NCBI RefSeq assembly: GCF_038049925.1
Contig: NZ_CP145809.1
Location: 1,364,001-1,428,000, forward strand
DNA: 64,000 bases
Source of the DNA: Georgenia sp. M64
GTDB taxonomy: Bacteria; Actinomycetota; Actinomycetes; Actinomycetales; Actinomycetaceae
Direction of reading: 5' to 3'
Translations under genes and position numbers: made by a program
Notes under the pieces: model-generated
Told to the model about the DNA's origin: nothing
The model's input: only the letters and a program-made list of their open reading frames with translations
Databases searched by the model: none
Part shown: one piece after another, positions 1 through 64,000 of the stretch
Numbering within the stretch: position 1 is the first letter of the stretch
Layout of the letters: each line of letters opens with the position of its first letter

Positions 1-13
1 CGAAGGAGCACCG

Positions 14-2098
14 ATGACGCTGCAGCCTCTCCTGCATGATCTCCTCGTCGCCACGATGGCCCCGGCCCAGGCGTGGTCGGCCCCGGACGGCCAGGTCCGC
101 CCGGCGGGAGCACAGGGGTTCTACGAGGGCGACGTGCGGGTCCTCTCCCGCGCAGAGGTCATGGTCGCCGGGGCCGAGCCGGAGACGATCTCCGCCGGGC
201 CCGCCGGCCCGGGAGCGGTCGAGGTGATCGCACTCCTCCGCGCCGTGGACGGACCCGGTGCCGATCCGACGGTCCGGCTGCGCCGCCGTCGGGAGGTCAG
301 TCCCGGGCAGGTGGTGGAGCACCTCGAGGTCGCCTCCGCCACCGCGGCGGCGGTGCGGGTGCCACTGACGGTGACACTCGGCGCCGATCTGGCGCAAATG
401 GACCGCATCAAGGCCGGCGAGTCACCTGCGCCGCTGCCAGCCGTGACCGACGGGAAGTCCGTCTCGTGGTCGGCCGAAGGCACCGACGTCGTGGTGCGCG
501 CGGACGGGGCGAAGGTGGACCTGTCCGACCCGGCGGCGCCGCGGCTGCTGTGGGTGCTGGACGTCCCACCGGGCGCCAACCGCTCCGTCACATGGGCAGT
601 CACCACCACACAGCCCGACTCCCCCATGCTCCCCGGACCAGGCGTTGCCACGTGGTCCACGCCCACCGTCCGGTGCGACGACAGGCGTCTGAGCGCCCTG
701 ATCGCTCGTGGGCTGGAGGACCTCGAGACCTTGCGCATGAGGGCGCGGTTCGCGCCCGACGACGTCTTCGTCGCGGCCGGCGCCCCTTGGTTCTTCACGC
801 TCTTCGGCCGGGACTCGCTGTGGGCCGCCCGCATGATGCTTCCGCTGGGGACGGAGCTCGCGGCAGGCACCCTCCGCGCACTCGCCGCCCGGCAGGGCAC
901 TGTGGTCGATCCCGAGACGGCGGAGCAGCCGGGGAAGATCCTCCACGAGGTGCGCGGCGCAGAGCTCGACCTCGGCGGCGGCTCAGTCCTGCCCCCGGTG
1001 TACTACGGAACGATCGACGCCACGCCGCTGTGGGTGTGCCTGCTCCACGACGCGTGGCGCTGGGGCATGCCCACGGACGAGGTCGAGGCCCTCCTGCCCA
1101 ATCTCGAAGCCGCCCTGGCGTGGATTGCCGACCACGGCGACTCTGACGGGGACGGCTTCCTGGAGTACCTCGACCAGACCGGCCGCGGCCTCGCCAACCA
1201 GGGGTGGAAGGACTCCGGCGACTCGGTACAGTGGCGCGACGGCACCCTGGCCCGCGGCCCCATCGCCCTCTGCGAAGTGCAGGCATACGCCCACGAGGCC
1301 GCCGTCTCCGGCGCCGCCCTGCTGGAGGCGTTCGGCCGCCCGGGCCCCGACCGGTGGCGAGGCTGGGCCGAGGCGATGCGCCGGCGGTTCCGCGGTGCCT
1401 TCTGGGTGGACGACGACCACGGCGGCTACCCCGCCATCGCGCTCGACGCCGACAAGCGGCCCGTCGACACCCTGACGAGCAACATCGGCCACCTCCTCGG
1501 CACCGGGCTGCTCACGAAGGAGGACGAGGTGCAGGTCGCCCGACGCCTCACCGACCTCGACTCCGGGTACGGGCTGCGCACTATGGCGACGACGTCTGCC
1601 GGGTACTGGCCGCTGCGGTACCACGGCGGCTCGGTCTGGACCCACGACACGGCCATCGCCGTCGCAGGCCTCGTGCGGGCTGGACACCCTGACGTCGCCG
1701 CCTCCTTGGCAGAGGGGCTGCTGGCCGCCTCGGCCGACGCCGGGTCACGGCTGCCCGAGCTCTACTCGGGCGACGCCCGGGGCACCGTGCCTGCGATGGT
1801 TCCCTACCCGGCGGCGTGCCGCCCGCAGGCCTGGTCGGCGGCGTCGGCGGTTGTGCTCCTCGGCGCCTTCCTGGGCCTGGAGCCCGATGTCCCGGCCGGG
1901 CGGCTGGGCGTCCGACCCGTCGTACCTGCGCCGTTCGGCGCCCTGGAGGTGCGGGGGCTGCAGGTCGCCGGCAGGGAGTTGACGGTCGCCGTCGATGCCG
2001 GAGGCCACGTCGTCACCGCGGAGACGTTGGCGCCGGTGCGGGTGGAGCCAGGCTCACCGTCTGGCCCGGATCCGCGAGCAGGGCTTGGCGGGTCCTGA
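14..2098 (+). CDS. glycogen debranching-type amylo-alpha-1,6-glucosidase
   Basis: This 694-residue protein looks like a cytoplasmic glycogen debranching or amylo-alpha-1,6-glucosidase-type enzyme that trims branched alpha-glucan. The first ~220 residues match the beta-rich GDE N-terminal domain (a FYEGDVRVLSR stretch near residue 37). The rest is an (alpha/alpha)6 glycoside hydrolase barrel with the family stretches PWFFTLFGRDSLW near residue 255, NQGWKDSGDSVQW near 395 and SNIGHLLGTGLL near 490. The ATG at 14 has a good ribosome site (GAAGGAG) 7 nt upstream. Nothing is truncated. It sits about 22 kb from glgC/glgA, which make the likely polymer. Trehalose- or sucrose-type substrates cannot be excluded from sequence alone. 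Confidence 0.85.
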   Translation: MTLQPLLHDLLVATMAPAQAWSAPDGQVRPAGAQGFYEGDVRVLSRAEVMVAGAEPETISAGPAGPGAVEVIALLRAVDGPGADPTVRLRRRREVSPGQVVEHLEVASATAAAVRVPLTVTLGADLAQMDRIKAGESPAPLPAVTDGKSVSWSAEGTDVVVRADGAKVDLSDPAAPRLLWVLDVPPGANRSVTWAVTTTQPDSPMLPGPGVATWSTPTVRCDDRRLSALIARGLEDLETLRMRARFAPDDVFVAAGAPWFFTLFGRDSLWAARMMLPLGTELAAGTLRALAARQGTVVDPETAEQPGKILHEVRGAELDLGGGSVLPPVYYGTIDATPLWVCLLHDAWRWGMPTDEVEALLPNLEAALAWIADHGDSDGDGFLEYLDQTGRGLANQGWKDSGDSVQWRDGTLARGPIALCEVQAYAHEAAVSGAALLEAFGRPGPDRWRGWAEAMRRRFRGAFWVDDDHGGYPAIALDADKRPVDTLTSNIGHLLGTGLLTKEDEVQVARRLTDLDSGYGLRTMATTSAGYWPLRYHGGSVWTHDTAIAVAGLVRAGHPDVAASLAEGLLAASADAGSRLPELYSGDARGTVPAMVPYPAACRPQAWSAASAVVLLGAFLGLEPDVPAGRLGVRPVVPAPFGALEVRGLQVAGRELTVAVDAGGHVVTAETLAPVRVEPGSPSGPDPRAGLGGS

Positions 2099-2116
2099 CG
2101 AGCAGACGCCCTTGGC

Positions 2117-2144
2117 GTTGGAACGGTGGAACGTTGGAACGGTG
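2117..2144. repeat. 12-bp direct repeat, two copies
   Basis: GTTGGAACGGTG occurs at 2117-2128 and again at 2133-2144 with a 4-bp spacer that itself repeats GAAC. It lies between the stop of the debranching enzyme and the left end of the IS remnant. The rest of 2145-2312 shows no gene I can support. Confidence 0.7.
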
Positions 2145-2312
2145 AGGCTTGAAAAATCTCGACCGTCCGGGTAAGGGGCATTTGTTTCATGGCTACGGCA
2201 TGCAGGCGGCAAGGGAGGGCACCAACCGGCGGCAACGGCCCCGCCCGCACATCCGGGCCCGGCTTCGCCTCGTGTCGCGTGCCATGCATCGGACCGGTGT
2301 CGCCGGCTCTCT

Positions 2313-3700
2313 GGCTCTTCGCAGCAGGGTGTAGAGGGGAAGCGGGCGCGTCGGTCGCCGGATAGGGGTCGAGGCCTTCCGATGATGGGAGTTCTCACGC
2401 TGCCCATCCGAAGGACCTCGAGTGTCTGACGCTACCCTCGCTCGCCCTGAGCTGACCACGGTCGCCCGCCTCGACGAGCTCAGCCTCGATGTCGGCCAAC
2501 GCCTCGAGCCCGATCGTGCAATCCTGGCCTGCCGGGTCGTGGAGCATGACAGCTGGTGCCGGCGGTGCGCGTGCGAATGCAGCCGCGGGACACCGTCACC
2601 CGGCGGCCGGCGCACGAGCCGCTCGGGTGGCGTCCCATGACGCTGGAGATCACTGTGCGCCGCTACTGGTGTACCCGGTGCGGGCACCTGTGCCGCCCGG
2701 ACACCACCGCCGCGGCTGAGCCGCGGGCGAGGCTCTCGGGCCGGGGCCTAGTCTGGGCGCTGGAGGTCATCGTGTGCCAGCACCTGACCGTCGCCCGCGT
2801 CGCCGAATGACTCGGGGGTGTCGTGCAACACCGCCACGCGGCGGTCCTGGCCGAAGGCCGCCACATCTTGATCGAGGACTCTGCCCGGTTCGACGGCGTC
2901 ACGGTCGTGGGGGTCGACGAGCACGCCTGGCGGCACACCCGCCGCGGCGAGAAGTACGTCACCGTCATCAACGACCTCACCCCGATCCGGGAAGGGACCG
3001 GGTCCTCGCGGTTGCTGGACATGGTCGAGGGCCGCTCCAAGCAGGCGTGCAAGCCGTGGCTGAGCGAGCGCCCGCAGGAATGGCGCGACGGCGTCGAGAG
3101 GTCGCTATGGACGATTTCACCGGGTTCAAGACCGCGACCGCCGAGAAACTGACCCACGCCGTGACCGTGATGGACCCCTTCCACGTCCTGCGATTTGCCG
3201 GCCATGCACTGGACCACTGGCACAAGGGCGACCCGCTCTACACCGCCCGCCGAACCCCGCACACCCTCGCCGACCTGCTCACCGGCAGACAGCAGGACCG
3301 ACCGAGCAGGCTCTTCGCCACCGACGCCCACGTCGAGGTCGAGACCACCTGTGCCATCTACCAGCGGATGATCACCGCCTACCACGAACCCGACAAGACC
3401 CGATGCCGACACACCATGCAACACCTGCTGATCGACTCGCTCAGCCACGGCGTCCCCGGCGTCGCTGACAGAGGTCGTCACGCTCCGCCGCACCCTCCAG
3501 AAGCGGGCCGCCGACGTCCTGGCCTACTTCGACAGACCCGGCACCGGCAACAGACCGACAGAGGCGATCAACGCACCTCTCGAGCACCTACGCGGCTCCG
3601 CCATCGGCTTCCGCAACCTCACAAACTACATCGCCATATCAAAGCTGGAGACCCGCTCCTGTCGGTCCCCCTGTGTCCGCGTCGTGACCACTGTTCCGTT
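2313..3700 (+). mobile_element. decayed ISL3-family insertion sequence
   Basis: A GGCTCTTCGCAGCAGGG stretch at 2313 looks like the terminal inverted repeat of an ISL3-family element, whose ends commonly begin GG(C/G)TCTTC or similar. It is followed about 110 bp later by a broken ISL3 transposase. No matching right inverted repeat or target duplication is visible between 3660 and 3757, so the right end appears lost or too diverged. The element borders a region of lower GC holding cydAB and the CtaG-like genes. It is therefore a plausible scar of the event that brought them in, but that link is inference. Confidence 0.6.
2422..3664 (+). pseudogene. ISL3-family transposase, multiply frameshifted
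   Basis: The reading frame of an ISL3 transposase can be followed only by changing frame. An N-terminal piece (from 2422) breaks near 2540, before the zinc-binding Cys pairs. A second piece (2556-2810) has the YWCTRCGH motif and ends in a stop after VARVAE. A third (2823-3100) has GVDEHAWRHTRRG with the first catalytic Asp. Another shift leads to VAMDDFTGFK with the second Asp, and a further shift near 3470 leads to PTEAINAPLEHLRGSAIGFRNLTNY with the catalytic Glu. About 17 residues seem missing after LDHW. At least four frame breaks plus a stop make it non-functional. Confidence 0.85.
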
Positions 3701-3756
3701 TCTGGTAGCGGGTGGCTCATCGGGCCCGCCGGCGCGGCCAGCCGTATGGTGCCTTC

Positions 3757-5169
3757 ATGACGTACGACCTTGTGACGCTTGTCACGACTGCTGGAGACCC
3801 CGCTGGGCTGCTCCCGGCGCGGCAGCAGATGGCGCTGTCACTCGGATGGCACATCATCTTGGCGTCGTTCGGGGTGGGGTTCCCGGCCATGATCTTCGTC
3901 GCGCACTGGCGCGGTCTTGTCCGCAAGAACCCGGTGGCGCTGGGCCTGGCTCAACGGTGGGCGAAGGCTTCCGCGGTCCTGTTCGCCATCGGCGCGGTCT
4001 CCGGGACGGTGCTGAGCTTCGAGATGGGGCTGCTCTGGCCTGGTCTGATGGGTCGGTTCGGGGACGTGCTGGGCCTGGCGTTCGCGCTCGAGGGGCTGTC
4101 GTTCTTCGTCGAGGCCATCTTCCTCGGGATCTACTTGTACGGGTGGGGGCGCATGTCGCCCCGGTTGCATCTGTTCATGGTGGTGCCGATGGCGATCGCC
4201 GGTGTAGTAGGCACATTCTGCGTGATCTCGGTCAACGCATGGATGAATGCGCCCGCCGGCTTTCGTATCGTCAACGGTGAGGTCACCGACGTGGACCCCT
4301 GGGCGGCGATGTTCAACGACATCGCCGTGCCGCAGTTCCTGCACATGTGGCTTGCGGCCTACATGGTGGTGGGTTTCACCATCGCGGGCGTGTACGCGGT
4401 GGGGATGCTGCGGGACCGGCGCGACCAGCACCACCGGCTCGGCTTGATGATCCCGTTCGTCTTCGCCAGTGTCGCCGCTGTCATCCAGCCCGTGGCGGGG
4501 CATGTTCTCGGCAGTGACCTGGCCGATCGCCAGCCCGCCAAGCTGGCCGCCTTCGAGCTGGCCACCACCACGGAGAGTCCCTCGCCGCTGCGAGTCGGGG
4601 GCGTACTGATCGACGGCGAGGTGTACGGGGCGCTTGAGATTCCGATGCTCGGGTCGCTCATTGCACGTGGCTCGTTCACCGAGCCAGTGCCTGGGCTGGA
4701 CACCATCCCGGTCGAGAATCAGCCACCGGTCAACCTTGTGCACTGGGCGTTCCAGACGATGGTCGGCATCGGTACGCTGCTCGCCCTGGCGGTGGTCGTC
4801 TACTGGGTTTTGCGCTGGCGCCGCCGCGATCTCCTTGAGCATGCGTGGTTCCTACGGTTCGTGGCCGTCACCGGTCCGCTGGCCGTCATCGCGGTCGAGT
4901 CCGGATGGGTCGCCACCGAGGTGGGCCGGCAGCCGTGGACGGTCTACGGCATTTTGCGCACCGTTGACGCCGCCGGTGCCAACTCTTACGGGCTGTGGTG
5001 GCTACTGGGCACGACCGCGGTCGTCTACACCGGGATGACGATCGGTGCGGTGGTCGTGCTGCGGTCGATGGCCCGGCGGTGGCGCGCGGGGGAACATGAT
5101 TTGCCGAGCCCGTATGCCCCGCGAGCCCGGCTAGAGCACCAGGACGGTCCCCACGGCGGTGCGTCATGA
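3757..5169 (+). CDS. cydA: cytochrome bd ubiquinol/menaquinol oxidase subunit I
   Basis: This is subunit I of the membrane quinol oxidase that reduces O2 to water and carries the b558, b595 and d hemes. The 470-residue protein has nine or so membrane segments, an N-terminal GWHIILASFGVGF segment with the axial His, a FLHMWLAAY segment carrying the second His, and the hallmark WVATEVGRQPW stretch near residue 385. It is shorter than the E. coli protein and seems to lack a long Q-loop insertion, as in many actinobacterial or CIO-type forms. The ATG at 3757 was chosen because upstream codons read into the IS scar. It overlaps cydB by 4 nt (ATGA). No cydDC follows, unlike in many genomes. Confidence 0.95.
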   Translation: MTYDLVTLVTTAGDPAGLLPARQQMALSLGWHIILASFGVGFPAMIFVAHWRGLVRKNPVALGLAQRWAKASAVLFAIGAVSGTVLSFEMGLLWPGLMGRFGDVLGLAFALEGLSFFVEAIFLGIYLYGWGRMSPRLHLFMVVPMAIAGVVGTFCVISVNAWMNAPAGFRIVNGEVTDVDPWAAMFNDIAVPQFLHMWLAAYMVVGFTIAGVYAVGMLRDRRDQHHRLGLMIPFVFASVAAVIQPVAGHVLGSDLADRQPAKLAAFELATTTESPSPLRVGGVLIDGEVYGALEIPMLGSLIARGSFTEPVPGLDTIPVENQPPVNLVHWAFQTMVGIGTLLALAVVVYWVLRWRRRDLLEHAWFLRFVAVTGPLAVIAVESGWVATEVGRQPWTVYGILRTVDAAGANSYGLWWLLGTTAVVYTGMTIGAVVVLRSMARRWRAGEHDLPSPYAPRARLEHQDGPHGGAS

Positions 5170-6170
5170 CGACGCTAGCTGTCGCGGTGGCCGCTGCCAT
5201 GTTCGTCGGCCTGACGGCGTACGCGGTGCTCGGCGGCGCGGACTTCGGATCCGGCTTCTACGACCTCACCGCGGGCGATGCGGCGCGCGGTGCCGAGCTG
5301 CGGACCCAGGTCGACCACAGCATCGGCCCCGTCTGGGAAGCGAACCATGTCTGGCTGATCTACGTGCTGGTCATGTGGTGGACGGGCTTTCCCACCGCGT
5401 TTGCCGCCGCGATGACCACCTTGTTCGTGCCGCTGCTGCTCGCGCTGTTTGGCATCGTGCTGCGCGGCGCCAGCTTCGCCTTTCGCAAGTACTCCGCGAC
5501 CCTGGCACAGGCCCGTTTCCATGGCGCACTGTTCGCCGCCTCGTCGCTGGTGGCCCCGTTCTTCCTCGGCACCGTGGCGGGGGCGATCGCCTCCGGGCGC
5601 GTCCCCGCTCAGGGCGGGGGTGACCCCTGGTCGTCCTGGCTGAACCCCACCTCCCTGCTCGTCGGTGTCCTCACCGTCGCGTCCTGTGCCTTCCTCGCCG
5701 GGACGTTCCTCACCGCCGACGCGGCACGGTCCGGTCGTGAGGACCTCGCCGCAAGCCTGCGTCGGCGCACCGTTGTGGTCGGTGCGGTCACCGGTGTGCT
5801 GGCACTCGGTGTACTCGTCCCGATCGGATACGACGCGCCGACCCTCGCCGAGGGGCTGACGACACGTGCGGCACCCCTGATCGCCACGTCCATCGTTGGT
5901 GGTATCGGCGCCCTGGTGCTACTGGTGCGCCGCCGCCACACCGCGGCCCGAGCGGGCGCGGTCGTGGCCGTCGTATCCGTCATCGTCGGATGGGGCGTCG
6001 CGCAGTACCCCTGGATGCTCGTCGACGAGCTCACGATCACCGCGGCCGCCGGCGCGCCCGCGACCCTGCGTGCGCTCCTGCTCGTCGCCGCGCTGGCCGC
6101 AGTCATCGTGCTGCCACCGCTGGTGTACCTGCTGCGCCTGACGCAGAGCGAGTCCTGGACCCAGCACTGA
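5166..6170 (+). CDS. cydB: cytochrome bd oxidase subunit II
   Basis: CydB is the second structural subunit of the bd oxidase. The 334-residue protein has the family start YAVLGGADFGSGFYDL and the diagnostic VWEANHVWLIYVLVMWWTGFP stretch around residues 58-78. About eight membrane helices follow. The start overlaps the cydA stop (ATGA), so the two are translationally coupled. It converges with the CtaG-like gene, with 142 bp between them and no strong hairpin. Codon choice is slightly less G/C-biased than in the flanking chromosome, as for cydA. Confidence 0.95.
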   Translation: MTTLAVAVAAAMFVGLTAYAVLGGADFGSGFYDLTAGDAARGAELRTQVDHSIGPVWEANHVWLIYVLVMWWTGFPTAFAAAMTTLFVPLLLALFGIVLRGASFAFRKYSATLAQARFHGALFAASSLVAPFFLGTVAGAIASGRVPAQGGGDPWSSWLNPTSLLVGVLTVASCAFLAGTFLTADAARSGREDLAASLRRRTVVVGAVTGVLALGVLVPIGYDAPTLAEGLTTRAAPLIATSIVGGIGALVLLVRRRHTAARAGAVVAVVSVIVGWGVAQYPWMLVDELTITAAAGAPATLRALLLVAALAAVIVLPPLVYLLRLTQSESWTQH

Positions 6171-6312
6171 ATCCGCGGCAATCCACAAGGGCCACTCCCA
6201 AGCCTTTTCACGCGTTCGCACCGGTCCCAAGTCACTGGCCCGTGGGCGGTGACATCTCGCAGCGCGAGTGGTGCATGGCTCATGACGCAGGTCGCCAGGA
6301 GGACAAAGGAGA

Positions 6313-7158
6313 CTAGGCCGGCGCGGTGACGGCATCGTGAACGTTGGCGACGCCCCTGTGCCTCGACCGAGCGTGGTACCAGGTGGCGAAGAAGGTTACG
6401 GCGAGGGCGATCTCGGCGAGGTCTCCGCCGTAGTACATGACCTGTGCCGCCTGCTCCATCTCGGCGGCCGCGTGGCCGCCGCCCGGGGGCAGCGCGGACG
6501 CTCTGGCATACAGCATCTTGGCGAGATAGGCGTGCGAGGCCGCTGTGAGGACGAGCGCAACGAGACGCGCACGCGGGCCGGGGCGGTGGGGTGCCGGGTC
6601 GGGCCCGACGATCGCCCAGGTGAAGAGGGTGCCGGCAAGTACGAAATGTATGTTGATCACCCAGTGGAGCAGCGCGCTGTGCATGCTCGCGGCGTACAGA
6701 CCGGTTAGGTAAAGGACGTACAGGCCGCCCATGTCGATCACACCGGCGACCATGGGGTGGGACGTGACACGAACTGGAAAACTGTCGAGCACGGTTGCGA
6801 TTCGCCGCCGATTCTTCGTGGACGAGGCGCCCAGCAGCAGGGTCACCGGTGCCGCCAGCACCAGGCCCAGCGGGGCATACATGCCCAGCAGCAGGTGCTG
6901 GACCATGTGGCCGCGCGCATCGGTGTGAACCAGGTCGGTCATCAACGGCGAGACCCCGGACGCCAGCAGGACCACGCCGGCCACCCAGGCGCCCGTGCGC
7001 CACCCGCTCCACCGACGGCCCATCGCCCGGCGCCGGCGCGCCACCATGCCCAGGTAGCCGCCGATGAGTACCACCGTGAGAACAACGGGAAGAAGCCACC
7101 CGATGCCCTCCGCAACGAGCGCGTCCCGCATCGGGTTGTGCAGATGAGCGCTGTTCAT
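6313..7158 (-). CDS. CtaG-like (caa3_CtaG) cytochrome c oxidase assembly membrane protein
   Basis: A 281-residue polytopic membrane protein of the caa3_CtaG family, which in Bacillus is needed for assembly or copper loading of caa3 oxidase. Visible family features are HMVQHLLLGMYAPLGLVLAAPVTLLL, LLHWVINIHFVLAGTLFTWAI and a His-rich GGGHAAAEMEQAAQVMYYGGDLAEIALA segment, with conserved His residues in membrane segments. The start at 7158 overlaps the stop of the upstream DUF2243 gene by 4 nt (ATGA), so the two form one transcription unit. A role in copper or heme-copper oxidase assembly is family knowledge; its partner here is unknown. Confidence 0.85.
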   Translation of the reverse strand: MNSAHLHNPMRDALVAEGIGWLLPVVLTVVLIGGYLGMVARRRRAMGRRWSGWRTGAWVAGVVLLASGVSPLMTDLVHTDARGHMVQHLLLGMYAPLGLVLAAPVTLLLGASSTKNRRRIATVLDSFPVRVTSHPMVAGVIDMGGLYVLYLTGLYAASMHSALLHWVINIHFVLAGTLFTWAIVGPDPAPHRPGPRARLVALVLTAASHAYLAKMLYARASALPPGGGHAAAEMEQAAQVMYYGGDLAEIALAVTFFATWYHARSRHRGVANVHDAVTAPA

Positions 7159-7643
7159 CCCCGCGACGCCGTCGCCGGTGCCGTGGCCTCGTCCCGGCTG
7201 CGCAGCGCCAGCACGACGCCGGTCAGCAGGAGCACGAGACCAGCGGAGTTCCATGCCACGTCGTAAGGCAGCAGATCCACGCCGTAGCGGACCTGGTGCA
7301 GACCCAGCACCTTGTGGTCGACGAGCCCGTCGAACAGCTGGAAGCCACCCAGGCCGAGGAACGTCCCTGCCCACGCAGACCTCGGCGCGAGCGCCCGCCG
7401 CCGCCGCAGGTCCGCGAACCAGAAGAACCCACCGACGATGAGGACCAGCTCCCCCGCGTGCAGGAGTCCGTCGGACATCAACGCGACCGCGCTGGTGGAC
7501 TGGTCGTAGAAGTGGTGCCAGGCCAGGATCTGATGAAAGACGATCTCGTCGATGGCCGCCATCAGCCCGACCCCGATCATCGCCGCCGCGAGGATCGATG
7601 ACCGGCGCGCATTCGTTCCCGGGTCGGGGGACGGACTCGTCAC
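7155..7643 (-). CDS. DUF2243 family membrane protein
   Basis: A 162-residue protein with four predicted membrane segments. It matches DUF2243: GLMAAIDEIVFHQILAWHHFYD near residue 30, then LMSDGLLHAGELVLIVGGFFWFADL, and GGFQLFDGLVDHKVLGLHQVRYGVDLLPYDVAWN. The many membrane-facing His residues suggest metal or heme binding, but no function is established. I chose the GTG at 7643 because it has a clean GGAGG 5 nt upstream; the longer frame reads into non-conserved sequence. It is the first gene of a two-gene unit with the CtaG-like gene, a pairing that suggests a shared role in oxidase biogenesis. Confidence 0.8.
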   Translation of the reverse strand: MTSPSPDPGTNARRSSILAAAMIGVGLMAAIDEIVFHQILAWHHFYDQSTSAVALMSDGLLHAGELVLIVGGFFWFADLRRRRALAPRSAWAGTFLGLGGFQLFDGLVDHKVLGLHQVRYGVDLLPYDVAWNSAGLVLLLTGVVLALRSRDEATAPATASRG

Positions 7644-8447
7644 GGAAACCTCCAGGGCGGCTCTGGGCACTTGTCCAACAACATCAAACCGCGTCCGGAC
7701 ATCACCCGCACCCACACGCGAACCATCCGGCCCCGCGGTCAGGTGCTTCCTGAGCCGGGGCGGCGCGGCTCTCGCCACCGCTGCTCGAGTCCTCCCTCGA
7801 TTGCCCGTCGCCGGTGTGATCGGCGAAACGGTTGAATAACAAAGGAGCCGGCGTGCAACCGGGCTTGTCGTGAAGAGAAGGGCGGGCGGGCTCCCTCGAT
7901 GGTGGCAAGCTGGTGTTGCACCACTCGAAATCTCCTACGTGAGAGGCAGACCAGCGCCATCGCGGTTGTCGGCAACGCTCGAAACCGAGGCGGATCCGAC
8001 GGGGCTCGGTAGAGTGATGGTGGTGGGTGCGCTACCCATCCGAGATCACGACGATACCGTCGGGGTCTCGCCACCTCCGCTTCGCCGGGGGAGAGCGCAT
8101 ACGGCCCTGTTCCCCCATGGTTCCCCCACAGCGTCCAAGCTCAGAGCGAAACCCCAGGCCAGGACAGGTTCGGACAGTTCAACGTCTGAGAGCCGCGCCG
8201 GCCTCCCGCGTCGTCGGTCGCGTCCCTGACGGGGCGACGACCCGGGGCGGGCCGCCGCGTCGCCGGCCAGCCGTGGCCTCGGCCCGGCACCCCACGGGGT
8301 GCCGGGCCGTCGTCGTCCCCGGGTGCTTCCGGGACGCGGAAGAAGTTCCGTGATCTGGAAAAACCTGTCCAAACCTCCTTCCGTAAGGACGGTCCGTGCC
8401 CTAGCGTGTGCCGAACGTCACCACGACGGACTCACCCAGGAGGTCAT
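7644..8447. other. 800-bp intergenic region at the right edge of the low-GC island
   Basis: No reading frame here looks coding: none has a ribosome site and a recognisable product. There is no tRNA-like cloverleaf that I can see. The segment contains a strong GC hairpin at 8281-8308, and GC rises to the chromosomal level at about 8200. The 7850-8170 part reads like degraded sequence. Confidence 0.5.
8281..8308. terminator. 13-bp GC hairpin, terminator-like
   Basis: GGCCCGGCACCCC at 8281-8293 is followed after 2 nt by its perfect complement at 8296-8308. There is no T-run, as is usual for hairpins in high-GC actinobacteria. It could insulate the permease gene from the island; which transcript it ends is unclear. 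Confidence 0.5.
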
Positions 8448-9890
8448 GTGTCCAGCCCCGTCACTGCATCGGCCAAGCACCCGGTCGACGAGATCCCGCG
8501 GATCGACCGGCTCTTCCCGCTCGGGCTCCAGCACGTGCTGGCCATGTACGCCGGCGCCGTCGCGGTCCCCCTCATCGTCGGCGGGGCGCTCGGCTACTCC
8601 TCCGCCGACATCGCCTTCCTCATCAGCGCCGACCTCTTCGTGGCCGGCGTCGCCACCTTGGTCCAGTCGATCGGGTTCTGGCGGTTCGGCGTCCGGCTGC
8701 CCCTCATGCAGGGCGTGACGTTCGCGGCGGTCGGGCCGATGATCGCCATCGGCAACCAGTACGACATCACGGCGATCTTCGGGGCCACGATCGCCTGCGG
8801 GCTGTTCATGATCGCGCTGGCGCCCGTCTTCTCCTCGGTCCTGCGGTTCTTCCCACCGCTCGTGACCGGCACGGTCATCATGATCATCGGGCTGTCGCTC
8901 ATGGGCGTGGCCGCGGGCTGGATCACCAACAACGAGGAGTCGGCGCAGCCGCGGGACCTCGCCTTCGCCGCCGGCACGCTGGTCCTCATCATCCTGCTCG
9001 AGAAGTTCGCGCCGCCGGCCCTCGCCCGGGTCTCGGTGCTCCTGGGCCTGGTCGTGGGCACGATCGTGGCGGTCCCGTTCGGCATGGTCGACTGGACCGG
9101 CGTGAGCGAGGCCGGCTGGTTCGCCGTCATCACGCCGTTGCACTTCGGGTTCCCGACCTTCCCGATCGCCGCCGTCATCTCGATGCTCGTGGTCGGTCTG
9201 GTGATCATGACCGAGACGACCGGCGACATGCTCGCGGTCGGGGAGATCGTCGACCGGCCGGTCACCAAGCGCCAGCTCGGCGACGGGCTGCGGGCCGACG
9301 GCCTGTCCACCATGCTCGGCGGGTTCTTCAACACCTTCCCGTACACGGCGTTCGCGCAGAACGTCGGGCTGGTGAGCCTGACGCAGGTGAAGTCCCGCTG
9401 GGTGACCGCCATGTCCGGCGTCATCCTCATCGCCCTGGGGCTGGTGCCCAAGGTGGCGGCCGTCGTCGAGGGCGTGCCGCGCGCCGTGCTCGGAGGGGCG
9501 GGCATCGCCCTGTTCGGCATGGTCGTCGCGGCGGGCGTGCGGACGCTGGTCAAGGTCCACTTCACCAACACGAACGTTCTCGTGGTGGCGATCGCGGTGG
9601 GCATCGCCCTGCTGCCGACCGTCCAGCCCGAGATCTACGCGAACTTCCCGAGCTGGTTCCAGCTCATCTTCGACTCCGGCATCAGCGCGGGCGCCCTGGC
9701 CGCGATCCTGCTGAACCTGCTGCTGAACCGGGAGCAGATGAACGACGACCACGTGGCCGCCGGGCACCACGCCCGGTCCATCCCCAAGAGCCTCAGCCGA
9801 CCCGACGAGGTGCGCCGGGCGGAGGCGGCCCGGGAGGCTGGCCGGGCCGACCGCGAGGTGCTCGGCGACCGGGGCGACCCGGACCGCTGA
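8448..9890 (+). CDS. NCS2 family nucleobase:cation symporter (purine/xanthine permease type)
   Basis: A 480-residue inner-membrane permease of the NCS2/NAT family, importing uracil, xanthine, urate or a related base with a cation. It shows LQHVLAMYAGAVAVPLIVGGAL at the start, a VGPMIAIG segment and the NAT signature QNVGLVSLTQVKSRW near residue 305, preceded by FNTFPYTAFA as in xanthine/urate members. The GTG at 8448 has an AGGAGGTC site directly upstream. The last ~45 residues are charged and probably cytoplasmic. No purine riboswitch is apparent upstream; a TAGCGT box at about 8403 may be the -10. Confidence 0.9.
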   Translation: MSSPVTASAKHPVDEIPRIDRLFPLGLQHVLAMYAGAVAVPLIVGGALGYSSADIAFLISADLFVAGVATLVQSIGFWRFGVRLPLMQGVTFAAVGPMIAIGNQYDITAIFGATIACGLFMIALAPVFSSVLRFFPPLVTGTVIMIIGLSLMGVAAGWITNNEESAQPRDLAFAAGTLVLIILLEKFAPPALARVSVLLGLVVGTIVAVPFGMVDWTGVSEAGWFAVITPLHFGFPTFPIAAVISMLVVGLVIMTETTGDMLAVGEIVDRPVTKRQLGDGLRADGLSTMLGGFFNTFPYTAFAQNVGLVSLTQVKSRWVTAMSGVILIALGLVPKVAAVVEGVPRAVLGGAGIALFGMVVAAGVRTLVKVHFTNTNVLVVAIAVGIALLPTVQPEIYANFPSWFQLIFDSGISAGALAAILLNLLLNREQMNDDHVAAGHHARSIPKSLSRPDEVRRAEAAREAGRADREVLGDRGDPDR

Positions 9891-9896
9891 GCCGTG

Positions 9897-9923
9897 GGCG
9901 CCCGGCCGTGGCGGCCGGGCGCC
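9897..9923. terminator. bidirectional hairpin between convergent genes
   Basis: GGCGCCCGGCC (9897-9907), a 5-nt loop, and the perfect complement at 9913-9923. It lies 7 nt after the permease stop and 16 nt from the stop of the zinc peptidase coming from the other side, so it can serve both transcripts. No T-run. Confidence 0.7.
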
Positions 9924-9938
9924 TGCACCGTCGGCCGC

Positions 9939-10820
9939 CTACAGCGACTCGGTGGCGAAGGTGTCGCACGCGGCCATGGACCCCTGCTCGTAGCCGGTCA
10001 CGAACCAGCGCTGGCGCTGCTCGGCCGAGCCGTGGGTCCAGGTGTGCGGGTCGACCTCCTGACCCGCGCCCTCCTGGATGCGGTCGTCGCCGACGGCGGC
10101 CGCGGCGTCGAGAGCGTCGTTGACCTGGTCCCGCGTGGGGGGTTCGAGGAACGTCGCTCCGGAGTCGGGGTCGACGACGGTGGCCGCCTGGCCGACCCAC
10201 ATGCCGGCGTAGCAGTCCGCCTGCAGCTCCAGGCGCACCCCGTCGGACTCCGGGCCGGTGCCCTGGCGGTCGATCGTCGACATCGTGCCCTGCTGGTTCT
10301 GGATGTGGTGGCCCCACTCGTGGGCGACGATGTACATCTGGGCGAGCGGGGCGTTCTCGGCGCCGAGCTGGGACTCGAGCTGGTCGAAGAACCCCATGTC
10401 GAGGAAGACCGAGGCGTCCGGCGGGCAGTAGAACGGCCCGACGGCGGAGGTGGCGTTGCCGCAGCCGGTGGAGACCGAGTTCTCGAACAGCTCGAAGCCT
10501 GGCATCTCGTACTCGATGTCCGCCTGCTCGGGCAGCGCGGTGACCCAGTACTGGTCGAGCGCGTCCGCGGTGTAGATCATGCGGCAGTCGGTGAACTCGT
10601 TGGCGTCCTCGCCGCTCTGGCAGTGCGAGAAGTCCTGCGTCCCCTCCTCCTGGGTCTGCTCGCCGCCCCCGCCACCGAGGACGCCGGAGAGGTCCACGCC
10701 GGTGAACATGTAGATGAGCAGCGCCACGAGCCCGAGCCCGCCGCCCACGGCCGCGCCCTTGCCGCCGCGGGAGCTGCGCACGCGTCCGGTGTCGGCCCGG
10801 ACGTCCTTGTTGAAGGTCAT
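9939..10820 (-). CDS. putative neutral zinc metallopeptidase (YpfJ/Zn_peptidase family)
   Basis: A 293-residue membrane-anchored predicted zinc protease. Residues 1-28 are basic and Gly-rich, one membrane segment follows (~29-41), then a Gly/Glu-rich linker and an extracytoplasmic domain. Residues 167-171 are HEWGH (HExxH) and a downstream ELQADCYAG supplies the third ligand. Cys pairs in the external domain could form disulfides. The ATG at 10820 was preferred over the GTG two codons upstream because a TAGTTT -10 box lies 6 nt before it. Substrate unknown. Confidence 0.85.
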   Translation of the reverse strand: MTFNKDVRADTGRVRSSRGGKGAAVGGGLGLVALLIYMFTGVDLSGVLGGGGGEQTQEEGTQDFSHCQSGEDANEFTDCRMIYTADALDQYWVTALPEQADIEYEMPGFELFENSVSTGCGNATSAVGPFYCPPDASVFLDMGFFDQLESQLGAENAPLAQMYIVAHEWGHHIQNQQGTMSTIDRQGTGPESDGVRLELQADCYAGMWVGQAATVVDPDSGATFLEPPTRDQVNDALDAAAAVGDDRIQEGAGQEVDPHTWTHGSAEQRQRWFVTGYEQGSMAACDTFATESL

Positions 10821-10826
10821 GGGCAC

Positions 10827-10832
10827 AAACTA
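10827..10832 (-). promoter_or_regulatory. candidate leaderless -10 box (TAGTTT)
   Basis: On the minus strand TAGTTT ends 6 nt before the ATG at 10820, placing transcription start at or next to the start codon. No ribosome site is present. No clear -35 is seen. Confidence 0.5.
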
Positions 10833-11023
10833 GTTCCACCGTCCTCACGCGGCATGGCGAGGGAGGTTCACAGCCCGGCACGGCCCGATCACTGCCCGGT
10901 GCGGCCCGCTTCGCCCTGTTTCGCGGTGCCCGGCTGGTGCCGGTCGAGGGCGGCGCGGGGACGGCGTCGTGGGCTCGGCTGTGCGCCGCGACCGGTTGCA
11001 CTCCCATGAGGGAGGATCGGACG

Positions 11024-11902
11024 ATGGTGCGCACACCTCCGGCCGAGGTCGGTGTCGACGCCGACCTGGTGCGCCGGCTCCTCACCGACCAGCACCCCGA
11101 CCTCGCGGGGCTGCCGGTGCGGGCGGCGGTCAGCGGCTGGGACAACGTCGTGCACCGGCTGGGCGACCGGCTGGCGGTGCGCACGCCCCGCCGTCGAGCG
11201 GCCGCAGCGCTCGTCCGCCACGAGCAGCGGTGGCTGCCGGGACTGGCGTCCGGGCTGCCGGTCCGGGTGCCCGTCCCGCTGCGCACCGGCACCCCGACCA
11301 CGTACTACCCGTGGCACTGGTCGGTGGTGCCGTGGTTCCCCGGCACCTCGGCGCTGACGCTCCCGCCGGTGCGGCGGGACGCCCTGGCGCCGGCGTTCGC
11401 CGACTTCCTCCTCGCCCTGCACCGGCCCGCGCCGTCCGGTGCGCCGCACAACCCGTTCCGGGGCGTCCCGCTCGCGGAGCGCGACGCCGTGGTGCGCGAA
11501 CGGCTCGCGGGAGCCGACGTCCGGCTGCTCGCCGTGTGGGACCGAGCCCTCGCGGCACCGGCGTGGGACGGTCCGGCGGTGTGGCTGCACGGCGACCCCC
11601 ACCCCGCCAACCTCGTGGTCGCCGGCGGACGGCTCGCCGCCGTCGTCGACTTCGGCGACCTCACCGCCGGTGACCCCGCGACCGACCTCGCGGCCGCCTG
11701 GCTGGTGTTCGGCCGGGCCGGCCGTCGGGTGATGCGCTCCCGGCTTGGCCCCTCCCGTGACACCTGGGCCCGCGCGGCCGGCTGGGCCCTGGCGATCGGC
11801 TCCGCCCTCGTCACCGCGTCCGACGACGCCCCCGCGATGCGGGCGGTGGGGGACGCCACGCTCTCGGCGCTCGCCCGCGACGGTGGGGCCGACGACGTCT
11901 GA
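11024..11902 (+). CDS. APH-type phosphotransferase family protein
   Basis: A 292-residue kinase-fold protein of the aminoglycoside/choline phosphotransferase superfamily. The Brenner-type catalytic loop VWLHGDPHPANLVV and the metal-binding VVDFGDLTAGDPATDLA are both intact (residues ~185-220), and an N-terminal ATP-binding lobe precedes them. The physiological substrate cannot be read from the sequence; most such chromosomal copies are not resistance genes. The ATG at 11024 has GGGAGG 9 nt upstream, which beats the ATG at 11006. The stop codon is the first part of a 20-bp tandem repeat. Confidence 0.8.
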   Translation: MVRTPPAEVGVDADLVRRLLTDQHPDLAGLPVRAAVSGWDNVVHRLGDRLAVRTPRRRAAAALVRHEQRWLPGLASGLPVRVPVPLRTGTPTTYYPWHWSVVPWFPGTSALTLPPVRRDALAPAFADFLLALHRPAPSGAPHNPFRGVPLAERDAVVRERLAGADVRLLAVWDRALAAPAWDGPAVWLHGDPHPANLVVAGGRLAAVVDFGDLTAGDPATDLAAAWLVFGRAGRRVMRSRLGPSRDTWARAAGWALAIGSALVTASDDAPAMRAVGDATLSALARDGGADDV

Positions 11903-11979
11903 GGGCCGCGACCCGGCGCTGAGGGCCGCGATCCGGCGCTGAGGGCCGCGATCCGGCGCTGAGGGCTGCGACCCGGCGC
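11900..11979. repeat. 20-bp tandem repeat, four copies
   Basis: Four units of TGAGGGCCGCGACCCGGCGC (with C/T changes) run head to tail at 11900, 11920, 11940 and 11960. The TGA of the first unit is the stop codon of the upstream kinase gene, so every unit carries an in-phase-looking TGA. Confidence 0.9.
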
Positions 11980-12138
11980 TGCGGCCGCACCCTGGGGACC
12001 GGCCGTCACGGGCCGGGGTGACGGATCTCCCCTCCGCGGCCCCGGTGGCCCGCCGTACACTGGGGAGGCGCACGTCCGCGAGGGAGTCCCGCCCGCGGCC
12101 ACACCCCCCACCTTCTGCAGCGACCGAGGTATGCCCCT

Positions 12139-13752
12139 GTGATCACCGCCCACGACCTGACGATGCGCATCGGCGCCCGTGAGCTCCTGCACGAGGCGAA
12201 CTTCCGGATCGACTCCGGGATGCGGATCGGCCTCGTGGGTCGCAACGGCGCCGGCAAGACCACCCTCACCAAGCTGCTGGCCAGCGAGGCCGCCACCTCC
12301 GGCGTCGTCCAGCACACGGGTCAGATCGTCCGCAGCGGCGACATCGGCTACCTCCCCCAGGACCCCCGCACCGGTGACATGGACGTCCTCGCCCGCGACC
12401 GCGTGCTCTCCGCCCGCGGGCTGGACGACCTCGTCCGGCGGATCCGCCGGGCCGAGCACGCGATGGCCACCTCCGAGGGTGAGGCCCAGACCAAGGCGAT
12501 GGAGAAGTACGTCCGCCTCGACGCCGAGTTCGCCGCCCAGGGCGGCTGGGCCGCCGAGTCCGACGCCGCGCGCATCACCTCCAACCTCGGTCTGCCCACC
12601 CGGGTGCTCGAGCAGCCGCTGCACACCCTCTCCGGTGGCCAGCGGCGCCGCGTCGAGCTCGCCCGGATCCTGTTCTCCGGCGTCCAGACCCTGCTGCTCG
12701 ACGAGCCCACGAACCACCTCGACCACGACTCGATCGTCTGGCTGCGCGAGTACCTGCGCACCTACTCGGGCGGGTTCGTCGTCATCAGCCACGACGTCGA
12801 GCTGCTTCGCGAGACCGTCAACCACGTCTTCTACCTCGACGCCAACCGCGGCGTGCTCGACGTGTACAACATGGGCTGGGACGCCTACGTCAAGCAGCGC
12901 GAGGCCGACGAGCGCCGTCGGCACCGCGAGCGGGCCAACGCCGAGAAGAAGGCCGGCGCCCTCATGGCCCAGGCCGACAAGATGCGGGCCAAGGCCACCA
13001 AGACCGTCGCCGCCCAGAACATGGCCCGCCGCGCCGAGCGGCTCCTGTCCGGCCTGGAGGAGACCCGCCGCGCCGACCGGGTGGCGCACCTGCGCTTCCC
13101 CGACCCCGCCCCCTGCGGGAAGACCCCGCTGACCGCGGAGGGGCTGAGCAAGTCCTACGGCTCGCTGGAGGTCTTCACCGATGTCGACCTCGCGATCGAC
13201 CGGGGCTCCAAGGTCGTCGTCCTGGGCCTGAACGGGGCCGGCAAGACCACCCTGCTGCGCATCCTCGGCGGGGTCGAGGAGGCCGACACCGGTGAGGTGG
13301 TTCCCGGGCACGGTCTCAAGATCGGGTACTACGCGCAGGAGCACGAGACCCTCGACGTCGAGCGGACCGTCGTGGAGAACCTGCGCTCGGCGGCGCCCGA
13401 CCTCGACGACACCGGCGTGCGGAGCGTGCTGGGCTCGTTCCTCTTCTCCGGCGACGACGCGGACAAGCCGGCGAAGGTCCTCAGCGGTGGCGAGAAGACC
13501 CGGTTGGCCCTGGCCGTCCTGGTCGTCTCCTCCGCGAACGTCCTCCTCCTCGACGAGCCGACGAACAACCTCGACCCCGCCAGCCGCGAGGAGATCCTCG
13601 GTGCGCTGCGGGCCTTCACCGGCGCCGTCGTCCTCGTCACCCACGACGAGGGCGCGGTCCAGGCGCTCAACCCCGAGCGGGTGCTCCTGCTGCCCGACGC
13701 CGACGAGGACCTGTGGAGCGAGAGCTACCTGGAGCTCGTGACGCTGGCCTGA
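12139..13752 (+). CDS. ABC-F family ATP-binding protein
   Basis: A 537-residue soluble protein with two ABC ATPase domains and no membrane segment, the hallmark of ABC-F translation factors that act on the ribosome. Domain 1 has GRNGAGKTT (~residue 35), LSGGQRRRVELARIL and LLLDEPTNHLD. Domain 2 has GLNGAGKTT (~366), LSGGEKTRLALAVL and LLLDEPTNNLD. Between them lies the ~80-residue charged linker (residues ~245-325, rich in Lys/Arg/Glu) that reaches into the ribosome in characterised members. GTG start at 12139 with GAGGT 8 nt upstream. Whether it is a housekeeping or antibiotic-protection type cannot be told. Confidence 0.9.
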   Translation: MITAHDLTMRIGARELLHEANFRIDSGMRIGLVGRNGAGKTTLTKLLASEAATSGVVQHTGQIVRSGDIGYLPQDPRTGDMDVLARDRVLSARGLDDLVRRIRRAEHAMATSEGEAQTKAMEKYVRLDAEFAAQGGWAAESDAARITSNLGLPTRVLEQPLHTLSGGQRRRVELARILFSGVQTLLLDEPTNHLDHDSIVWLREYLRTYSGGFVVISHDVELLRETVNHVFYLDANRGVLDVYNMGWDAYVKQREADERRRHRERANAEKKAGALMAQADKMRAKATKTVAAQNMARRAERLLSGLEETRRADRVAHLRFPDPAPCGKTPLTAEGLSKSYGSLEVFTDVDLAIDRGSKVVVLGLNGAGKTTLLRILGGVEEADTGEVVPGHGLKIGYYAQEHETLDVERTVVENLRSAAPDLDDTGVRSVLGSFLFSGDDADKPAKVLSGGEKTRLALAVLVVSSANVLLLDEPTNNLDPASREEILGALRAFTGAVVLVTHDEGAVQALNPERVLLLPDADEDLWSESYLELVTLA

Positions 13753-13784
13753 CGGTCGGCGCGTCGCGACGTCCGGGTCAGGCC
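13746..13784. terminator. hairpin between convergent ABC-F and SURF1 genes
   Basis: GGCCTGAC (13746-13753) pairs with GTCAGGCC (13777-13784). The left arm includes the ABC-F stop codon and the right arm ends 2 nt before the SURF1 stop. The 23-nt loop is itself partly self-complementary. A compact shared terminator is likely. Confidence 0.55.
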
Positions 13785-13786
13785 GG

Positions 13787-14866
13787 TCAGCCTCCGGGCC
13801 GGCCGGCGCGTGGAGCGGCCCGCCCGCCGGCGTCCGTGCCGGCGGCTTGGTCGACGGCGCTCGTTGCCGGTGCGTCGTCGACCCGCCCGGCCGGCGCGTC
13901 GCTGACCCGTGGCGCCGCCGGAGCGTCGACGGATCTCGTCGCCGGTGCGTCGATGACCCGCGCCGCCGGTCCGCCGTCGACCGCGCGTCCGGGCGGGAGG
14001 GCCGGTCGGCGCAGCGCCGTGAGGACCTCCAGGTCCTCCTCGAGCTCGGCCCGTCCGACCGTGCGCACAGGACCGTGGCCCGAGCGCTCGGCCGCCTCGC
14101 GCCGGGCGAGCACGACGGGCGCCGCGAGGGCGCCGAGAGCGAAGAGCGCCCACTGGATCGTGTACGACAGGTTCATGCCGTAGTTGAAGGCCGGGCGCGG
14201 ATAGCTGCCGAGGGCGACCTCGCCGACGGGACGCTCCTCGGCGGCGACGACGTACCCCTCGAGCGGCTCGACACCGACGGCCTCGGGCGGCGAGCCCGCG
14301 GCCGCGAGCACGGTCGTCGGGTCGAGGCTGTAGACCTGTCCCTCGGCCGCGGCCCGGTCCTGCGCCGTCTCGGCCAGCCGCAGCCGCGCGACGAGCTCGA
14401 CCGTCCCGTCCGGGGACGCCGGCGCGGCGTCGGCGTCGGCGGTGGGCAGCCAGCCGCGGTCGACGACGACCAGCAGCTCCTCGCCACCCACGTCGGCGAG
14501 GAAGGGGGCGACGACGTGCACGGCGGCGGTGCCGTCGACGGGACGGTTGCGCAGGAGGACCGGCTCGCCGACGTACCGACCGGTGAGGAGCACCGGGCGC
14601 CACTGCGACCCGGCGTCGACGACGGGACCGGCAAGGGTCCGACCGATCGGCACCGGCTCGGCGTCGTGGACGGCGTCGACCTGCGCGGCCTGCGCCGAGC
14701 GGTCCTCGTAGCGACCCCACTGCCACGCACCCAGGAGAACGCACACCAGCGAGACGAGGACCATCGTGGTGATGAGCCGCACCCACCGCGGCGCGGTGAG
14801 GAACGCGTAGCGCCCCTCGGCGACCGGCGCGGGCGGCTCCGCCCGGTCCGGACCTGACCGGCTCAC
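13787..14866 (-). CDS. SURF1 family cytochrome oxidase biogenesis protein
   Basis: SURF1 proteins help assemble heme-copper cytochrome c oxidase in the membrane. This 359-residue protein has an N-terminal membrane helix (LITTMVLVSLVCVLLGAWQWGRY, ~28-50), the family GQWQ-like loop region, VDRGWLP near 155 and a C-terminal helix after YGMNLSYTIQWALFALGAL. The last ~90 residues are a low-complexity tail with five loose repeats of (V)DDAPA, unlike the family norm. GTG start at 14866 overlaps the stop of the upstream small gene (GTGA). It is third in a three-gene operon with 4-nt overlaps throughout. Confidence 0.85.
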   Translation of the reverse strand: MSRSGPDRAEPPAPVAEGRYAFLTAPRWVRLITTMVLVSLVCVLLGAWQWGRYEDRSAQAAQVDAVHDAEPVPIGRTLAGPVVDAGSQWRPVLLTGRYVGEPVLLRNRPVDGTAAVHVVAPFLADVGGEELLVVVDRGWLPTADADAAPASPDGTVELVARLRLAETAQDRAAAEGQVYSLDPTTVLAAAGSPPEAVGVEPLEGYVVAAEERPVGEVALGSYPRPAFNYGMNLSYTIQWALFALGALAAPVVLARREAAERSGHGPVRTVGRAELEEDLEVLTALRRPALPPGRAVDGGPAARVIDAPATRSVDAPAAPRVSDAPAGRVDDAPATSAVDQAAGTDAGGRAAPRAGRPGG

Positions 14867-15105
14867 CCGTGGGACTCGTCGAGGTCGGCGACGGCGATGA
14901 CGTCCCGCAGGAAGCTGCGCTGGTCGAGGAAGCCCCGCAGGCCCTCGAGGTGGTCCTCGCAGGCGAGCCAGACCTTGCGCCGGCCCGGCGTGTGCAGGCG
15001 CGGGTTGTTCCAGAGCAGCGCGTGCACCGCGTCGGCGCCGCAGCCCTTGGCGCTGCAGCGCAGCTCCTCGACCTCGACGTAGGGCAGGGCGGCGTCGGGG
15101 CTCAT
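14863..15105 (-). CDS. small conserved Cys-containing actinobacterial protein
   Basis: An 80-residue acidic protein with no membrane segment. It has two early Cys residues (CSAKGCG, 17-22), a later ACEDH and the stretch WNNPRLHTPGRRKVWLACEDHLEGLRGFLDQRSFL. The CxxxxC and C-x2-H pattern could bind zinc; that is inference. Similar small proteins sit beside SURF1 genes in actinobacteria, but I know no function. It overlaps DUF3099 upstream (ATGA) and SURF1 downstream (GTGA), so it is clearly part of the operon. Confidence 0.7.
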   Translation of the reverse strand: MSPDAALPYVEVEELRCSAKGCGADAVHALLWNNPRLHTPGRRKVWLACEDHLEGLRGFLDQRSFLRDVIAVADLDESHG

Positions 15106-15446
15106 CGCAGGTACTCCGTGAAGGGGTCGTAGGGGAGCGGGCGGGCGGGCCCGATGCCCAGCTGTCCCGGGTCACCCGGCCCGCCGGGCAGGAGGTTCGC
15201 GGACGGCTCCGGCTTCTCCCGGCCGGCGTTGGCCACGAGGACGGCCAGCAGGGGCAGCAGGACCGCACCGACGAGGCACAGCCACTTCCACGGACCGGGC
15301 ACCACGAAGAGCAGGAGGATGCAGCCGGTCCGGATGCCCATGGAGACGAGGTAGCGGATGGTGCGGTCGTGGACGTCCTCGGCAAGGGCGCGGCGCACCG
15401 AGGTGATCGCCTGGACCTGCGACCCGGAGTCGCGCCGCCTCCTCAC
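15102..15446 (-). CDS. DUF3099 family membrane protein
   Basis: A 114-residue actinobacterial protein with an N-terminal soluble part (QAITSVRRALAEDVHDRTIRYL) followed by two membrane helices (MGIRTGCILLLFVV and WLCLVGAVLLPLLAVLVANA) and a Pro/Gly-rich tail; this fits DUF3099. Function unknown. GTG at 15446 is supported by a TAACCT -10 box 6 nt upstream and by the lack of a ribosome site. First gene of the operon with the 80-residue protein and SURF1, divergent from fabG. Confidence 0.75.
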   Translation of the reverse strand: MRRRRDSGSQVQAITSVRRALAEDVHDRTIRYLVSMGIRTGCILLLFVVPGPWKWLCLVGAVLLPLLAVLVANAGREKPEPSANLLPGGPGDPGQLGIGPARPLPYDPFTEYLR

Positions 15447-15452
15447 CCATAC

Positions 15453-15458
15453 AGGTTA
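15453..15458 (-). promoter_or_regulatory. candidate leaderless -10 box (TAACCT)
   Basis: Minus-strand TAACCT followed by 6 nt and the GTG at 15446. This places the transcript 5' end at the start codon and decides the start of the DUF3099 gene. Confidence 0.5.
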
Positions 15459-15535
15459 CGCCGCCGCCCCGCGGACGGCCTTCGCCGGTCCCGGCGGGCG
15501 TCGGCTACGGTTTCCTCGCAGCGACCGAGCGATGA

Positions 15536-16264
<729 letters not shown>

Positions 16265-16315
16265 CCGAGCCTTCCACCCGCGGCCCGCCGGGCTGCGCCA
16301 CAACCTAGGAGAGAC

Positions 16316-17083
16316 ATGGGACTGCTCGACGGCAAGACGATCCTCGTCACCGGCGTCCTCAAGGACAGCTCGATCGCCTTCCACGTGGCGCGGCTCGCCC
16401 AGGAGCAGGGCGCCACCGTCGTGCTGACCTCCTTCGGCCGGCAGTTCCGCCTCACCGAGGTCACCGCCCGCCGGCTCCCGGCCCCCGCGCCGGTGGTCCA
16501 GCTCGACGTGACCGACGAGGACGACCTCGCGGCGCTGGCGGACCGGGTGCGCGAGCACACCGACCACCTCGACGCCGTCGTGCACTCCATCGGCTTCGCC
16601 CCGCAGTCCGTCATGGGCGGGAGCTTCCTCGACGGTCGGTGGGAGGACGTCGCGACGGCGGTCCACGTCTCCGCGTACTCCCTCAAGGCGCTCGCCGTGG
16701 CCGCGAAGCCGCTCATGGGCCGCGGGTCCGCCGTCGTCGGACTGACCTTCGACGCGAGCTTCGCCTGGCCCGTGTACGACTGGATGGGCGTGGCGAAGGC
16801 CGCCTTCGAGGCGACCTCGCGCTACCTGGCCCGCGACCTCGGCAAGGACGGCATCCGCTGCAACCTCGTCGCGGCCGGTCCGGTGAAGACGACGGCGGCG
16901 ACCTCGATCCCGGGGTTCGAGCAGGTCGAGGGCGGCTGGGACGAGCGCGCGCCGCTGGGCTGGGACGTCGCCGACGCCGACCCCACCGCCCGCACCGTGC
17001 TGGCCCTGTGCTCGGACTGGCTGCCCGCCACCACCGGCGAGATCGTCCACGCCGACGGTGGCGTCCACGCCATGGGGGTGTGA
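16316..17083 (+). CDS. fabI: enoyl-[ACP] reductase (NADH)
   Basis: FabI/InhA-type enoyl-ACP reductase, the last step of each fatty acid elongation cycle. The 255-residue protein starts MGLLDGKTILVTGVLKDSSIAFHVA, which has the InhA-like TGVxxxSSIA nucleotide motif. It shows HSIGFAPQ (~residue 89) and the catalytic Y-x6-K in YDWMGVAKAAFE (~150-157). AGGAGAG precedes the ATG. The stop overlaps the sixA start by 1 nt. Confidence 0.93.
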   Translation: MGLLDGKTILVTGVLKDSSIAFHVARLAQEQGATVVLTSFGRQFRLTEVTARRLPAPAPVVQLDVTDEDDLAALADRVREHTDHLDAVVHSIGFAPQSVMGGSFLDGRWEDVATAVHVSAYSLKALAVAAKPLMGRGSAVVGLTFDASFAWPVYDWMGVAKAAFEATSRYLARDLGKDGIRCNLVAAGPVKTTAATSIPGFEQVEGGWDERAPLGWDVADADPTARTVLALCSDWLPATTGEIVHADGGVHAMGV

Positions 17084-17583
17084 TGGCGCGGACCCTCGTC
17101 CTGCTCCGCCACGCCAAGGCCGAGCCCGAGCGCGACCTCGGGGACGCCCAGCGACCGCTGGCGGCGAAGGGGCGACGCCAGGCGGCCGCGCTCGGCCCGG
17201 CCCTGGCCGACGCCGTCGGCGCCGTGGACCTGGCGCTGGTCTCCTCGGCGCTGCGCACCACCGAGACCTTCAAGCTGCTCGCCGGCGGGGTCGCCGTGCG
17301 GGAGCAGACCGTGGTCGACGACCTCTACGTCGCCGGTCCGCGCGAGGTCCTCGCGCTGCTGCGCGGGGTGCCGGAGTCGACCGGGACCGCCCTCGTCGTC
17401 GGGCACGAGCCGACGATCTCCCACCTCGCCTCGATGCTCCACGACGACGCCGACGACCTCGCCCTGCAGGTCTCCCTGGGCGTGCCCACAGCGACGGCGT
17501 GCATCCTCACCCTGCGGACGGGGTGGCGCGAGCTGGACCGCTCGACCGCTCACCTCACGCGGCTGCTGCGCCCGGAGCACTGA
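17083..17583 (+). CDS. sixA: SixA-type histidine phosphatase
   Basis: A 166-residue histidine phosphatase superfamily protein resembling SixA, which removes phosphate from histidine. The catalytic LLRHAKAEPE is at residues 6-15, with further motifs SSALRTTETF (~47) and the second His in VVGHEPTISHL (~102). The TGATG overlap with fabI shows translational coupling, so it rides in the fatty acid operon. The true substrate here is unknown. Confidence 0.85.
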   Translation: MARTLVLLRHAKAEPERDLGDAQRPLAAKGRRQAAALGPALADAVGAVDLALVSSALRTTETFKLLAGGVAVREQTVVDDLYVAGPREVLALLRGVPESTGTALVVGHEPTISHLASMLHDDADDLALQVSLGVPTATACILTLRTGWRELDRSTAHLTRLLRPEH

Positions 17584-17692
17584 GGCGCCGAGGACGGCCG
17601 TCGGGCACTGAGGGTTTTTCGGGCGTCCCGGTCGCTGCGGTCACCACGAACCGGTCTGGCCCCGGAACGCCCGGCTGGGGCGTCGGCTCCGG

Positions 17693-17743
17693 GACGAGGT
17701 TGCTCGTGTGGTCGTGGTCAGCAGCCATCTGAGCGACTTCGTC
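17693..17743. repeat. 51-bp palindromic element, copy A (full)
   Basis: Left arm GACGAGGTTGCTC, a 25-nt core containing TGGTCGTGGTCAGCAGCCA, and right arm GAGCGACTTCGTC. The arms pair at all 13 positions if two G-T pairs are allowed. First member of pair A/B in the convergent space between sixA and the M56 gene. Confidence 0.9.
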
Positions 17744-17796
17744 GGGGGCCGCGCCGCTTCGCCCTGTGGCGCGCCGCTTCGGGCGACGGCCTGCGC

Positions 17797-17847
17797 AACC
17801 GTTCTGCTCAGGTGGTCGTGATGAGCAGCCATCCGAGCAGGCTCGTC
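17797..17847. repeat. 51-bp palindromic element, copy B (left arm degenerate)
   Basis: Core TGGTCGTGATGAGCAGCCA with right arm GAGCAGGCTCGTC. The left arm AACCGTTCTGCTC keeps only the inner pairing. 53 bp after copy A; the spacer carries GCGCCGCTTCG twice. Confidence 0.9.
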
Positions 17848-17888
17848 ACGTGCTGGCGGCCCGAGATGCGCATCAGGCGGCGTCCGGC

Positions 17889-18989
17889 TCAGCAGGTGCC
17901 GGTCACCAGCACCGTGCCGTAGGGCACGACGACGTGCGCGACCACGGCGACGACCGCCGCCACGTAGGCGACCACGGCCGCCAACCCCCAGCGTGACGGC
18001 GGCGACGGCGGGGTCACGAGGCGGGCGGTGCGCCACGGGACGGCCCGGCCGGCCGCGTGGAGCATCGGCATGCCGGCCGGGCCTCGCTGCAGGTCGGGAT
18101 GACCTCCCAGGGCCAGCAGCGCCCCGGCCAGGGCGCGCGTGCCGGCCGCGCGGCGCGCGGCGTCGTCGGCGGCCATCTCGGCGTACCGGGCCGCCGACCG
18201 GTGCGCGTGGGCGACGAGCGGGACCCGGCCCAGGACCCGGGCCAGCGCGGCGAGCAGGCCGAGGACCGTGTGGTGGCGCTGGACGACGTGGGCGCGCTCG
18301 TGGCCGAGGACGGCATGGAGCTGCGGCGCGGTGAGGGCGTCGAGCCCGCCGCGGGTGAGCACCACCCCGCGCCGTCCGGGCAGCGCGTACGCAGCCGGTG
18401 CGTCGTCCTCGACGAGCCAGACGACGACCTCGTCCCCGGCCTCCGGCCGGGTTGCACCGTGCCGGGCTGAACTGCGCAGGGCGTCGCCGTGCAGGGCTGA
18501 GCCGTGCAGCGCCGTGCCGGGCAGCGCGTTCCTCTGCGGGGCGTCGCTGGGCAGGGCGTCGGCTCGTAGCGCTGTGCCGTCCAGGGCCGCGAGGTGCGCG
18601 TCGGCGGTGCGGCCCGCGCGGGCGAGGTCGATCACCGCCCGCCCCACCAGGGCGAGCGCCAGGACGGCGGGCACGAGGAGAAGGACGAAGACGGGGACGG
18701 CCGTGGTCGTGGTCGAAGGCGCTGGGCCGAAGGGGTTGGTGGCCACGAGGCACCTGCGGCAGACGTCGCCCACGGCCCCGGGCAGCGCCGGCCCGGTGAC
18801 GGCCCAGGCCAGCAGCGGGCCGAGAACGAGCAGTCCAGCCGTCCAGGCGAGCGCCGCGCCCGTCCACGCGGCCAGGCCCAGGCGCGGCCGAGCGCTGAAG
18901 GTCGGCGTCGGACGCCGGCGCAGCCGCGGCGCGAGGGCACCCACGCCGAGCAGCACCGCCAGGAGCACGGCGAGGACCGCGGCCGTCAT
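17889..18989 (-). CDS. M56 family (BlaR1-like) membrane metalloprotease
   Basis: A 366-residue polytopic membrane protein with the M56 zinc protease motif HERAH at residues 230-234 (AVLGHERAHVVQRH). Membrane helices lie at ~2-20, ~40-65, ~97-120 and near the C-terminus (~330-355). In BlaR1/MecR1 such proteases cleave the partner BlaI-type repressor. No penicillin-binding sensor domain is attached, so the signal is unknown. It overlaps the BlaI gene by 4 nt. Residues 135-179 are nine tandem five-residue repeats inserted just before the protease core. The start at 18989 is fixed by the overlap. Confidence 0.85.
   Translation of the reverse strand: MTAAVLAVLLAVLLGVGALAPRLRRRPTPTFSARPRLGLAAWTGAALAWTAGLLVLGPLLAWAVTGPALPGAVGDVCRRCLVATNPFGPAPSTTTTAVPVFVLLLVPAVLALALVGRAVIDLARAGRTADAHLAALDGTALRADALPSDAPQRNALPGTALHGSALHGDALRSSARHGATRPEAGDEVVVWLVEDDAPAAYALPGRRGVVLTRGGLDALTAPQLHAVLGHERAHVVQRHHTVLGLLAALARVLGRVPLVAHAHRSAARYAEMAADDAARRAAGTRALAGALLALGGHPDLQRGPAGMPMLHAAGRAVPWRTARLVTPPSPPSRWGLAAVVAYVAAVVAVVAHVVVPYGTVLVTGTC
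18453..18587 (-). repeat. 15-bp tandem repeat, nine units, inside the M56 gene
   Basis: Nine 15-bp units encode ALDGT, ALRAD, ALPSD, APQRN, ALPGT, ALHGS, ALHGD, ALRSS and ARHGA. The pattern (D/N/T/S)-A-L-x-x resembles pentapeptide repeats, but with D-A-L instead of A-D/N-L. Confidence 0.85.
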
Positions 18990-19396
18990 CGCCGCGGTGC
19001 CCGCGCGTCGTCGTCGGGCGCGTCGGGCACGTCGGGCACGTCGTCGAGGAGGCTGCGGAGGAGGTCGACGTCCTCGGGCGACATCCGCTCGACGAAGTGG
19101 AGGAACGACGCGGCCCGGTCGGGCGTGGCGGAGAACGTCTCCGCCATGAGCCCGCCGCAGTACTCGCTCCGGCTGGGGCCGTGACGGTAGGCCCAGGTGC
19201 GTCCTGCGGTGACCCGCTCGGCCATGCCCTTGCGCACGAGGTTGCCCAGGACCGTGGCCACGGTGGTGTACGCCAGACCCGTGGTGAGCCGCTCGAGCAC
19301 CGCCCGGGTGGTCATGGCCGCACCGGAGTCCCACAGGACCTCCATGACCTCGCGCTCGAGGCTGCCGAGCCGGGGGAGGGGCGCGAGCTCAGGCAT
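18986..19396 (-). CDS. BlaI/MecI/CopY family transcriptional repressor
   Basis: A 136-residue winged-helix repressor. LGSLEREVMEVLWDSGAAMTTRAVLERL and LAYTTVATVLGNLVRKGMAER form the DNA-binding domain (residues ~10-58) and match BlaI. The C-terminal part is for dimerisation and is the usual cleavage site of M56 partners. It overlaps the upstream membrane gene by 8 nt and the M56 gene by 4 nt. The TACTAC/GTAGTA palindrome at 19983-20001 between the divergent units is its likely operator, so it probably controls both directions. Confidence 0.88.
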   Translation of the reverse strand: MPELAPLPRLGSLEREVMEVLWDSGAAMTTRAVLERLTTGLAYTTVATVLGNLVRKGMAERVTAGRTWAYRHGPSRSEYCGGLMAETFSATPDRAASFLHFVERMSPEDVDLLRSLLDDVPDVPDAPDDDARAPRR

Positions 19397-19958
19397 GCTC
19401 GGCGGCCGTCGGGGACGGGGCGGCCGGGGCGGCGGCGGGCGCCGGGACCGGGCAGTAGACCTCGCCGCGCAGCCGGACCACCAGCGCCCCGGCCGTCAGG
19501 GCGAGCCCGGCCACTGCGAGCACCGGCTGGAAGGGGGCGAACCACGTGAGCGCACCGGTGTAGCCGAGGGCCAGCAGGGCGATCTTGTTGCAGACGGGGC
19601 ACCCCACGGCGAACCACGTGAGCACGCCCCCGGCCATCCCGGCCCGGCTCGGACCCTCGCCGGCGGGATCGGGTGCCGGTTGCGCGCGCCGCGGCCGGAC
19701 GTAGGTCGCGACGAGCATCCCGGCGACGAGCGACGTGAGGATCCACACGGGGTAGTTCCACCACACGACCGGGATCTCCCGGCCGAAGACGGGGTTGGGG
19801 ATGAGCACCGTCGGGATGCCGATGGCGAGCGCGACGGCGACGGCGGCGACCGCCGAGACGGCCCACCGGGCCGGCGTCCACGCGCGCAGCGCGGTCGCCG
19901 CGGTGCGCAGCGTGCCGGTGCGGGTGGGAAGGAGCGGGGTGGAGGTTCCGGGAGGCAT
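19389..19958 (-). CDS. membrane protein with intramembrane CPVC motif
   Basis: A 189-residue protein with about five membrane helices (~32-53, ~68-87, ~107-125, ~126-140, ~145-162). The dithiol CPVC is at residues 120-123 at the end of one helix (TWFAVGCPVCNKIALLALGYTGALTWFAPFQP). I do not recognise a named family. The CxxC motif and the divergent DsbA-like and CcdA genes suggest a role in moving reducing equivalents across the membrane; this is inference. First gene of the BlaI operon, with its start 4 nt from the first operator half. Confidence 0.65.
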   Translation of the reverse strand: MPPGTSTPLLPTRTGTLRTAATALRAWTPARWAVSAVAAVAVALAIGIPTVLIPNPVFGREIPVVWWNYPVWILTSLVAGMLVATYVRPRRAQPAPDPAGEGPSRAGMAGGVLTWFAVGCPVCNKIALLALGYTGALTWFAPFQPVLAVAGLALTAGALVVRLRGEVYCPVPAPAAAPAAPSPTAAEHA

Positions 19959-19962
19959 GCGT

Positions 19963-19981
19963 CTACTATGCCGGATAGAGG
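19963..19981. promoter_or_regulatory. imperfect second BlaI-type box
   Basis: CTACTATGCCGGATAGAGG resembles the perfect box that starts 20 bp later, with a weaker right half. Two boxes spaced by two helical turns would allow cooperative dimer binding. Confidence 0.45.
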
Positions 19982-19982
19982 T

Positions 19983-20001
19983 CTACTACGTCACGTAGTA
20001 G
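19983..20001. promoter_or_regulatory. BlaI-type operator, perfect palindrome
   Basis: CTACTACGTCACGTAGTAG has perfect 9-bp arms around one base. Known BlaI/MecI operators share the TACTA...TAGTA pattern. It lies in the 114-bp space between the divergent BlaI operon and the DsbA-like operon. Confidence 0.85.
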
Positions 20002-20072
20002 ATCGCCCTCACCACCGGGCCCGCCCTCGGCCCCCCCCGGACCTCCCCCCGTCACCTCCGAAGGAGACCCTC

Positions 20073-20807
20073 ATGCCCGCAGCGTCCGCCCGCCGGGTCC
20101 CGGCCTGGCTCGTCCCCGCCGCGATCGTCCTCGTCGCGCTCGTCCTGCTCGTCGTCTCCGTCGTCGGTGGCGACGACGAGGGTGCCGCCCAGCAGCCGGC
20201 CGCGACAGCGCCCTCCGACGCTCCGGTGGCCGACGTCGTCGAGCCCGAGCAGCAGACCTTGGAGATGGCGCGCCGGGAGGAGGGCGACGCGCTCGCCCAC
20301 GGACCGGTCGACGCCCCGGTGACGCTCGTCGTCTACAACGACTTCCAGTGCCCGTTCTGCGCCGTGTGGGCGAAGGACACCGAGCCGACGATGATGGAGT
20401 ACGCCGACGCCGGCGACCTCCGGATCGAGTGGCGCGACATCAACGCCTTCGGGCCGGTCTCGGTCCGCGCCGCGCAGGCTGCCTTCGCCGCGGGTCAGCA
20501 GGACGCCTACGTCGAGTACCACCACGCCCTCTTCGAGGGTGGGGAGAAGCGTCCCGCCGACGAGCTGACCGACGAGGCGCTCATCGCCCTCGCCGGCGAG
20601 CTCGGCCTCGACGTCGAGCGCTTCACCGCCGACCTGGACTCCCCGGAGGTCGCGGCCGGCGTCCAGGCGAACGTCGACGAGGCCGCCGCCATCGGCGTGT
20701 ACTCCACCCCCGCCTTCCTCGTCGGTGGCACCCCGATCCTCGGCGCCCAGCCCACCGAGGTGTTCGTGCGGGCCTACGAAGAGGCGCTCGCGGAGGCGCA
20801 GGGCTGA
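20073..20807 (+). CDS. DsbA-like membrane-anchored thioredoxin-fold protein
   Basis: A 244-residue protein with one N-terminal membrane anchor (~10-31), a low-complexity linker and an external DsbA/thioredoxin domain. The active-site dithiol is C93-P-F-C96 in VVYNDFQCPFCAVW, and the cis-Pro is in VYSTPAFLVGG. Such proteins oxidise or isomerise disulfides outside the membrane. GAAGGAG lies 8 nt before the ATG. It is followed 2 nt later by ccdA, which would supply electrons, and it shares the divergent promoter region with the BlaI operon. Confidence 0.88.
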   Translation: MPAASARRVPAWLVPAAIVLVALVLLVVSVVGGDDEGAAQQPAATAPSDAPVADVVEPEQQTLEMARREEGDALAHGPVDAPVTLVVYNDFQCPFCAVWAKDTEPTMMEYADAGDLRIEWRDINAFGPVSVRAAQAAFAAGQQDAYVEYHHALFEGGEKRPADELTDEALIALAGELGLDVERFTADLDSPEVAAGVQANVDEAAAIGVYSTPAFLVGGTPILGAQPTEVFVRAYEEALAEAQG

Positions 20808-20809
20808 GG

Positions 20810-21820
20810 GTGGAGATCAGCCTCCTCGCCGCCTTCCTCGGCGGTGTCCTGGCCCTCCTGAGCCCGTGCGGGGCGCTGCTGCTGCCGGCGTTCTTCGCCT
20901 CGACGCTGGGCGCCGGATCCCGCCTGTTCGCGCACGGCGCCGTCTTCTTCGTGGGCCTCTCGCTCACGCTCGTCCCGCTGGGACTGGGCGCGTCGTTCGT
21001 GGGGTCGCTCGTGACCACCGAACGTGACCTGCTCATCACGGTCGCGGGCTGGCTCATCGTCGTCTTCGGTATCGCCCAGATCCTCGGGTTCGGCTTCGAC
21101 CTCTCCCGGGTGCTCCCCGGGGCGCGGAGCATCCAGGCCACGGCGCCGCGGCGGACCGGGGTGACCCGGTCGTTCCTCCTCGGCACGGTCTCGGGGATCG
21201 CCGGCTTCTGCTCCGGTCCGATCCTCGGCGCCGTGCTCACCATGGCCGCGACCGAGGACGACCTCGTGGCCGCCGGCGGCCTGCTCGCCGTCTACGGCGC
21301 CGGGATGGTCGTGCCGCTGCTCGCCCTCGCGGCGGTGTGGGGACGACTCGGGGCGGCCGGGCGGGCGCGGCTGCGCGGCCGGGAGCTGGCCGTGGGTCCG
21401 TTGCGCCTGCACACCACCTCGGTGATCACCGGCGTCCTGCTCGTCGCCGTCGGCGTCGTCTTCCTCAGGACCAACGGCATGGCCGCCCTGCCCGAGCTCC
21501 TGCCCGCGGCGCTCCTCGCGCAGCTCCAGCGCGCGGTGCTCAGCGTCTCCGCCGCCGTGCCCGAGCAGGTGGTCATCGTCGTGGCCGCGCTCGCCGCGCT
21601 GACGGTGTGGTTCCTCCGGCGCCGGCGCGTGACCGAGGACGGCGACGAACCGGCCGGCGCGGCCGAGCCCGACGCCGCGGGGGAGCCCGTTGCCGCGGAG
21701 GAGCGCGACGCCGCGGAAGAGCCCGCTGCCGCAGGGGAGCCTGCTGCCCCGGGGGACCCCGTTGTCGCAGGGAGGCTCGACGCCCCGGCGGAGCCCGACG
21801 CCGCGAGGAGGCAGTCATGA
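20810..21820 (+). CDS. ccdA: CcdA/DsbD-family transmembrane electron carrier
   Basis: CcdA carries reducing equivalents from cytoplasmic thioredoxin across the membrane. The 336-residue protein has the two hallmark Cys sites LLSPCGALLLPAFFASTLG (Cys20) and GIAGFCSGPILGAVLTMAAT, and about six membrane helices followed by a seventh. Its C-terminal ~50 residues are encoded by an 18-bp tandem repeat, absent from typical CcdA. The GTG at 20810 follows the DsbA-like stop by 2 nt with GAGG overlapping that stop. The stop overlaps the lipoprotein start (ATGA). Confidence 0.88.
   Translation: MEISLLAAFLGGVLALLSPCGALLLPAFFASTLGAGSRLFAHGAVFFVGLSLTLVPLGLGASFVGSLVTTERDLLITVAGWLIVVFGIAQILGFGFDLSRVLPGARSIQATAPRRTGVTRSFLLGTVSGIAGFCSGPILGAVLTMAATEDDLVAAGGLLAVYGAGMVVPLLALAAVWGRLGAAGRARLRGRELAVGPLRLHTTSVITGVLLVAVGVVFLRTNGMAALPELLPAALLAQLQRAVLSVSAAVPEQVVIVVAALAALTVWFLRRRRVTEDGDEPAGAAEPDAAGEPVAAEERDAAEEPAAAGEPAAPGDPVVAGRLDAPAEPDAARRQS
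21665..21808 (+). repeat. 18-bp tandem repeat, eight units, ccdA 3' end
   Basis: Eight 18-bp units starting GAGCCCGACGCCGCGGGG encode repeats of E-P-x-A-A-(G/E). They form a soluble acidic Ala/Pro tail after the last membrane helix. Confidence 0.9.
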
Positions 21821-23082
21821 CGCGCGTCACCGGCCGGGTCGCGCTGCGCCGGGGCGGTGCCGGGGTCGTCCTGGTCCTCGCGGCGCTGGCCGGGTGCGCG
21901 GACACCGCCGACGACGTCGCACCGGTGAACCCCACGCCTGTCGTCGTCGGTGAGAGCGCCCCGACGGCGCCCGTCGGCGCGTCCCTGCCCCTGCCGCTGG
22001 CACCGTTCCGCATGGTCGAGCCCGGCTGGGACCAGGTGCCGGAGGAGCTCGACGGGACCTTCCTCGGCCTGGCCGAGCCCACCCCGGACGGCGATACGTC
22101 GGACGCCGACACCGCCGACACCGCCGACGCCGACACCGCCGACGCCGACACCGCCGACGGCGCCGCGCTGAGGTTCGTGGCCGCCGACGAGCAGGGAACG
22201 GTGCTGTGGGAGGCCGCCCGTCCGCCGTCGTGCACCGGCTTCGCCCTCACCCGCGCCGGGGACCGGGCCCTCGCCGTCCTCACCGACCTCGCGCCGACGG
22301 ACGACGCCGTGGCCGGCACCACCGCCACCGCCTACGACCTCACCACGGGCGAGCGGGTCTGGGGACCGGTCGAGGTGCCCGGGCCCCACCACGGTCCCGG
22401 GCTCGTGTTCTCCGCCGGGGCACCGCGGGCGACCGTGGGCGAGACCGGTCCCCGGGTGGTCCTCGACCCGGCGACGGGCGAGGTCCTCGCCGACGAGTCG
22501 GACGAGGCAGGCACCGGGGTCGTCGGTGAGTACGACGGGACGGTGCTCACGGCCGTGGACGGCGAGCTCGTCGCGACCGCCGGCGGTACGACGACGTGGC
22601 GGGTGCCGCTCGCCTCGCTCGGCCTCGACGGGGCGCCGACCGCCGTGGCCGGTGCCAGGCCGCCGCACGGCACCGCCCTCCTGGGTGCGCCGGGCGCCGA
22701 GACCGGTGCCCTCGTCGATCTCGCCGACGGTGCGGTCCTGGCCACCGACGTGGCCGACGCGCGCCGCGACCCCAGCTCCGGCGCGGTGGTCGCGCTCGGC
22801 GAGGAGCGCGTGACCGGTCTGCCGGCCACCGGGGAGCCGTGGGAGGTGCCGGTGACGGGCACCCGCCTCGCCGCGGCGGGGGGAGCACTGGTCTACCTGC
22901 GGGTCGGCGACGCCCTCCAGGTGCTCAACGCCACCACCGGCGCCGAGGCCCAGGCGTACGGCGAGGCAGGCTCGGCCGGTCTCGTCGTCCCCGTGCTGTT
23001 CTCGGCCGGCGGGGCCGCCGTGGTGCCCACGGAGACCGGGTACGGCCTCGTCACGACGGCGCCGGCGGGGGCGGAGGGCTGA
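21817..23082 (+). CDS. PQQ-like beta-propeller lipoprotein
   Basis: A 421-residue predicted lipoprotein. Residues 1-27 form a signal peptide ending in the lipobox LAALAGC. The rest is built of repeating blades of the kind YDLTTGERVWGPVEVPG and NATTGAEAQAYGE, typical of PQQ-like/WD-like propellers that bind protein partners. Residues ~96-113 are an Asp/Ala/Thr tandem repeat. The ATGA overlap with ccdA places it third in the BlaI-controlled operon. It may be the ligand sensor or an envelope client of the redox pair; function not known. Confidence 0.75.
   Translation: MTRVTGRVALRRGGAGVVLVLAALAGCADTADDVAPVNPTPVVVGESAPTAPVGASLPLPLAPFRMVEPGWDQVPEELDGTFLGLAEPTPDGDTSDADTADTADADTADADTADGAALRFVAADEQGTVLWEAARPPSCTGFALTRAGDRALAVLTDLAPTDDAVAGTTATAYDLTTGERVWGPVEVPGPHHGPGLVFSAGAPRATVGETGPRVVLDPATGEVLADESDEAGTGVVGEYDGTVLTAVDGELVATAGGTTTWRVPLASLGLDGAPTAVAGARPPHGTALLGAPGAETGALVDLADGAVLATDVADARRDPSSGAVVALGEERVTGLPATGEPWEVPVTGTRLAAAGGALVYLRVGDALQVLNATTGAEAQAYGEAGSAGLVVPVLFSAGGAAVVPTETGYGLVTTAPAGAEG
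22102..22155 (+). repeat. GACGCCGACACCGCC tandem repeat in the lipoprotein gene
   Basis: Three 15-bp units and one 9-bp partial unit encode an acidic D-A-D-T-A linker early in the propeller. Confidence 0.85.
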
Positions 23083-23095
23083 GCACGCCGCCGGT

Positions 23096-23146
23096 GACGA
23101 GCCTGCTCATGTGGTCGTGATCAGCAGCCATCCGAGCAGGTTCGTC
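23096..23146. repeat. 51-bp palindromic element, copy C (full)
   Basis: Left arm GACGAGCCTGCTC and right arm GAGCAGGTTCGTC pair over all 13 positions with one G-T. The core contains GGTCGTGATCAGCAGCCATC, with TGATCA at its centre. It lies 14 bp after the lipoprotein stop. Confidence 0.92.
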
Positions 23147-23157
23147 GGCTGACACGT

Positions 23158-23208
23158 CGTCAGGTTGCTCAGGTGGTCGTGATCAGCAGCCATCGGAGCG
23201 AACTCGTC
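23158..23208. repeat. 51-bp palindromic element, copy D (left arm degenerate)
   Basis: The core GGTCGTGATCAGCAGCCATC is identical to that of copy C. Right arm GAGCGAACTCGTC; the left arm CGTCAGGTTGCTC keeps only the inner pairing. It follows copy C after 11 bp and ends 28 bp from the serB stop. Confidence 0.9.
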
Positions 23209-23235
23209 ACGGCACAGCGTCCGCGCGGTGCGGGC

Positions 23236-24156
23236 TCAGCGCCCGAGCAGGCCCCACACGGCGTCGAGCCGGGGGAAGGTGACGGCGGCGTCCGCCTCCT
23301 CCTGCACCACCGGCTTGGCCCGGAAGGCCACCCCGAGCCCGGCCGCACCGAGCATGTCCAGGTCGTTGGCGCCGTCACCGACGGCGACGACGCGCTCGAG
23401 CGGTACGCCGTCGGCCGCGGCCCACCGGCGCAGGTGCGCCTCCTTCGCGGCCCGGTCGACCACCGGCCCGAGCGTGCGCCCGGTGAGGCGGCCGTCGCGC
23501 ACCTCGAGGGCGTTCGCCACCGCGTGGTCGATGCCGAGGCCGGCCCGCAGGGGCTCGACCACCTCGACGAACCCGCCCGAGACCACGCCGACCCGGCCGC
23601 CTGCGGCGTGCACCGCCTCGACGAGCTCGCGGGCGCCGGGGGTCAGCTCGACGGCGGCGCGCACGTCGGCGAGGACGGCCACGTCGAGCCCGGCGAGGGT
23701 GGCGACCCGCTCGCGCAGGCTGTTGGCGAAGTCGATCTCGCCGCGCATGGCGCGTTCGGTGACCGCGGCGACCTCCGTGCGGGTGCCCGCGTGCTCGGCG
23801 AGCAGCTCGATCACCTCGGCCGTGATGAGGGTGGAGTCGACGTCCATGACGAGCAGGCCCGGGCCGTCCTGGGCGAGCGAGCCCGTGGTCACGGCGACGT
23901 CGACGCCGAGCGCCGTCGCCGGCCCGACGAGCTCGGTGCGCAGCCGCCGCCCGACGGCGCCGGTGTCCCCACCGCCGGCGCGGAGCGAGGCCGTGACCGC
24001 GACGGCGAACCACCCGCCGCGCGAGGTCGTCGCGAGGGCGACGTCGTCGGCCACCGCGGCGACCAGCTCGCGCGCGTGCTCCACGAGCGAGACCGGCAGC
24101 GGCCGGGGCGAGACGAGGCCGACGCGCAGGGTGGGGCGGTCCGGGGAGACGTTCAC
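23236..24156 (-). CDS. serB: phosphoserine phosphatase
   Basis: Haloacid dehalogenase-fold phosphatase releasing L-serine from phosphoserine, the last step of serine synthesis. The 306-residue protein has an N-terminal ~95-residue regulatory region, then the nucleophile motif MDVDSTLI (D105, D107), GVVSGGF with the motif II Ser, and VAVGDGANDLDML (motif IV). Length and motifs fit SerB. GTG at 24156 is chosen because TAGGCT lies 7 nt upstream; the longer frame has no conserved sequence. Confidence 0.9.
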   Translation of the reverse strand: MNVSPDRPTLRVGLVSPRPLPVSLVEHARELVAAVADDVALATTSRGGWFAVAVTASLRAGGGDTGAVGRRLRTELVGPATALGVDVAVTTGSLAQDGPGLLVMDVDSTLITAEVIELLAEHAGTRTEVAAVTERAMRGEIDFANSLRERVATLAGLDVAVLADVRAAVELTPGARELVEAVHAAGGRVGVVSGGFVEVVEPLRAGLGIDHAVANALEVRDGRLTGRTLGPVVDRAAKEAHLRRWAAADGVPLERVVAVGDGANDLDMLGAAGLGVAFRAKPVVQEEADAAVTFPRLDAVWGLLGR

Positions 24157-24163
24157 GCCCGGC

Positions 24164-24169
24164 AGCCTA
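24164..24169 (-). promoter_or_regulatory. candidate leaderless -10 box (TAGGCT)
   Basis: Minus-strand TAGGCT is 7 nt before the serB GTG at 24156, with no ribosome site between. Confidence 0.5.
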
Positions 24170-24199
24170 CGGTCCGGCGCCGGAGCGGCGCCGGGGTGC

Positions 24200-25441
24200 T
24201 CAGCGCTTGACGACCATGCCCTTGGGCACGACGGTGATGCCCGACTCGGTGACGGTGAAGCCGCGCTCACGGTCCTGGTCGTGGTCCAGCCCGACCTGGG
24301 CGCCCTCCTCCACGACGACGTACTTGTCGAGGATGGCTCGCGAGACCGTGGAGTTGCGGCCCACCTGCACGCCGTCGAAGAGCACGGAGTCGCGCACCGA
24401 GGACCAGGAGTTCACCCGGGTCCCGGGGGAGAGGACCGACCCGACCACCTCGCCGCCGGAGACGATGACGCCGGGGGAGACGAGGGAGTCCAGGGCGTGG
24501 CCGAGGCGCTCGCGGTGGCCGTAGACGAACTTCGCCGGCGGGAGCCCGGTGTACCCGGTGAACAGCGGCCAGTCGTCGTTGTAGAGGTTGAAGACCGGGA
24601 AGACGGAGATGAGGTCCTGGTTCGCCTCGTAGAAGGCGTCCACCGAGCCGACGTCGCGCCAGTAGCTGCGGTCGCGGTCGGTCGCACCCGGCACGTCGTT
24701 GAAGGTGAAGTCGTACAGGCCGGCCGCGCCGTCGTTCACGAACGCCGGGACGATCGAGCCGCCCATGTCGTGCTTGGAGGAGTCGTCCTTCGCGTCGGCG
24801 GTGACGGCCTCGACGAGGGCGTCGGCGTCGAAGACGTAGTTGCCCATCGAGGCGAGCACCTCGTTGGGGGAGTCCACCAGCCCCTGCGCGTCCTTGGGCT
24901 TCTCCAGGAACTCCCCGATCTTGTGGGGGTTGTCCTTGTCGGCCTGGATGACGCCGAACTGGTCGGCCAGCGCGAGGGGCTGACGGATGCCCGCGACGGT
25001 CAGGGGGAACCCCGAGTCGATGTGCTGGGACACCATCTGGGAGAAGTCCATGCGGTAGATGTTGTCGGCGCCGACGACGACGACGATGTCGGGCCGCTCG
25101 TCGTCGATGAGGTTGAGGGACTGGTAGACGGCGTCCGCGCTGCCGAGGAACCAGTGCTTGCCGACCCGCTGCTGCGCGGGCACGGGCGCGACGTAGTTGC
25201 CCAGGAGGTTCGACATGCGCCACGTCTTGGCGATGTGTCGGTCCAGGCTGTGCGACTTGTACTGCGTCAGCACCACGATCTTGAGGTAGCCCGAGTTCAC
25301 GACGTTCGACAGCGCGAAGTCGATCAGCCGGTAGATCCCCCCGAACGGCACCGCGGGCTTGGCCCGGTCCATGGTCAGCGGCATCAGCCGCTTCCCCTCG
25401 CCGCCGGCCAGGACGATCGCAAGTACTCGTGGGGATGCCAT
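24200..25441 (-). CDS. glgC: glucose-1-phosphate adenylyltransferase (ADP-glucose pyrophosphorylase)
   Basis: GlgC makes ADP-glucose from ATP and glucose-1-phosphate, the committed step of glycogen synthesis. The 413-residue protein has the nucleotidyltransferase signature [14 protein letters not shown] (residues 10-23), KPAVPFGG, the Asp-containing [14 protein letters not shown] and the substrate Lys in FLEKP. The C-terminal left-handed beta-helix begins near residue 310 ([19 protein letters not shown]). It is divergent from glgA with 157 bp between, as in mycobacteria. There is no ribosome site; a TATGGT box 6 nt upstream suggests a leaderless message. Confidence 0.95.
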
Positions 25442-25447
25442 GCCCGA

Positions 25448-25453
25448 ACCATA
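25448..25453 (-). promoter_or_regulatory. candidate leaderless -10 box (TATGGT) for glgC
   Basis: Minus-strand TATGGT is separated by 6 nt from the glgC ATG. No -35 match was seen at 17-19 nt. Confidence 0.5.
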
Positions 25454-25598
25454 TTGCCGTCGCGCGATCGGCGCGCCCGGATGGCAACTCCTTGCCTCGT
25501 GTTGCGCAGATCACCGCCCCAGGGGGCATGCTTGCCACGACCGCCGGTCACCGGCCCGCCCGGGCCGTCCCGCCGCCCGGAAGAACAGGACGTCAACG

Positions 25599-26825
25599 AT
25601 GAGGGTCGATCTCCTCACCCGTGAGTACCCGCCGCACGTCTACGGCGGGGCCGGGGTGCACGTCACCGAGCTGGCACGCGTGCTGCGCCGCAGCATCGAC
25701 GTGCGGGTCCACGCGTTCGACGGTCCGCGCCCGGCGGGCGACACCGACCACGACGTCGAGGTCCCCGTGACCGGCTACGACGACCTGCCCGAGCTCGGCT
25801 CGGCCAACGCCGCCCTGCGCACGTTCGGCGTCGACCTGACGATGGCCGCGAACCTCGCGGGGACCGACCTCGTGCACAGCCACACCTGGTACGCCAACCT
25901 CGCCGGCACGCTCGGCGGGCTGCTCAACGGCGTGCCCCACGTGCTCTCCGCGCACTCCCTCGAGCCGCTCCGGCCCTGGAAGGCGGAGCAGCTCGGCGGC
26001 GGGTACGCCCTCTCGAGCTGGGCCGAGCGCACGGCCTACGAGAGCGCCGCGGCGGTCATCGCCGTCTCCGGCGGCATGCGCGAGGACATCCTGCGCTCCT
26101 ACCCGCAGGTCGACCCCGGCAAGGTGCACGTCGTCCACAACGGCATCGACCTCGACGGCTGGCGCCGGCCCACCGGCGCGGCGCAGGAGGAGGCCGCCCG
26201 GGCCACGCTCGCGCGCCTGGCCATCGACCCCGCGCGGCCCACCGTGGTCTTCGTCGGCCGCATCACCCGGCAGAAGGGCCTGCCGCACCTCCTGCGCGCC
26301 GTCGAGCAGCTGCCCCCCGAGGTCCAGCTCGTGCTGTGCGCCGGCGCCCCGGACACCCCCGAGATCGCCGCAGAGGTCACCTCCCTCGTCGAGGGTCTGC
26401 AGGACCGCCGTGACGGCGTGGTGTGGATCGAGGAGATGCTGCCGCGCGAGGAGCTCGTCGCGGTGCTCGCCGCGGGCACGGCGTTCGTGTGCCCCTCGGT
26501 CTACGAGCCGCTCGGCATCGTCAACCTCGAGGCCATGGCCGTGGGCCTGCCCGTCGTCGGCTCGGCGACCGGCGGGATCCCGGAGGTCATCGACGACGGC
26601 GTCACCGGCACCCTCGTCCCCATCGAGCAGGTGCAGGACGGCACCGGCACCCCGGTGGACCCGCGGGCCTTCGAGCACGACCTCGCCGAGGCCCTGACGG
26701 CGATGGTCTCCGACCCGGCCCGCGCGGCCGAGATGGGCGTCGCCGCCCGCCGCCGGGTGGAGGAGCACTTCGCCTGGGAGGCGATCGCCGAGCGCACCCT
26801 GGAGGTCTACCGCAGCGTGCTCTGA
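25599..26825 (+). CDS. glgA: GT4-type glycogen synthase / maltose-1-phosphate synthase
   Basis: A 408-residue GT-B glycosyltransferase using ADP-glucose. It starts with the glycogen-synthase-like MRVDLLTREYPPHVYGGAGVHV and has HSHTWYANL, VVFVGRITRQKGLPHLL (~230) and the donor-binding PSVYEPLGIVNLEAMA (~308), typical of GT4. In mycobacteria the gene divergent from glgC encodes GlgM, which makes maltose-1-phosphate. This protein has the same size and position, so GlgM activity is a real alternative to chain-extending GlgA. The ATG at 25599 has only a weak AGGA. Confidence 0.88.
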   Translation: MRVDLLTREYPPHVYGGAGVHVTELARVLRRSIDVRVHAFDGPRPAGDTDHDVEVPVTGYDDLPELGSANAALRTFGVDLTMAANLAGTDLVHSHTWYANLAGTLGGLLNGVPHVLSAHSLEPLRPWKAEQLGGGYALSSWAERTAYESAAAVIAVSGGMREDILRSYPQVDPGKVHVVHNGIDLDGWRRPTGAAQEEAARATLARLAIDPARPTVVFVGRITRQKGLPHLLRAVEQLPPEVQLVLCAGAPDTPEIAAEVTSLVEGLQDRRDGVVWIEEMLPREELVAVLAAGTAFVCPSVYEPLGIVNLEAMAVGLPVVGSATGGIPEVIDDGVTGTLVPIEQVQDGTGTPVDPRAFEHDLAEALTAMVSDPARAAEMGVAARRRVEEHFAWEAIAERTLEVYRSVL

Positions 26826-26839
26826 CGGCCGTCACCGTT

Positions 26840-26925
26840 GCGGGTCGCTCGGTGTGGCGGCTCGCTCGGTGCGGTCGCTCGGTGCGGGTCGCTCGGTGCG
26901 GCTGGCTCGGCGCCGGTCGCTCAGT
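26840..26925. repeat. degenerate 13-15 bp tandem repeat (GCGGGTCGCTCGGT)
   Basis: About six units of GCGGGTCGCTCGGT with small length changes fill the whole space between glgA and the convergent gene, reaching into its stop codon. Confidence 0.8.
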
Positions 26926-27721
26926 GCGGGGCCCGGGTGGCGGAGGCCGCGCTGAGCGCGTGCCGGGCCGCCCGGTCGACGGCGCGCAGCGCCGCCGCAC
27001 GCTCCTGCACCTGGGCGGCGGTCCGGGCCCCGCCGTCGTCGGAGGTGGCGAGCTCGACGATGGCGAGCAGCCGCGCCGCCCGCTCGAGCACGTCCAGACG
27101 ACGGGGCTCGATCGGCGGCAGCGGCTCGGCGAGGCCGGCGACCGAGATGTCGAGGAGCCGGTCGGCCAGGTCCGGGCGCTCGCGGGCGACGTCGAGATCC
27201 TCGAGCGTCTCGACGGCCTCGGTGAGGGCGAGCTGGATGTCCCGGCGCGCCTGGGAGAGGGAGTCGACGCCGGCGAGGAACAGGCTCGGCGCCGGGACGT
27301 GCTCGGTGACGTCGTGGTGCACCGACCAGGTGACCATCTCGCCCTCCTCGAAGACGCTGCCGAACCGCTCCCGCTCGGGCACCAGCACCGCGCAGGTCTC
27401 CCGCCCGGCCCGGGTGCGGCGCAGCAGCACGCCCTCCCCGGCGTCGACGAGCTCGGCCGAGCGCACCGCGGGCGCCCCCATGGGGTCGCCCGGACGGGGC
27501 AGGATCGCGGCGGTCTCGACGACGGGCCCGAGCCGCGGGATCAGCTCGGCCAGCGACCTGGCGGGCTGCTCGCCGCCGCCGTGCTCGAGGACCCGGTGCG
27601 GCTCGTCGGTGCCCGTGACCGCTCGCGCCGCGCGCCGGGCGGAGGGGACGCCGTCGACGTGGGGAAGCCAGATCGCGAGCGTCACCGATACGGGCAGCGT
27701 GAGGATCGCGGGGCCGGGCAT
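26921..27721 (-). CDS. conserved actinobacterial protein of unknown function
   Basis: A 266-residue soluble protein I do not assign. It starts MPGPAILTLPVSVTLAIWLPHVDG, has no membrane helix or catalytic motif I recognise, and the C-terminal half is helical with many Leu/Arg/Glu. The beta-rich middle (LRRTRAGRETCAVLVPERERFGSV) and the helical end suggest two domains. The ATG at 27721 rather than 27745 is favoured by the TATCGT box 6 nt upstream. It lies between glgA and an ABC ATPase, divergent from the latter. Confidence 0.65.
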   Translation of the reverse strand: MPGPAILTLPVSVTLAIWLPHVDGVPSARRAARAVTGTDEPHRVLEHGGGEQPARSLAELIPRLGPVVETAAILPRPGDPMGAPAVRSAELVDAGEGVLLRRTRAGRETCAVLVPERERFGSVFEEGEMVTWSVHHDVTEHVPAPSLFLAGVDSLSQARRDIQLALTEAVETLEDLDVARERPDLADRLLDISVAGLAEPLPPIEPRRLDVLERAARLLAIVELATSDDGGARTAAQVQERAAALRAVDRAARHALSAASATRAPH

Positions 27722-27727
27722 GGAGCA

Positions 27728-27733
27728 ACGATA
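27728..27733 (-). promoter_or_regulatory. candidate leaderless -10 box (TATCGT)
   Basis: Minus-strand TATCGT with a 6-nt gap to the ATG at 27721. Confidence 0.5.
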
Positions 27734-27800
27734 CGAGCCCGGCACGGAGGCGTCCCACCGGCCCGGCGCGCCCGCGCGGGGGCCACCGGTGCGGTCCCGT

Positions 27801-27806
27801 TAGGGT
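27801..27806 (+). promoter_or_regulatory. candidate leaderless -10 box (TAGGGT)
   Basis: TAGGGT is followed by 7 nt and the ATG at 27814, without a ribosome site. The two divergent -10 boxes are 67 bp apart. Confidence 0.5.
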
Positions 27807-27813
27807 CGGTGCC

Positions 27814-28656
27814 ATGGGTGATGTGCTGGAGCTGAACGACGTCTCCGTCCGGCGTGGGGCGAAGCTGATCCTCGACCGCGTGAGCTGGTCCGTCGACGAG
27901 GGCGAGCGCTGGGTGGTCCTCGGCCCCAACGGTGCCGGCAAGACGACGGTCATCCAGCTGGTCGCGGGCCGCCTGCACCCGACCTCGGGCACGGTGGACA
28001 TCATCGGTGAGCGTCTGGGCCAGGTGGACGTCGCCGAGCTCCGCCCGCTCGTCGGCCTCGCCTCCGCGGCCCTGGACCAGCGCCTGCCCGCGGGGGAGCG
28101 GGTGCTCGACGTCGTCCTCACCGCCTCCTACGGCATGACCGGGCGCTGGCGCGAGCAGTACGAGGACGTCGACACCGTCCGTGCCGCGGCTCTCCTGGAC
28201 GCCTTCGGCGTCGGCCACCTGGCCGAGCGGACCTACGGCACCCTCAGCTCCGGGGAGCGCAAGCGCGTCCAGATCGCCCGGGCACTCATGCCGGACCCCG
28301 AGGTCCTCCTCCTCGACGAGCCCGCCGCCGGCCTCGACCTCGGCGGTCGCGAGGAGCTCATGGGTGCCCTCGCCGAGCTCGCCGGGGACCGGCGCTCGCC
28401 GGTGCTCGTCCTCGTCACCCACCACGTCGAGGAGATCCCGCCGGGCTTCACCCACGCCCTGCTCCTGCGCGAGGGCACGGTCGAGGCCGCCGGGCCGCTC
28501 GAGGAGGTGCTCACCCCCCAGCACCTCTCCCGGGCGTTCGGTCTCGAGCTCGAGGTCGAGCGGCACCGTGACCGCTACAGCGCCCGCGCCTCGCGCGGGC
28601 ACGCCGACGACCACGGCGCCCACAGCGCACCGGGGGACCGCGACGCGCTCGGGTAG
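27814..28656 (+). CDS. ABC transporter ATP-binding protein
   Basis: A 280-residue single ABC ATPase: Walker A GPNGAGKTT (~38), a SSGERKRVQIARALM signature (~148), Walker B LLLDEPAAGLD and the switch His in LVTHHVEEIP. The signature is S-S-G-E rather than LSGGQ, as in ModF/YlmA-type ATPases. No permease gene is adjacent, so its partner is unknown, or it acts as a soluble ATPase. The C-terminal ~30 residues are His/Asp-rich and could bind metal. Confidence 0.85.
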   Translation: MGDVLELNDVSVRRGAKLILDRVSWSVDEGERWVVLGPNGAGKTTVIQLVAGRLHPTSGTVDIIGERLGQVDVAELRPLVGLASAALDQRLPAGERVLDVVLTASYGMTGRWREQYEDVDTVRAAALLDAFGVGHLAERTYGTLSSGERKRVQIARALMPDPEVLLLDEPAAGLDLGGREELMGALAELAGDRRSPVLVLVTHHVEEIPPGFTHALLLREGTVEAAGPLEEVLTPQHLSRAFGLELEVERHRDRYSARASRGHADDHGAHSAPGDRDALG

Positions 28657-28721
28657 GCGAATCCGGCAGATCGGCGCGGGCCGATCGCTAGGATCGTGAG
28701 GACATCGAGGGGAGTGTGACC

Positions 28722-29168
28722 ATGGCCTGGCTCTGGTGGCTCGGCGGCGCCCTCGTCCTCGGTGTGGTCGAGATGCTCACGGTCGACCTCATCTTCCTCA
28801 TGTTCGCCGGCGGGGCTCTCGCCGCGATGCTCATGGCGGTGCTGGGTGCGCCGGTGTGGGCGCAGATCCTCGTGTTCTCCGTCGTCTCGATCGTCCTGCT
28901 GTTCGGCGTGCGGCCCTGGGCGAAGAGGGCGCTGGACCGTTCCACCCCCGACTCGCTGACCAACGTGGCGGCCCACGTCGGGCGCGAGGCCACCGTCCTC
29001 ATCGACGTCACCGACCGGGCGGGCCGGGTGAAGCTGCTCGGCGAGGTCTGGACCGCGCGCGCCGCGGGCCACGGCACCGTCCTGCCCGCCGGCACCACGG
29101 TGCGGGTCGTGCGGATCGACGGGGCGATCGCCGTCGTCGAGCCCGTGCCCACCACCCCCTACGGCTGA
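28722..29168 (+). CDS. NfeD family membrane protein
   Basis: A 148-residue NfeD-type protein: three N-terminal membrane helices (residues ~2-62) and a C-terminal OB-fold (VGREATVLIDVTDRAGRVKLLGEVWTARA...). NfeD proteins pair with SPFH proteins in membrane quality control. The ATG at 28722 has GGGGAG 7 nt upstream. The SPFH gene follows after 31 nt, so the two form one functional unit. Confidence 0.88.
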   Translation: MAWLWWLGGALVLGVVEMLTVDLIFLMFAGGALAAMLMAVLGAPVWAQILVFSVVSIVLLFGVRPWAKRALDRSTPDSLTNVAAHVGREATVLIDVTDRAGRVKLLGEVWTARAAGHGTVLPAGTTVRVVRIDGAIAVVEPVPTTPYG

Positions 29169-29199
29169 GCCGACACCGGCCGGCCATCGAAGGAGAATC

Positions 29200-30558
29200 G
29201 TGCTCGAGTCCCTCGGCGGCACCGTCGCCCTCGTCGTCCTCCTGCTGGTGGCGCTGTTCGTCGTCGTGGCGATCAGCCGCGCCGTTCGGATCGTGCCGCA
29301 GGCGGTGGCGCTCATCGTCGAACGTCTGGGCAAGTACCAGACGACCATGTACGCCGGCCTGCACTTCCTCATCCCGTTCGTCGACCGGGTCCGCGCCAGC
29401 GTGGACCTGCGCGAGCAGGTCGTGTCCTTCCCGCCGCAGCCGGTCATCACCTCCGACAACCTCGTGGTGAGCATCGACACGGTGCTGTACTTCCAGGTCA
29501 CCGACCCCAAGTCCGCGACCTACGAGATCGCCAACTTCATCACCGGTATCGAGCAGCTGACGGTGACCACGCTGCGCAACGTCATCGGCTCGATGGACCT
29601 CGAGCAGACCCTCACCAGCCGCGACCAGATCAACGGTCAGCTGCGCGGGGTGCTGGACGAGGCCACCGGCCGGTGGGGCATCCGCGTCAACCGCGTCGAG
29701 CTGAAGTCGATCGACCCGCCGCAGAGCATCCAGGGCGCGATGGAGCAGCAGATGCGCGCCGAGCGTGACCGCCGCGCCGCGATCCTCACCGCCGAGGGCG
29801 TCAAGCAGTCGCAGATCCTCACCGCCGAGGGTGAGAAGCAGTCGGCGATCCTGCGGGCCGAGGGGCAGGCGCAGTCGGCGATCCTGCGGGCCCAGGGCGA
29901 GTCCCGCGCGATCCTGCAGGTGTTCGACGCCATCCACCGCGGCAAGCCCGACAGCAAGCTCCTCGCCTACCAGTACCTCCAGATGCTCCCCGAGATCGCC
30001 AACGGCTCCGCGTCCAAGCTGTGGGTGATCCCCACCGAGCTCACGGCCGCCCTCAACGGCATCACCAAGGGGTTCGGCGGCGTCGGTACCGGCGGGCCCG
30101 ACGGGGACGACGGCGACCTCGACGACGGCGACCACCCCACCGTCGACTTCGGCACCTACGGGTCGGGGATGGCCAAGGAGCTCGGCGAGACGACCCTGCA
30201 GGACCCCGACGAGGCGCTCGCGCAGGCCCGGGGCGAGGCCGCCCGTGCGACGTCGGAGGCCACCACCGCCGGCGAGCGGTCCGGCTCGCCCTTCTCCCGC
30301 TCGGCCGAGCGCGGCCAGGCCCCGGCCGAGAGCGAGCAGACGCGGTCCGAGCGCCGCGCCGCCGCCCAGGCTCGAGAGGACGCCCTCGAGGCCGGCAGCG
30401 AGCGTGCCCGGCTGCAGGCGCAGCGTCAGGCCGAGGAGCTCACCGAGCGCACGCGTACCAGCCCCGGCGGGGCGGGTCCGCAGGAGGGGAGCCCCCAGGA
30501 GGACACCTCGCGCTTCGCCCCGCCCGAGCCGGAGGGCGAGGGTCCGGGTCAGCGCTAG
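29200..30558 (+). CDS. SPFH domain / band 7 (stomatin-like) protein
   Basis: A 452-residue membrane-anchored SPFH protein. One N-terminal helix (~8-28) is followed by the stomatin core (RIVPQAVALIVERLGKYQTTMYAGLHFLIPFVD..., to ~residue 250) and an AEGxKQSxILxAEG coiled-coil repeat (~195-235). A long charged disordered tail (residues ~290-452) is rich in Arg, Glu and Ser. GTG start with AAGGAG 5 nt upstream. With NfeD it probably forms large membrane oligomers. Confidence 0.9.
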   Translation: MLESLGGTVALVVLLLVALFVVVAISRAVRIVPQAVALIVERLGKYQTTMYAGLHFLIPFVDRVRASVDLREQVVSFPPQPVITSDNLVVSIDTVLYFQVTDPKSATYEIANFITGIEQLTVTTLRNVIGSMDLEQTLTSRDQINGQLRGVLDEATGRWGIRVNRVELKSIDPPQSIQGAMEQQMRAERDRRAAILTAEGVKQSQILTAEGEKQSAILRAEGQAQSAILRAQGESRAILQVFDAIHRGKPDSKLLAYQYLQMLPEIANGSASKLWVIPTELTAALNGITKGFGGVGTGGPDGDDGDLDDGDHPTVDFGTYGSGMAKELGETTLQDPDEALAQARGEAARATSEATTAGERSGSPFSRSAERGQAPAESEQTRSERRAAAQAREDALEAGSERARLQAQRQAEELTERTRTSPGGAGPQEGSPQEDTSRFAPPEPEGEGPGQR

Positions 30559-30653
30559 TCGCCGCGGTCCTGACCTCCTCGTGCAGGCGGGTCAGGGCCG
30601 CGCTCGTCCGGCACACGGCGGGCACCGTGTCCCGTACCGCGCGAGCGCCCGCG

Positions 30654-30703
30654 GGCAGCCCCGCATCCGCCGGCAGCCCCGGCAGCCCTGGCAGCCCCGG
30701 CAG
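30654..30703. repeat. 9-bp GGCAGCCCC repeats
   Basis: GGCAGCCCC at 30654, then contiguous units at 30672, 30681 and 30690 and a partial fifth. The 294-bp gap 30559-30852 holds this array and presumably the promoter of the ABC exporter; I see no gene in it. Confidence 0.75.
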
Positions 30704-30852
30704 GCGTGCGCGGAGCCGGGCCCCACCGTGGCCGCCGGTGAAAAAGGACGGCTCGTCGTCACCCTCCCGGCGTAGTGTGAGTCCGGTCCGGACGGGGAGG
30801 CCGTCCCACTGCCGGCCCGGTCGGGCCCCGTCACCCGTCACTGAGAGGTCCG

Positions 30853-32601
30853 ATGCTCCTGCGTGTCCTGCGCCGTTTCCTGCGCCCGTACGGGCGGGAC
30901 GTCGCGATCGTCGTCGTGCTCCAGGTGATCCAGACCCTCGCCGCGCTGTCCCTGCCGAGCCTCAACGCCGACATCATCGACAACGGCGTCCTCACCGGGG
31001 ACACCGGCTACATCTGGCGCACCGGCGCCCTCATGCTGGCCATCACAGCCGTGCAGGTGTCCTGCGCGATCGGCGCGGTCTACCTCGGCGCGCGCACCGC
31101 GATGGCTGCGGGCCGCGACCTGCGCGCCGCCGTCTTCGGCCGGGTCCAGCGTTTCAGCGTCGCGGAGATGGGCCGCTTCGGCGCGCCGTCCCTCATCACC
31201 CGCACGACCAACGACGTCCAGCAGGTCCAGATGGTCACCGTCCTGACCTTCACCATCATGGTCATGGCGCCGATCATGATGGTCGGCGGCGTCGTCATGG
31301 CCCTGCGTCAGGACGTGGCCCTGTCCGGCCTGCTCGTCGTCGTGGTCCCCCTGCTGCTGGGCGTCATGGGCTTCATGCTCGTGCGGATGCGGCCCCTTTT
31401 CCGGCAGATGCAGGAGCGGCTCGACCGCATCAACCTCGTCATGCGCGAGCAGATCTCGGGCGTGCGCGTCATCCGGTCGTTCAACCGTCAGGGCACCGAG
31501 CGGGTCCGGTTCGCCGAGGCGAACACCGCCCTCATGGAGACCGCTCTCGGCGTCGGCCGGCTCATGGCGCGGCTCTTCCCCGCGGTCATGCTCATCATCA
31601 ACGTCTCCTCCGTCGCCGTCATCTGGTTCGGCGCGGGGCGGATCGACACCGGCGAGATGCAGGTCGGCTCGCTGGTGGCGTTCCTCAACTACCTCATGCA
31701 GATCCTCATGTCCGTCCTCATGGCGGTCATGATGTTCATGATGGTGCCGCGCGCGGAGGTCAGCGCCGAGCGCATCGACGAGGTGCTCTCCACCGACCCC
31801 GAGATCACCGCCCCGCCCGAGCCGCGCCGGCTGCCCGCCCGCGAGGGAGCCCGGCGCGGGCTGGTCGTCGAGCTCGAGGGCGCCACCTTCGGCTACCCCG
31901 GCGCCAACGAGCCGGTCCTCACCGGCATCGACCTCCGGCTCGAGCCGGGCCGCACGACGGCGGTCATCGGCTCCACCGGTGCGGGCAAGACCACCCTGCT
32001 CAACCTTGTCCCACGCCTGCTGGACGTCACCGGCGGCGCCGTGCGCGTGGGCGGGACCGACGTGCGCGAGCTCGACCCCGGCGAGCTGCGGGACCGGATC
32101 GCGCTCGTGCCGCAGCGGGCCTACCTCTTCTCCGGGACCATCGCCTCGACCCTGCGCCACGGCAGCCCCGGCGCGAGCGAGGAGCAGATCTGGGCCGCCC
32201 TCGGGGCCGCCCAGGCGCGCGACTTCGTCGAGGCCCTGCCCGAGGGGCTGGCCGCGCCCGTGGAGCAGGGCGGGACGAACTTCTCCGGCGGGCAGCGCCA
32301 GCGCCTGGCGATCGCGCGCGCCCTGCTGCGTCCCGCGGACGTCTACCTCTTCGACGACTCCTTCTCCGCCCTCGACTACGCCACCGACGCCCGCCTGCGG
32401 GCAGCCCTGCCAGCGGCGACGGCCGGCGCGACCGTCCTGGTCGTCGGGCAGCGGGTGGCCACGATCCGCGACGCCGCCCAGATCGTCGTCCTCGACGCCG
32501 GCCGCGTGGTCGGCCTGGGCACCCACGCCGAGCTCATGGCTGGCAACGAGACCTACCGGGAGATCGTCCTGTCCCAGATCACCGCGGAGGAGGCGGCGTG
32601 A
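30853..32601 (+). CDS. heterodimeric ABC exporter, subunit 1 (degenerate ATPase site)
   Basis: A 582-residue half-transporter: six membrane helices (to ~residue 310), then an ATPase with Walker A GSTGAGKTT (~377) and signature FSGGQRQRLAIARALL. The Walker B reads VYLFDDSFSALD, with Asp instead of the catalytic Glu. That substitution is characteristic of the degenerate half of heterodimeric multidrug-type exporters such as TM287/288 or BmrCD. It ends in a GTGA overlap with its partner gene. Substrate unknown; drug or lipid export are possible. Confidence 0.9.
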   Translation: MLLRVLRRFLRPYGRDVAIVVVLQVIQTLAALSLPSLNADIIDNGVLTGDTGYIWRTGALMLAITAVQVSCAIGAVYLGARTAMAAGRDLRAAVFGRVQRFSVAEMGRFGAPSLITRTTNDVQQVQMVTVLTFTIMVMAPIMMVGGVVMALRQDVALSGLLVVVVPLLLGVMGFMLVRMRPLFRQMQERLDRINLVMREQISGVRVIRSFNRQGTERVRFAEANTALMETALGVGRLMARLFPAVMLIINVSSVAVIWFGAGRIDTGEMQVGSLVAFLNYLMQILMSVLMAVMMFMMVPRAEVSAERIDEVLSTDPEITAPPEPRRLPAREGARRGLVVELEGATFGYPGANEPVLTGIDLRLEPGRTTAVIGSTGAGKTTLLNLVPRLLDVTGGAVRVGGTDVRELDPGELRDRIALVPQRAYLFSGTIASTLRHGSPGASEEQIWAALGAAQARDFVEALPEGLAAPVEQGGTNFSGGQRQRLAIARALLRPADVYLFDDSFSALDYATDARLRAALPAATAGATVLVVGQRVATIRDAAQIVVLDAGRVVGLGTHAELMAGNETYREIVLSQITAEEAA

Positions 32602-34535
32602 GCGGCCGGGGCCCGATGGGTGGCGGACCGCACGGCGGCCTGGGTGCCGCCCCGCCGGCCAAGGTCGCGGACTTCCGCGGGTCGCTGCGCCGGCTGCTCG
32701 CCGCGCTGCGCCCCGAGCGGGTGTGGCTCGGCGCCGTCGTCGTCCTCGGCGCCGTCTCCGTGGCGCTGGCCGTGATGGGCCCCAAGCTCCTCGGTGACGC
32801 CACGAACATCGTCTTCGACGGCGTCGTGGGCCGGATGCTGCCCGCGGGCAGCACAAAGGCCGAGGCCGTCGAGGCGCTGCGCGCGGCGGGCGAGGACCGC
32901 ATGGCGGACCTCGTCTCGGGCACCGGGGTGGTGCCCGGCCAGGGCATCGACTTCGACGCCCTGGGCCGTCAGATCGTCGTCGTCCTGGGTGTCTACGTCC
33001 TCTCGGCGGTGTTCCTGTGGGCGCAGGGCCTCATCCTCGCCCACGTCGTCCAGCGCACCGGGTTCCGCCTGCGTGCGGACGTCCAGGCCAAGATCGACCG
33101 GCTCTCCCTCGGCCACCTCGACAGCCGGCCCCGCGGCGACGTCCTCTCGCGCGTGACCAACGACATCGACAACGTCACCCAGTCCCTCCAGCAGACGCTC
33201 TCCCAGCTCGTGACGTCGCTGCTGACGGTCGTCGGCGTGCTCGTGATGATGTTCGTCCTGTCCTGGCAGCTCGCGCTCATCGCGCTGGTGACCGTGCCCG
33301 TCTCGGCGGTCATGACGATGCTCATCGCCAGGCGCGCCCAGCCGCACTTCGTCGCCCAGTGGAAGTCCACCGGCGACCTCGGCGGGCAGGTCGAGCAGGC
33401 CTTCACCGGGCACGAGGTCGTCACGGCGTTCAACGCCGGCGACTCGTTCGCGCGGACGTTCGACGCCGAGAACGACCGGCTCTACCGCGCCAGCTTCCGC
33501 GCGCAGTTCATCTCCGGGACGATCATGCCGGCGATGGGGTTCGTGTCGAACCTCAACTACGTCCTCGTCGCGGTCGTCGGCGGCCTGCGCGTGGCGTCCG
33601 GGGCGATCACCCTGGGGGAGGTCCAGGCGTTCATCCAGTACTCCCGCCAGTTCACCCAGCCGCTCGCCCAGCTGGCCTCGATGGCCAACCTCGTGCAGTC
33701 CGGGGTAGCCTCCGCCGAGCGGATCTTCGAGCTGCTCGACGCCCCCGAGGAGAGCGCCGACCCGGCCGCCCCGCGCACGTCCGAGCAGGTGCGCGGCCGG
33801 GTCCTCTTCGACGACGTCAGCTTCCGCTACGAGGCCGACACCCCGCTCATCGAGCACCTGGACCTCGTCGTCGAGCCGGGCCAGACCGTCGCGATCGTCG
33901 GGCCCACCGGGGCCGGCAAGACCACCCTGGTCAACCTCATCATGCGCTTCTACGACATCGACGCCGGCCGCATCCTCCTCGACGGCGTCGACACCCGGCA
34001 GATGAGCCGGCACGACGTGCGCAAGCAGGTGGGCATGGTGCTCCAGGACACCTGGCTGTTCAAGGGCACCATCGCCGAGAACATCGCCTACGGGCGCTCC
34101 GGCGCCAGCGACGAGGAGGTCCGCGACGCGGCGCGGGCCACCGGCGTCGAGCGGTTCGTCCACTCCCTCGCCGAGGGCTACGACACCGTCGTCGACGACG
34201 AGGGCGGTGCGATCTCCGCCGGTGAGAAGCAGCTCATCACCATCGCCCGGGCGTTCCTCTCCGACCCGCAGATCCTCATCCTCGACGAGGCGACCTCCTC
34301 GGTCGACACCCGCACCGAGGTGCTCGTCCAGCACGCCATGGGGGAGCTGCGCAAGGGCCGCACGAGCTTCGTCATCGCCCACCGGCTCTCCACCATCCGC
34401 GACGCCGACCGGATCCTCGTCATGGAGCACGGCTCGATCGTCGAGCAGGGCACCCACGACGAGCTCCTCGCCGCCGGCGGGGCGTACGCCGACCTGTACT
34501 CCTCGCAGTTCGCTGCCGCCGTGGTCGAGGAGTAG
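32598..34535 (+). CDS. heterodimeric ABC exporter, subunit 2
   Basis: A 645-residue partner with a normal Walker A (GPTGAGKTT, ~435) and a catalytic Glu in LILDEATSSVDTRTE. Its signature is ISAGEKQ, as in many second subunits of this class. Between helices 1 and 2 it carries a ~50-residue extracellular insertion (NIVFDGVVGRMLPAGSTK...). The N-terminal ~25 residues are Gly/Pro-rich. GTG start is fixed by the 4-nt overlap with subunit 1. The complete site is formed with the subunit 1 signature. Confidence 0.9.
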   Translation: MSGRGPMGGGPHGGLGAAPPAKVADFRGSLRRLLAALRPERVWLGAVVVLGAVSVALAVMGPKLLGDATNIVFDGVVGRMLPAGSTKAEAVEALRAAGEDRMADLVSGTGVVPGQGIDFDALGRQIVVVLGVYVLSAVFLWAQGLILAHVVQRTGFRLRADVQAKIDRLSLGHLDSRPRGDVLSRVTNDIDNVTQSLQQTLSQLVTSLLTVVGVLVMMFVLSWQLALIALVTVPVSAVMTMLIARRAQPHFVAQWKSTGDLGGQVEQAFTGHEVVTAFNAGDSFARTFDAENDRLYRASFRAQFISGTIMPAMGFVSNLNYVLVAVVGGLRVASGAITLGEVQAFIQYSRQFTQPLAQLASMANLVQSGVASAERIFELLDAPEESADPAAPRTSEQVRGRVLFDDVSFRYEADTPLIEHLDLVVEPGQTVAIVGPTGAGKTTLVNLIMRFYDIDAGRILLDGVDTRQMSRHDVRKQVGMVLQDTWLFKGTIAENIAYGRSGASDEEVRDAARATGVERFVHSLAEGYDTVVDDEGGAISAGEKQLITIARAFLSDPQILILDEATSSVDTRTEVLVQHAMGELRKGRTSFVIAHRLSTIRDADRILVMEHGSIVEQGTHDELLAAGGAYADLYSSQFAAAVVEE

Positions 34536-34542
34536 CCGGCCC

Positions 34543-35472
34543 GTGCCCCTCATCCGCATCACCGACCCGGCCGACCCGCGCCTGGGTGACTACACCGGCC
34601 TGACCGACGTCGCCCTGCGCTCCAAGCACGAGCCCGCCAAGGGGCTCTACATCGCCGAGAGCTCCAACGTCATCCGCCGGGCCGTCGAGGCAGGGCACCG
34701 TCCGCGCTCCTTCCTCATGGCGGAGAAGTGGCTGGAGTCCATGGCGCCGGTCGTCGCGGCTGCCACCGGGACCGACGACGCCTACGCGCCAGCGGGTCCC
34801 GACGACGCCGACGGCACCACCGGCGACGCTTCCGACGGCACCACCGACGACGGCTCCGACGTCGCGCCGGTGTTCGTCGCGGAGGAGCCGGTGCTCCGCG
34901 CCATCACCGGCTTCCACCTCCACCGCGGGGCGCTCGCCGCGATGCACCGGCCGCCGCTCGCGCCGGTCGCCGAGGTCCTCGCCGGGGCGCGCGGTGGTGC
35001 CGGTGCCCGGCGGGTGGCGGTCCTGGAGGACATCGTCGACCACACCAACGTCGGCGCCATGTTCCGCTCGGCCGCCGCACTGGGCGTCGACGCCGTCCTC
35101 GTCACCCCCCGCTGCGCCGACCCGCTCTACCGCCGGTCCGTCCGGGTCTCCATGGGCACCGTCTTCCAGGTGCCGTGGACGAGGCTGGACTCGTGGCCGG
35201 GCGGGGTCGCGGACCTCCAGGGGGCCGGGTTCACCGTCGCCGCGCTGGCGCTGTCCGAGGACGCGGTGAGCCTGGACGACTTCGCCGCCTCGCCGGCGGT
35301 GACCGCAGCGGGCTCGAAGGTGGCCCTCGTGCTCGGCACCGAGGGCGACGGGCTCGCCCGCGGGACCGTCGCGGCCGCCGACGTCGTCGTGCGGATCCCC
35401 ATGGCGGGCGGGGTGGACTCGCTCAACGTCGCCGCAGCCTCGGCCGTGGCGTTCTGGGCCACCCGCGGCTGA
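34543..35472 (+). CDS. TrmH/SpoU family RNA 2'-O-methyltransferase
   Basis: A 309-residue SPOUT methyltransferase with an N-terminal substrate-binding domain. Motif 1 is HTNVGAMFRSAAALG (~167), motif 2 LVLGTEGDGL (~265) and motif 3 IPMAGGVDSLNVAAASAVAFW at the C-terminus. It modifies a ribose in rRNA or tRNA; the exact site is not clear. An Asp/Thr/Gly low-complexity insertion (~residues 76-105) interrupts the N-terminal domain. GTG start 7 nt after the ABC exporter stop, so probably co-transcribed. Confidence 0.85.
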   Translation: MPLIRITDPADPRLGDYTGLTDVALRSKHEPAKGLYIAESSNVIRRAVEAGHRPRSFLMAEKWLESMAPVVAAATGTDDAYAPAGPDDADGTTGDASDGTTDDGSDVAPVFVAEEPVLRAITGFHLHRGALAAMHRPPLAPVAEVLAGARGGAGARRVAVLEDIVDHTNVGAMFRSAAALGVDAVLVTPRCADPLYRRSVRVSMGTVFQVPWTRLDSWPGGVADLQGAGFTVAALALSEDAVSLDDFAASPAVTAAGSKVALVLGTEGDGLARGTVAAADVVVRIPMAGGVDSLNVAAASAVAFWATRG

Positions 35473-35548
35473 GGAAGACCGCGCCGAGAGCCTACGCCCA
35501 CAGATGTGTGCCGGTGTCCACCGTCCCGGCGTGTCAGCGGCTGCATGC

Positions 35549-35609
35549 GTCGAGTCGGATGTTGTTGTCGTCGCGACGCCATCCGCACTGCAACAACCCC
35601 CAACTCGAC
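35549..35609. repeat. 61-bp nested palindrome in a convergent spacer
   Basis: GTCGAGT (35549-35555) pairs with ACTCGAC (35603-35609), and inside it GTTGTTG (35561-35567) pairs with CAACAAC (35591-35597). The centre has the self-complementary CGTCGCGACG. It lies in the 283-bp space 35473-35755 between convergent genes, where I see no coding sequence. Confidence 0.65.
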
Positions 35610-35755
35610 GACGGCGTGCGCACCGGCCGACTGTCCTGTGGCCACCAGCGGCCGACTCACCCCGGCGGCGCGGCTTCGCGGCCGGCAGCGGACGTTCCGC
35701 CCACGGCGTGCGCCTTGATGTGCGGCGTGCGGCGTCCGCAGCACCCCTCCCGGTC

Positions 35756-36157
35756 TCAGCGCTCCTGGAGGACCAGCTTCTCCTCCAGCACCAGGCAGTC
35801 GGGCACGTCGACGACCCCGAGGACCACCCGCACGAGTGGTGGGGCCCACGCCCGGTCCGGGTCGTGCTCGAGCCGGGGGCGCACGAGGGTGGCCCGCCGT
35901 CCCCGAACGCTGACCGTGCACCCGCCGGCGGCGAGGACGTTGCGCACCCACTGGGCGTCCCGGCCGTAGGTGAGGGCGAAGCGGTAGGCGCCGTCGTCGT
36001 CGCGGAAGACGTTCACCGGGATCGTGTACGCGCGCCCCGAGGTCCGGCCCACGTGGGTGAGGAGGGCGAAGCCCGGCAGGTGCGGCGCCAGGCGGGCCAT
36101 CACCTTGTTGAGCAGGTGCCGGTTGGCGCGGGCGAGGGCGCGCGGGAGCGGGCTCAC
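35756..36157 (-). CDS. deazaflavin (F420)-dependent nitroreductase-family oxidoreductase
   Basis: A 133-residue split-beta-barrel protein of the DDN family, which binds the deazaflavin cofactor F420. The family features LLTHVGRTSGRAYTIPVNVFRDDDGAYRFALTYGRDAQWVRNVLAAGGC are all present (residues ~30-80). GTG at 36157 was chosen because GGAGG lies 5 nt upstream. Its substrate cannot be predicted. Divergent from pip with 77 bp between. Confidence 0.82.
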   Translation of the reverse strand: MSPLPRALARANRHLLNKVMARLAPHLPGFALLTHVGRTSGRAYTIPVNVFRDDDGAYRFALTYGRDAQWVRNVLAAGGCTVSVRGRRATLVRPRLEHDPDRAWAPPLVRVVLGVVDVPDCLVLEEKLVLQER

Positions 36158-36222
36158 CGGGCCTCCCTCCTGCCGGCGCACCGCCGGCACGTCCACCGTA
36201 GCGACCGGCGCTCCCGCCCGGG

Positions 36223-36228
36223 CAGGAT
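36223..36228 (+). promoter_or_regulatory. candidate leaderless -10 box (CAGGAT)
   Basis: CAGGAT ends 6 nt before the ATG at 36235; only A2 and T6 of the TANNNT pattern match, so this is weaker than the other cases. Confidence 0.35.
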
Positions 36229-36234
36229 GACGGC

Positions 36235-37188
36235 ATGTACCCCGCGACCGAGCCCGATGACGCCGGCATGCTCGCCGTCGGCGACGGCCACGAGATCTTC
36301 TGGGAGACGTGCGGCAACCCCGCCGGCCGGCCCGTCGTCATGCTCCACGGCGGCCCCGGGTCCGGCTGTACGCCGGGCCTGCGGAGCTGGTTCGACCCGC
36401 AGGGGTACCGGATCGTCCTGCTCGACCAGCGCGGCGCGGGCCGCTCCACCCCCAGCGCGGGCGACGACGTCGCGGACCTCTCCACCAACACCACCGCCCA
36501 CCTCGTCGCCGACCTCGAGCGGCTCCGCGAGCACCTGGGCATCGGTACGTGGGTGGTCACCGGTGTCTCGTGGGGGACCACGCTGGCGCTCGCGTACGCG
36601 CAGGACCACCCGGACCGGGTCGACGCCCTCGTCCTCGTCTCCCCGGTGACGACCACCCACCGTGAGGTCGAGTGGCTCACCCGCGACATGGGCCGGATCT
36701 TCCCCGAGGAGTGGCAGACCTTCCGCGACGGTGCCGTGCCCGGCGTGGCGCCCGACGGCTCTGGCCTCGCGGCCGCCTACGGCAAGCTCCTGCACGACCC
36801 CGACCCGGCCGTGCGCGAGCGCGCCGCCCGGCAGTGGTGCGACTGGGAGGAGACCCACCCCGCGACCCACCCGGCCCACCGGCCCAACCCGCGCTTTGCC
36901 GACCCGCGGTTCCGGCTCGGGTTCGCCCGGCTCGTGACGCACTACTTCGCCCACGCCGCCTTCCTCGACGACGGCGCGCTGGTGCGCGGCATGACGCGCC
37001 TTGCCGGGATCCCCGGGGTGATCGTGACCGGCCGACTGGACATCTCCAGCCCGCCGGACGTCGCCTGGGCGCTGCACCGTGCCTGGCCCGGCAGCGAGCT
37101 CGTGCTGGTCGAGGGGGCCGGGCACGGGACGACCGCGGAGGCGATCGTCGCCGCGACGGACCGGTTCGCGGGACCGCCCGCGGGTTGA
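36235..37188 (+). CDS. pip: prolyl aminopeptidase-type alpha/beta hydrolase (S33)
   Basis: A 317-residue S33 peptidase-like hydrolase. It has the oxyanion motif HGGPGSG (~39), DQRGAGRSTP (~63), the nucleophile elbow GVSWGTTLAL (Ser ~112), the catalytic Asp in TGRLDISSPP and the His in EGAGHG. Length and motifs match bacterial prolyl iminopeptidases, which remove N-terminal Pro from peptides; other S33 hydrolases are possible. No ribosome site is evident. Confidence 0.85.
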   Translation: MYPATEPDDAGMLAVGDGHEIFWETCGNPAGRPVVMLHGGPGSGCTPGLRSWFDPQGYRIVLLDQRGAGRSTPSAGDDVADLSTNTTAHLVADLERLREHLGIGTWVVTGVSWGTTLALAYAQDHPDRVDALVLVSPVTTTHREVEWLTRDMGRIFPEEWQTFRDGAVPGVAPDGSGLAAAYGKLLHDPDPAVRERAARQWCDWEETHPATHPAHRPNPRFADPRFRLGFARLVTHYFAHAAFLDDGALVRGMTRLAGIPGVIVTGRLDISSPPDVAWALHRAWPGSELVLVEGAGHGTTAEAIVAATDRFAGPPAG

Positions 37189-37296
37189 GCGAGCCGGTGC
37201 TGCCGTCTGCCGCGTCCCGCTCGTCGGCGCGCCGTCCCCTCGTCAGCCGCTAGCCAGGTCTTCTCCCCGGCTCCGCTCGGTGGCACGCTGGATCCC

Positions 37297-37572
37297 ATGT
37301 GCCGCAACATCCACACCCTCCACAACTTCGCGCCGCCGGCCACCGAGGACGAGGTCCGCGCCGCCGCCCTGCAGTACGTGCGCAAGGTCGCCGGCATGAA
37401 CAAGCCCTCGCAGGCCAACGCGGCCGCGTTCGACCTGGCGGTGGAGCGGGTCGTCGCCGCCACGCGTGACCTCCTCGGCGACCTCGTCACCACCGCCCCG
37501 CCGAAGGACCGCGAGGTCGAGGCCGAGAAGGCGCGCGAGCGCAGCCGCCGCCGGTTCGCCGAGGTCGGCTGA
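37297..37572 (+). CDS. DUF2277 family protein
   Basis: A 91-residue protein that starts MCRNIHTLHNFAPPATEDEV and continues ALQYVRKVAGMNKPSQANAAAFDLAVERV, which is diagnostic of DUF2277. Function unknown; it resembles a small helical DNA- or protein-binding fold. A CACGCT box 7 nt before the ATG and no ribosome site suggest a leaderless message. Confidence 0.85.
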   Translation: MCRNIHTLHNFAPPATEDEVRAAALQYVRKVAGMNKPSQANAAAFDLAVERVVAATRDLLGDLVTTAPPKDREVEAEKARERSRRRFAEVG

Positions 37573-37644
37573 GCGGACGGGCTGCCCCGGATCTGACCGC
37601 CGCTGTTCGCCGACGTCGGTCGGGCCGCCGGTCCGCCCGGGACC

Positions 37645-38118
37645 TCAGACGCCGCCGGGATACCCGTGCTGGCGCCACGCCTCGTAGACGGCGATGGCCG
37701 CGGAGTTGGACAGGTTGAGGGAGCGCACGCCCGGCAGCATCGGGATGCGCAGCCGGCCGCTCACCCGTGGGTCGGCCAGCACCTCCGGCGGCAGGCCGGT
37801 CGGCTCGGGGCCGAAGAGGAGGGCGTCGCCCGGCTCGTAGGCGACGTCGGCGAAGCTGCGCGTCGCTGAGCCCGTGAAGGCGAGCACCCGCCCCGGGGCG
37901 ACCGCAGCCAGCGCGGCGTCGAGGCCCGGGTGGACGACGACGCGGGCCATGTCGTGGTAGTCCAGGCCCGCGCGTCGGAGCTGGGCGTCGGAGAGGTCGA
38001 AGCCGAGCGGCTCGACGAGGTGGAGGGTCGCGCCCGTGCAGGCGACCATCCGGATCGCGTTGCCGGTGTTGGGCGGGATGCGGGGCTCGTAGAAGACGAC
38101 GTGGAACACGCGCGTCAT
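37645..38118 (-). CDS. trmL: tRNA (cytidine/uridine-34-2'-O)-methyltransferase TrmL
   Basis: A 157-residue single-domain SPOUT methyltransferase that methylates the wobble ribose of certain leucine tRNAs. It begins FHVVFYEPRIPPNTGNAIRMVACTGATLHLVEPLGFDL and contains LLFGPEPTGLPPEVL and IPMLPGVRSLNLSNSAAIAVYEAWRQ, all TrmL-specific. The start at 38118 is preferred because the codons upstream lie in a tandem repeat. Confidence 0.92.
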   Translation of the reverse strand: MTRVFHVVFYEPRIPPNTGNAIRMVACTGATLHLVEPLGFDLSDAQLRRAGLDYHDMARVVVHPGLDAALAAVAPGRVLAFTGSATRSFADVAYEPGDALLFGPEPTGLPPEVLADPRVSGRLRIPMLPGVRSLNLSNSAAIAVYEAWRQHGYPGGV

Positions 38119-38133
38119 CGTCCCACCGCGGCC

Positions 38134-38218
38134 GCACCGCTCAGGTCGACGCACCGCTCAGGTTGACGCACCGCTCAGGTTGACGCACGGCTCACGTCGC
38201 CCCACCGCTCACGTCGCG
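38134..38218. repeat. 17-bp tandem repeat, five units
   Basis: GCACCGCTCAGGTTGAC-type units start at 38134, 38151, 38168, 38185 and 38202; the second and third are identical and the last two more diverged. They fill the space between the AAA gene stop and the trmL start. Confidence 0.9.
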
Positions 38219-38227
38219 GCGCCGCCC

Positions 38228-39364
38228 TCAGGGCCAGCGCCAGGCGGGCCGGTCCAGCGGACCGTCCTGGCCGACGACGACCGTCTCGCCCGCCGTCTTC
38301 GCCAGCTCCACGGTGAGCGGCTCCTCGCCCTCCTCCGCCACCGCACCGGCCAGGTCGGCGGAGTGGGTGACCACCACCACCTGGGTCGACCGGGCCGCCC
38401 GGGCGATGGTCCTAGCCAGCGCCGGCAGCAGCGAGGGGTGCATCGACTGCTCCGGCTCGTTGAGGACGACGAGCTGGGGCGGGCGTGGGGTGAGCAGGGC
38501 CGCGGTGACCATGAGGAAGCGCAGCGTGCCGTCGGAGAGCTCCGCGGCCCGCAGCGGTCGCAGGAGGCCCGGTTGGTGCAGGAGAACCTCGAAGGTGCCC
38601 TCCCGGACGGCGATCTCGAGCCGGGAGCCGAAGGCGTCGTCGAGCGCTGCGGTGAGGTCCCGGCGCCCGCCCATCTCGTCGATCGTGGCCAGGGCCGCGG
38701 CGAGGTCGGCGCCGTCGGGGGCGAGCGCCGAGGTCCGTGAGCCCGGCTGCGGCATCCGGGCCGGGGCGCCGGCGTCGGTGCGCAGGTGGTCGTAGAGGCG
38801 CCAGGAGCGCAGCTCCTCGCGCAGCGTCACCAGCTCGGGGGAGCGGCGGGGGTCCGCGACGACGTCGAGCATCGACTCGTGCGGTCGCGCGGTGGTCGTG
38901 AGCGTGGCCCAGCCGGTCTCGTCCCGGGTGCGCACCAGCGGCCCGCGACGCTCGGTGAGCACCGTGGCGGGCCGGGCGATCGCGCCGCCCCACACCGTCT
39001 CCTCCTTGACCTCCGGGTCGCGGGCGAACGCGCTGCGCTGGTCGGCCTGCGGCAGGCCGAGCTCGACGGCGTAGCCGGTGTCGTCCCCGGCTACGCCGAG
39101 CGCCACCCGCACCGGCCCGCGCCGGACGGTCCCCTCGGTGCCCCCGCCCTGCTCCGGACCCGCCCACAGCGCGGAGGCGAGACCACCCTCGCGAGCCAGG
39201 GCCGCCGGGGCACCCTCCCGCGCGGTGGCCGCCAGGAGGTGCAGCGCGCGGTAGAGGTTGGACTTGCCCGAGCCGTTGGCGCCGGTGACCACGGTGAGCG
39301 GACCCAGCGGCAGCACCACGTCGCGCAGCGACCGGTACCCGCGCACCGCGACGGTGGTGAGCAT
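38228..39364 (-). CDS. AAA family (RecF/OLD-like) ATPase
   Basis: A 378-residue SMC-like ATPase of the AAA_21 kind: Walker A VVTGANGSGKSN (25-36), signature ELSDGTLRFL (~272) and Walker B LVVLNEPEQSMHPSL (~295), followed by VVVVTHSADL. Such stand-alone proteins occur in defence systems and in DNA repair, and no nuclease domain is fused here. The TGATG overlap with the YbaK-type gene upstream shows coupling. It is the last gene of a three-gene operon. A defence role is not supported by the neighbours. Confidence 0.82.
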   Translation of the reverse strand: MLTTVAVRGYRSLRDVVLPLGPLTVVTGANGSGKSNLYRALHLLAATAREGAPAALAREGGLASALWAGPEQGGGTEGTVRRGPVRVALGVAGDDTGYAVELGLPQADQRSAFARDPEVKEETVWGGAIARPATVLTERRGPLVRTRDETGWATLTTTARPHESMLDVVADPRRSPELVTLREELRSWRLYDHLRTDAGAPARMPQPGSRTSALAPDGADLAAALATIDEMGGRRDLTAALDDAFGSRLEIAVREGTFEVLLHQPGLLRPLRAAELSDGTLRFLMVTAALLTPRPPQLVVLNEPEQSMHPSLLPALARTIARAARSTQVVVVTHSADLAGAVAEEGEEPLTVELAKTAGETVVVGQDGPLDRPAWRWP

Positions 39365-40050
39365 CAGGTCGTGGGGACCCCGAGGCCCTCGACCACCTCG
39401 ACGCCGGGGAAGCCCACGAGGACCTCACCGGGCAGGAGGAGCTTCGAGCCGCGGACGCCCGAGCCCACGATCGCCGGGCCGACGGCGACCCGCGCGTCCA
39501 CCAGTAGCCGCCACGACGGCGGCACCCCGATCGGGGTGATCGCCCCGTACTCCATCCCCGAGGCCTCGACGGCGCGCTCGGTCGGCCAGAACGAGGCCTT
39601 GCGCACGTCGAGCATGCGGCGGACGGTGGAGTTGACGTCGGCGCGCGTGCTCGCCCGCACGACGCACGCTGCGACCCGCTCCTCGCCGTCGCGTCGGCCC
39701 GCGACGAGGACGCAGTTGGCCGAGGCGCCCAGCGGGAGGCGGTACGCCTCGGTCATCGCCAGGGTGTCGGCGAGGTCGGGGTCGATCTCCGCGACGCGGA
39801 CCTCGGCGACGGCGTCCGGCTCGATCGCCGCGCGGGCGGCCAGCGCCGCGCGGACCGGCTCGGCGAGGAGGTCCGGCCTGTCGAGGGCCGGCACCCACAG
39901 GAGGGTGCCGAAGGCGACCGACTCCTCGCCGAGGACAGCCGTGGGCTCGGGTGCGTGCCCGGGCGAGAGCGCCTCGCCCGCGGCGAGGGAGGTCTCCGGC
40001 GAGGTCCGGGCCGCCGTGCTGTCGCCAGGCGGCGGGACGTCCGTGCTCAC
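39364..40050 (-). CDS. YbaK/EbsC-type aminoacyl-tRNA deacylase family protein
   Basis: A 228-residue protein with a YbaK/prolyl-tRNA-editing domain from about residue 70. ASANCVLVAGRRDGEERVAACVVRASTRADVNSTVRRMLDVRKASF and EYGAITPIGVPPSWRLLVDARV are typical, the latter matching the GxxxPxG active-site loop. Members hydrolyse mischarged tRNA. The N-terminal ~45 residues look disordered. GTG start overlaps the PEBP stop by 4 nt. Confidence 0.8.
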   Translation of the reverse strand: MSTDVPPPGDSTAARTSPETSLAAGEALSPGHAPEPTAVLGEESVAFGTLLWVPALDRPDLLAEPVRAALAARAAIEPDAVAEVRVAEIDPDLADTLAMTEAYRLPLGASANCVLVAGRRDGEERVAACVVRASTRADVNSTVRRMLDVRKASFWPTERAVEASGMEYGAITPIGVPPSWRLLVDARVAVGPAIVGSGVRGSKLLLPGEVLVGFPGVEVVEGLGVPTT

Positions 40051-40574
40051 CGCTGGTAGGTCGCCACGAGGATGCCCCGGGCGAGGGTGTGGAAGACGGT
40101 TCGGACCGCGACCTTCGCCGGCGAGTCGTCCTCCTCCAGCTCCATCGTCTCGGTGTCGAGGGCGTGGACGACGAAGTAGTAGCGGTGCTCGCGGTCCCCG
40201 GCGGGCGGCGCGGCGCCCGTGTACGTGTGGTCGCCGTCGTCGTTACGCAGGTGGAAGGCGGCCCCGGGCAGCATGAGGTCGGACTCGCCGGCACCCTGCT
40301 CGAGCTCGGTGGTGTCGGTGTCGAGGTCGAGCACGGTCCAGTGCCAGTAGCCCGACGGTGTGGGGGCGTCGGGGTCGAAGCAGGTGACGACGAAGCCGCG
40401 GGTCTCCGCCGGGAAGCCGGACCACGCCAGCTGCGGGGAGACGTTGCCGCCGCCCGCGGCGTGGAGGTCCGCCATCGGCTCGCCGTGCACGAGGTCGGTG
40501 GAGGTGACCGTGAAGGACGGCACCGCAGGAAGCTTGTCGTAGGGGTCCTGGGCGAGGGGGCGGTCGAGGTCCAC
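40047..40574 (-). CDS. YbhB/YbcL family Raf kinase inhibitor-like (PEBP) protein
   Basis: A 175-residue phosphatidylethanolamine-binding-fold protein: the PEBP motifs GGNVSPQLAWSGFPAETRGFVVTCFDPDAPTPSGYWHWTVLDL and TYTGAAPPAGDREHRYYFVVHALD are intact. The bacterial role is poorly known. GTG at 40574 has GGAGG 5 nt upstream; the overlapping ATG is in another frame. First gene of the PEBP-YbaK-AAA operon, divergent from the coiled-coil gene. A CGCGCGACGAC motif is repeated at ~40637 in its upstream region. Confidence 0.85.
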   Translation of the reverse strand: MDLDRPLAQDPYDKLPAVPSFTVTSTDLVHGEPMADLHAAGGGNVSPQLAWSGFPAETRGFVVTCFDPDAPTPSGYWHWTVLDLDTDTTELEQGAGESDLMLPGAAFHLRNDDGDHTYTGAAPPAGDREHRYYFVVHALDTETMELEEDDSPAKVAVRTVFHTLARGILVATYQR

Positions 40575-40753
40575 TTCATCCTCCGGGAGTCGGCGACGGC
40601 GTCGGTCACAACCTACGGCCTGCACGGGCCGGACCGCGCGACGACCGCGCGACGACCGCGCGAAGAGGGCACGATCGGTGCGGCAGGCGCCGGACGGCGG
40701 GCGTGTCCAGGCAGTAGCGTGTGCCCGACACCCTGGGACCTGGGAGGACAACG

Positions 40754-42598
40754 GTGGCTGACGTCGACCACGGAGCCGCTCCGGCCGGCTGGTACCCCGA
40801 CCCCGAGGACGCCGCGTTCCTGCGACGGTGGGACGGGTACTCGTGGACCGACGAGCGCCTGCCCGCGACCCGCGCCGCGCGCCGCTCCCTCCGCGCAGGT
40901 CGTGCCGCCGCATCTGCCGCCGAGGCCCCTGCCACCGTCGTCCACGCCGATCCGGACCCCGAGCGGCTGCGCGAGGATGCGCGGGCCGAGGCCGAGCGGC
41001 TGCGCGAGGAGGCCCGGGCTGATGCGGACAGGATCCGGTCCGAGGCGCGGGCCGAGGCCGAACGGGTTCGCGCCGAGCTCGCCGAGGCCGAGGAGGAGCT
41101 GTCGGCGGTCCGGACCGGGCTCGACCAGGGCCGGGACCAGCTCGCGGCGAGCAAGGGTGAGCTGAAGACTCGGCAGGCACGGCTCGCGGCGCAGCAGGAG
41201 GAGATCGCGGCCGGGCGCGCCGAGCTCGAGCGCCAGCGCGCCGAGCTCGAGGCCGGCCGCGCCGAGATGGCCGCGATCGAGGCCGAGGCCGCACGCGCGG
41301 CCGACCTCTCCCGGGCCGAGCTCGCCCACGAGCTCGACACGCGGCGGGCGGCCCTGGCACAGGAGGAGCAGCGCAGCCGGGCCGAGCTGGCTCGAGAGAT
41401 CGAGACGGGCCGGGCCGAGCTCGACCGGCAGATCCAGAGCGGGCGCGCCGCGCTGGCCGAGGAGGAGCGGACCCGGCTCTCGGCGCTCGACGAGGAGGAG
41501 GAGCGCCGTCGCGGAGCGCTGGACGCGGAGGAGCGGCGCCGACGTACCGGCCTCGAGGAGGAGGCACGTGCGCACCTGACCGAGCTCGCCGACCGGGAGG
41601 CGGCCGCCGCGGCAGCCGTCGCCGCGCGGGAGTCCGAGCTCGCCGGGCGCGAGAGCGCCGCCGCGGAGGAGATCGCGGCCGGACGTGCCGACCTCGACGC
41701 ACGCCGGGCCGAGCTCGTCGCCCGGGAGGCTGCCGTCGGCGAGGAGCTCGCCGCACGGGTGGCCCGGGTTCAGGAGCAGGAGGCCGCAGCAGCCCACGAG
41801 CTGACGCAGCGGCAGGCCGAGCTGGCCGAGCTGACTCGCTCGGCCGAGGAGGCTGCCCGGCTGGTCCACGACCGTGAGGACGAGATCGCCCGCCTGGAGG
41901 AGGAGAGCCGGCGGCTCGTCGGGGCACGCGAGGCGGAGCTGGCCCAGCTGGCCGACCGGAGCGAGCGGCTGGGCGCCGAGGTTGAGGCGCGCCGCGCCGA
42001 GCTCGCCGGACTCGAGGAGCAGATCGCGACGTCCCGCGAGGCGCTGGTGGACCTCGGCGAGCGGGTCCGGCTTCAGGAGACCGGCCTGTACGACTACCAC
42101 CACCCGGCCGAGGACTCGGCCCGCCTCACCGCCCGCCTGGCGACGCTGCGCAAGGCCATCGTCGAGATGCTGCGCGACGGCGGCGCCATCACCGCGACGA
42201 GCTCGTTCAAGGTCGGGCACTCCGCGAGCAAGGGCCGCCAGATCGTCGAGGAGATCACCCAGCTCGGCCTGCGGGCGTACAACGCCGAGGCGGAGAACGC
42301 CCTGCGCACGGCGACGGTCGGGTCGATCGACGGGGCCCTGACCCGACTGCTGCGGGCGCGGGACGCCGTCGCCAAGCACGGCGAGCCGTTCGGGGTGGCG
42401 ATCACGGACCAGTACCACGCGCTGCGCGTGCAGGAGGTCGAGCTGGCCGCCGAGCACCGCCGGCACCCGGAGCCGGTCCCGGCGCAGCAGCCGGACGCGG
42501 TCCGGCAGTACCAGCCGTACAACGAGGGGGCGGCGCGCGCCTGGTCGGCCGAGGGCGTGCCCGGCCCGTACCCCCGCGGCGTGGGTGAGCTGTCGTGA
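40754..42598 (+). CDS. DUF2510 - long coiled coil - DUF4041 protein
   Basis: A 614-residue protein. Residues ~10-35 (AGWYPDPEDAAFLRRWDGYSWTDE) are a DUF2510 domain, a short actinobacterial module. Residues ~60-445 are an almost unbroken Ala/Glu/Arg coiled coil. Residues ~445-570 (LQETGLYDYHHPAEDSARL...IVEEITQLGLRAYNAEAENAL) are DUF4041, which in phages and islands is usually followed by a T5orf172/GIY-YIG nuclease. No nuclease follows here. GTG at 40754 has GGGAGG 6 nt upstream; a TAGCGT box lies at 40715. It is coupled (GTGA) to a small membrane protein gene. Confidence 0.82.
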   Translation: MADVDHGAAPAGWYPDPEDAAFLRRWDGYSWTDERLPATRAARRSLRAGRAAASAAEAPATVVHADPDPERLREDARAEAERLREEARADADRIRSEARAEAERVRAELAEAEEELSAVRTGLDQGRDQLAASKGELKTRQARLAAQQEEIAAGRAELERQRAELEAGRAEMAAIEAEAARAADLSRAELAHELDTRRAALAQEEQRSRAELAREIETGRAELDRQIQSGRAALAEEERTRLSALDEEEERRRGALDAEERRRRTGLEEEARAHLTELADREAAAAAAVAARESELAGRESAAAEEIAAGRADLDARRAELVAREAAVGEELAARVARVQEQEAAAAHELTQRQAELAELTRSAEEAARLVHDREDEIARLEEESRRLVGAREAELAQLADRSERLGAEVEARRAELAGLEEQIATSREALVDLGERVRLQETGLYDYHHPAEDSARLTARLATLRKAIVEMLRDGGAITATSSFKVGHSASKGRQIVEEITQLGLRAYNAEAENALRTATVGSIDGALTRLLRARDAVAKHGEPFGVAITDQYHALRVQEVELAAEHRRHPEPVPAQQPDAVRQYQPYNEGAARAWSAEGVPGPYPRGVGELS

Positions 42599-42780
42599 CC
42601 GACCTTCCGCCGCCCTCGCCCCGCGACCGGGTGGACGTGCCCGAGGGCGGCTCGTCACTCCCGCCCCCGGCGACGGCGGACCGTGTGGAGCTGGACTCCT
42701 CCCGGTCGCGCGTGCTCCCGTGGCTGGTGGCCTCGGCGCTCCTCGCGCTCGCGGTCCTGGTCTTCTTCCTCCTGGGCTGA
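42595..42780 (+). CDS. small tail-anchored membrane protein
   Basis: A 61-residue protein whose last ~20 residues (VLPWLVASALLALAVLVFFLLG) form one membrane helix; the first ~38 are hydrophilic and Pro-rich. GTG start overlaps the stop of the coiled-coil gene (GTGA), so it is translated with it and could anchor that protein to the membrane. No family recognised. The stop codon lies inside the left arm of a hairpin. Confidence 0.65.
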   Translation: MTDLPPPSPRDRVDVPEGGSSLPPPATADRVELDSSRSRVLPWLVASALLALAVLVFFLLG

Positions 42781-42821
42781 TCCGGCTGGGCGATCTGCTG
42801 GTCCCGCCGGGCCGGATCAGC
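42776..42821. terminator. 11-bp perfect inverted repeat over a stop codon
   Basis: GCTGATCCGGC (42776-42786) and GCCGGATCAGC (42811-42821) pair perfectly around a 24-nt loop that itself has GGCG/CGCC. It includes the TGA of the small membrane gene and precedes repeat pair E/F. Confidence 0.6.
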
Positions 42822-42856
42822 CTGGCTTGTGTCTGTCTGATGTGCACCAGGACCAC

Positions 42857-42907
42857 GACGAGTCTGCTCGTCTGGTTGTGGACCGCGACCATCTGAGCAA
42901 CCTCGTC
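42857..42907. repeat. 51-bp palindromic element, copy E (full)
   Basis: Left arm GACGAGTCTGCTC and right arm GAGCAACCTCGTC pair at 11 of 13 positions. The core is TGGTTGTGGACCGCGACCA, a diverged version of that in A-D. First of pair E/F, in the 378-bp space 42781-43158 before imuA. Confidence 0.88.
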
Positions 42908-42939
42908 CGGTGGTGAACCGACGGTGCCACGGGTGGACG

Positions 42940-42990
42940 CACCGAGTCGCTCATCTGGTCGTGGATCGCGACCATCTGCGCAACCTCGTC
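42940..42990. repeat. 51-bp palindromic element, copy F (left arm degenerate)
   Basis: The core TGGTCGTGGATCGCGACCA contains a perfect inner TGGTCG/CGACCA hairpin. Right arm GCGCAACCTCGTC; left arm CACCGAGTCGCTC has lost the outer pairing. 32 bp after copy E. Confidence 0.88.
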
Positions 42991-43117
42991 CGGTTGGGAG
43001 GGCTCGCGACCATCGATGTCGGTGGTGGCGTGAAGACTTCCGGCGCGGGTGCGAGCGCCGCGGGGAGACATGCCGAGCCGGTTGACAACCAGCCCTCCCC
43101 GACCAAGACTTGACGTA

Positions 43118-43133
43118 TCGAACGCACGTTCGA
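43118..43133. promoter_or_regulatory. LexA (SOS) box upstream of imuA
   Basis: TCGAACGCACGTTCGA matches the actinobacterial SOS box TCGAAC-N4-GTTCGA on both halves. It ends 25 nt before the imuA start at 43159. Confidence 0.93.
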
Positions 43134-43158
43134 TTTGCCGGATGGGGAGGGGATGGCC

Positions 43159-44163
43159 ATGGCGACGACGACGCTCGCCACCCTCCCCGGCCGTGCCGGT
43201 GCCCCGGACCTCGACGACGACCCCGCTGCCCGTCTGGCCCGGGCGCGGGAGGCCCTTGGCCGTGCGGAGGCAGCTGCTGGTCTGCGTACCCGGTTGGGAG
43301 CCGTGTCAGCCGCATCGGCCGCATCCCCTGATGCTCTGACGGGTCCGGCAGCTGCCTCGTCCCTCGACGGGTCGGTTGGTGTCTCGCCGCAGCCGGCCGC
43401 CGGTGCAGCGGCGGGACGGGCAGACGGTGCCCCGTCAGGACGTGGGGTCGGGGTCTCGTCGTCCGGACCCGCACCTGTCCTGCCGGACACCTCCGACCGG
43501 GCCGTGGGGCACGTCGGGGGAACGTTCCCCGTGCCCGGCGCCCTCGCCCCCCTCTTCCCCGGCGGTGTCCTCTCCCGCGGCAGCGTCGTCCAGGTGGCCG
43601 GCTCCACCTCTCTCGTCCTCGCTCTCGCGGCCGCCGCGAGCCGGGAGGGGGCGTGGTGCGCGCTCGCGGCCCTGCCCCACGTGGGGTGGCGGGCCGCGGC
43701 CGGGGCGGGGCTCGACCTCGACCGCGTCGCGGCGGTCCCGGCTCCCGGTCCTGACGCCGTCTCGGTGGTCGGTGCGCTGGTGGACGGCTTCGACGTCCTC
43801 GTCGTCGGGCGCAGCCCGGCCCTGACCGACCGGGACCGCAGGCTCGTCGCCGCCAGGATCCGGACCCGCGGCGCGGTGCTGCTCAGCACCCACCCGTGGC
43901 CCGGCGCCCACGTCGTCCTGCAGGCGACCCGGCCGGCCTGGCAGGGCCTGGGTCAGGGGTGGGGTCGCCTGGTGGAGCAGGAGCTCACCGTGCGCGCCGC
44001 CGGGCGTGCAGGAGCCGCCCGCCCGGGGGAGGTCCGGGTGCGGGTCGGCCCCGAGGGGGTCCGGCCACCCGCGGGCGAGCCGCTGGGTCCCGCGAGGCCG
44101 GTCGGCGCCGGGTCGGTGGGCGCCGGCGGGCCGCTCGACGTGCCGCTCCTGCGGGCGGTGTGA
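43159..44163 (+). CDS. imuA: SOS mutagenesis protein ImuA (ImuA'-like)
   Basis: A 334-residue RecA-fold protein that in mycobacteria works with ImuB and DnaE2 in damage-induced mutagenesis. The RecA-like core begins PGALAPLFPGGVLSRGSVVQVAGSTSLVLALAAAASREG. The position of Walker A (GPxxxGKT in RecA) reads GSTSLVLAL, so ATP binding is probably lost, as in ImuA'. A poorly conserved ~90-residue N-terminal region and a Gly/Pro tail flank it. The ATG at 43159 is best placed for GGGGAGG; a TTG at 43135 overlaps the LexA box. imuB follows 1 nt after the stop. Confidence 0.88.
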   Translation: MATTTLATLPGRAGAPDLDDDPAARLARAREALGRAEAAAGLRTRLGAVSAASAASPDALTGPAAASSLDGSVGVSPQPAAGAAAGRADGAPSGRGVGVSSSGPAPVLPDTSDRAVGHVGGTFPVPGALAPLFPGGVLSRGSVVQVAGSTSLVLALAAAASREGAWCALAALPHVGWRAAAGAGLDLDRVAAVPAPGPDAVSVVGALVDGFDVLVVGRSPALTDRDRRLVAARIRTRGAVLLSTHPWPGAHVVLQATRPAWQGLGQGWGRLVEQELTVRAAGRAGAARPGEVRVRVGPEGVRPPAGEPLGPARPVGAGSVGAGGPLDVPLLRAV

Positions 44164-44164
44164 G

Positions 44165-45811
44165 GTGCCCACCACCGCGCGCCCCGCCACCGCCGCGCGC
44201 CCCGCCACCACCGCGGCGCGCCGGGTGGTGCTGTGGGTGCCGGACTGGCCCGTGGCCGCCGCGGTCGCCGAGGGGCTGGTCGACCCTCAGGTGCCCGTCG
44301 CCGTCCACGACGGGCGCGGCGTCCTCGTCGCCTCCGCGTCCGCCCGCCGGGCCGGGGTGCGGGCGGGCATGCGACGCCGCAGCGCCCAGCAGCTGTGCCC
44401 CGAGCTCGAGCTGCTGCCCGCCGACCCCGTCCGCGACGCCCGCGCCTTCGAGCCCCTCGTCCAGGCGGTGGAGACCGTCGTCGCCGACGTCGAGGTCGCC
44501 CGGCCGGGGATGGTCGTCTTCCTCGCCCGCGGACCCGTGCGTCACGTCGGCTCCGAGGACGCCCTCGCCGAGCTCCTCGTGGGCACGGTGGCCGCCGAGA
44601 CCGGGGCCGAGTGCCAGGTCGGCATCGGCGACGGGCTGCTGGCCGCCACCCTCGCCGCCCGCGCCGGCGTCCTGGTTCCCGCCGGCCGGGAGACGACCGC
44701 CGCCTTCCTCTCCGGTCAGGACGTCGGGGTCCTCGTCCACGCCGCCGGCACCCGCCAGGCCGTGGCCGAGACCGACGAGCTCGTCGACCTCCTGCGCCGG
44801 CTCGGGCTGCGCACCCTGGGCGCCTTCGCGTCCCTGGGGGCCGGTGACGTCGCCGCCCGCTTCGGCACCCGGGGACTGGCTGCCCACCGCCTCGCCCGGG
44901 GCGAGGACGCTCGTCCGCCGGTCTCCCGGCGGGTGGAGGACGACGTCGTCGCCGCCACCGAGCTCGACCCGCCGGCCGCCCGCTCCGACGTCGCCGCGTT
45001 CGCCGCCCGGTCGCTCGCCGAGCAGCTCGCCGAGCGGCTCCTGCGCCGCGGGGTGGTCTGTGCGCGGCTGGAGGTCCGGGCACGCACCGAGGACGGTGCC
45101 GAGCTCGTGCGCACCTGGAGCATCGACGGGTCGCCCACCGCTGCCGAGCTGACCGACCGGGTCCGCTGGCAGCTGGAGGGCTGGCTCGCGGGTCGCTCGG
45201 GCCGGCCGCCGTCCGCGCCCCTGACCCACCTGGACCTCACCGCCCAGGAGGTCAGCCCGGCCGGTGCCGTGCAGGACGGGCTGTGGGGGCGCTCCTCGCG
45301 CGGGCAGGTCCAGGCCGCCCGGGCCGCCCTGCGCGTCCAGGGCCTGCTCGGCGCCGAGGGGGTCCTCGTCCCCGTCCTCCAGGGCGGGCGCGACCCCCGC
45401 TCGGCCGCCCGGCTGGTGGCCTGGGGGGACGACCCCGCCCCGCTGCGTCGCACCGACGCCCCGTGGCCGGGTCAGGTGCCCGAGCCCTGGCCCGCCACCG
45501 TGCCGGGGGAGCCGGTCGAGGTGCGCCTGCTCGACGACGCCGGCGCCGACGTCGCCGTCGACGAGCGGGGGAGCGTCAGCGGCCCGCCCGCGCGGGTCGT
45601 CGTCCCGCCGCCGCCCGCCGGACGACCGCCGCCCGCCGTGGACCCGGGTCGGTACCGGGTCCGGGCCTGGGCGGGTCCGTGGCCGGTGCGCGAGCGGTGG
45701 TGGGCCGGTGGCCGGCCGCGGGTCTACCTCCAGGTCGTCACCGACGACTCGCCCGCCCTTCTGCTCGCCGTCGAGGACGAACGGTGGCGGGTCGAGGGGG
45801 TCTACGACTGA
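44165..45811 (+). CDS. imuB: ImuB, catalytically dead Y-family polymerase homologue
   Basis: A 548-residue DinB-fold hub protein linking DnaE2, ImuA and the beta clamp. The position of the catalytic DxD motif of active Y-family polymerases reads VVLWVPDWPVAAA, so it should not polymerise. A helix-hairpin-helix lies around residues 205-240 (LRRLGLRTLGAFASLGAGDVAARFG). A putative clamp motif QDGLWG is at residues 370-375, like QLPLWG of mycobacterial ImuB. The tail (WAGPWPVRERWW...RVYLQVVTDDSPALLLAVEDERWRVEGVYD) is ImuB-typical. GTG start right behind imuA. Confidence 0.92.
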   Translation: MPTTARPATAARPATTAARRVVLWVPDWPVAAAVAEGLVDPQVPVAVHDGRGVLVASASARRAGVRAGMRRRSAQQLCPELELLPADPVRDARAFEPLVQAVETVVADVEVARPGMVVFLARGPVRHVGSEDALAELLVGTVAAETGAECQVGIGDGLLAATLAARAGVLVPAGRETTAAFLSGQDVGVLVHAAGTRQAVAETDELVDLLRRLGLRTLGAFASLGAGDVAARFGTRGLAAHRLARGEDARPPVSRRVEDDVVAATELDPPAARSDVAAFAARSLAEQLAERLLRRGVVCARLEVRARTEDGAELVRTWSIDGSPTAAELTDRVRWQLEGWLAGRSGRPPSAPLTHLDLTAQEVSPAGAVQDGLWGRSSRGQVQAARAALRVQGLLGAEGVLVPVLQGGRDPRSAARLVAWGDDPAPLRRTDAPWPGQVPEPWPATVPGEPVEVRLLDDAGADVAVDERGSVSGPPARVVVPPPPAGRPPPAVDPGRYRVRAWAGPWPVRERWWAGGRPRVYLQVVTDDSPALLLAVEDERWRVEGVYD

Positions 45812-45866
45812 GGGCGAGCACCGTGACCGCGCACCGAGCCCGTTGACGGGATGTACCGTCTTATGC

Positions 45867-45884
45867 CAATGTGTCAGCACATTG
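45867..45884. promoter_or_regulatory. GntR (YtrA-type) operator overlapping a promoter
   Basis: CAATGTG-TCAG-CACATTG is a perfect 7-bp inverted repeat; outer GCCAAT/ATTGGC extends it. A TTGACG -35 lies at 45843 and the operator covers the -10 position, so binding would block transcription. It precedes the membrane gene whose operon contains the GntR gene. Confidence 0.7.
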
Positions 45885-45907
45885 ACTCATTGGCTTTGGG
45901 AGGCCCC

Positions 45908-46786
45908 GTGTCCGTCGTCGTGCTCCTCGTCGTCCTCGTACTCGCCGCCCTGCTCGTGGCGGCCCTCGCGGCCCTCGCCATGGCCGTGGCCGTCGTCGCC
46001 GGACGGGGAGCCACCACCGCACCGCCCGTGCCCGCGTGGCGTCGGGCGGTGCGCCGCGTCGACACGCTCTCCCTCGTCGCCGCTGCCGTGGGCGTCGTGG
46101 CCGCGCTCGTGGCCGCGACCGTCCTGCCGACCACTCTCGTCTCGGCCACCGCCACCCCGGGGCTGCTCGCCGCGCTGGGCCCGGTCCTGGCCGGCGCGGT
46201 CTTCGTCCTCACCCTCGCCCTGGGTGAGCTGACCTGGCCCCGGCCGCAGGGCGACCGGCGCGAGGCCTTCCTCGTCCGGCGCCCGCCGCTGGCGCCCGTG
46301 CGGCCCTTCGCCGCACGCCTCGTCCCGGCCTGGCTGGTGCTCGGGACGGTGGTGGTCGTCGTCGCCGGCCTGACGGCGCAGCCCGACGGTCGGTCGGTGG
46401 GCACCTCGACCCACGACGCGGCCGGGCAGCTCATCTCCAGCACCGCCGCCGGCCCGTTCCCCGGCTGGCCGTACGGCGTGCCGGTGCTCGTGGGCATGGT
46501 CGCCCTCGTCCTGCTCCACCTGTGGGTGCGCCACCTCATCACGCGCCGGCCGGCCGTCGCCGAGGTCGCCCCCGAGGAGGACCTGCGCGTGCGGGCCCTG
46601 TCCGCCACGCGCGTGGCTCAGGGGGTCCAGCTCGCCCTCGCCGTCACCATCGTCGGGCTCCTGCTCGTCGCCGGCGGGGCGGCCGCACGCGTCGACCTGC
46701 CCGTCGCCGCCTGGGCCGCCGTGGTCGTCGCCGCCGTCGTCGCTGTCGTCGCCGTGGTGGGGACCGTCCGCCCGGTGCGACCGTGA
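45908..46786 (+). CDS. multi-pass membrane protein (DUF1648-like neighbourhood)
   Basis: A 292-residue protein with about seven membrane helices and little conserved soluble sequence. The pattern of helices with a conserved loop (STHDAAGQLISSTAAGPFPGWPYGVPVLVGM) resembles membrane proteins encoded with YtrA-type GntR repressors. I cannot name a transported substrate. GTG at 45908 with GGGAGG 4 nt upstream. The stop overlaps the GntR start (GTGA), and the operator upstream suggests autoregulation. Confidence 0.7.
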   Translation: MSVVVLLVVLVLAALLVAALAALAMAVAVVAGRGATTAPPVPAWRRAVRRVDTLSLVAAAVGVVAALVAATVLPTTLVSATATPGLLAALGPVLAGAVFVLTLALGELTWPRPQGDRREAFLVRRPPLAPVRPFAARLVPAWLVLGTVVVVVAGLTAQPDGRSVGTSTHDAAGQLISSTAAGPFPGWPYGVPVLVGMVALVLLHLWVRHLITRRPAVAEVAPEEDLRVRALSATRVAQGVQLALAVTIVGLLLVAGGAAARVDLPVAAWAAVVVAAVVAVVAVVGTVRPVRP

Positions 46787-47154
46787 GCGTGCGCGTCCGG
46801 GTCGACCTCGGCGGCGGCGTCCCCCCGTACGAGCAGATCCGCGCCCAGCTCGCCTCCCTCATCGCCGCCGGCGCCCTCGCACCGGGGACCCGGCTGCCGA
46901 CCGTGCGCGACCTCGCGGCCGACCTCGGCGTCGCCGTCGGGACGGTGACGCGGGCCTACCGCGAGCTCGAGGCCGTCGGGGCGGTGCACTCCCGTCGCCG
47001 CACCGGCACGGTCGTGGCCGAGGGGGCGGGGCGTGGCGACGACGGCCTCCACGACGACATCCGACGCGTGGTGGTCCGCGCCCGGGCCCTGGGCCTGTCC
47101 GACGAGGAGCTGCTCGGGCTCGTCCGCGGGGCGCTGATCTCCGGGGCGCAGTAG
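46783..47154 (+). CDS. GntR family (YtrA subfamily) transcriptional regulator
   Basis: A 123-residue regulator with the winged helix PPYEQIRAQLASLIAAGALAPGTRLPTVRDLAADLGVAVGTVTRAYRELEAVGAVHSRRRTGTVV (residues ~10-75) and only a short helical tail, the YtrA arrangement. It probably binds the palindrome at 45867-45884 and represses its own operon. GTG start fixed by overlap with the membrane gene. Its ligand is unknown. Confidence 0.87.
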   Translation: MSVRVRVDLGGGVPPYEQIRAQLASLIAAGALAPGTRLPTVRDLAADLGVAVGTVTRAYRELEAVGAVHSRRRTGTVVAEGAGRGDDGLHDDIRRVVVRARALGLSDEELLGLVRGALISGAQ

Positions 47155-47193
47155 GCCGAGCGACTCACCGTCCGTCGGCACGCCGGAGTGGCG

Positions 47194-49116
47194 TCAGCCG
47201 CCCGCGGGCACCTCGAGCATCTCCCGGGCCACGTGGCCCTCGCCGACGACCATGTCGTACTGCACGAGGCGGTAGTCCTCGAGGAGCTCCTGGCCGCGCG
47301 CGGAGAGGTCCGCCTCGGTGATCTCCTCGCCCTGCGGGTCGAGCATCATCGTCCGCTCCATCGCCGGGACCTCCCGCGAGAGCTCGTCGAGGAGGGCGTT
47401 GTACGGCGTCACCGGGGCGCCGACGGTGGCGAGCATCTGGTTGACGAGGAAGTTCGGCCCGAGCACCGGCGGGGTCTCGACCTTCTCGGTGGGGAAGTTG
47501 GCCCAGACGAACCACGGTGTCTCGTACCGGGTCCGCTCGTCGTTGAGGTCGAGGACAGCCTCGGGCCAGGACGAGGGCAGGTGGTCGCCGTAGAGCAGCA
47601 CGACCGTGCGCTCGTCCAGCGCCTCGAGGTCGGCGACGAGGCCGGCCAGCGCGTCGTCGGAGTGGGCCAGGCCCCGCACGTAGTTCCCCAGCCGCTCGGT
47701 CCGGGCGTCGTCGATGGGGCCGACGACGTCGACCGGGTCGTCGTACTTCCCCGACAGCGGCCCGTGGTTCTGCATCGTCACGACGTTGGCCAGGAGCGGC
47801 TCCTCCGACGCGCGGAGCTCGTCGAGGAGCTCGGTGAACGTCGCCGCGTCCGAGACGTGCGGGTCGCGGTCGATGGTGTCGGTGTGGGTCATGTCGTCGC
47901 GGAACTCCGCCCGCTCGAAGCCCAGGACCGGGTAGGCGTCGTCGCGCCGGTAGAAGCTCGCCAGGTAGGGGTGGATCGCGAGGGTGGCCCGGTCCGGCGC
48001 GCCGAGGCTCCACAGGAACGAGGGGAACTCCGACCGGTGGGGCACGAGCGCCTGGAACGGCGTGTGCACCTGCGCCTGGAAGTTGTGCAGCGCCATGCCG
48101 GTGAGGACCTCGAACTCCACGTTCGCCGTCCCACCGCCGAAGCCGGAGCTGAGCATCGTCCCCGACGTCGTCGACGCCATGAGCGAGCGGGTGTAGGGCA
48201 GGGGGTCCAGCCCGACCTCGACCCCGTCGAGGTTGAGGGGGTCGGTGAAGGTCTCGGCGAGGACGATGACGACGTTGGTCTCGGCCAGGGCTGCCGGGTC
48301 GCGGGTGGTGTTGGTCCGGGCGGCGATCGCCCGGTACTTCTCGGCGATCTCGGTCATCCGGGCGGCGTCGTAGCCCTCGGGGCGCTCCATGGCCGGCGCG
48401 GGGACGTTGTAGAGGGTGCCGGTGACGAAGCCGTTGCGGGCGTAGTTCTCGGTCTGGTTCCACGGCGCCCACGTGGTCCCGGCGTCCTCGTAGATCTCCC
48501 GGACCGGGTTGCCGGGCTGGTTGAACCCGGCCGCGGAGACGAGCACGAGCGTCGAGAGGACGCCGGCCACGGCGCGCAGCGCGTACGCCGGTCGCCGGGC
48601 GAGGAGGGGCTCGGGGCGGGGGCGACGGCGCCGCACCAGGCGCACGAGCGCCCAGGCGAGGACCGGCAGGGCGACCGCGGCGAGCGCGAGCGCCGCCGCG
48701 ACCGTCGGACCGACCGTCTCGACGAGGAACCCCGGCTGGAGGAGGTAGATGGTGTCGGAGGGGTAGACCGGCTCGGTGCGCTGGAGCATCTTCTGGTAGT
48801 CGGCGAAGGCGATGACGGTCGCCATCGCCAGCGCGATGCCCGCCGCCGCCCAGAGCCGGCCGGTGAGGGAGAAGAGCAGGACGACGAAGGACCAGACCAG
48901 GAAGGTCCCGAGCAGGACGAGGTTGGTCGGCAGGCCGGTGAGTCGCTCGGCCGTCGGCACCCACGGGTCGTTGAGGGCGTGGACGGTCTCGAGGCCGATC
49001 GTGATGACGACGGCGACGACGATCGTCAGGGCGAGCTGGAGCGCCGCCAGGCCCAGGCGTCGGGCCGTCGATCGGCGGCCGGGCCGTCGCGCGGCCCGCT
49101 CGGTCTTGAGGAACAT
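47194..49116 (-). CDS. LTA synthase-like membrane sulfatase/phosphoglycerol transferase
   Basis: A 640-residue protein with five N-terminal membrane helices (to ~residue 205) and an external alkaline-phosphatase-superfamily domain. ETNVVIVLAETFTDPLNL (~290) gives the first metal-binding Glu. The nucleophile Thr lies in the SGFGGGTANVEFEVLTGM region, and VVTMQNHGPLSGKY and LLYGDHLPSSW supply the later ligands. Family members move phosphoglycerol or similar units in the cell envelope. It is transcribed away from dnaE2, with 269 bp between them. Confidence 0.82.
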   Translation of the reverse strand: MFLKTERAARRPGRRSTARRLGLAALQLALTIVVAVVITIGLETVHALNDPWVPTAERLTGLPTNLVLLGTFLVWSFVVLLFSLTGRLWAAAGIALAMATVIAFADYQKMLQRTEPVYPSDTIYLLQPGFLVETVGPTVAAALALAAVALPVLAWALVRLVRRRRPRPEPLLARRPAYALRAVAGVLSTLVLVSAAGFNQPGNPVREIYEDAGTTWAPWNQTENYARNGFVTGTLYNVPAPAMERPEGYDAARMTEIAEKYRAIAARTNTTRDPAALAETNVVIVLAETFTDPLNLDGVEVGLDPLPYTRSLMASTTSGTMLSSGFGGGTANVEFEVLTGMALHNFQAQVHTPFQALVPHRSEFPSFLWSLGAPDRATLAIHPYLASFYRRDDAYPVLGFERAEFRDDMTHTDTIDRDPHVSDAATFTELLDELRASEEPLLANVVTMQNHGPLSGKYDDPVDVVGPIDDARTERLGNYVRGLAHSDDALAGLVADLEALDERTVVLLYGDHLPSSWPEAVLDLNDERTRYETPWFVWANFPTEKVETPPVLGPNFLVNQMLATVGAPVTPYNALLDELSREVPAMERTMMLDPQGEEITEADLSARGQELLEDYRLVQYDMVVGEGHVAREMLEVPAGG

Positions 49117-49357
49117 GCCTGCCGTTTCGTGGTGCCGGGCTGCCCCGCGGACCGGTCCCGGGTGGGGCGGTGGGAGGAGCGACGGGGGAACAGATGGTGG
49201 CTGGTCGGTGAACCGACGGTGACCGGTGGAAGAACAACGGTACCCGCCGTGGCCGCCGCGCCGATGGAAGGAGGTCGGAGGCGCGCACCCCGGGGCTGGG
49301 GGAAGGTGCGGGAGGGTGGTTGCGGCAAGGGTGGGGAGCCCGCCCAGTCATGTTCTG

Positions 49358-49373
49358 TCGAACGATTGTTCGA
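49358..49373. promoter_or_regulatory. LexA (SOS) box upstream of dnaE2
   Basis: TCGAACGATTGTTCGA matches the actinobacterial SOS box. It ends only 9-12 nt before the dnaE2 start codons (GTG 49383, ATG 49386), so the promoter and very short leader are covered by the repressor. Confidence 0.93.
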
Positions 49374-49385
49374 TAGGATGGTGTG

Positions 49386-52300
49386 ATGGTCGACGCCTAC
49401 GCCGAGCTGCACGCGCACTCGGCCTTCAGCTTCCTCGACGGGGCCAGCGCGCCCGAGGAGCTGGCTGCGGAGGCCGCCCGGCTGGGCCTGTCCGGCCTGG
49501 CACTCACCGACCACGACGGGCTCTACGGCGTCGTCCGCCTCGCCGAGGCCGCCCGCGGGCTGGGCCTGCCCACCGTCCTCGGCGCCGAGCTCGGCCTGGG
49601 CACCACCGGGCGCGCCGGCGCCCACGAGGGTCCCGGTGGGGTCCCGGGCCTGTCGGGCCGGCCCGACCCCGACGGCACCCACCTCCTCGTCCTCGCCCGC
49701 GGGCCGGAGGGGTACGCCCGGCTCTCCACCGCCATCGCCGAGGCCCACCTGAACGCCGGCTCCAAGGGCCGTGCGGACTACGACCTCGAGGACCTCGCGG
49801 CCCGCGCCGCCGGGGAGTGGCTGGTCCTGACGGGGTGCCGCAAGGGGGCGGTGCGCCGCGCCCTGCAGTCGGGCCGCGGCGGCGCGCCGACGGCGGAGGG
49901 GGCGCGTGCTGCCCGCGCCGAGCTCGACCGCCTCGCCGCGCTGTTCGGCCGCGACAACGTCGCCGTGGAGATCACCGACCACGGCGCCCCGCTCGACTCC
50001 GCCGTCGCCGACGCCCTGGCCGAGCTCGCCGAGCGGGCGCGCCTGCCGCTGGTGGCGACCGGGGGCGTGCACGCCGCTCGGCCGGCGGACCAGCCCCTGG
50101 CCGACGTCCTGGCCGCGACCCGGGCGCGGGCGTCCCTGGAGGAGATCGACGGCTGGCTGCCGGCCTCCCCGGCCCACCTGCGCTCGCCGGCGGAGATGGC
50201 CGCCCGGCACCGTCGTCACCCCCGCGCGGTGCCGACGTCGGTCGCGCTCGCGGCCGAGTGCGCCTTCGACCTCCAGCTCGTCGCCCCCAACCTGCCCCCG
50301 CACCCCGTCCCGGCCGGGCACACCGAGGCCACGTGGCTGCGGGAGCTGACCTACCGCGGCGCCGCCGAGCGGTACGGCCCGCGGGGGGCGGAGCGCGTGC
50401 CGGGTGCGTACGCGATGATCGAGCACGAGCTCGAGGTCATCGTCGACCTGGACTTCCCGGGCTACTTCCTCATCGTCCACGAGATCGTCGACTTCTGCCG
50501 GTCCCGGCACATCCTGTGCCAGGGGCGCGGCTCGGCGGCCAACTCCGCGGTGTGCTTCGCGCTGGGGATCACCGCCGTCGACGCCGTCCAGCATCGGCTG
50601 CTCTTCGAGCGGTTCCTCTCCCCGGGCCGCTCGGGCCCGCCCGATATCGACCTCGACATCGAGTCCGGCCGGCGCGAGGAGGTCATCCAGTTCGTCTACG
50701 AGCGCTACGGGCGCACCCGGGCGGCGCAGGTCGCCAACGTCATCTCCTACCGGCCGCGCTCGGCGGTGCGCGACGCCGCCCGGGCCCTGGGGTACGACGT
50801 CGGGCAGCAGGACGCGTGGTCGAAGTCCATCGAGCGGTGGGGGAGCCTGCGCCGGCCCGACGACGGGCAGTCCGGTCGCGAGATGCGCACCCGGGACGGG
50901 CGGGCCGCCTCACCGGCCGACGACCTCGCCGGGATCCCCGAGCCGGTCATCGACGTGGCCGAGCAGATGCTGCGCCTGCCCCGGCACCTGGGCATCCACT
51001 CCGGCGGCATGGTGCTGTGCGACCGGCCGGTCATCGAGGTCTGCCCCGTGGAGTGGGCCACCATGCCCGGTCGCACCGTGCTGCAGTGGGACAAGGACGA
51101 CTGCGCCGACGCCGGCCTGGTCAAGTTCGACCTGCTCGGCCTGGGCATGCTCACCGCCCTGCGGCTGGCCTTCGACGCCGTCAACGCGCCGGGCTACGAC
51201 GCCGATGACGCGCCGTCGGGCGCCGCCGGTGCGCCTGCTGTCGCCGCGTCGGTCCCCCCGTCCCCCTCGCCCGGGACGCTCGGGCTGCACTCCCTGCCCC
51301 AGGAGGATCCCGCGGTCTACCGCCTGCTGCAGGCGGCGGACACGGTGGGCGTCTTCCAGGTCGAGTCGCGCGCCCAGATGGCCACGCTGCCGCGCCTGCG
51401 GCCGGAGAACTTCTACGACATCGTCGTCGAGGTCGCCCTCATCCGACCCGGCCCCATCCAGGGTGACTCGGTCAACCCCTACATCAACCGGCGCCTGGGC
51501 CGGGAGAAGGTCACCTACCTCCACCCCCTCCTCGAGCCGGCGCTGTCCAAGACCCTCGGGGTGCCGCTGTTCCAGGAGCAGCTCATGCAGATCGCGATCG
51601 ACGTCGCCGGGTTCAGCCCCGCCGAGGCCGACCAGCTCCGCAAGGCCATGGGCTCCAAGCGCTCGACCGAACGGATGGAGGCCCTGCACGGCCGGCTCCT
51701 CCAGGGCATGGCCGGCAAGGGCGTGAGCGGCCCGGTGGCCGAGACGATCTACGACAAGCTCAAGGCCTTCGCCGACTTCGGCTTCCCCGAGTCGCACGCC
51801 TTCTCCTTCGCCTACCTCGTCTACGCCAGCGCCTGGCTCAAGGTCCACCACCCTGAGGCCTTCTTCGCCGCGCTGCTCGCCGCCCAGCCGATGGGCTTCT
51901 ACTCCCCGCAGTCGCTGGTCGCCGACGCCCGACGGCACGGCGTGCGGGTGCTGCGGGCGGACGTCGCTGCCTCCGCGGCACTGGCGGGGGTGGAGCGCGT
52001 GGCCGACGGAGGCTCCACGTCAGTCCCCGTCGGCGGCGGCTCCGCGCCGACCTCCGTCGTCGCCCATCTCGTCCGCCCGCACCCCCACCTGGCGGTGCGG
52101 CTCGGCCTGGCCCCCGTACGCGGCATCGGGGAGACGACGGCGGAGCGGATCGTCGCCGAGCGCGAGCGCGGCGGCCCGTTCGCCGACCTGCCCGACCTCG
52201 CCCGCCGGGTCGACCTCAGCGCCGCCCAGCTCGAGGCCCTGGCCACCGCCGGGGCGCTGGGCTGCTTCGGGCTCGAGCGTCGTGAGGCGCTGTGGGCCGC

Positions 52301-52958
52301 CGGAGTGCTCGCCGGGGAGCACGGCACCCGGCACGGCACGAGGCCGCGACGTCGTCCGGCCGCGCAGTCCGGCCGTCCCGGTGCCACGCAGGCCGGCCTG
52401 CCGGCGGCCGCTCGATCCGGTCGTCCTGGTGCTGCGTCACACGGTCGTCCCAGAGCTGCACAGCCCGCCGGTGCCCCGTCCGGCTGGTACCAGCCGCCGC
52501 TGCCGGGGACCGCCGTCGGCGCCGACGCCCCGGGGCTACCGGTCATGGACCCGGTGGAGACCGCCGTCGCCGACGTGTGGGCCACCGGGGTCTCCGTGGA
52601 CACCTTCCCCACCCAGTTCCGCCGGGAGGACCTGCGGGCCGAGGGGGTGCTGGCCGTGGGGGAGCTGGACAGGTGCACGCCGGGGGAGCGGTTGCGGGTC
52701 GGCGGGGTGGTCACGCACCGCCAGCGTCCGGGCACCGCCGGCGGGGTGACGTTCCTGTCGCTGGAGGACGAGACCGGGCTGCTCAACGTGGTGTGCTCGG
52801 CGGGGTTGTGGAGCCGCTACCGCCAGGTGGCCCGGACCTCCGCGGCGCTGGTGGTGCGCGGCACCCTCGAGCGTGCCGACGGCGTCACCAACCTCGTCGC
52901 GGACCACCTCGAGCCGCTGAGCCTCCGGGTGGCCTCGACCTCGCGGGACTTTCACTGA
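49386..52958 (+). CDS. dnaE2: error-prone DNA polymerase III alpha homologue DnaE2
   Basis: A C-family polymerase of ~1190 residues used for damage-induced translesion synthesis. The PHP domain begins AYAELHAHSAFSFLDGAS (residues 4-21) with LALTDHDGLYG. The palm has PDIDLDIE (Asp420, Asp422) and VKFDLLGLGML, with LGIHSGGMVL between. Helix-hairpin-helix motifs near 910 (APVRGIGETTAERIV) and a C-terminal OB-fold follow. A low-complexity linker with repeated SGRPGA (~residues 980-1030) is unusual. It sits behind its own LexA box; ImuA and ImuB are 3.5 kb upstream. Confidence 0.95.
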   Translation: MVDAYAELHAHSAFSFLDGASAPEELAAEAARLGLSGLALTDHDGLYGVVRLAEAARGLGLPTVLGAELGLGTTGRAGAHEGPGGVPGLSGRPDPDGTHLLVLARGPEGYARLSTAIAEAHLNAGSKGRADYDLEDLAARAAGEWLVLTGCRKGAVRRALQSGRGGAPTAEGARAARAELDRLAALFGRDNVAVEITDHGAPLDSAVADALAELAERARLPLVATGGVHAARPADQPLADVLAATRARASLEEIDGWLPASPAHLRSPAEMAARHRRHPRAVPTSVALAAECAFDLQLVAPNLPPHPVPAGHTEATWLRELTYRGAAERYGPRGAERVPGAYAMIEHELEVIVDLDFPGYFLIVHEIVDFCRSRHILCQGRGSAANSAVCFALGITAVDAVQHRLLFERFLSPGRSGPPDIDLDIESGRREEVIQFVYERYGRTRAAQVANVISYRPRSAVRDAARALGYDVGQQDAWSKSIERWGSLRRPDDGQSGREMRTRDGRAASPADDLAGIPEPVIDVAEQMLRLPRHLGIHSGGMVLCDRPVIEVCPVEWATMPGRTVLQWDKDDCADAGLVKFDLLGLGMLTALRLAFDAVNAPGYDADDAPSGAAGAPAVAASVPPSPSPGTLGLHSLPQEDPAVYRLLQAADTVGVFQVESRAQMATLPRLRPENFYDIVVEVALIRPGPIQGDSVNPYINRRLGREKVTYLHPLLEPALSKTLGVPLFQEQLMQIAIDVAGFSPAEADQLRKAMGSKRSTERMEALHGRLLQGMAGKGVSGPVAETIYDKLKAFADFGFPESHAFSFAYLVYASAWLKVHHPEAFFAALLAAQPMGFYSPQSLVADARRHGVRVLRADVAASAALAGVERVADGGSTSVPVGGGSAPTSVVAHLVRPHPHLAVRLGLAPVRGIGETTAERIVAERERGGPFADLPDLARRVDLSAAQLEALATAGALGCFGLERREALWAAGVLAGEHGTRHGTRPRRRPAAQSGRPGATQAGLPAAARSGRPGAASHGRPRAAQPAGAPSGWYQPPLPGTAVGADAPGLPVMDPVETAVADVWATGVSVDTFPTQFRREDLRAEGVLAVGELDRCTPGERLRVGGVVTHRQRPGTAGGVTFLSLEDETGLLNVVCSAGLWSRYRQVARTSAALVVRGTLERADGVTNLVADHLEPLSLRVASTSRDFH

Positions 52959-52998
52959 GCCCGCAGCACCTCTCGAGCACCCCGCGCCCCTGCACCCC

Positions 52999-53040
52999 GT
53001 GCACCCCGCGACCCTTCCCGTGCACCCCGCCACCCTTCCG
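52999..53040. repeat. 21-bp direct repeat, two copies
   Basis: Units starting GTGCACCCCGCGACCCTTCC at 52999 and GTGCACCCCGCCACCCTTCC at 53020 are contiguous, preceded by more diverged GCACCCC units from 52978. They follow the dnaE2 stop. Confidence 0.8.
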
Positions 53041-53058
53041 ATGAGCAGCGGCCGCGCG

Positions 53059-53064
53059 TAGGTT
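53059..53064 (+). promoter_or_regulatory. candidate leaderless -10 box (TAGGTT)
   Basis: TAGGTT is followed by 6 nt and the GTG at 53071, with no ribosome site. Confidence 0.5.
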
Positions 53065-53070
53065 GACGGT

Positions 53071-53256
53071 GTGTCCGAGGTCTTCATGATCTTCGAGCCA
53101 GGGCTTCGCCACCTGCTCGAGGAACGGGAGCGCCGCCGTCACGAGGTGCAGATCCCAGGCTCGGCCGCGCCGCCGTTCGGGATCGACCTGGAGGCGGGGG
53201 TGGCGTACATCGACCCGCCCCAGGCAAACGCCGCCGCCGCCGGCGACGATGCCTGA
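53071..53256 (+). CDS. small conserved protein (DUF6191-like)
   Basis: A 61-residue soluble protein reading FEPGLRHLLEERERRRHEVQIPGSAAPPFGIDLEAGVAYIDPP. This resembles the C-terminal part of actinobacterial DUF6191 proteins (FxPGxxHxxEE...GxDLxxGxAxI). The membrane segment of longer members is missing. Function unknown. GTG start supported by the -10 spacing. Confidence 0.6.
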   Translation: MSEVFMIFEPGLRHLLEERERRRHEVQIPGSAAPPFGIDLEAGVAYIDPPQANAAAAGDDA

Positions 53257-53381
53257 CCTGGCGCCGCAACCGACGCTTGACGCCCTGATCCGACACCGCG
53301 CCAAACGCACGTGTTCTGCCCCCACGGTGTGGTTTCCTACCGCAAGCACCAACCCCACGGACCGAGAGAGAGCGCTCGCGC

Positions 53382-53825
53382 ATGCATGAGTCGAACCGCG
53401 AGGCCGCGGCCCCGCCGAACCCGTACGCGCAACCCGACCCGGGCGCCCGACCGGCGCAGCCGCCGTCGGCCTACCAGCCGCCGACGTTCGGCCAGCAGTC
53501 GGGCGTCGCAGCCTATGCGCCTGCCGCCAGCGGCACGGCACTCTCCGCCGAGAAGACTCGGAAGGCCGACACCGCCGTCCAGCTCTCCCTCGCCTTCGGC
53601 ATCCTGGCCATGTCCTGGCTGCCGCTGATCTTCGGTCCGCTGGCGATCTGGCAGGGGAACAGGGCCGAGTCCCTGGGCAGGTCGGGCACGGTCGGACGGA
53701 CCCTCGGCTGGATCGCCACCCTGCTCGGGCTGCTGGTGCTCGTGGCGGTCGTGGCGTGGGTGTACTACCTGCGGACCGGCGGTCTCGAGCGGCTCCTCTC
53801 TCAGCTGCCACCCGGCGTCGTCTGA
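53382..53825 (+). CDS. DUF4190-like small membrane protein
   Basis: A 147-residue protein: a ~60-residue Pro/Gln/Tyr-rich cytoplasmic stretch (NPYAQPDPGARPAQPPSAYQPPTFG), then two membrane helices separated by a loop (LSLAFGILAMSWLPLIFGPLAIWQGNRA and TLGWIATLLGLLVLVAVVAWVYY). This is the layout of DUF4190 proteins, whose role is unknown. GAGAGAGAG precedes the ATG. Confidence 0.65.
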   Translation: MHESNREAAAPPNPYAQPDPGARPAQPPSAYQPPTFGQQSGVAAYAPAASGTALSAEKTRKADTAVQLSLAFGILAMSWLPLIFGPLAIWQGNRAESLGRSGTVGRTLGWIATLLGLLVLVAVVAWVYYLRTGGLERLLSQLPPGVV

Positions 53826-53936
53826 CGACGGAGGCGGTCGAACCGGACAACCGGGCACGTCTGCCGCGCCTACGCTCGGCTGCGGCTCAGGCGCGCGTGG
53901 CTGCGCCTCGGGCCGTGACGCGTGCACGGACTGTTC

Positions 53937-55277
53937 TCAGACCCGGACGGATACGTCGAGCTCGTCGTCCAGCGGCGGCTCGACCGAGCGTAGGGCCGAG
54001 TAGACCGCCCACGTCACGGCGATGAGCGGGATCGCGATGATCGCGCCGAGGAGGCCGCTGAGGAAGGTACCGGCCGTGACGCCGAGCGCCACGACCACCG
54101 GGTGCAGCGACACCTGCTTGCCCATGACGAGCGGCTCGAGGATGTGCCCCTCGATCTGACCGATGAGCGCCACGCCGATCGTCACGATGAGGGCGGCCAC
54201 GAAGCCCTCGGCGGCCAGCGCCACGACCGCTGCCACGATCATGGCGATCGGCGCGCCGATGAGCGGGATGAACGCACCGATGAAGACCAGCACCGACAGC
54301 GGCGCGGCGAGCGGCACCCCGACGATGGTGAGCAGGGTGAACGCCATGAGCGCGTCGGCGAAGGCGACGATCATCGTGCCCCGGGCGTAACCGGAGAACG
54401 TGTACCAGCCTGCGGTCGCTGCGACGTTCGTCCGCTCGCGGTTGCGGGCGGGCAGCTGGGTGAGGAACCAGCGCCACATCACCTCGCCGCGGGCGAGGAA
54501 GAAGATCGTGACGAACAGGCTCAGGGCCAGCACGGTGAAGACCAGCGCGACGGAGCCGGCGTTGCTGAGGACCTGACCCACGAGATCGGTGGCGTTCTCC
54601 TGGAGATAGCTCGTCGCGGCGGCGATCGCCTCGTTGATGGCGTCGTTGATCTCGGCCTGGCTGAAGTGGAACGGCAGCGGGCCGGTCTCGAAGAACTCCA
54701 GGATCGTGTCGATGCCGTCGCTGAAGCGGGTGGCGAGGGACTCCCACTGCCCGGCCACCGAGGAGATGACGTAGGTCAACATCCCCGCGACGATCGCGAA
54801 CGACAGCAGCAGGCTCACCACCGTCGCCAGCGGTCGTGGCATGTGCCGGGCGAGGGAGGTCACCACCGGGTCGAGCACGGAGGTCACGACCAGTGCCAGG
54901 AACACCGCGATGAAGACCGCCTGGATCCGCGACGTCGCGAACACGACCATCCCGACGACGATGACCACGCCGATGAGGAACCACGCGATCGTGCCGTACT
55001 TGCGCAGCCACCTCGGCACGCCGTCGTCGGGGAAGGAGGCATGGGCGGCGCGCTCGGGCATCCGCCGGACGGACAGTCTCCCCGCCGTCGACGGGCGCAT
55101 GGCCCGGGCGGGCATCGTGAGCGTCAGCGGCGGCCGGGTGTCCGCCGCGACATGCGGCTGGGCCACCACCTGGTCGACGGACGACGGGCGCGAGGGCCGG
55201 TAGCGCAGCGGCGCGCGGCGGAGCTGCCGGCCCATCTGGCCCAGCAGCCTGCGCGACCGATCACCCATCGATGCCAT
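53937..55277 (-). CDS. AI-2E family (TqsA/PerM-like) membrane permease
   Basis: A ~446-residue member of the AI-2E transporter family. It has about eight helices, with IAWFLIGVVIVVGMVVFATSRIQAVFIAVFLALVVTSVLDPVV early and the diagnostic end GAFIPLIGAPIAMIVAAVVALAAEGFVAALIVTIGVALIGQIEGHILEPLVMGKQVSLHPVVVALGVTAG. Family members include exporters of signals and Na+/Li+ antiporters, so the substrate is not known. Several ATGs could start the ~95-residue hydrophilic N-terminus; I chose 55277. Confidence 0.82.
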   Translation of the reverse strand: MASMGDRSRRLLGQMGRQLRRAPLRYRPSRPSSVDQVVAQPHVAADTRPPLTLTMPARAMRPSTAGRLSVRRMPERAAHASFPDDGVPRWLRKYGTIAWFLIGVVIVVGMVVFATSRIQAVFIAVFLALVVTSVLDPVVTSLARHMPRPLATVVSLLLSFAIVAGMLTYVISSVAGQWESLATRFSDGIDTILEFFETGPLPFHFSQAEINDAINEAIAAATSYLQENATDLVGQVLSNAGSVALVFTVLALSLFVTIFFLARGEVMWRWFLTQLPARNRERTNVAATAGWYTFSGYARGTMIVAFADALMAFTLLTIVGVPLAAPLSVLVFIGAFIPLIGAPIAMIVAAVVALAAEGFVAALIVTIGVALIGQIEGHILEPLVMGKQVSLHPVVVALGVTAGTFLSGLLGAIIAIPLIAVTWAVYSALRSVEPPLDDELDVSVRV

Positions 55278-55306
55278 CGCGCTCAGTGTGCCGCACCGGC
55301 ACCCTC

Positions 55307-56329
55307 TCAGCCCGCGAGACGCGACCAGACACGCGCCTGCTCCAGCTCGACCAGCGCACCGTCCCGATCTCCCCGCTCTGACACCCGCCAGAGGGCGGAC
55401 CCGCAGGTCCGGGCCAGTGCCCAGGCCGCGACGCGGTCGGGATCCATCTCGACGACGGCGCAGACCACCCGCGTCCGTGCGCGCAGCTCCGCCACCGGTG
55501 AGGGCTCCCGGAACGGGTCGGACAGCTGGGCCAGCAGCGGCCACGGGTCGTAGGCGGGGTCGCCGACGAAGGGTTTGGGGTCGATGGCCACCCACCGGCG
55601 CATCCCGCTGTCGTCGTCGGCGATGAGGTTGCGGGGGTTGAGGTCGCCGTGGAGCAGCACCGTACGACGGGCTTCCTTCGGGAGCTCGTCGAGGAGGTCG
55701 GCGGCCGCGGCGAGCAGCCCGGGATCGGCGGCGAGGACGTGGGCGTGGCGCCCAGCGCGCTCACGCAGCAGATCCGCCAGGTCCGGGGTGACCGAGGTGA
55801 GGTCCCGGATCGATGGCGGACGGTTCTCCGTCGGCCCGACGTGAAGATGGCCCATGACCGTGGCGGCGACCTCGAGGCGTGCCTCGACCCGCTCCTCACG
55901 CAGCTGCGGGTCGTCCTCGAGCGTGTGGCCGGGCCGGTATCGGCGCAGGAGCAGGGTCCAACCGTCGCGGCCGAGCAGCTCCGCCGCCGCCACCGGCACG
56001 CCCGCCCACAGCTCGAGCGCCTCCGCCTCACCGGCCGCGTCCTCGTGCGGGAGGACGACTTTGAGGACGGCCTCCTCGCCGTGGCGGGTCCGGGCCGGGG
56101 CGGTCCACGCGGTCTGCCCCGTCGAGAAGGGGGTGGCGAGCTGAAGGCCCCAGCGGGTGCGGGCAGCGTCGACGAGTCCCGGGAGGCTCTCGAGCCAGGC
56201 CCGGCCTGCAGGTGTCCTGCCGACGTCACGCAGCGCCGAAGGGATCGGCACGGCCGCGGCGGAGGTGTCGCGGTCCACGCGGGCGTCGGCGCGGTCCCGG
56301 GGATCCTGGTCGGGGTCGCGCTCGGGCAC
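55307..56329 (-). CDS. APH(6)/hydroxyurea-type phosphotransferase family protein
   Basis: A 340-residue kinase-fold protein of the APH_6_hur family, named after streptomycin 6- and hydroxyurea phosphotransferases. The catalytic loop LLHGDLNPRNLIA and the following WVAIDPKPFVGDPAYDPWPLL are characteristic (residues ~240-275). Chromosomal members usually have no proven resistance role, so the substrate is left open. GTG at 56329 has GGAG 6 nt upstream. It lies 30 bp upstream of the AI-2E gene on the same strand and may be co-transcribed. Confidence 0.82.
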   Translation of the reverse strand: MPERDPDQDPRDRADARVDRDTSAAAVPIPSALRDVGRTPAGRAWLESLPGLVDAARTRWGLQLATPFSTGQTAWTAPARTRHGEEAVLKVVLPHEDAAGEAEALELWAGVPVAAAELLGRDGWTLLLRRYRPGHTLEDDPQLREERVEARLEVAATVMGHLHVGPTENRPPSIRDLTSVTPDLADLLRERAGRHAHVLAADPGLLAAAADLLDELPKEARRTVLLHGDLNPRNLIADDDSGMRRWVAIDPKPFVGDPAYDPWPLLAQLSDPFREPSPVAELRARTRVVCAVVEMDPDRVAAWALARTCGSALWRVSERGDRDGALVELEQARVWSRLAG

Positions 56330-56561
56330 GGGTGCTCCAGTGTTCGGTGCAGGTGCGGACGAGCTGAGCCTACGAGTCCTCGGTCGACATGGTGGCCGCC
56401 CGAGCGCGACGACGTTCTCGGGTTGGGACGGGCACGACTGGGAGGGTGCGGGGCGCGGTCGGCGCTGCGCCGTGGCAGGCTGGACGGCAGGACCGAGACG
56501 GCGGGACCCGACGGCAGGGCCGGACGGCAGGGCCGCCAGTGCGAGAAGAAGGAGAACGACC

Positions 56562-57023
56562 GTGGCGAAGATCAGCGGGATCATGAAGCTGGCGATGGTG
56601 GCCGGGCCCACCGTGGTGGAGGTCGTGCGCAAGTTCGGACCGACCCTCACCAAGGCCATGAAGGAGAACCCCGAGGTCTTCCGTGTCGTCCAGACGCAGG
56701 TCAACCGGATGGCGAAGGCGCGCAAGTCCGGCCACGGGTCCGAGGGACTGCGCCGCCGCGTCAACATCCTGCGGGACCAGGTCGCCTACCTCCACGCCTC
56801 GGCCGACGACGCGCGCGAGACCAGGCACGCCGAGGAGTGGCGCCGTCAGCTCGACAAGATCGACGCCTCGATCTCCGTCCTCGGCGCCATGGGCAAGGAG
56901 ACCGCCACCCGCGAGGAGGAGCACATCGGAAAGCGGATCGACAAGCTCTCCGGCGAGATCCTCAGCGCCTTCATCGACGAGCAGGAGGAGGACGCCCAGC
57001 TCGGTCGGGGTCCCGGCCTCTGA
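56562..57023 (+). CDS. conserved helical protein of unknown function
   Basis: A 153-residue soluble, highly charged, almost all-helical protein: KLAMVAGPTVVEVVRKFGPTLTKAMKENPEVFRVVQTQVNRMAKARK, then two heptad-rich helices (~65-130). No catalytic motif or family name recognised. GTG start with AAGGAGAA 7 nt upstream. A GACGGCAGG-type short repeat lies directly upstream (56485-56533). Divergent from the kinase gene. Confidence 0.7.
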   Translation: MAKISGIMKLAMVAGPTVVEVVRKFGPTLTKAMKENPEVFRVVQTQVNRMAKARKSGHGSEGLRRRVNILRDQVAYLHASADDARETRHAEEWRRQLDKIDASISVLGAMGKETATREEEHIGKRIDKLSGEILSAFIDEQEEDAQLGRGPGL

Positions 57024-57164
57024 GGACGACCATTCCCGACGCGACGCTCCACGGGCTGGCAAGGGGTCTGCTCGTCGTGAGGTCTCGTCACTGCATGTGG
57101 CGGGTGGCCCTTGCCGCCCTCCGACAAGATCGTGCAACAGGTGGTTGGCCAGGGGGAGCGGGTC

Positions 57165-57170
57165 TAGCGT
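57165..57170 (+). promoter_or_regulatory. candidate leaderless -10 box (TAGCGT)
   Basis: TAGCGT is followed by 7 nt and the ATG at 57178; no ribosome site. Confidence 0.5.
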
Positions 57171-57177
57171 CGGAACC

Positions 57178-58083
57178 ATGACCACCGCGATCAGCGTCGA
57201 TCTCCCGCCCTCCGTCACCCTCGTCGAGGCGAGCGGGGAGCTGCCCGCCCTCCGGATCTCCACCCCGCTGGCCGAGGGGGAGGTGTATCTCCACGGAGCC
57301 CACGTGACGTCGTGGGTGCCGGCGGGCCACGACCCGGTGATCTGGATGAGCAAGGCGTCACGGTTCGCGCCCACGGAGCCCATCCGCGGCGGCGTGCCGA
57401 TCTGCTTCCCGTGGTTCGGTCCGGGACGTGAGCCCGGGATGAGCCCCGCTCACGGTTTCGCCCGCCTCGCGGACTGGCGGCTCGTCGGGGCGAGCGACGA
57501 CGACAGCGTGGTGACGCTGACGTTCCGGCTCGGCCACGAGGACGTCGAGGGATCGGCCGGTGCCGAGAAGTGGGCCCACCCGTTCGAGGCGACGTACACG
57601 GTGGTCATGGGCGGCGAGCTCACGCTCTCCCTCGCCGTGCGGAACCCCGGCGACGAGGAGTACTCCTACGAGGAGGCGCTGCACACCTACCTCCACGTGC
57701 AGGACGTCACGGCCGTCACCGTCGAGGGCCTCGACGGCACTCAGTACCTGGACAAGGCGCCGGACGGCGGTCCCGACCTGAAGACGCAGGACGGTCCGGT
57801 GATCTTCACGGGCGAGACCGACCGCGTCTACCACTCGAGCGGGGCCGCGGTGGTCGTCGACCCGGCGAGGGCACGCTCGATCAGGGTGTCGAAGGAGAGC
57901 TCGGCCGACACCGTCGTCTGGAACCCGTGGACCGCCAAGGCTGCCGCCATGCCCGACTACGACGACGCGGAGTGGCCCACCATGGTCTGCGTGGAGACGG
58001 CGAACGCCCTGGACAACGCCGTCGTGCTGGCGCCGGGTGAGTCCCGGACGATGTCCGCGACGTACGCCGTGAGCCACGCCTGA
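57178..58083 (+). CDS. D-hexose-6-phosphate mutarotase (YeaD-like)
   Basis: A 301-residue aldose-1-epimerase-fold protein that interconverts alpha and beta forms of glucose-6-phosphate. The YeaD features EVYLHGAHVTSWVP, PIRGGVPICFPWFG, SPAHGFARLADW (catalytic His) and the catalytic Glu region near the C-terminus (VCVETANA) are present. It converges with the HNH gene, 45 bp apart. It would feed central sugar phosphate metabolism alongside the glycogen genes. Confidence 0.9.
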   Translation: MTTAISVDLPPSVTLVEASGELPALRISTPLAEGEVYLHGAHVTSWVPAGHDPVIWMSKASRFAPTEPIRGGVPICFPWFGPGREPGMSPAHGFARLADWRLVGASDDDSVVTLTFRLGHEDVEGSAGAEKWAHPFEATYTVVMGGELTLSLAVRNPGDEEYSYEEALHTYLHVQDVTAVTVEGLDGTQYLDKAPDGGPDLKTQDGPVIFTGETDRVYHSSGAAVVVDPARARSIRVSKESSADTVVWNPWTAKAAAMPDYDDAEWPTMVCVETANALDNAVVLAPGESRTMSATYAVSHA

Positions 58084-58128
58084 CCCGCTGAGGTCCTGCC
58101 CGAGCACCAGCCCGTTCAGGTACTGCTC

Positions 58129-60318
58129 CTAGTAGGCGGGGACGCCGGCGCGGGGCAGTCGGGTGGTGGTGCCGTTGATCTCGCGCCGGTAGCGGTGGCC
58201 CGATGGTGTGGTCCACTCGAAGGTGCCGGGCGAGGGTTGGATGACGGTGAACAGGCCGTCGGTCTTGAGGACGTGACCGCCCTCGCACAGGGGGCCTAGG
58301 TCGTCTCGGTCGGTGCGGCCTCCCTGCGACCAGGCCAGGGTGTGGTCGATCTGGCACATGGCGGCTGGCGCCGTGCAGCCGGGAAAGACACACGTCCGGT
58401 CGCGCGCCCGGATGAACGCGGCCAGTGCCGGCGGCGGACGGTAGCGGGCTCGGCCGACGTCGAGCAGTCCTCCGGTGAGGGGATCGGTCACGAGCCTGCG
58501 CCAGACGCCCCCGGTGGCCAGGGCGCGGGCAACATCCGGCGTGATGGGACCGTAGCCGCGCAGCTCCGCGACCTGGGCAGGGTCGGGCCAGATGAGCGGT
58601 TCCGGTTCGTCGTCACCGCCCCGGGGCCCGGCCGCGGGATCGGCGGGGCTGGCCGGTTGCTGCCCGCCGGGCGGAGCACCAGGGCCGGCTGTGGCGCCGG
58701 CCTCCGGGCCGTCTGGGGCACTCGTGCCCGACGGGTTGGTGGTGGCGGCAGTCGCGTCGCCGGTGGCGGTCGTGGCCGGATCCTGCATGAGGAGGGACAG
58801 AGGGATGGTGACGTCGATCTGGAGCCTGCCTCCGGCTGCCTGGGCCAGGCGCATGGGTCGGGGCGTGGAGGTGAAGGCGCCCTCGATGCGTGGGATGGCC
58901 CACCCGGTGCAACCGGTCGTCCGACTCGTCGTCCTCGTGGCGCGACTCGCCGCTGAGTCCTGCTGATCGGGCGGGGGTGCACCGATCCAACCGGTGGCGA
59001 GGGCCTGCTGAGCCATGACCATGGCGGCGTCGTACCGCAGCTGGTCACGGGTGCGTCGGTCGCCGGCCGCCTTGGCGGCCGCGGCCGCGGCGTCCAGGAC
59101 GAGGTCGAACGCGGCGAGCTCGTGGACCGGGCCGGTCAAGGTCGCCGACGCCATGGCGTCGGGCAACGCGGCGGGATGAGTGACCCGGCGCTCGCGGGCG
59201 GCGCGGTGGTGGCGGTTCGTGGCGTCGTCCGGGTCGACGGCGATGAGGGTCTTCGTGATCTGCCGGGTGAGCTGGTGCACGGTCGATCCGGGGGCGTCGC
59301 CGAGGATCTCGTCCTGGACGAGCCAGGCGACCTGCGCCGAGGCGTTCCACAGGTGGGACACGATCGCCTCGGCCTTCGCCACGTCGATCTCCCCGGCGAG
59401 AAGCTTGTCGCCGGTCGGCGCGAAGGTCTCGGTCATCGCCCGACCGAGCCGGACGAGCTTCTGGCCCTGGGTGCGGGTGGTACCGAGGCGGATCGCGAGC
59501 TCTTCGGGGGTCCCGTTGCGGACGGGGCGGGGGTCACCCACCAGCGGCGCCGTGGACATACCGTCCTTCTCTGCGAGGGCGGCTGCGGCCAGTGCCGCCA
59601 TGCCGGCCGCCCAGCTCTCCATCCGCTTGTACGCCGCGACGATCTCCACCGCCTGGTAGGGGTCGACCTGGGTGACGTCGATGTCCTCCAGAAGCGCCGC
59701 CAGGGACGAGTCGGGTTCCATCTGCTGCCACGCCGCTGGCCTGATGGACTGACCCAGGGGCGGGTTGACCGGGGGCGGGCCGGTGTAGCGGTCCATCGCC
59801 TCGATCTCGGCCACTGTGGGCTCGTTCTCCGGCTCGGGCGACTCCTCCACCCCGGCGCAGTACTCCAGCAGCCAGTCCACCGAGGCCTGGTCGCCCTCGA
59901 TCTTCGCCTCGGTGATCAGTCCCGAGAGACGTGCCACCTCGGCATCCCAGTCCGCGCTGCCTTGCGCGATGGTCTCCTCCGCGTCCCCCGCCAGGTGCTC
60001 GCACACCCCACCGACGCGGGCCACGAGGCAGCAGTCTGCAACCCCCGAGCAGTCCCACTCCGGCCAGGTCGACTCGACAGCTCTGTCGGCGGCAGTGGTG
60101 CCAGCTCCGACGGCCGCAGTGGTGCGGCCTTCGTCGGCGGCATCGGTGCCGGCTGCGTCCGCACGGGCTTCGTCGGCGGTAGCGGTGTCGGCGTCGGTGC
60201 GACAAACGGCATCCTCGTCACGGCCCGCGGGCTCGCGAGTCATCTCGGCCACCACCTCGACCACCTCATCTCGACGTCGAACCGCTGTACGAAGAACGCT
60301 AGACCAGGGCACTGACAT
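58129..60318 (-). CDS. DUF222 / HNH endonuclease family protein (13E12-type)
   Basis: A 729-residue protein with an Asp/Ala-rich N-terminal ~110 residues, a Cys-containing segment (CSGVADCCLVA), the DUF222 domain (~residues 225-420) and a C-terminal HNH domain CVFPGCTAPAAMCQIDHTLAWSQGGRTDRDDLGPLCEGGHVLKT. The HNH end reads GGH where HHxxK is usual, so one His is missing. Members are multicopy in actinobacteria and are often linked to mobile DNA. Low-complexity Pro/Gly/Thr segments lie between the domains. I see no inverted repeats around it. Confidence 0.85.
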   Translation of the reverse strand: MSVPWSSVLRTAVRRRDEVVEVVAEMTREPAGRDEDAVCRTDADTATADEARADAAGTDAADEGRTTAAVGAGTTAADRAVESTWPEWDCSGVADCCLVARVGGVCEHLAGDAEETIAQGSADWDAEVARLSGLITEAKIEGDQASVDWLLEYCAGVEESPEPENEPTVAEIEAMDRYTGPPPVNPPLGQSIRPAAWQQMEPDSSLAALLEDIDVTQVDPYQAVEIVAAYKRMESWAAGMAALAAAALAEKDGMSTAPLVGDPRPVRNGTPEELAIRLGTTRTQGQKLVRLGRAMTETFAPTGDKLLAGEIDVAKAEAIVSHLWNASAQVAWLVQDEILGDAPGSTVHQLTRQITKTLIAVDPDDATNRHHRAARERRVTHPAALPDAMASATLTGPVHELAAFDLVLDAAAAAAKAAGDRRTRDQLRYDAAMVMAQQALATGWIGAPPPDQQDSAASRATRTTSRTTGCTGWAIPRIEGAFTSTPRPMRLAQAAGGRLQIDVTIPLSLLMQDPATTATGDATAATTNPSGTSAPDGPEAGATAGPGAPPGGQQPASPADPAAGPRGGDDEPEPLIWPDPAQVAELRGYGPITPDVARALATGGVWRRLVTDPLTGGLLDVGRARYRPPPALAAFIRARDRTCVFPGCTAPAAMCQIDHTLAWSQGGRTDRDDLGPLCEGGHVLKTDGLFTVIQPSPGTFEWTTPSGHRYRREINGTTTRLPRAGVPAY

Positions 60319-60456
60319 CGACCCCGGCTGGTGTGGACCGCGGCTGACGCGGATGTCGGAGCCGGCGCCAGACGAGACGCTCTCGGACTCGTATCACGAG
60401 GCGTCATTGCTGGTCAGTGAGGTGTTCCCCTCGGCGACGGCCACGTACTCTCAAAC

Positions 60457-60469
60457 TTGAACGGTTCCA
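60457..60469. promoter_or_regulatory. possible Fur-family operator
   Basis: TTGAACGGTTCCA, an imperfect palindrome (GAAC/GTTC core), lies 23 nt before the Fur start in a locally AT-rich stretch. A TACTCT -10 candidate is at 60446. This is only suggestive. Confidence 0.3.
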
Positions 60470-60491
60470 GAAAAGGTGGTTGAGTGGCGTT

Positions 60492-60917
60492 ATGGCCGTC
60501 ACTCCTCCGGAATTGCTCCGCTCTGCGGGACTTCGGGTCACGGCGCCACGGGTCGCTGTCCTCGAGCACCTCGACGGCCACCCTCATGCCGACGCGGACG
60601 CGATCGGGACCGCCGTGCGCCAACGCCTCGGTGCCGTCTCGACCCAGGCGGTCTACGACGTCCTGCGCGCGTTGACCACGGCCGGTCTCGTCGAGCGGAT
60701 CGAGCCCGAGGGCTCGCCGGGCCGCTACGAGCTGGCGCGCGCGGACAACCACCACCACGTCGTCTGCCGCGGGTGCGGCGCCGTCGCGGACGTCCCGTGC
60801 GCCGTCGGCCACGCACCCTGCCTCACGGCGAGCACGGACCAGGGCTTCGTCATCGACCAGGCCCAGGTCACCTACTGGGGCACGTGCCCCGCCTGTCTCG
60901 CAGGGTCCGCCCGCTGA
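60492..60917 (+). CDS. Fur/PerR-like (FurA-type) metal-dependent regulator
   Basis: A 141-residue Fur family repressor: winged helix [68 protein letters not shown], then the metal region [19 protein letters not shown] and a second Cys pair CPAC. Actinobacterial FurA proteins sit directly upstream of a catalase gene and derepress it under peroxide; the catalase here is 136 bp downstream. ATG at 60492 chosen; a GTG 9 nt earlier is possible. Confidence 0.88.
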
Positions 60918-61053
60918 CCGCCCTCCGCGCCTGAACCGCAGCCATGCGCGCGAGTGCGCCGCCGCGCCGGTGACCGGTCGCGCACCACACCGCGGCTCAC
61001 CGGCCGCCCACCCACCGTTCCGACTTCCCAGCAGTACCGACGAAGGAGAGAAA

Positions 61054-62586
61054 TTGACCTACGACACCGGATCCACCACGGGCGCCGGCGCCCCCGCCGT
61101 GAGCGACCGCAGCTCGCTCTCGGTCGGCAGCAACGGCCCGCTCCTGCTCCACGACGTCCAGCTCGTCGAGACCCTCGCCCACTTCAACCGTGAGCGCGTC
61201 CCGGAGCGCAACCCCCACGCCAAGGGCGCCGGCGCGTTCGGCGTCTTCGAGACCACCGAGGACGTCAGCCGCTACACCAAGGCCGCCCTGTTCCAGCCCG
61301 GCGTGCGGACCGAGATGCTGGCGCGGTTCTCCACCGTGGCCGGCGAGCAGGGCTCGCCCGACACCTGGCGCGACGTCCGCGGCTTCTCGCTGAAGTTCTA
61401 CACCGCCGAGGGCAACCTCGACCTCGTCGGCAACAACACCCCGGTCTTCTTCGTCCGCGACCCCATGAAGTTCCCGCACTTCATCCGCTCGCAGAAGCGC
61501 ATGCCGGGCTCCGGCCTGCGCGACAACACCATGCAGTGGGACTTCTGGACGAGCAACCCCGAGTCCGCCCACCAGGTCACCTACCTCATGGGTGACCGTG
61601 GCCTGCCCAAGACGTGGCGGCACATGAACGGCTACGGCTCGCACACCTACATGTGGGTCAACGCCGCGGGGGAGCGTTTCTGGGTCAAGTACCACTTCCA
61701 CTCCCAGCAGGGGCTGGAGAACCTGCCCAACGACGAGGCCGAGCGCCTCGCCGGGGCCGACGCCGACTTCCACCGGCGCGACCTCCACGACGCCATCGAG
61801 CGCGGGGACCACCCGAGCTGGGTCATGTCGGTCCAGGTCATGCCGTACGAGGCGGCCAAGACCTACCGGGTCAACCCCTTCGACCTCACCAAGACGTGGT
61901 CGCACGCGGACTTCCCGCTCATCAAGGTCGGCACGATGACCCTGAACCGCAACCCCGAGAACTTCTTCGCGGAGATCGAGCAGGCCGCGTTCGCGCCGTC
62001 GAACACCGTGCCGGGCATCGGGTTCTCCCCGGACAAGATGCTGCTCGGCCGGGTCTTCGCCTACGCGGACGCCCAGCGGGCCCGCATCGGCACCAACTTC
62101 CTCCAGCTCCCCGTCAACAAGCCGAAGGTGGCGACGAACTCCTACACCTTCGACGGCAACATGACCTACGAGCACACCGGCACCGCGCCGGTGTACGCGC
62201 CCAACTCCTTCGGACGCGGCTGGTCGGACGAGACCGGTCCCGTGGTCGAGGGTTGGGAGTCCGACGGCGAGATGGTGCGCAGCGCCTACTCGCTCCACCC
62301 CGAGGACGACGACTTCACCCAGCCGGGCATCCTCGTCCGCGAGGTCTACGACGACGCTCAGCGTGAGCGGCTCGTGCAGACCGTCGCGGGGCACCTGGCC
62401 GGCGGCGTGGTCGAGCCGGTCCTCTCCCGCGCCTTCGCGTACTGGAAGGCCGTCGACGCCGAGATCGGCGAGCGCATCGAGGCCGCCTACCGGGCGGGCC
62501 GGACCGACGACAGCCCGGGCGCCGGCTCCGACGAGCCCGAGCGCGCCGAGGCCGCGGTGGCCGACGCCGTCACGCACGCGGGCTGA
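61054..62586 (+). CDS. katA: monofunctional heme catalase
   Basis: A 510-residue clade-type catalase decomposing H2O2. The distal His is in [16 protein letters not shown] (~residue 55), the Asn in [17 protein letters not shown] (~130) and the proximal heme-ligand Tyr in [15 protein letters not shown] (~338). The C-terminal ~30 residues are an acidic tail. Start is TTG at 61054 with GAAGGAGAG 4 nt upstream; the longer frame reads through non-conserved sequence. It is preceded by the Fur regulator and followed by a strong hairpin. Confidence 0.94.
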
Positions 62587-62600
62587 CCCCCGGCGCACAC

Positions 62601-62636
62601 CCGGGCCCGGCGACCCTCGTTGGTCGCCGGGCCCGG
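62601..62636. terminator. 15-bp perfect hairpin after katA
   Basis: CCGGGCCCGGCGACC (62601-62615), a 6-nt loop, and the perfect complement at 62622-62636, 15 bp after the katA stop. No T-run. Confidence 0.8.
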
Positions 62637-62767
62637 CCCGTGCCGCGTGACGACGACGGCGCCAGGCTGGGCTGGTCTGCATTCCCTGCCGACGGCGGAC
62701 CGGGTCGCGGTCAGGACGCCGTCGCTCGCCGAGCACTACGGTCGTGACCGACGCGAGAGGGGTACAC

Positions 62768-63544
62768 ATGAGCAACAACGCCGAGCTCGTCCACCTACGG
62801 GTCGAGGACGCCGTCGCCACCATCACGCTCGACTCGCCGCACAACCGCAACGCCCTCTCGGCCCGGGTCCGGCGCGAGCTCGCCGTCCACCTGCGCAGCG
62901 CGCTCGACGACGACGGTGTCCGCGTCGTCGTGCTCACCCACACCGGGCCCGTCTTCTGCTCCGGCGCCGACCTCACCGAGGCCCGGGGCGCCGCCCCTCA
63001 GGACCAGGGCGTGACCGAGCTGCCCGGCCTGCTGGTGGCACTGCTCGGAGCCTCGAAGCCGGTCGTGGCGCGGCTGGCGGGAACGGCGCGGGCGGGCGGG
63101 CTGGGCCTCGTCGCCGCGTGCGACCTCGTCGTCGCCGCGGACGACGTCAGCTTCGCGTTCCCCGAGGTACGGCTCGGTCTCGTCCCCGCGGTGATCACCG
63201 TCCCGCTGCGCCGCCGCGTCCAGGCCCAGGCGCTGCGGGCGCTGCTTCTCACCGGCGAGGTGTTCGACGCGGGACGCGCCGTGACGGTCGGTCTTCTCGA
63301 CGCCGCCGTCCCCGCGGAGCGCCTCGACGAGGAGGTCGCTCGTCAGGTGGGCATGCTCCTCCGGGGGGCGCCCGGCGCCCTCGCCGCGACGAAGGCGGTG
63401 CTCGCCGACCCGCCGGAGAGCGACGCCGACGAGCTCGCCGTGCTCGGCCGGCTCTCCGCCGCGCACTTCGCCTCGGCCGAGGGGCAGGAGGGCCTGGCGG
63501 CGTTCGCCCAGAAGCGTCCGCCGTCGTGGGTGCCAAACGGCTGA
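62768..63544 (+). CDS. enoyl-CoA hydratase/isomerase family protein
   Basis: A 258-residue crotonase-fold protein. ATITLDSPHNRNALSARV begins the core, the oxyanion-hole segments are FCSGADLTEARG (~64) and AGTARAGGLGLVAACDLVVAA (~105), and SFAFPEVRLGLVP follows. The position of the first catalytic Glu reads RAGGLGL instead of xEGGxx and may be missing, so the reaction may differ from hydration. The ATG at 62768 with GAGAGGGG 6 nt upstream is preferred over the GTG at 62744. Confidence 0.85.
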   Translation: MSNNAELVHLRVEDAVATITLDSPHNRNALSARVRRELAVHLRSALDDDGVRVVVLTHTGPVFCSGADLTEARGAAPQDQGVTELPGLLVALLGASKPVVARLAGTARAGGLGLVAACDLVVAADDVSFAFPEVRLGLVPAVITVPLRRRVQAQALRALLLTGEVFDAGRAVTVGLLDAAVPAERLDEEVARQVGMLLRGAPGALAATKAVLADPPESDADELAVLGRLSAAHFASAEGQEGLAAFAQKRPPSWVPNG

Positions 63545-63592
63545 TTCCCCACCACCCGCGTGGAGCCGGCCGCGGACTCGGGCTGGTTCACC

Positions 63593-64000
63593 TCACCGCT
63601 GCGGGTCCCCGGGCAGGGTGAGGATCTCGGCGCCGTCGTCGGTGATGGCGATCGTGTGCTCGCTGTGGGCGGTCCGGCAGCCGGTCGCGCTCCGCAGCGT
63701 CCAGCCGTCGTCGTCGACGGCGAGCTCGGCGGTGTCCGCCATGACCCACGGCTCGAGGGCCAGCACGAGCCCGGGGCGCAGGACGTACCCGCGCCCGGGC
63801 CGGCCCGCGTTGGGCACGTGCGGGTCCTGGTGCATGGTCGACCCGACGCCGTGGCCCCCGAACTGGGTGTTGACCGGGTACCCCGCCTCGCTGAGGACCG
63901 TGCCGATGGCGTGCGAGAGGTCGCCGATGCGAGCGCCCGGCCGGGCGGCGGCGATCCCCGCGCTCAGGGCGCGCTCGGTCGCGCTGATCATCGCAAGGCT
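63593..64000 (-). CDS. map: methionine aminopeptidase, 3' part (cut by the window edge)
   Basis: The C-terminal ~135 residues of a type I methionine aminopeptidase, which removes the initiator Met. Visible are GGHGVGSTMHQDPHVPNAG (metal-ligand His), LRPGLVLALEPWVM (ligand Glu) and CRTAHSEHTIAITDDGAEILT (last Glu). The frame stays open to the window end, so the start lies beyond it. It converges with the enoyl-CoA hydratase gene, 48 bp apart. Confidence 0.9.
   Translation of the reverse strand, partial: SLAMISATERALSAGIAAARPGARIGDLSHAIGTVLSEAGYPVNTQFGGHGVGSTMHQDPHVPNAGRPGRGYVLRPGLVLALEPWVMADTAELAVDDDGWTLRSATGCRTAHSEHTIAITDDGAEILTLPGDPQR

What the first reader, a model, noticed from the sequence alone, without database searches (positions are those of the whole stretch)
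17693..42990. Paired 51-bp nested palindromic elements with compensatory stem changes
Six copies (17693, 17797, 23096, 23158, 42857, 42940) occur in this window, always as two direct copies 62-104 bp apart and always just after a plus-strand gene end. Each has 13-nt arms around a 25-nt core with TGGTCGTGATCAGCAGCCA or a variant. In all three loci the first copy keeps a full GACGAG...GTC stem, while the second has lost the outer left arm. Between copies A and C, arm positions 7 and 8 change from G-C and T-A to C-G and C-G, so both sides changed together. That is the mark of selection on a fold. Possible roles: transcript 3' ends, RNA stability, DNA gyrase or nucleoid sites (BIME-like), or a small mobile element.
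Basis: seen in the sequence. Interest (0 to 1): 0.8.

Follow-up and report, generated by a model that had tools for sequence, protein, structure and literature searches.

The report
Dispersed palindromes partnered with a nuclease
The six hairpin-shaped repeats belong to a scattered family of DNA palindromes that sit mostly at gene ends in this bacterium, and such families go together with a gene for a nuclease-like protein that is itself often flanked by the same kind of palindrome, which suggests a little-known kind of bacterial mobile repeat.

Summary
The six copies are real and sit where stated. They belong to a family of about 51-nt near-palindromes (22-bp arms, 7-nt loop): 25 intergenic sites in 17 loci of this 4.18-Mb genome, enriched between convergent genes. 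Covariation is absent among ten own copies but strong in 65 copies from seven genomes. Other genera carry the same architecture with other arm sequences ('dialects').

The lead lies outside the window: an own pair stands upstream of a gene encoding an AbiEi-like domain fused to a DUF559 endonuclease-fold domain, and two palindromes flank its homologue in a congener (G005). By one criterion, 22 of 45 such genes are flanked by a palindrome, against 15 of 322 control genes (4 of 27 in the controls from many genomes). Palindromes picked only because they flank such genes prove to be dispersed families of that genome (up to 12, 17, 21 and 22 places, flanking copies included). The own genome has no RAYT transposase.

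Best reading: REP-like repeats whose cognate enzyme is a DUF559 nuclease instead of a tyrosine transposase. The gene association is shown; mobilisation is inferred. A terminator role is possible (inferred). The papers searched say nothing on this pairing.

The parts
17693..17743 (+). palindromic element, pair 1 copy 1 (asymmetric CAGCCA type)
   Evidence: RNA fold z -5.34; between convergent called genes ending 17583 (+) and 17889 (-); R1 E=7.4e-18, but the copy is in the model
17797..17847 (+). palindromic element, pair 1 copy 2 (outer left arm degenerate)
   Evidence: 84% identical in G006 while the DNA 5' of the pair is poorly alignable; fold z -2.49
23096..23146 (+). palindromic element, pair 2 copy 1
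   Evidence: RNA fold z -6.79; 13 nt after the + gene ending 23082; 88% identical in G006
23158..23208 (+). palindromic element, pair 2 copy 2 (outer left arm degenerate)
   Evidence: same 62-nt spacing in G006; fold z -2.09
42857..42907 (+). palindromic element, pair 3 copy 1
   Evidence: RNA fold z -4.89; pair and spacer align with own 3494522 and 3503479
42940..42990 (+). palindromic element, pair 3 copy 2 (outer left arm shifted)
   Evidence: 83-nt spacing as in G006 and two other own loci; fold z -2.52
42908..42939 (+). spacer of pair 3, alignable with the spacers of two other own pairs
   Evidence: gapped alignment; without gaps only 9 of 32 positions agree with either, because of a one-base offset; an own pair (3503479) matches the G006 pair over 138 bp at 84%

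Best explanation
The six copies are members of a dispersed, non-coding palindromic repeat family that works like REP elements. Its partner is not a RAYT tyrosine transposase but a protein with an AbiEi-like N-terminus and a DUF559 (endonuclease-fold) C-terminus. Shown: the repeat family, its gene-end bias, covariation across genomes, lineage- and gene-specific dialects, and the excess of palindromes beside DUF559 genes. Inferred: the protein recognises its cognate palindrome, as a folded single strand, a cruciform or a duplex inverted repeat, and nicks or cuts it, and repair or replication then copies the repeat into new, tolerated places at gene ends. There the repeats may also act as two-way transcript-end hairpins, which would explain why convergent gaps tolerate them (inferred). 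Pairs 83-84 nt apart look like a composite unit copied as a whole (inferred).
For: R1, built from 10 copies that do not include them, found a pair upstream of the own DUF559 gene (1121717 E=5.6e-5, 1121801 E=4.2e-8) and two palindromes beside the G005 homologue (308507, 309657), before that gene was noticed. One criterion for all: 22 of 45 DUF559 genes flanked, against 11 of 295 own-genome genes and 4 of 27 genes at DeaD loci of 20 genomes (pooled odds ratio 19.6, p=1e-13). Against the DeaD-loci genes alone: odds ratio 5.5, p=0.005; upstream 14 of 45 against 0 of 27, p=6e-4. Out-of-sample test: 13 palindromes taken from DUF559 flanks and sought in 8 genomes gave, flanking copies included, 12 places in G015, and in the cut list 17 in G005, 21 and 22 for two G133 types, 4 in G002, 4 in G021, 4 in G136, 3 in G003, each type in its own genome with one cross hit listed. 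The four G133 paralogues have four different palindromes. A Tsukamurella record has inverted copies (38 of 41 positions alike) on both sides of its DUF559 gene and 6 places in 3 records of that strain. Candidate active-site residues E205, D237 and E248 are kept in 30 of 30 aligned homologues, D250 in 29; PDB 3hrl 'Endonuclease-Like Protein' E=1.3e-4; AbiEi profile E=6.5e-16. No RAYT (PF01797) in the own genome. The gene has other neighbours in six congeners than in the own genome.
Against: 23 of 45 DUF559 genes show no palindrome by the criterion; the own gene is one of them, because its asymmetric pair fails the threshold. The criterion was set after a first look, and most controls come from the own genome. 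Downstream alone the excess over DeaD-loci genes is not significant (12 of 45 against 4 of 27, p=0.38). Some flanking types have no listed dispersed copy: own second gene, G133c and G021b 1 place each, G133a and G003a only their 2 flanks. At the one own-G006 site difference resolved, about 100 bp differ and no target duplication is visible. Protein and palindrome similarity correlate modestly and are confounded by species (Spearman 0.30, 10 of 2000 permutations). The Tsukamurella palindromes were found by eye; the hairpin finder missed them. No transposition, binding or cleavage was observed.
Confidence: 0.6

Rival explanations
1. The palindromes are transcript-end hairpins (two-way terminators without a T tract) kept by selection; the link with DUF559 genes is incidental.
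For: 8 of 17 own loci are convergent against 12.8% expected from placement (p=6e-4), 2 of 17 divergent against 40% (p=0.012). Ordinary hairpins show a similar bias: 12 of 38 convergent, 19 of 125 tandem, 2 of 58 divergent gaps. Downstream of deaD, 10 of 20 other genomes have unrelated hairpins in the place where 5 have a family member or variant (relatedness judged by eye).
Against: Does not explain genome-specific families found from DUF559 flanks or palindromes upstream of those genes (14 of 45 against 4 of 322). At deaD in G006 and G015 an ordinary hairpin stands beside the element. Own elements are 60% G+C against 73% for intergenic DNA.
Confidence: 0.21
2. The palindromes are operators: the AbiEi-like domain represses its own gene and a regulon through them.
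For: AbiEi-like N-terminus; palindromes upstream of 14 of 45 DUF559 genes. That AbiEi proteins bind inverted repeats in their own promoter is recalled.
Against: 8 of 17 own loci are convergent gaps, which hold no promoter of either neighbour, and only 2 are divergent. 12 of 45 genes have the palindrome downstream. The 7 tandem loci do not tell.
Confidence: 0.08
3. The palindromes are MITE-like relics of an ordinary insertion sequence, and DUF559 genes are frequent cargo or neighbours in variable regions.
For: A pair unit of about 138 bp is shared between loci; sites vary between species.
Against: No clean target duplication at the one site difference resolved. That MITE ends are conserved outermost is recalled; here the inner TGGTC core is conserved and the outer arms vary. 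Four DUF559 paralogues of one genome have four different palindromes. No search for insertion sequences was run.
Confidence: 0.1

Closest known systems
REP / REPIN elements with RAYT transposases (GTAG class, BIMEs)
   Same: Short dispersed palindromes at gene ends, often grouped, lineage-specific sequences, copies flanking the gene of a candidate enzyme (compare PMC3733652; abstract and passages seen).
   Different: About 51 nt against 20-40; the window pairs are direct, whereas that paper finds head-tail dimers absent or rare in most families; no RAYT in the own genome; the partner has a DUF559 and an AbiEi-like domain.
CGTC-tagged REPs
   Same: Dispersed palindromes without a RAYT partner; 7 of 10 own copies in A3 end in CGTC.
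   Different: CGTC REPs have 8-9 bp stems and were reported in 5 phyla, not Actinobacteria (PMC3733652, passages seen); most G007 copies and both G015 copies do not end in CGTC.
Untagged REP-like sequences of Mycobacterium tuberculosis
   Same: REP-like palindromes in an actinobacterium; PMC3733652 mentions them in one passage.
   Different: Not compared here; no DUF559 link is mentioned in the passages seen.
AbiEi antitoxin of AbiE toxin-antitoxin systems
   Same: N-terminal similarity (PADLOC model, E=6.5e-16); Pfam AbiEi_4 only below its cut-off.
   Different: Fused to DUF559. No search for an AbiEii toxin gene was run.
DUF559 endonuclease-like proteins (PDB 3hrl)
   Same: DUF559 E=2e-10; 3hrl E=1.3e-4.
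   Different: No linked palindromes in the papers searched.

Membership tests
REP-RAYT (IS200/IS605-like Y1 transposase) system | RAYT gene (PF01797) in the genome | tested here: not met
   0 matches in the own genome; the control rings in 5 of 14 genomes. Not tested in other genomes.
REP-RAYT (IS200/IS605-like Y1 transposase) system | Dispersed extragenic palindromes biased to gene ends | tested here: met
   25 intergenic sites in 17 loci, after dropping 2 of 27 places inside called genes; 8 of 17 convergent
REP-RAYT (IS200/IS605-like Y1 transposase) system | GTAG-type tag beside the stem | not tested
   no tag search was run
REP-RAYT (IS200/IS605-like Y1 transposase) system | Enzyme gene flanked by the repeats | tested here: met
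   met for DUF559 genes, not for a RAYT: 22 of 45 against 15 of 322; 4 of 27 in controls from many genomes
Intrinsic terminator | Stem followed by a T tract | tested here: not met
   none in the 15 nt after any of the six window copies; other copies not scored
Intrinsic terminator | Ends transcripts | not testable with these tools
   needs Term-seq
MITE of an insertion sequence | Target-site duplication at insertions | tested here: inconclusive
   one site difference resolved (2404742), about 100 bp longer in own, no clean duplication
Structured RNA family | Match to an Rfam model | tested here: not met
   0 matches in the window; only three tRNAs in six DUF559 loci
Structured RNA family | G-U kept over A-C on one strand | tested here: inconclusive
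   35 G-T against 21 A-C in 19 asymmetric copies, 37 against 47 in 46 symmetric ones, positions 20 and 21 left out

The most novel reading that the evidence does not exclude
A class of bacterial repeat-mobilising system: AbiEi-DUF559 nucleases, each with a private palindrome that flanks its gene and has been copied to gene ends across the genome, an independent counterpart of REP-RAYT built on another nuclease fold and found in several families of Actinomycetes, Tsukamurella included.
Probability: 0.45. Interest if true: 0.9.

Novelty: new variant of a known kind. Interest (0 to 1): 0.78.

Why it matters
Some REP-like repeats (for example CGTC REPs, PMC3733652 abstract) apparently lack a dedicated transposase. 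A gene family whose flanks predict, out of sample, which palindrome is dispersed in which genome offers a candidate enzyme for such repeats in Actinobacteria and makes the question directly testable. It would also suggest a role for DUF559 proteins, which Pfam lists as of unknown function.

Tried and rejected
Helical phasing of pair spacing (62, 83, 104 nt): rejected, because 104 is 84 in the G006 orthologue. RAYT partner: absent from the own genome. Known RNA family: none. RNA-strand selection: inconclusive. Selection on a fold from own copies alone: not supported. Own-G006 orthologous elements: 15 compared, 2 with length differences misaligned and left out; in the other 13, 3 pairs changed on both sides and kept pairing, 12 changed on one side and kept pairing, 37 changed on one side at pairs unpaired in one or both, 1 changed on both sides unpaired; and elements are not more alike than their flanks in every case (1275670: 0.80 against 0.94 and 0.89). 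A class-wide search with a fixed inner-core pattern gave 32 of 394 genomes (control pattern in 4) and was not used as evidence. R2 outside the genus: 7 of 8 places above 35 bits that were read are intergenic (one, in G314, lies inside a called gene); of 24 weaker ones read, 18 lie inside called genes. Rows dropped: 2 of 27 own places inside called genes (1224900, 4074817); 65 of 77 places aligned in A4 (7 left out, 5 more); 1 of 46 DUF559 loci had no gene called (L263, which shows same-type palindromes on both sides). Three weak own R2 hits (1897203, 1048635, 25117) were not examined.
Full report
Observation. The six copies are present at the stated places. Each copy is a 51-nt near-palindrome with partners i and 52-i. 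First copies fold as RNA at z -5.34, -6.79 and -4.89; second copies at -2.49, -2.09 and -2.52. Sites 1 and 2 lie between convergent genes (histidine phosphatase family with peptidase M48; a protein without Pfam match with a HAD hydrolase), site 3 after a + ORF and before a + gene.

Family in the genome. A covariance model of ten own copies (R1) finds 27 places at E<=1, the ten included; 2 lie inside called genes and were dropped, leaving 25 intergenic sites in 17 loci: 10 single, 6 pairs, 1 triple. Gene calls come from a script of my own trained on codon usage. Loci: 8 convergent, 7 tandem, 2 divergent. In a 20 x 20 kb sample, random 51-mers in intergenic gaps would fall 12.8%, 47% and 40%; convergent excess p=6e-4. 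Own elements are 60% G+C, intergenic DNA 73%.

Covariation. With ten own copies there is no excess over shuffles. With 65 of 77 places from seven genomes (six of the genus and G015 of another genus), 83.3% of cells pair against 73.8% in shuffles, 17 of 22 pairs have changes on both sides, and 185 cells are changed on both sides against 79.5 (sd 6.9), 0 of 500 shuffles reaching this. The copies were collected with a structure model, which leans this way, relatedness is not removed by the shuffles, and palindromes can be restored by template switching (recalled); so this shows upkeep of the palindrome, not an RNA function.

Evolution. At orthologous loci in G006 several elements stand out from diverging flanks, others do not. 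Downstream of deaD a family member occurs in the own genome, G006, G001, G003 and G015, and a variant in G005; ten of the other genomes have unrelated hairpins there, and in five none or only weak ones were found. One own element (2404742) has no counterpart in G006.

Dialects. A genus-wide model (R2) in 297 genomes of the order gave 47 with matches at E<=0.001, the own included. Of 8 places above 35 bits outside the genus that were read, 7 are intergenic palindromes of the same architecture, with an inner TGGTC/GACCA or close variant but other arms; further copies with the same arms were seen in G133, G205, G136, G266 and G180. Of 24 weaker places read, 18 lie inside called genes.

The partner. 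Comparing the genes beside elements pointed to one family: the gene beside the own pair 1121717/1121801, and the G005 gene between elements 308507 and 309657. Other shared neighbours, such as deaD, reflect orthologous loci. The protein carries DUF559 (E=2e-10), resembles PDB 3hrl 'Endonuclease-Like Protein' over that domain, and has an AbiEi-like N-terminus (E=6.5e-16, PADLOC model; Pfam AbiEi_4 only below cut-off). In 30 aligned homologues (of 46 loci) E205, D237 and E248 are in all 30, D250 in 29 and H255 in 28.

Test 1. 20 genomes were searched with this protein; 19 had matches, 48 in all, 46 loci after joining the three G006 pieces. In 45 loci with a called gene, 22 have a hairpin of 36-72 nt, score at least 13 and at most 70% G+C within 400 bp of intergenic flank: 14 upstream, 12 downstream, 4 both. 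Controls: 11 of 295 genes of the own sample, 4 of 27 genes at DeaD loci; pooled odds ratio 19.6, p=1e-13. Against the 27 DeaD-loci genes alone, which come from many genomes, the odds ratio is 5.5 (p=0.005); upstream 14 of 45 against 0 of 27 (p=6e-4); downstream 12 of 45 against 4 of 27 (p=0.38). I had seen a first listing before setting the criterion. It misses the own asymmetric pair and the G005 upstream copy.

Test 2. Thirteen palindromes chosen only for lying beside DUF559 genes were sought in eight genomes. Distinct places counted by hand in the printed list, flanking copies included: G015 12 (all 24 rows printed); G005 second gene 17; G133b 21; G133d 22; G002 4; G021a 4, two of them flanks; G136 4; G003b 3; G003a 2, both flanks; G133a 2, both flanks; G133c 1; G021b 1; own second gene 1. 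The list was cut, so numbers other than G015's are lower bounds and weak cross hits may be unlisted. One cross hit was listed, of the G002 type in G003. Twelve fetched loci were read for context: they are 11 distinct places, 5 of them the flanking copies and 6 dispersed; none lies inside a called gene, and the 6 are 3 convergent and 3 tandem.

Named example. A Tsukamurella tyrosinosolvens record (NZ_LR134454.1) has a DUF559 gene (30.9% identity to the own protein) with inverted copies of a 41-nt palindrome on both sides, 38 of 41 positions alike. They were seen by eye in the printed flanks; the hairpin finder missed them. The palindrome occurs at 6 places in 3 records of that strain; two further places were inspected, one between convergent genes and one in a divergent gap. 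Both flanking copies fold as DNA at z -6.0 and -5.3. That this is another order than the window's is likely but was not established.

Mobility of the gene. In G001, G002, G003, G004 (fragment), G005 and G007 the gene lies between the same two neighbours, which differ from those in the own genome. In G006 the gene is interrupted by about 1.4 kb of inserted DNA and its upstream element is cut short, yet elements persist elsewhere in G006.

Literature. Searches for DUF559 with palindrom, with repeat and transpos, and with actinobacteria and endonuclease listed nothing relevant; further listings on REP, RAYT, Vsr and intergenic palindromes were seen. [quoted passage not shown] the word Actinobacteria does not occur in its main text, but one passage mentions untagged REP-like sequences in M. 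tuberculosis. The library lacks most subscription papers.

Verdict. Works like REP-RAYT; not a member, since the own genome has no RAYT. The enzyme role of the DUF559 protein is an inference from gene linkage, private dialects and conserved candidate catalytic residues.

Noticed in passing
window 43504-44163 and downstream (+): Pair 3 ends 513 nt before a gene that looks, from recall, like imuA' of an imuA'-imuB-dnaE2 mutagenesis cluster; the 219-aa protein had no Pfam match.
   Followed up: no
window 17743-17796: The spacer of pair 1 holds a near-repeat of about 20 bp that accounts for the 104-nt spacing (84 in G006).
   Followed up: partly
L288 (G006:C1:2565299-2570641): In G006 the DUF559 gene is interrupted by inserted DNA and its upstream palindrome is cut short; the inserted genes were not identified.
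   Followed up: partly
L287 (G000:C1:4154858-4158706): A second, distant DUF559 gene of the own genome has a different palindrome 61 nt downstream; only that one place was listed in the genome.
   Followed up: partly
L268, L279, L290, L291 (G133): Four DUF559 paralogues in one genome, each with a different flanking palindrome; two of the four types have more than 20 listed places.
   Followed up: partly
L147 (G006), downstream of deaD: A 26-bp ordinary hairpin stands directly after the family element, so the element is not the only candidate terminator there.
   Followed up: no
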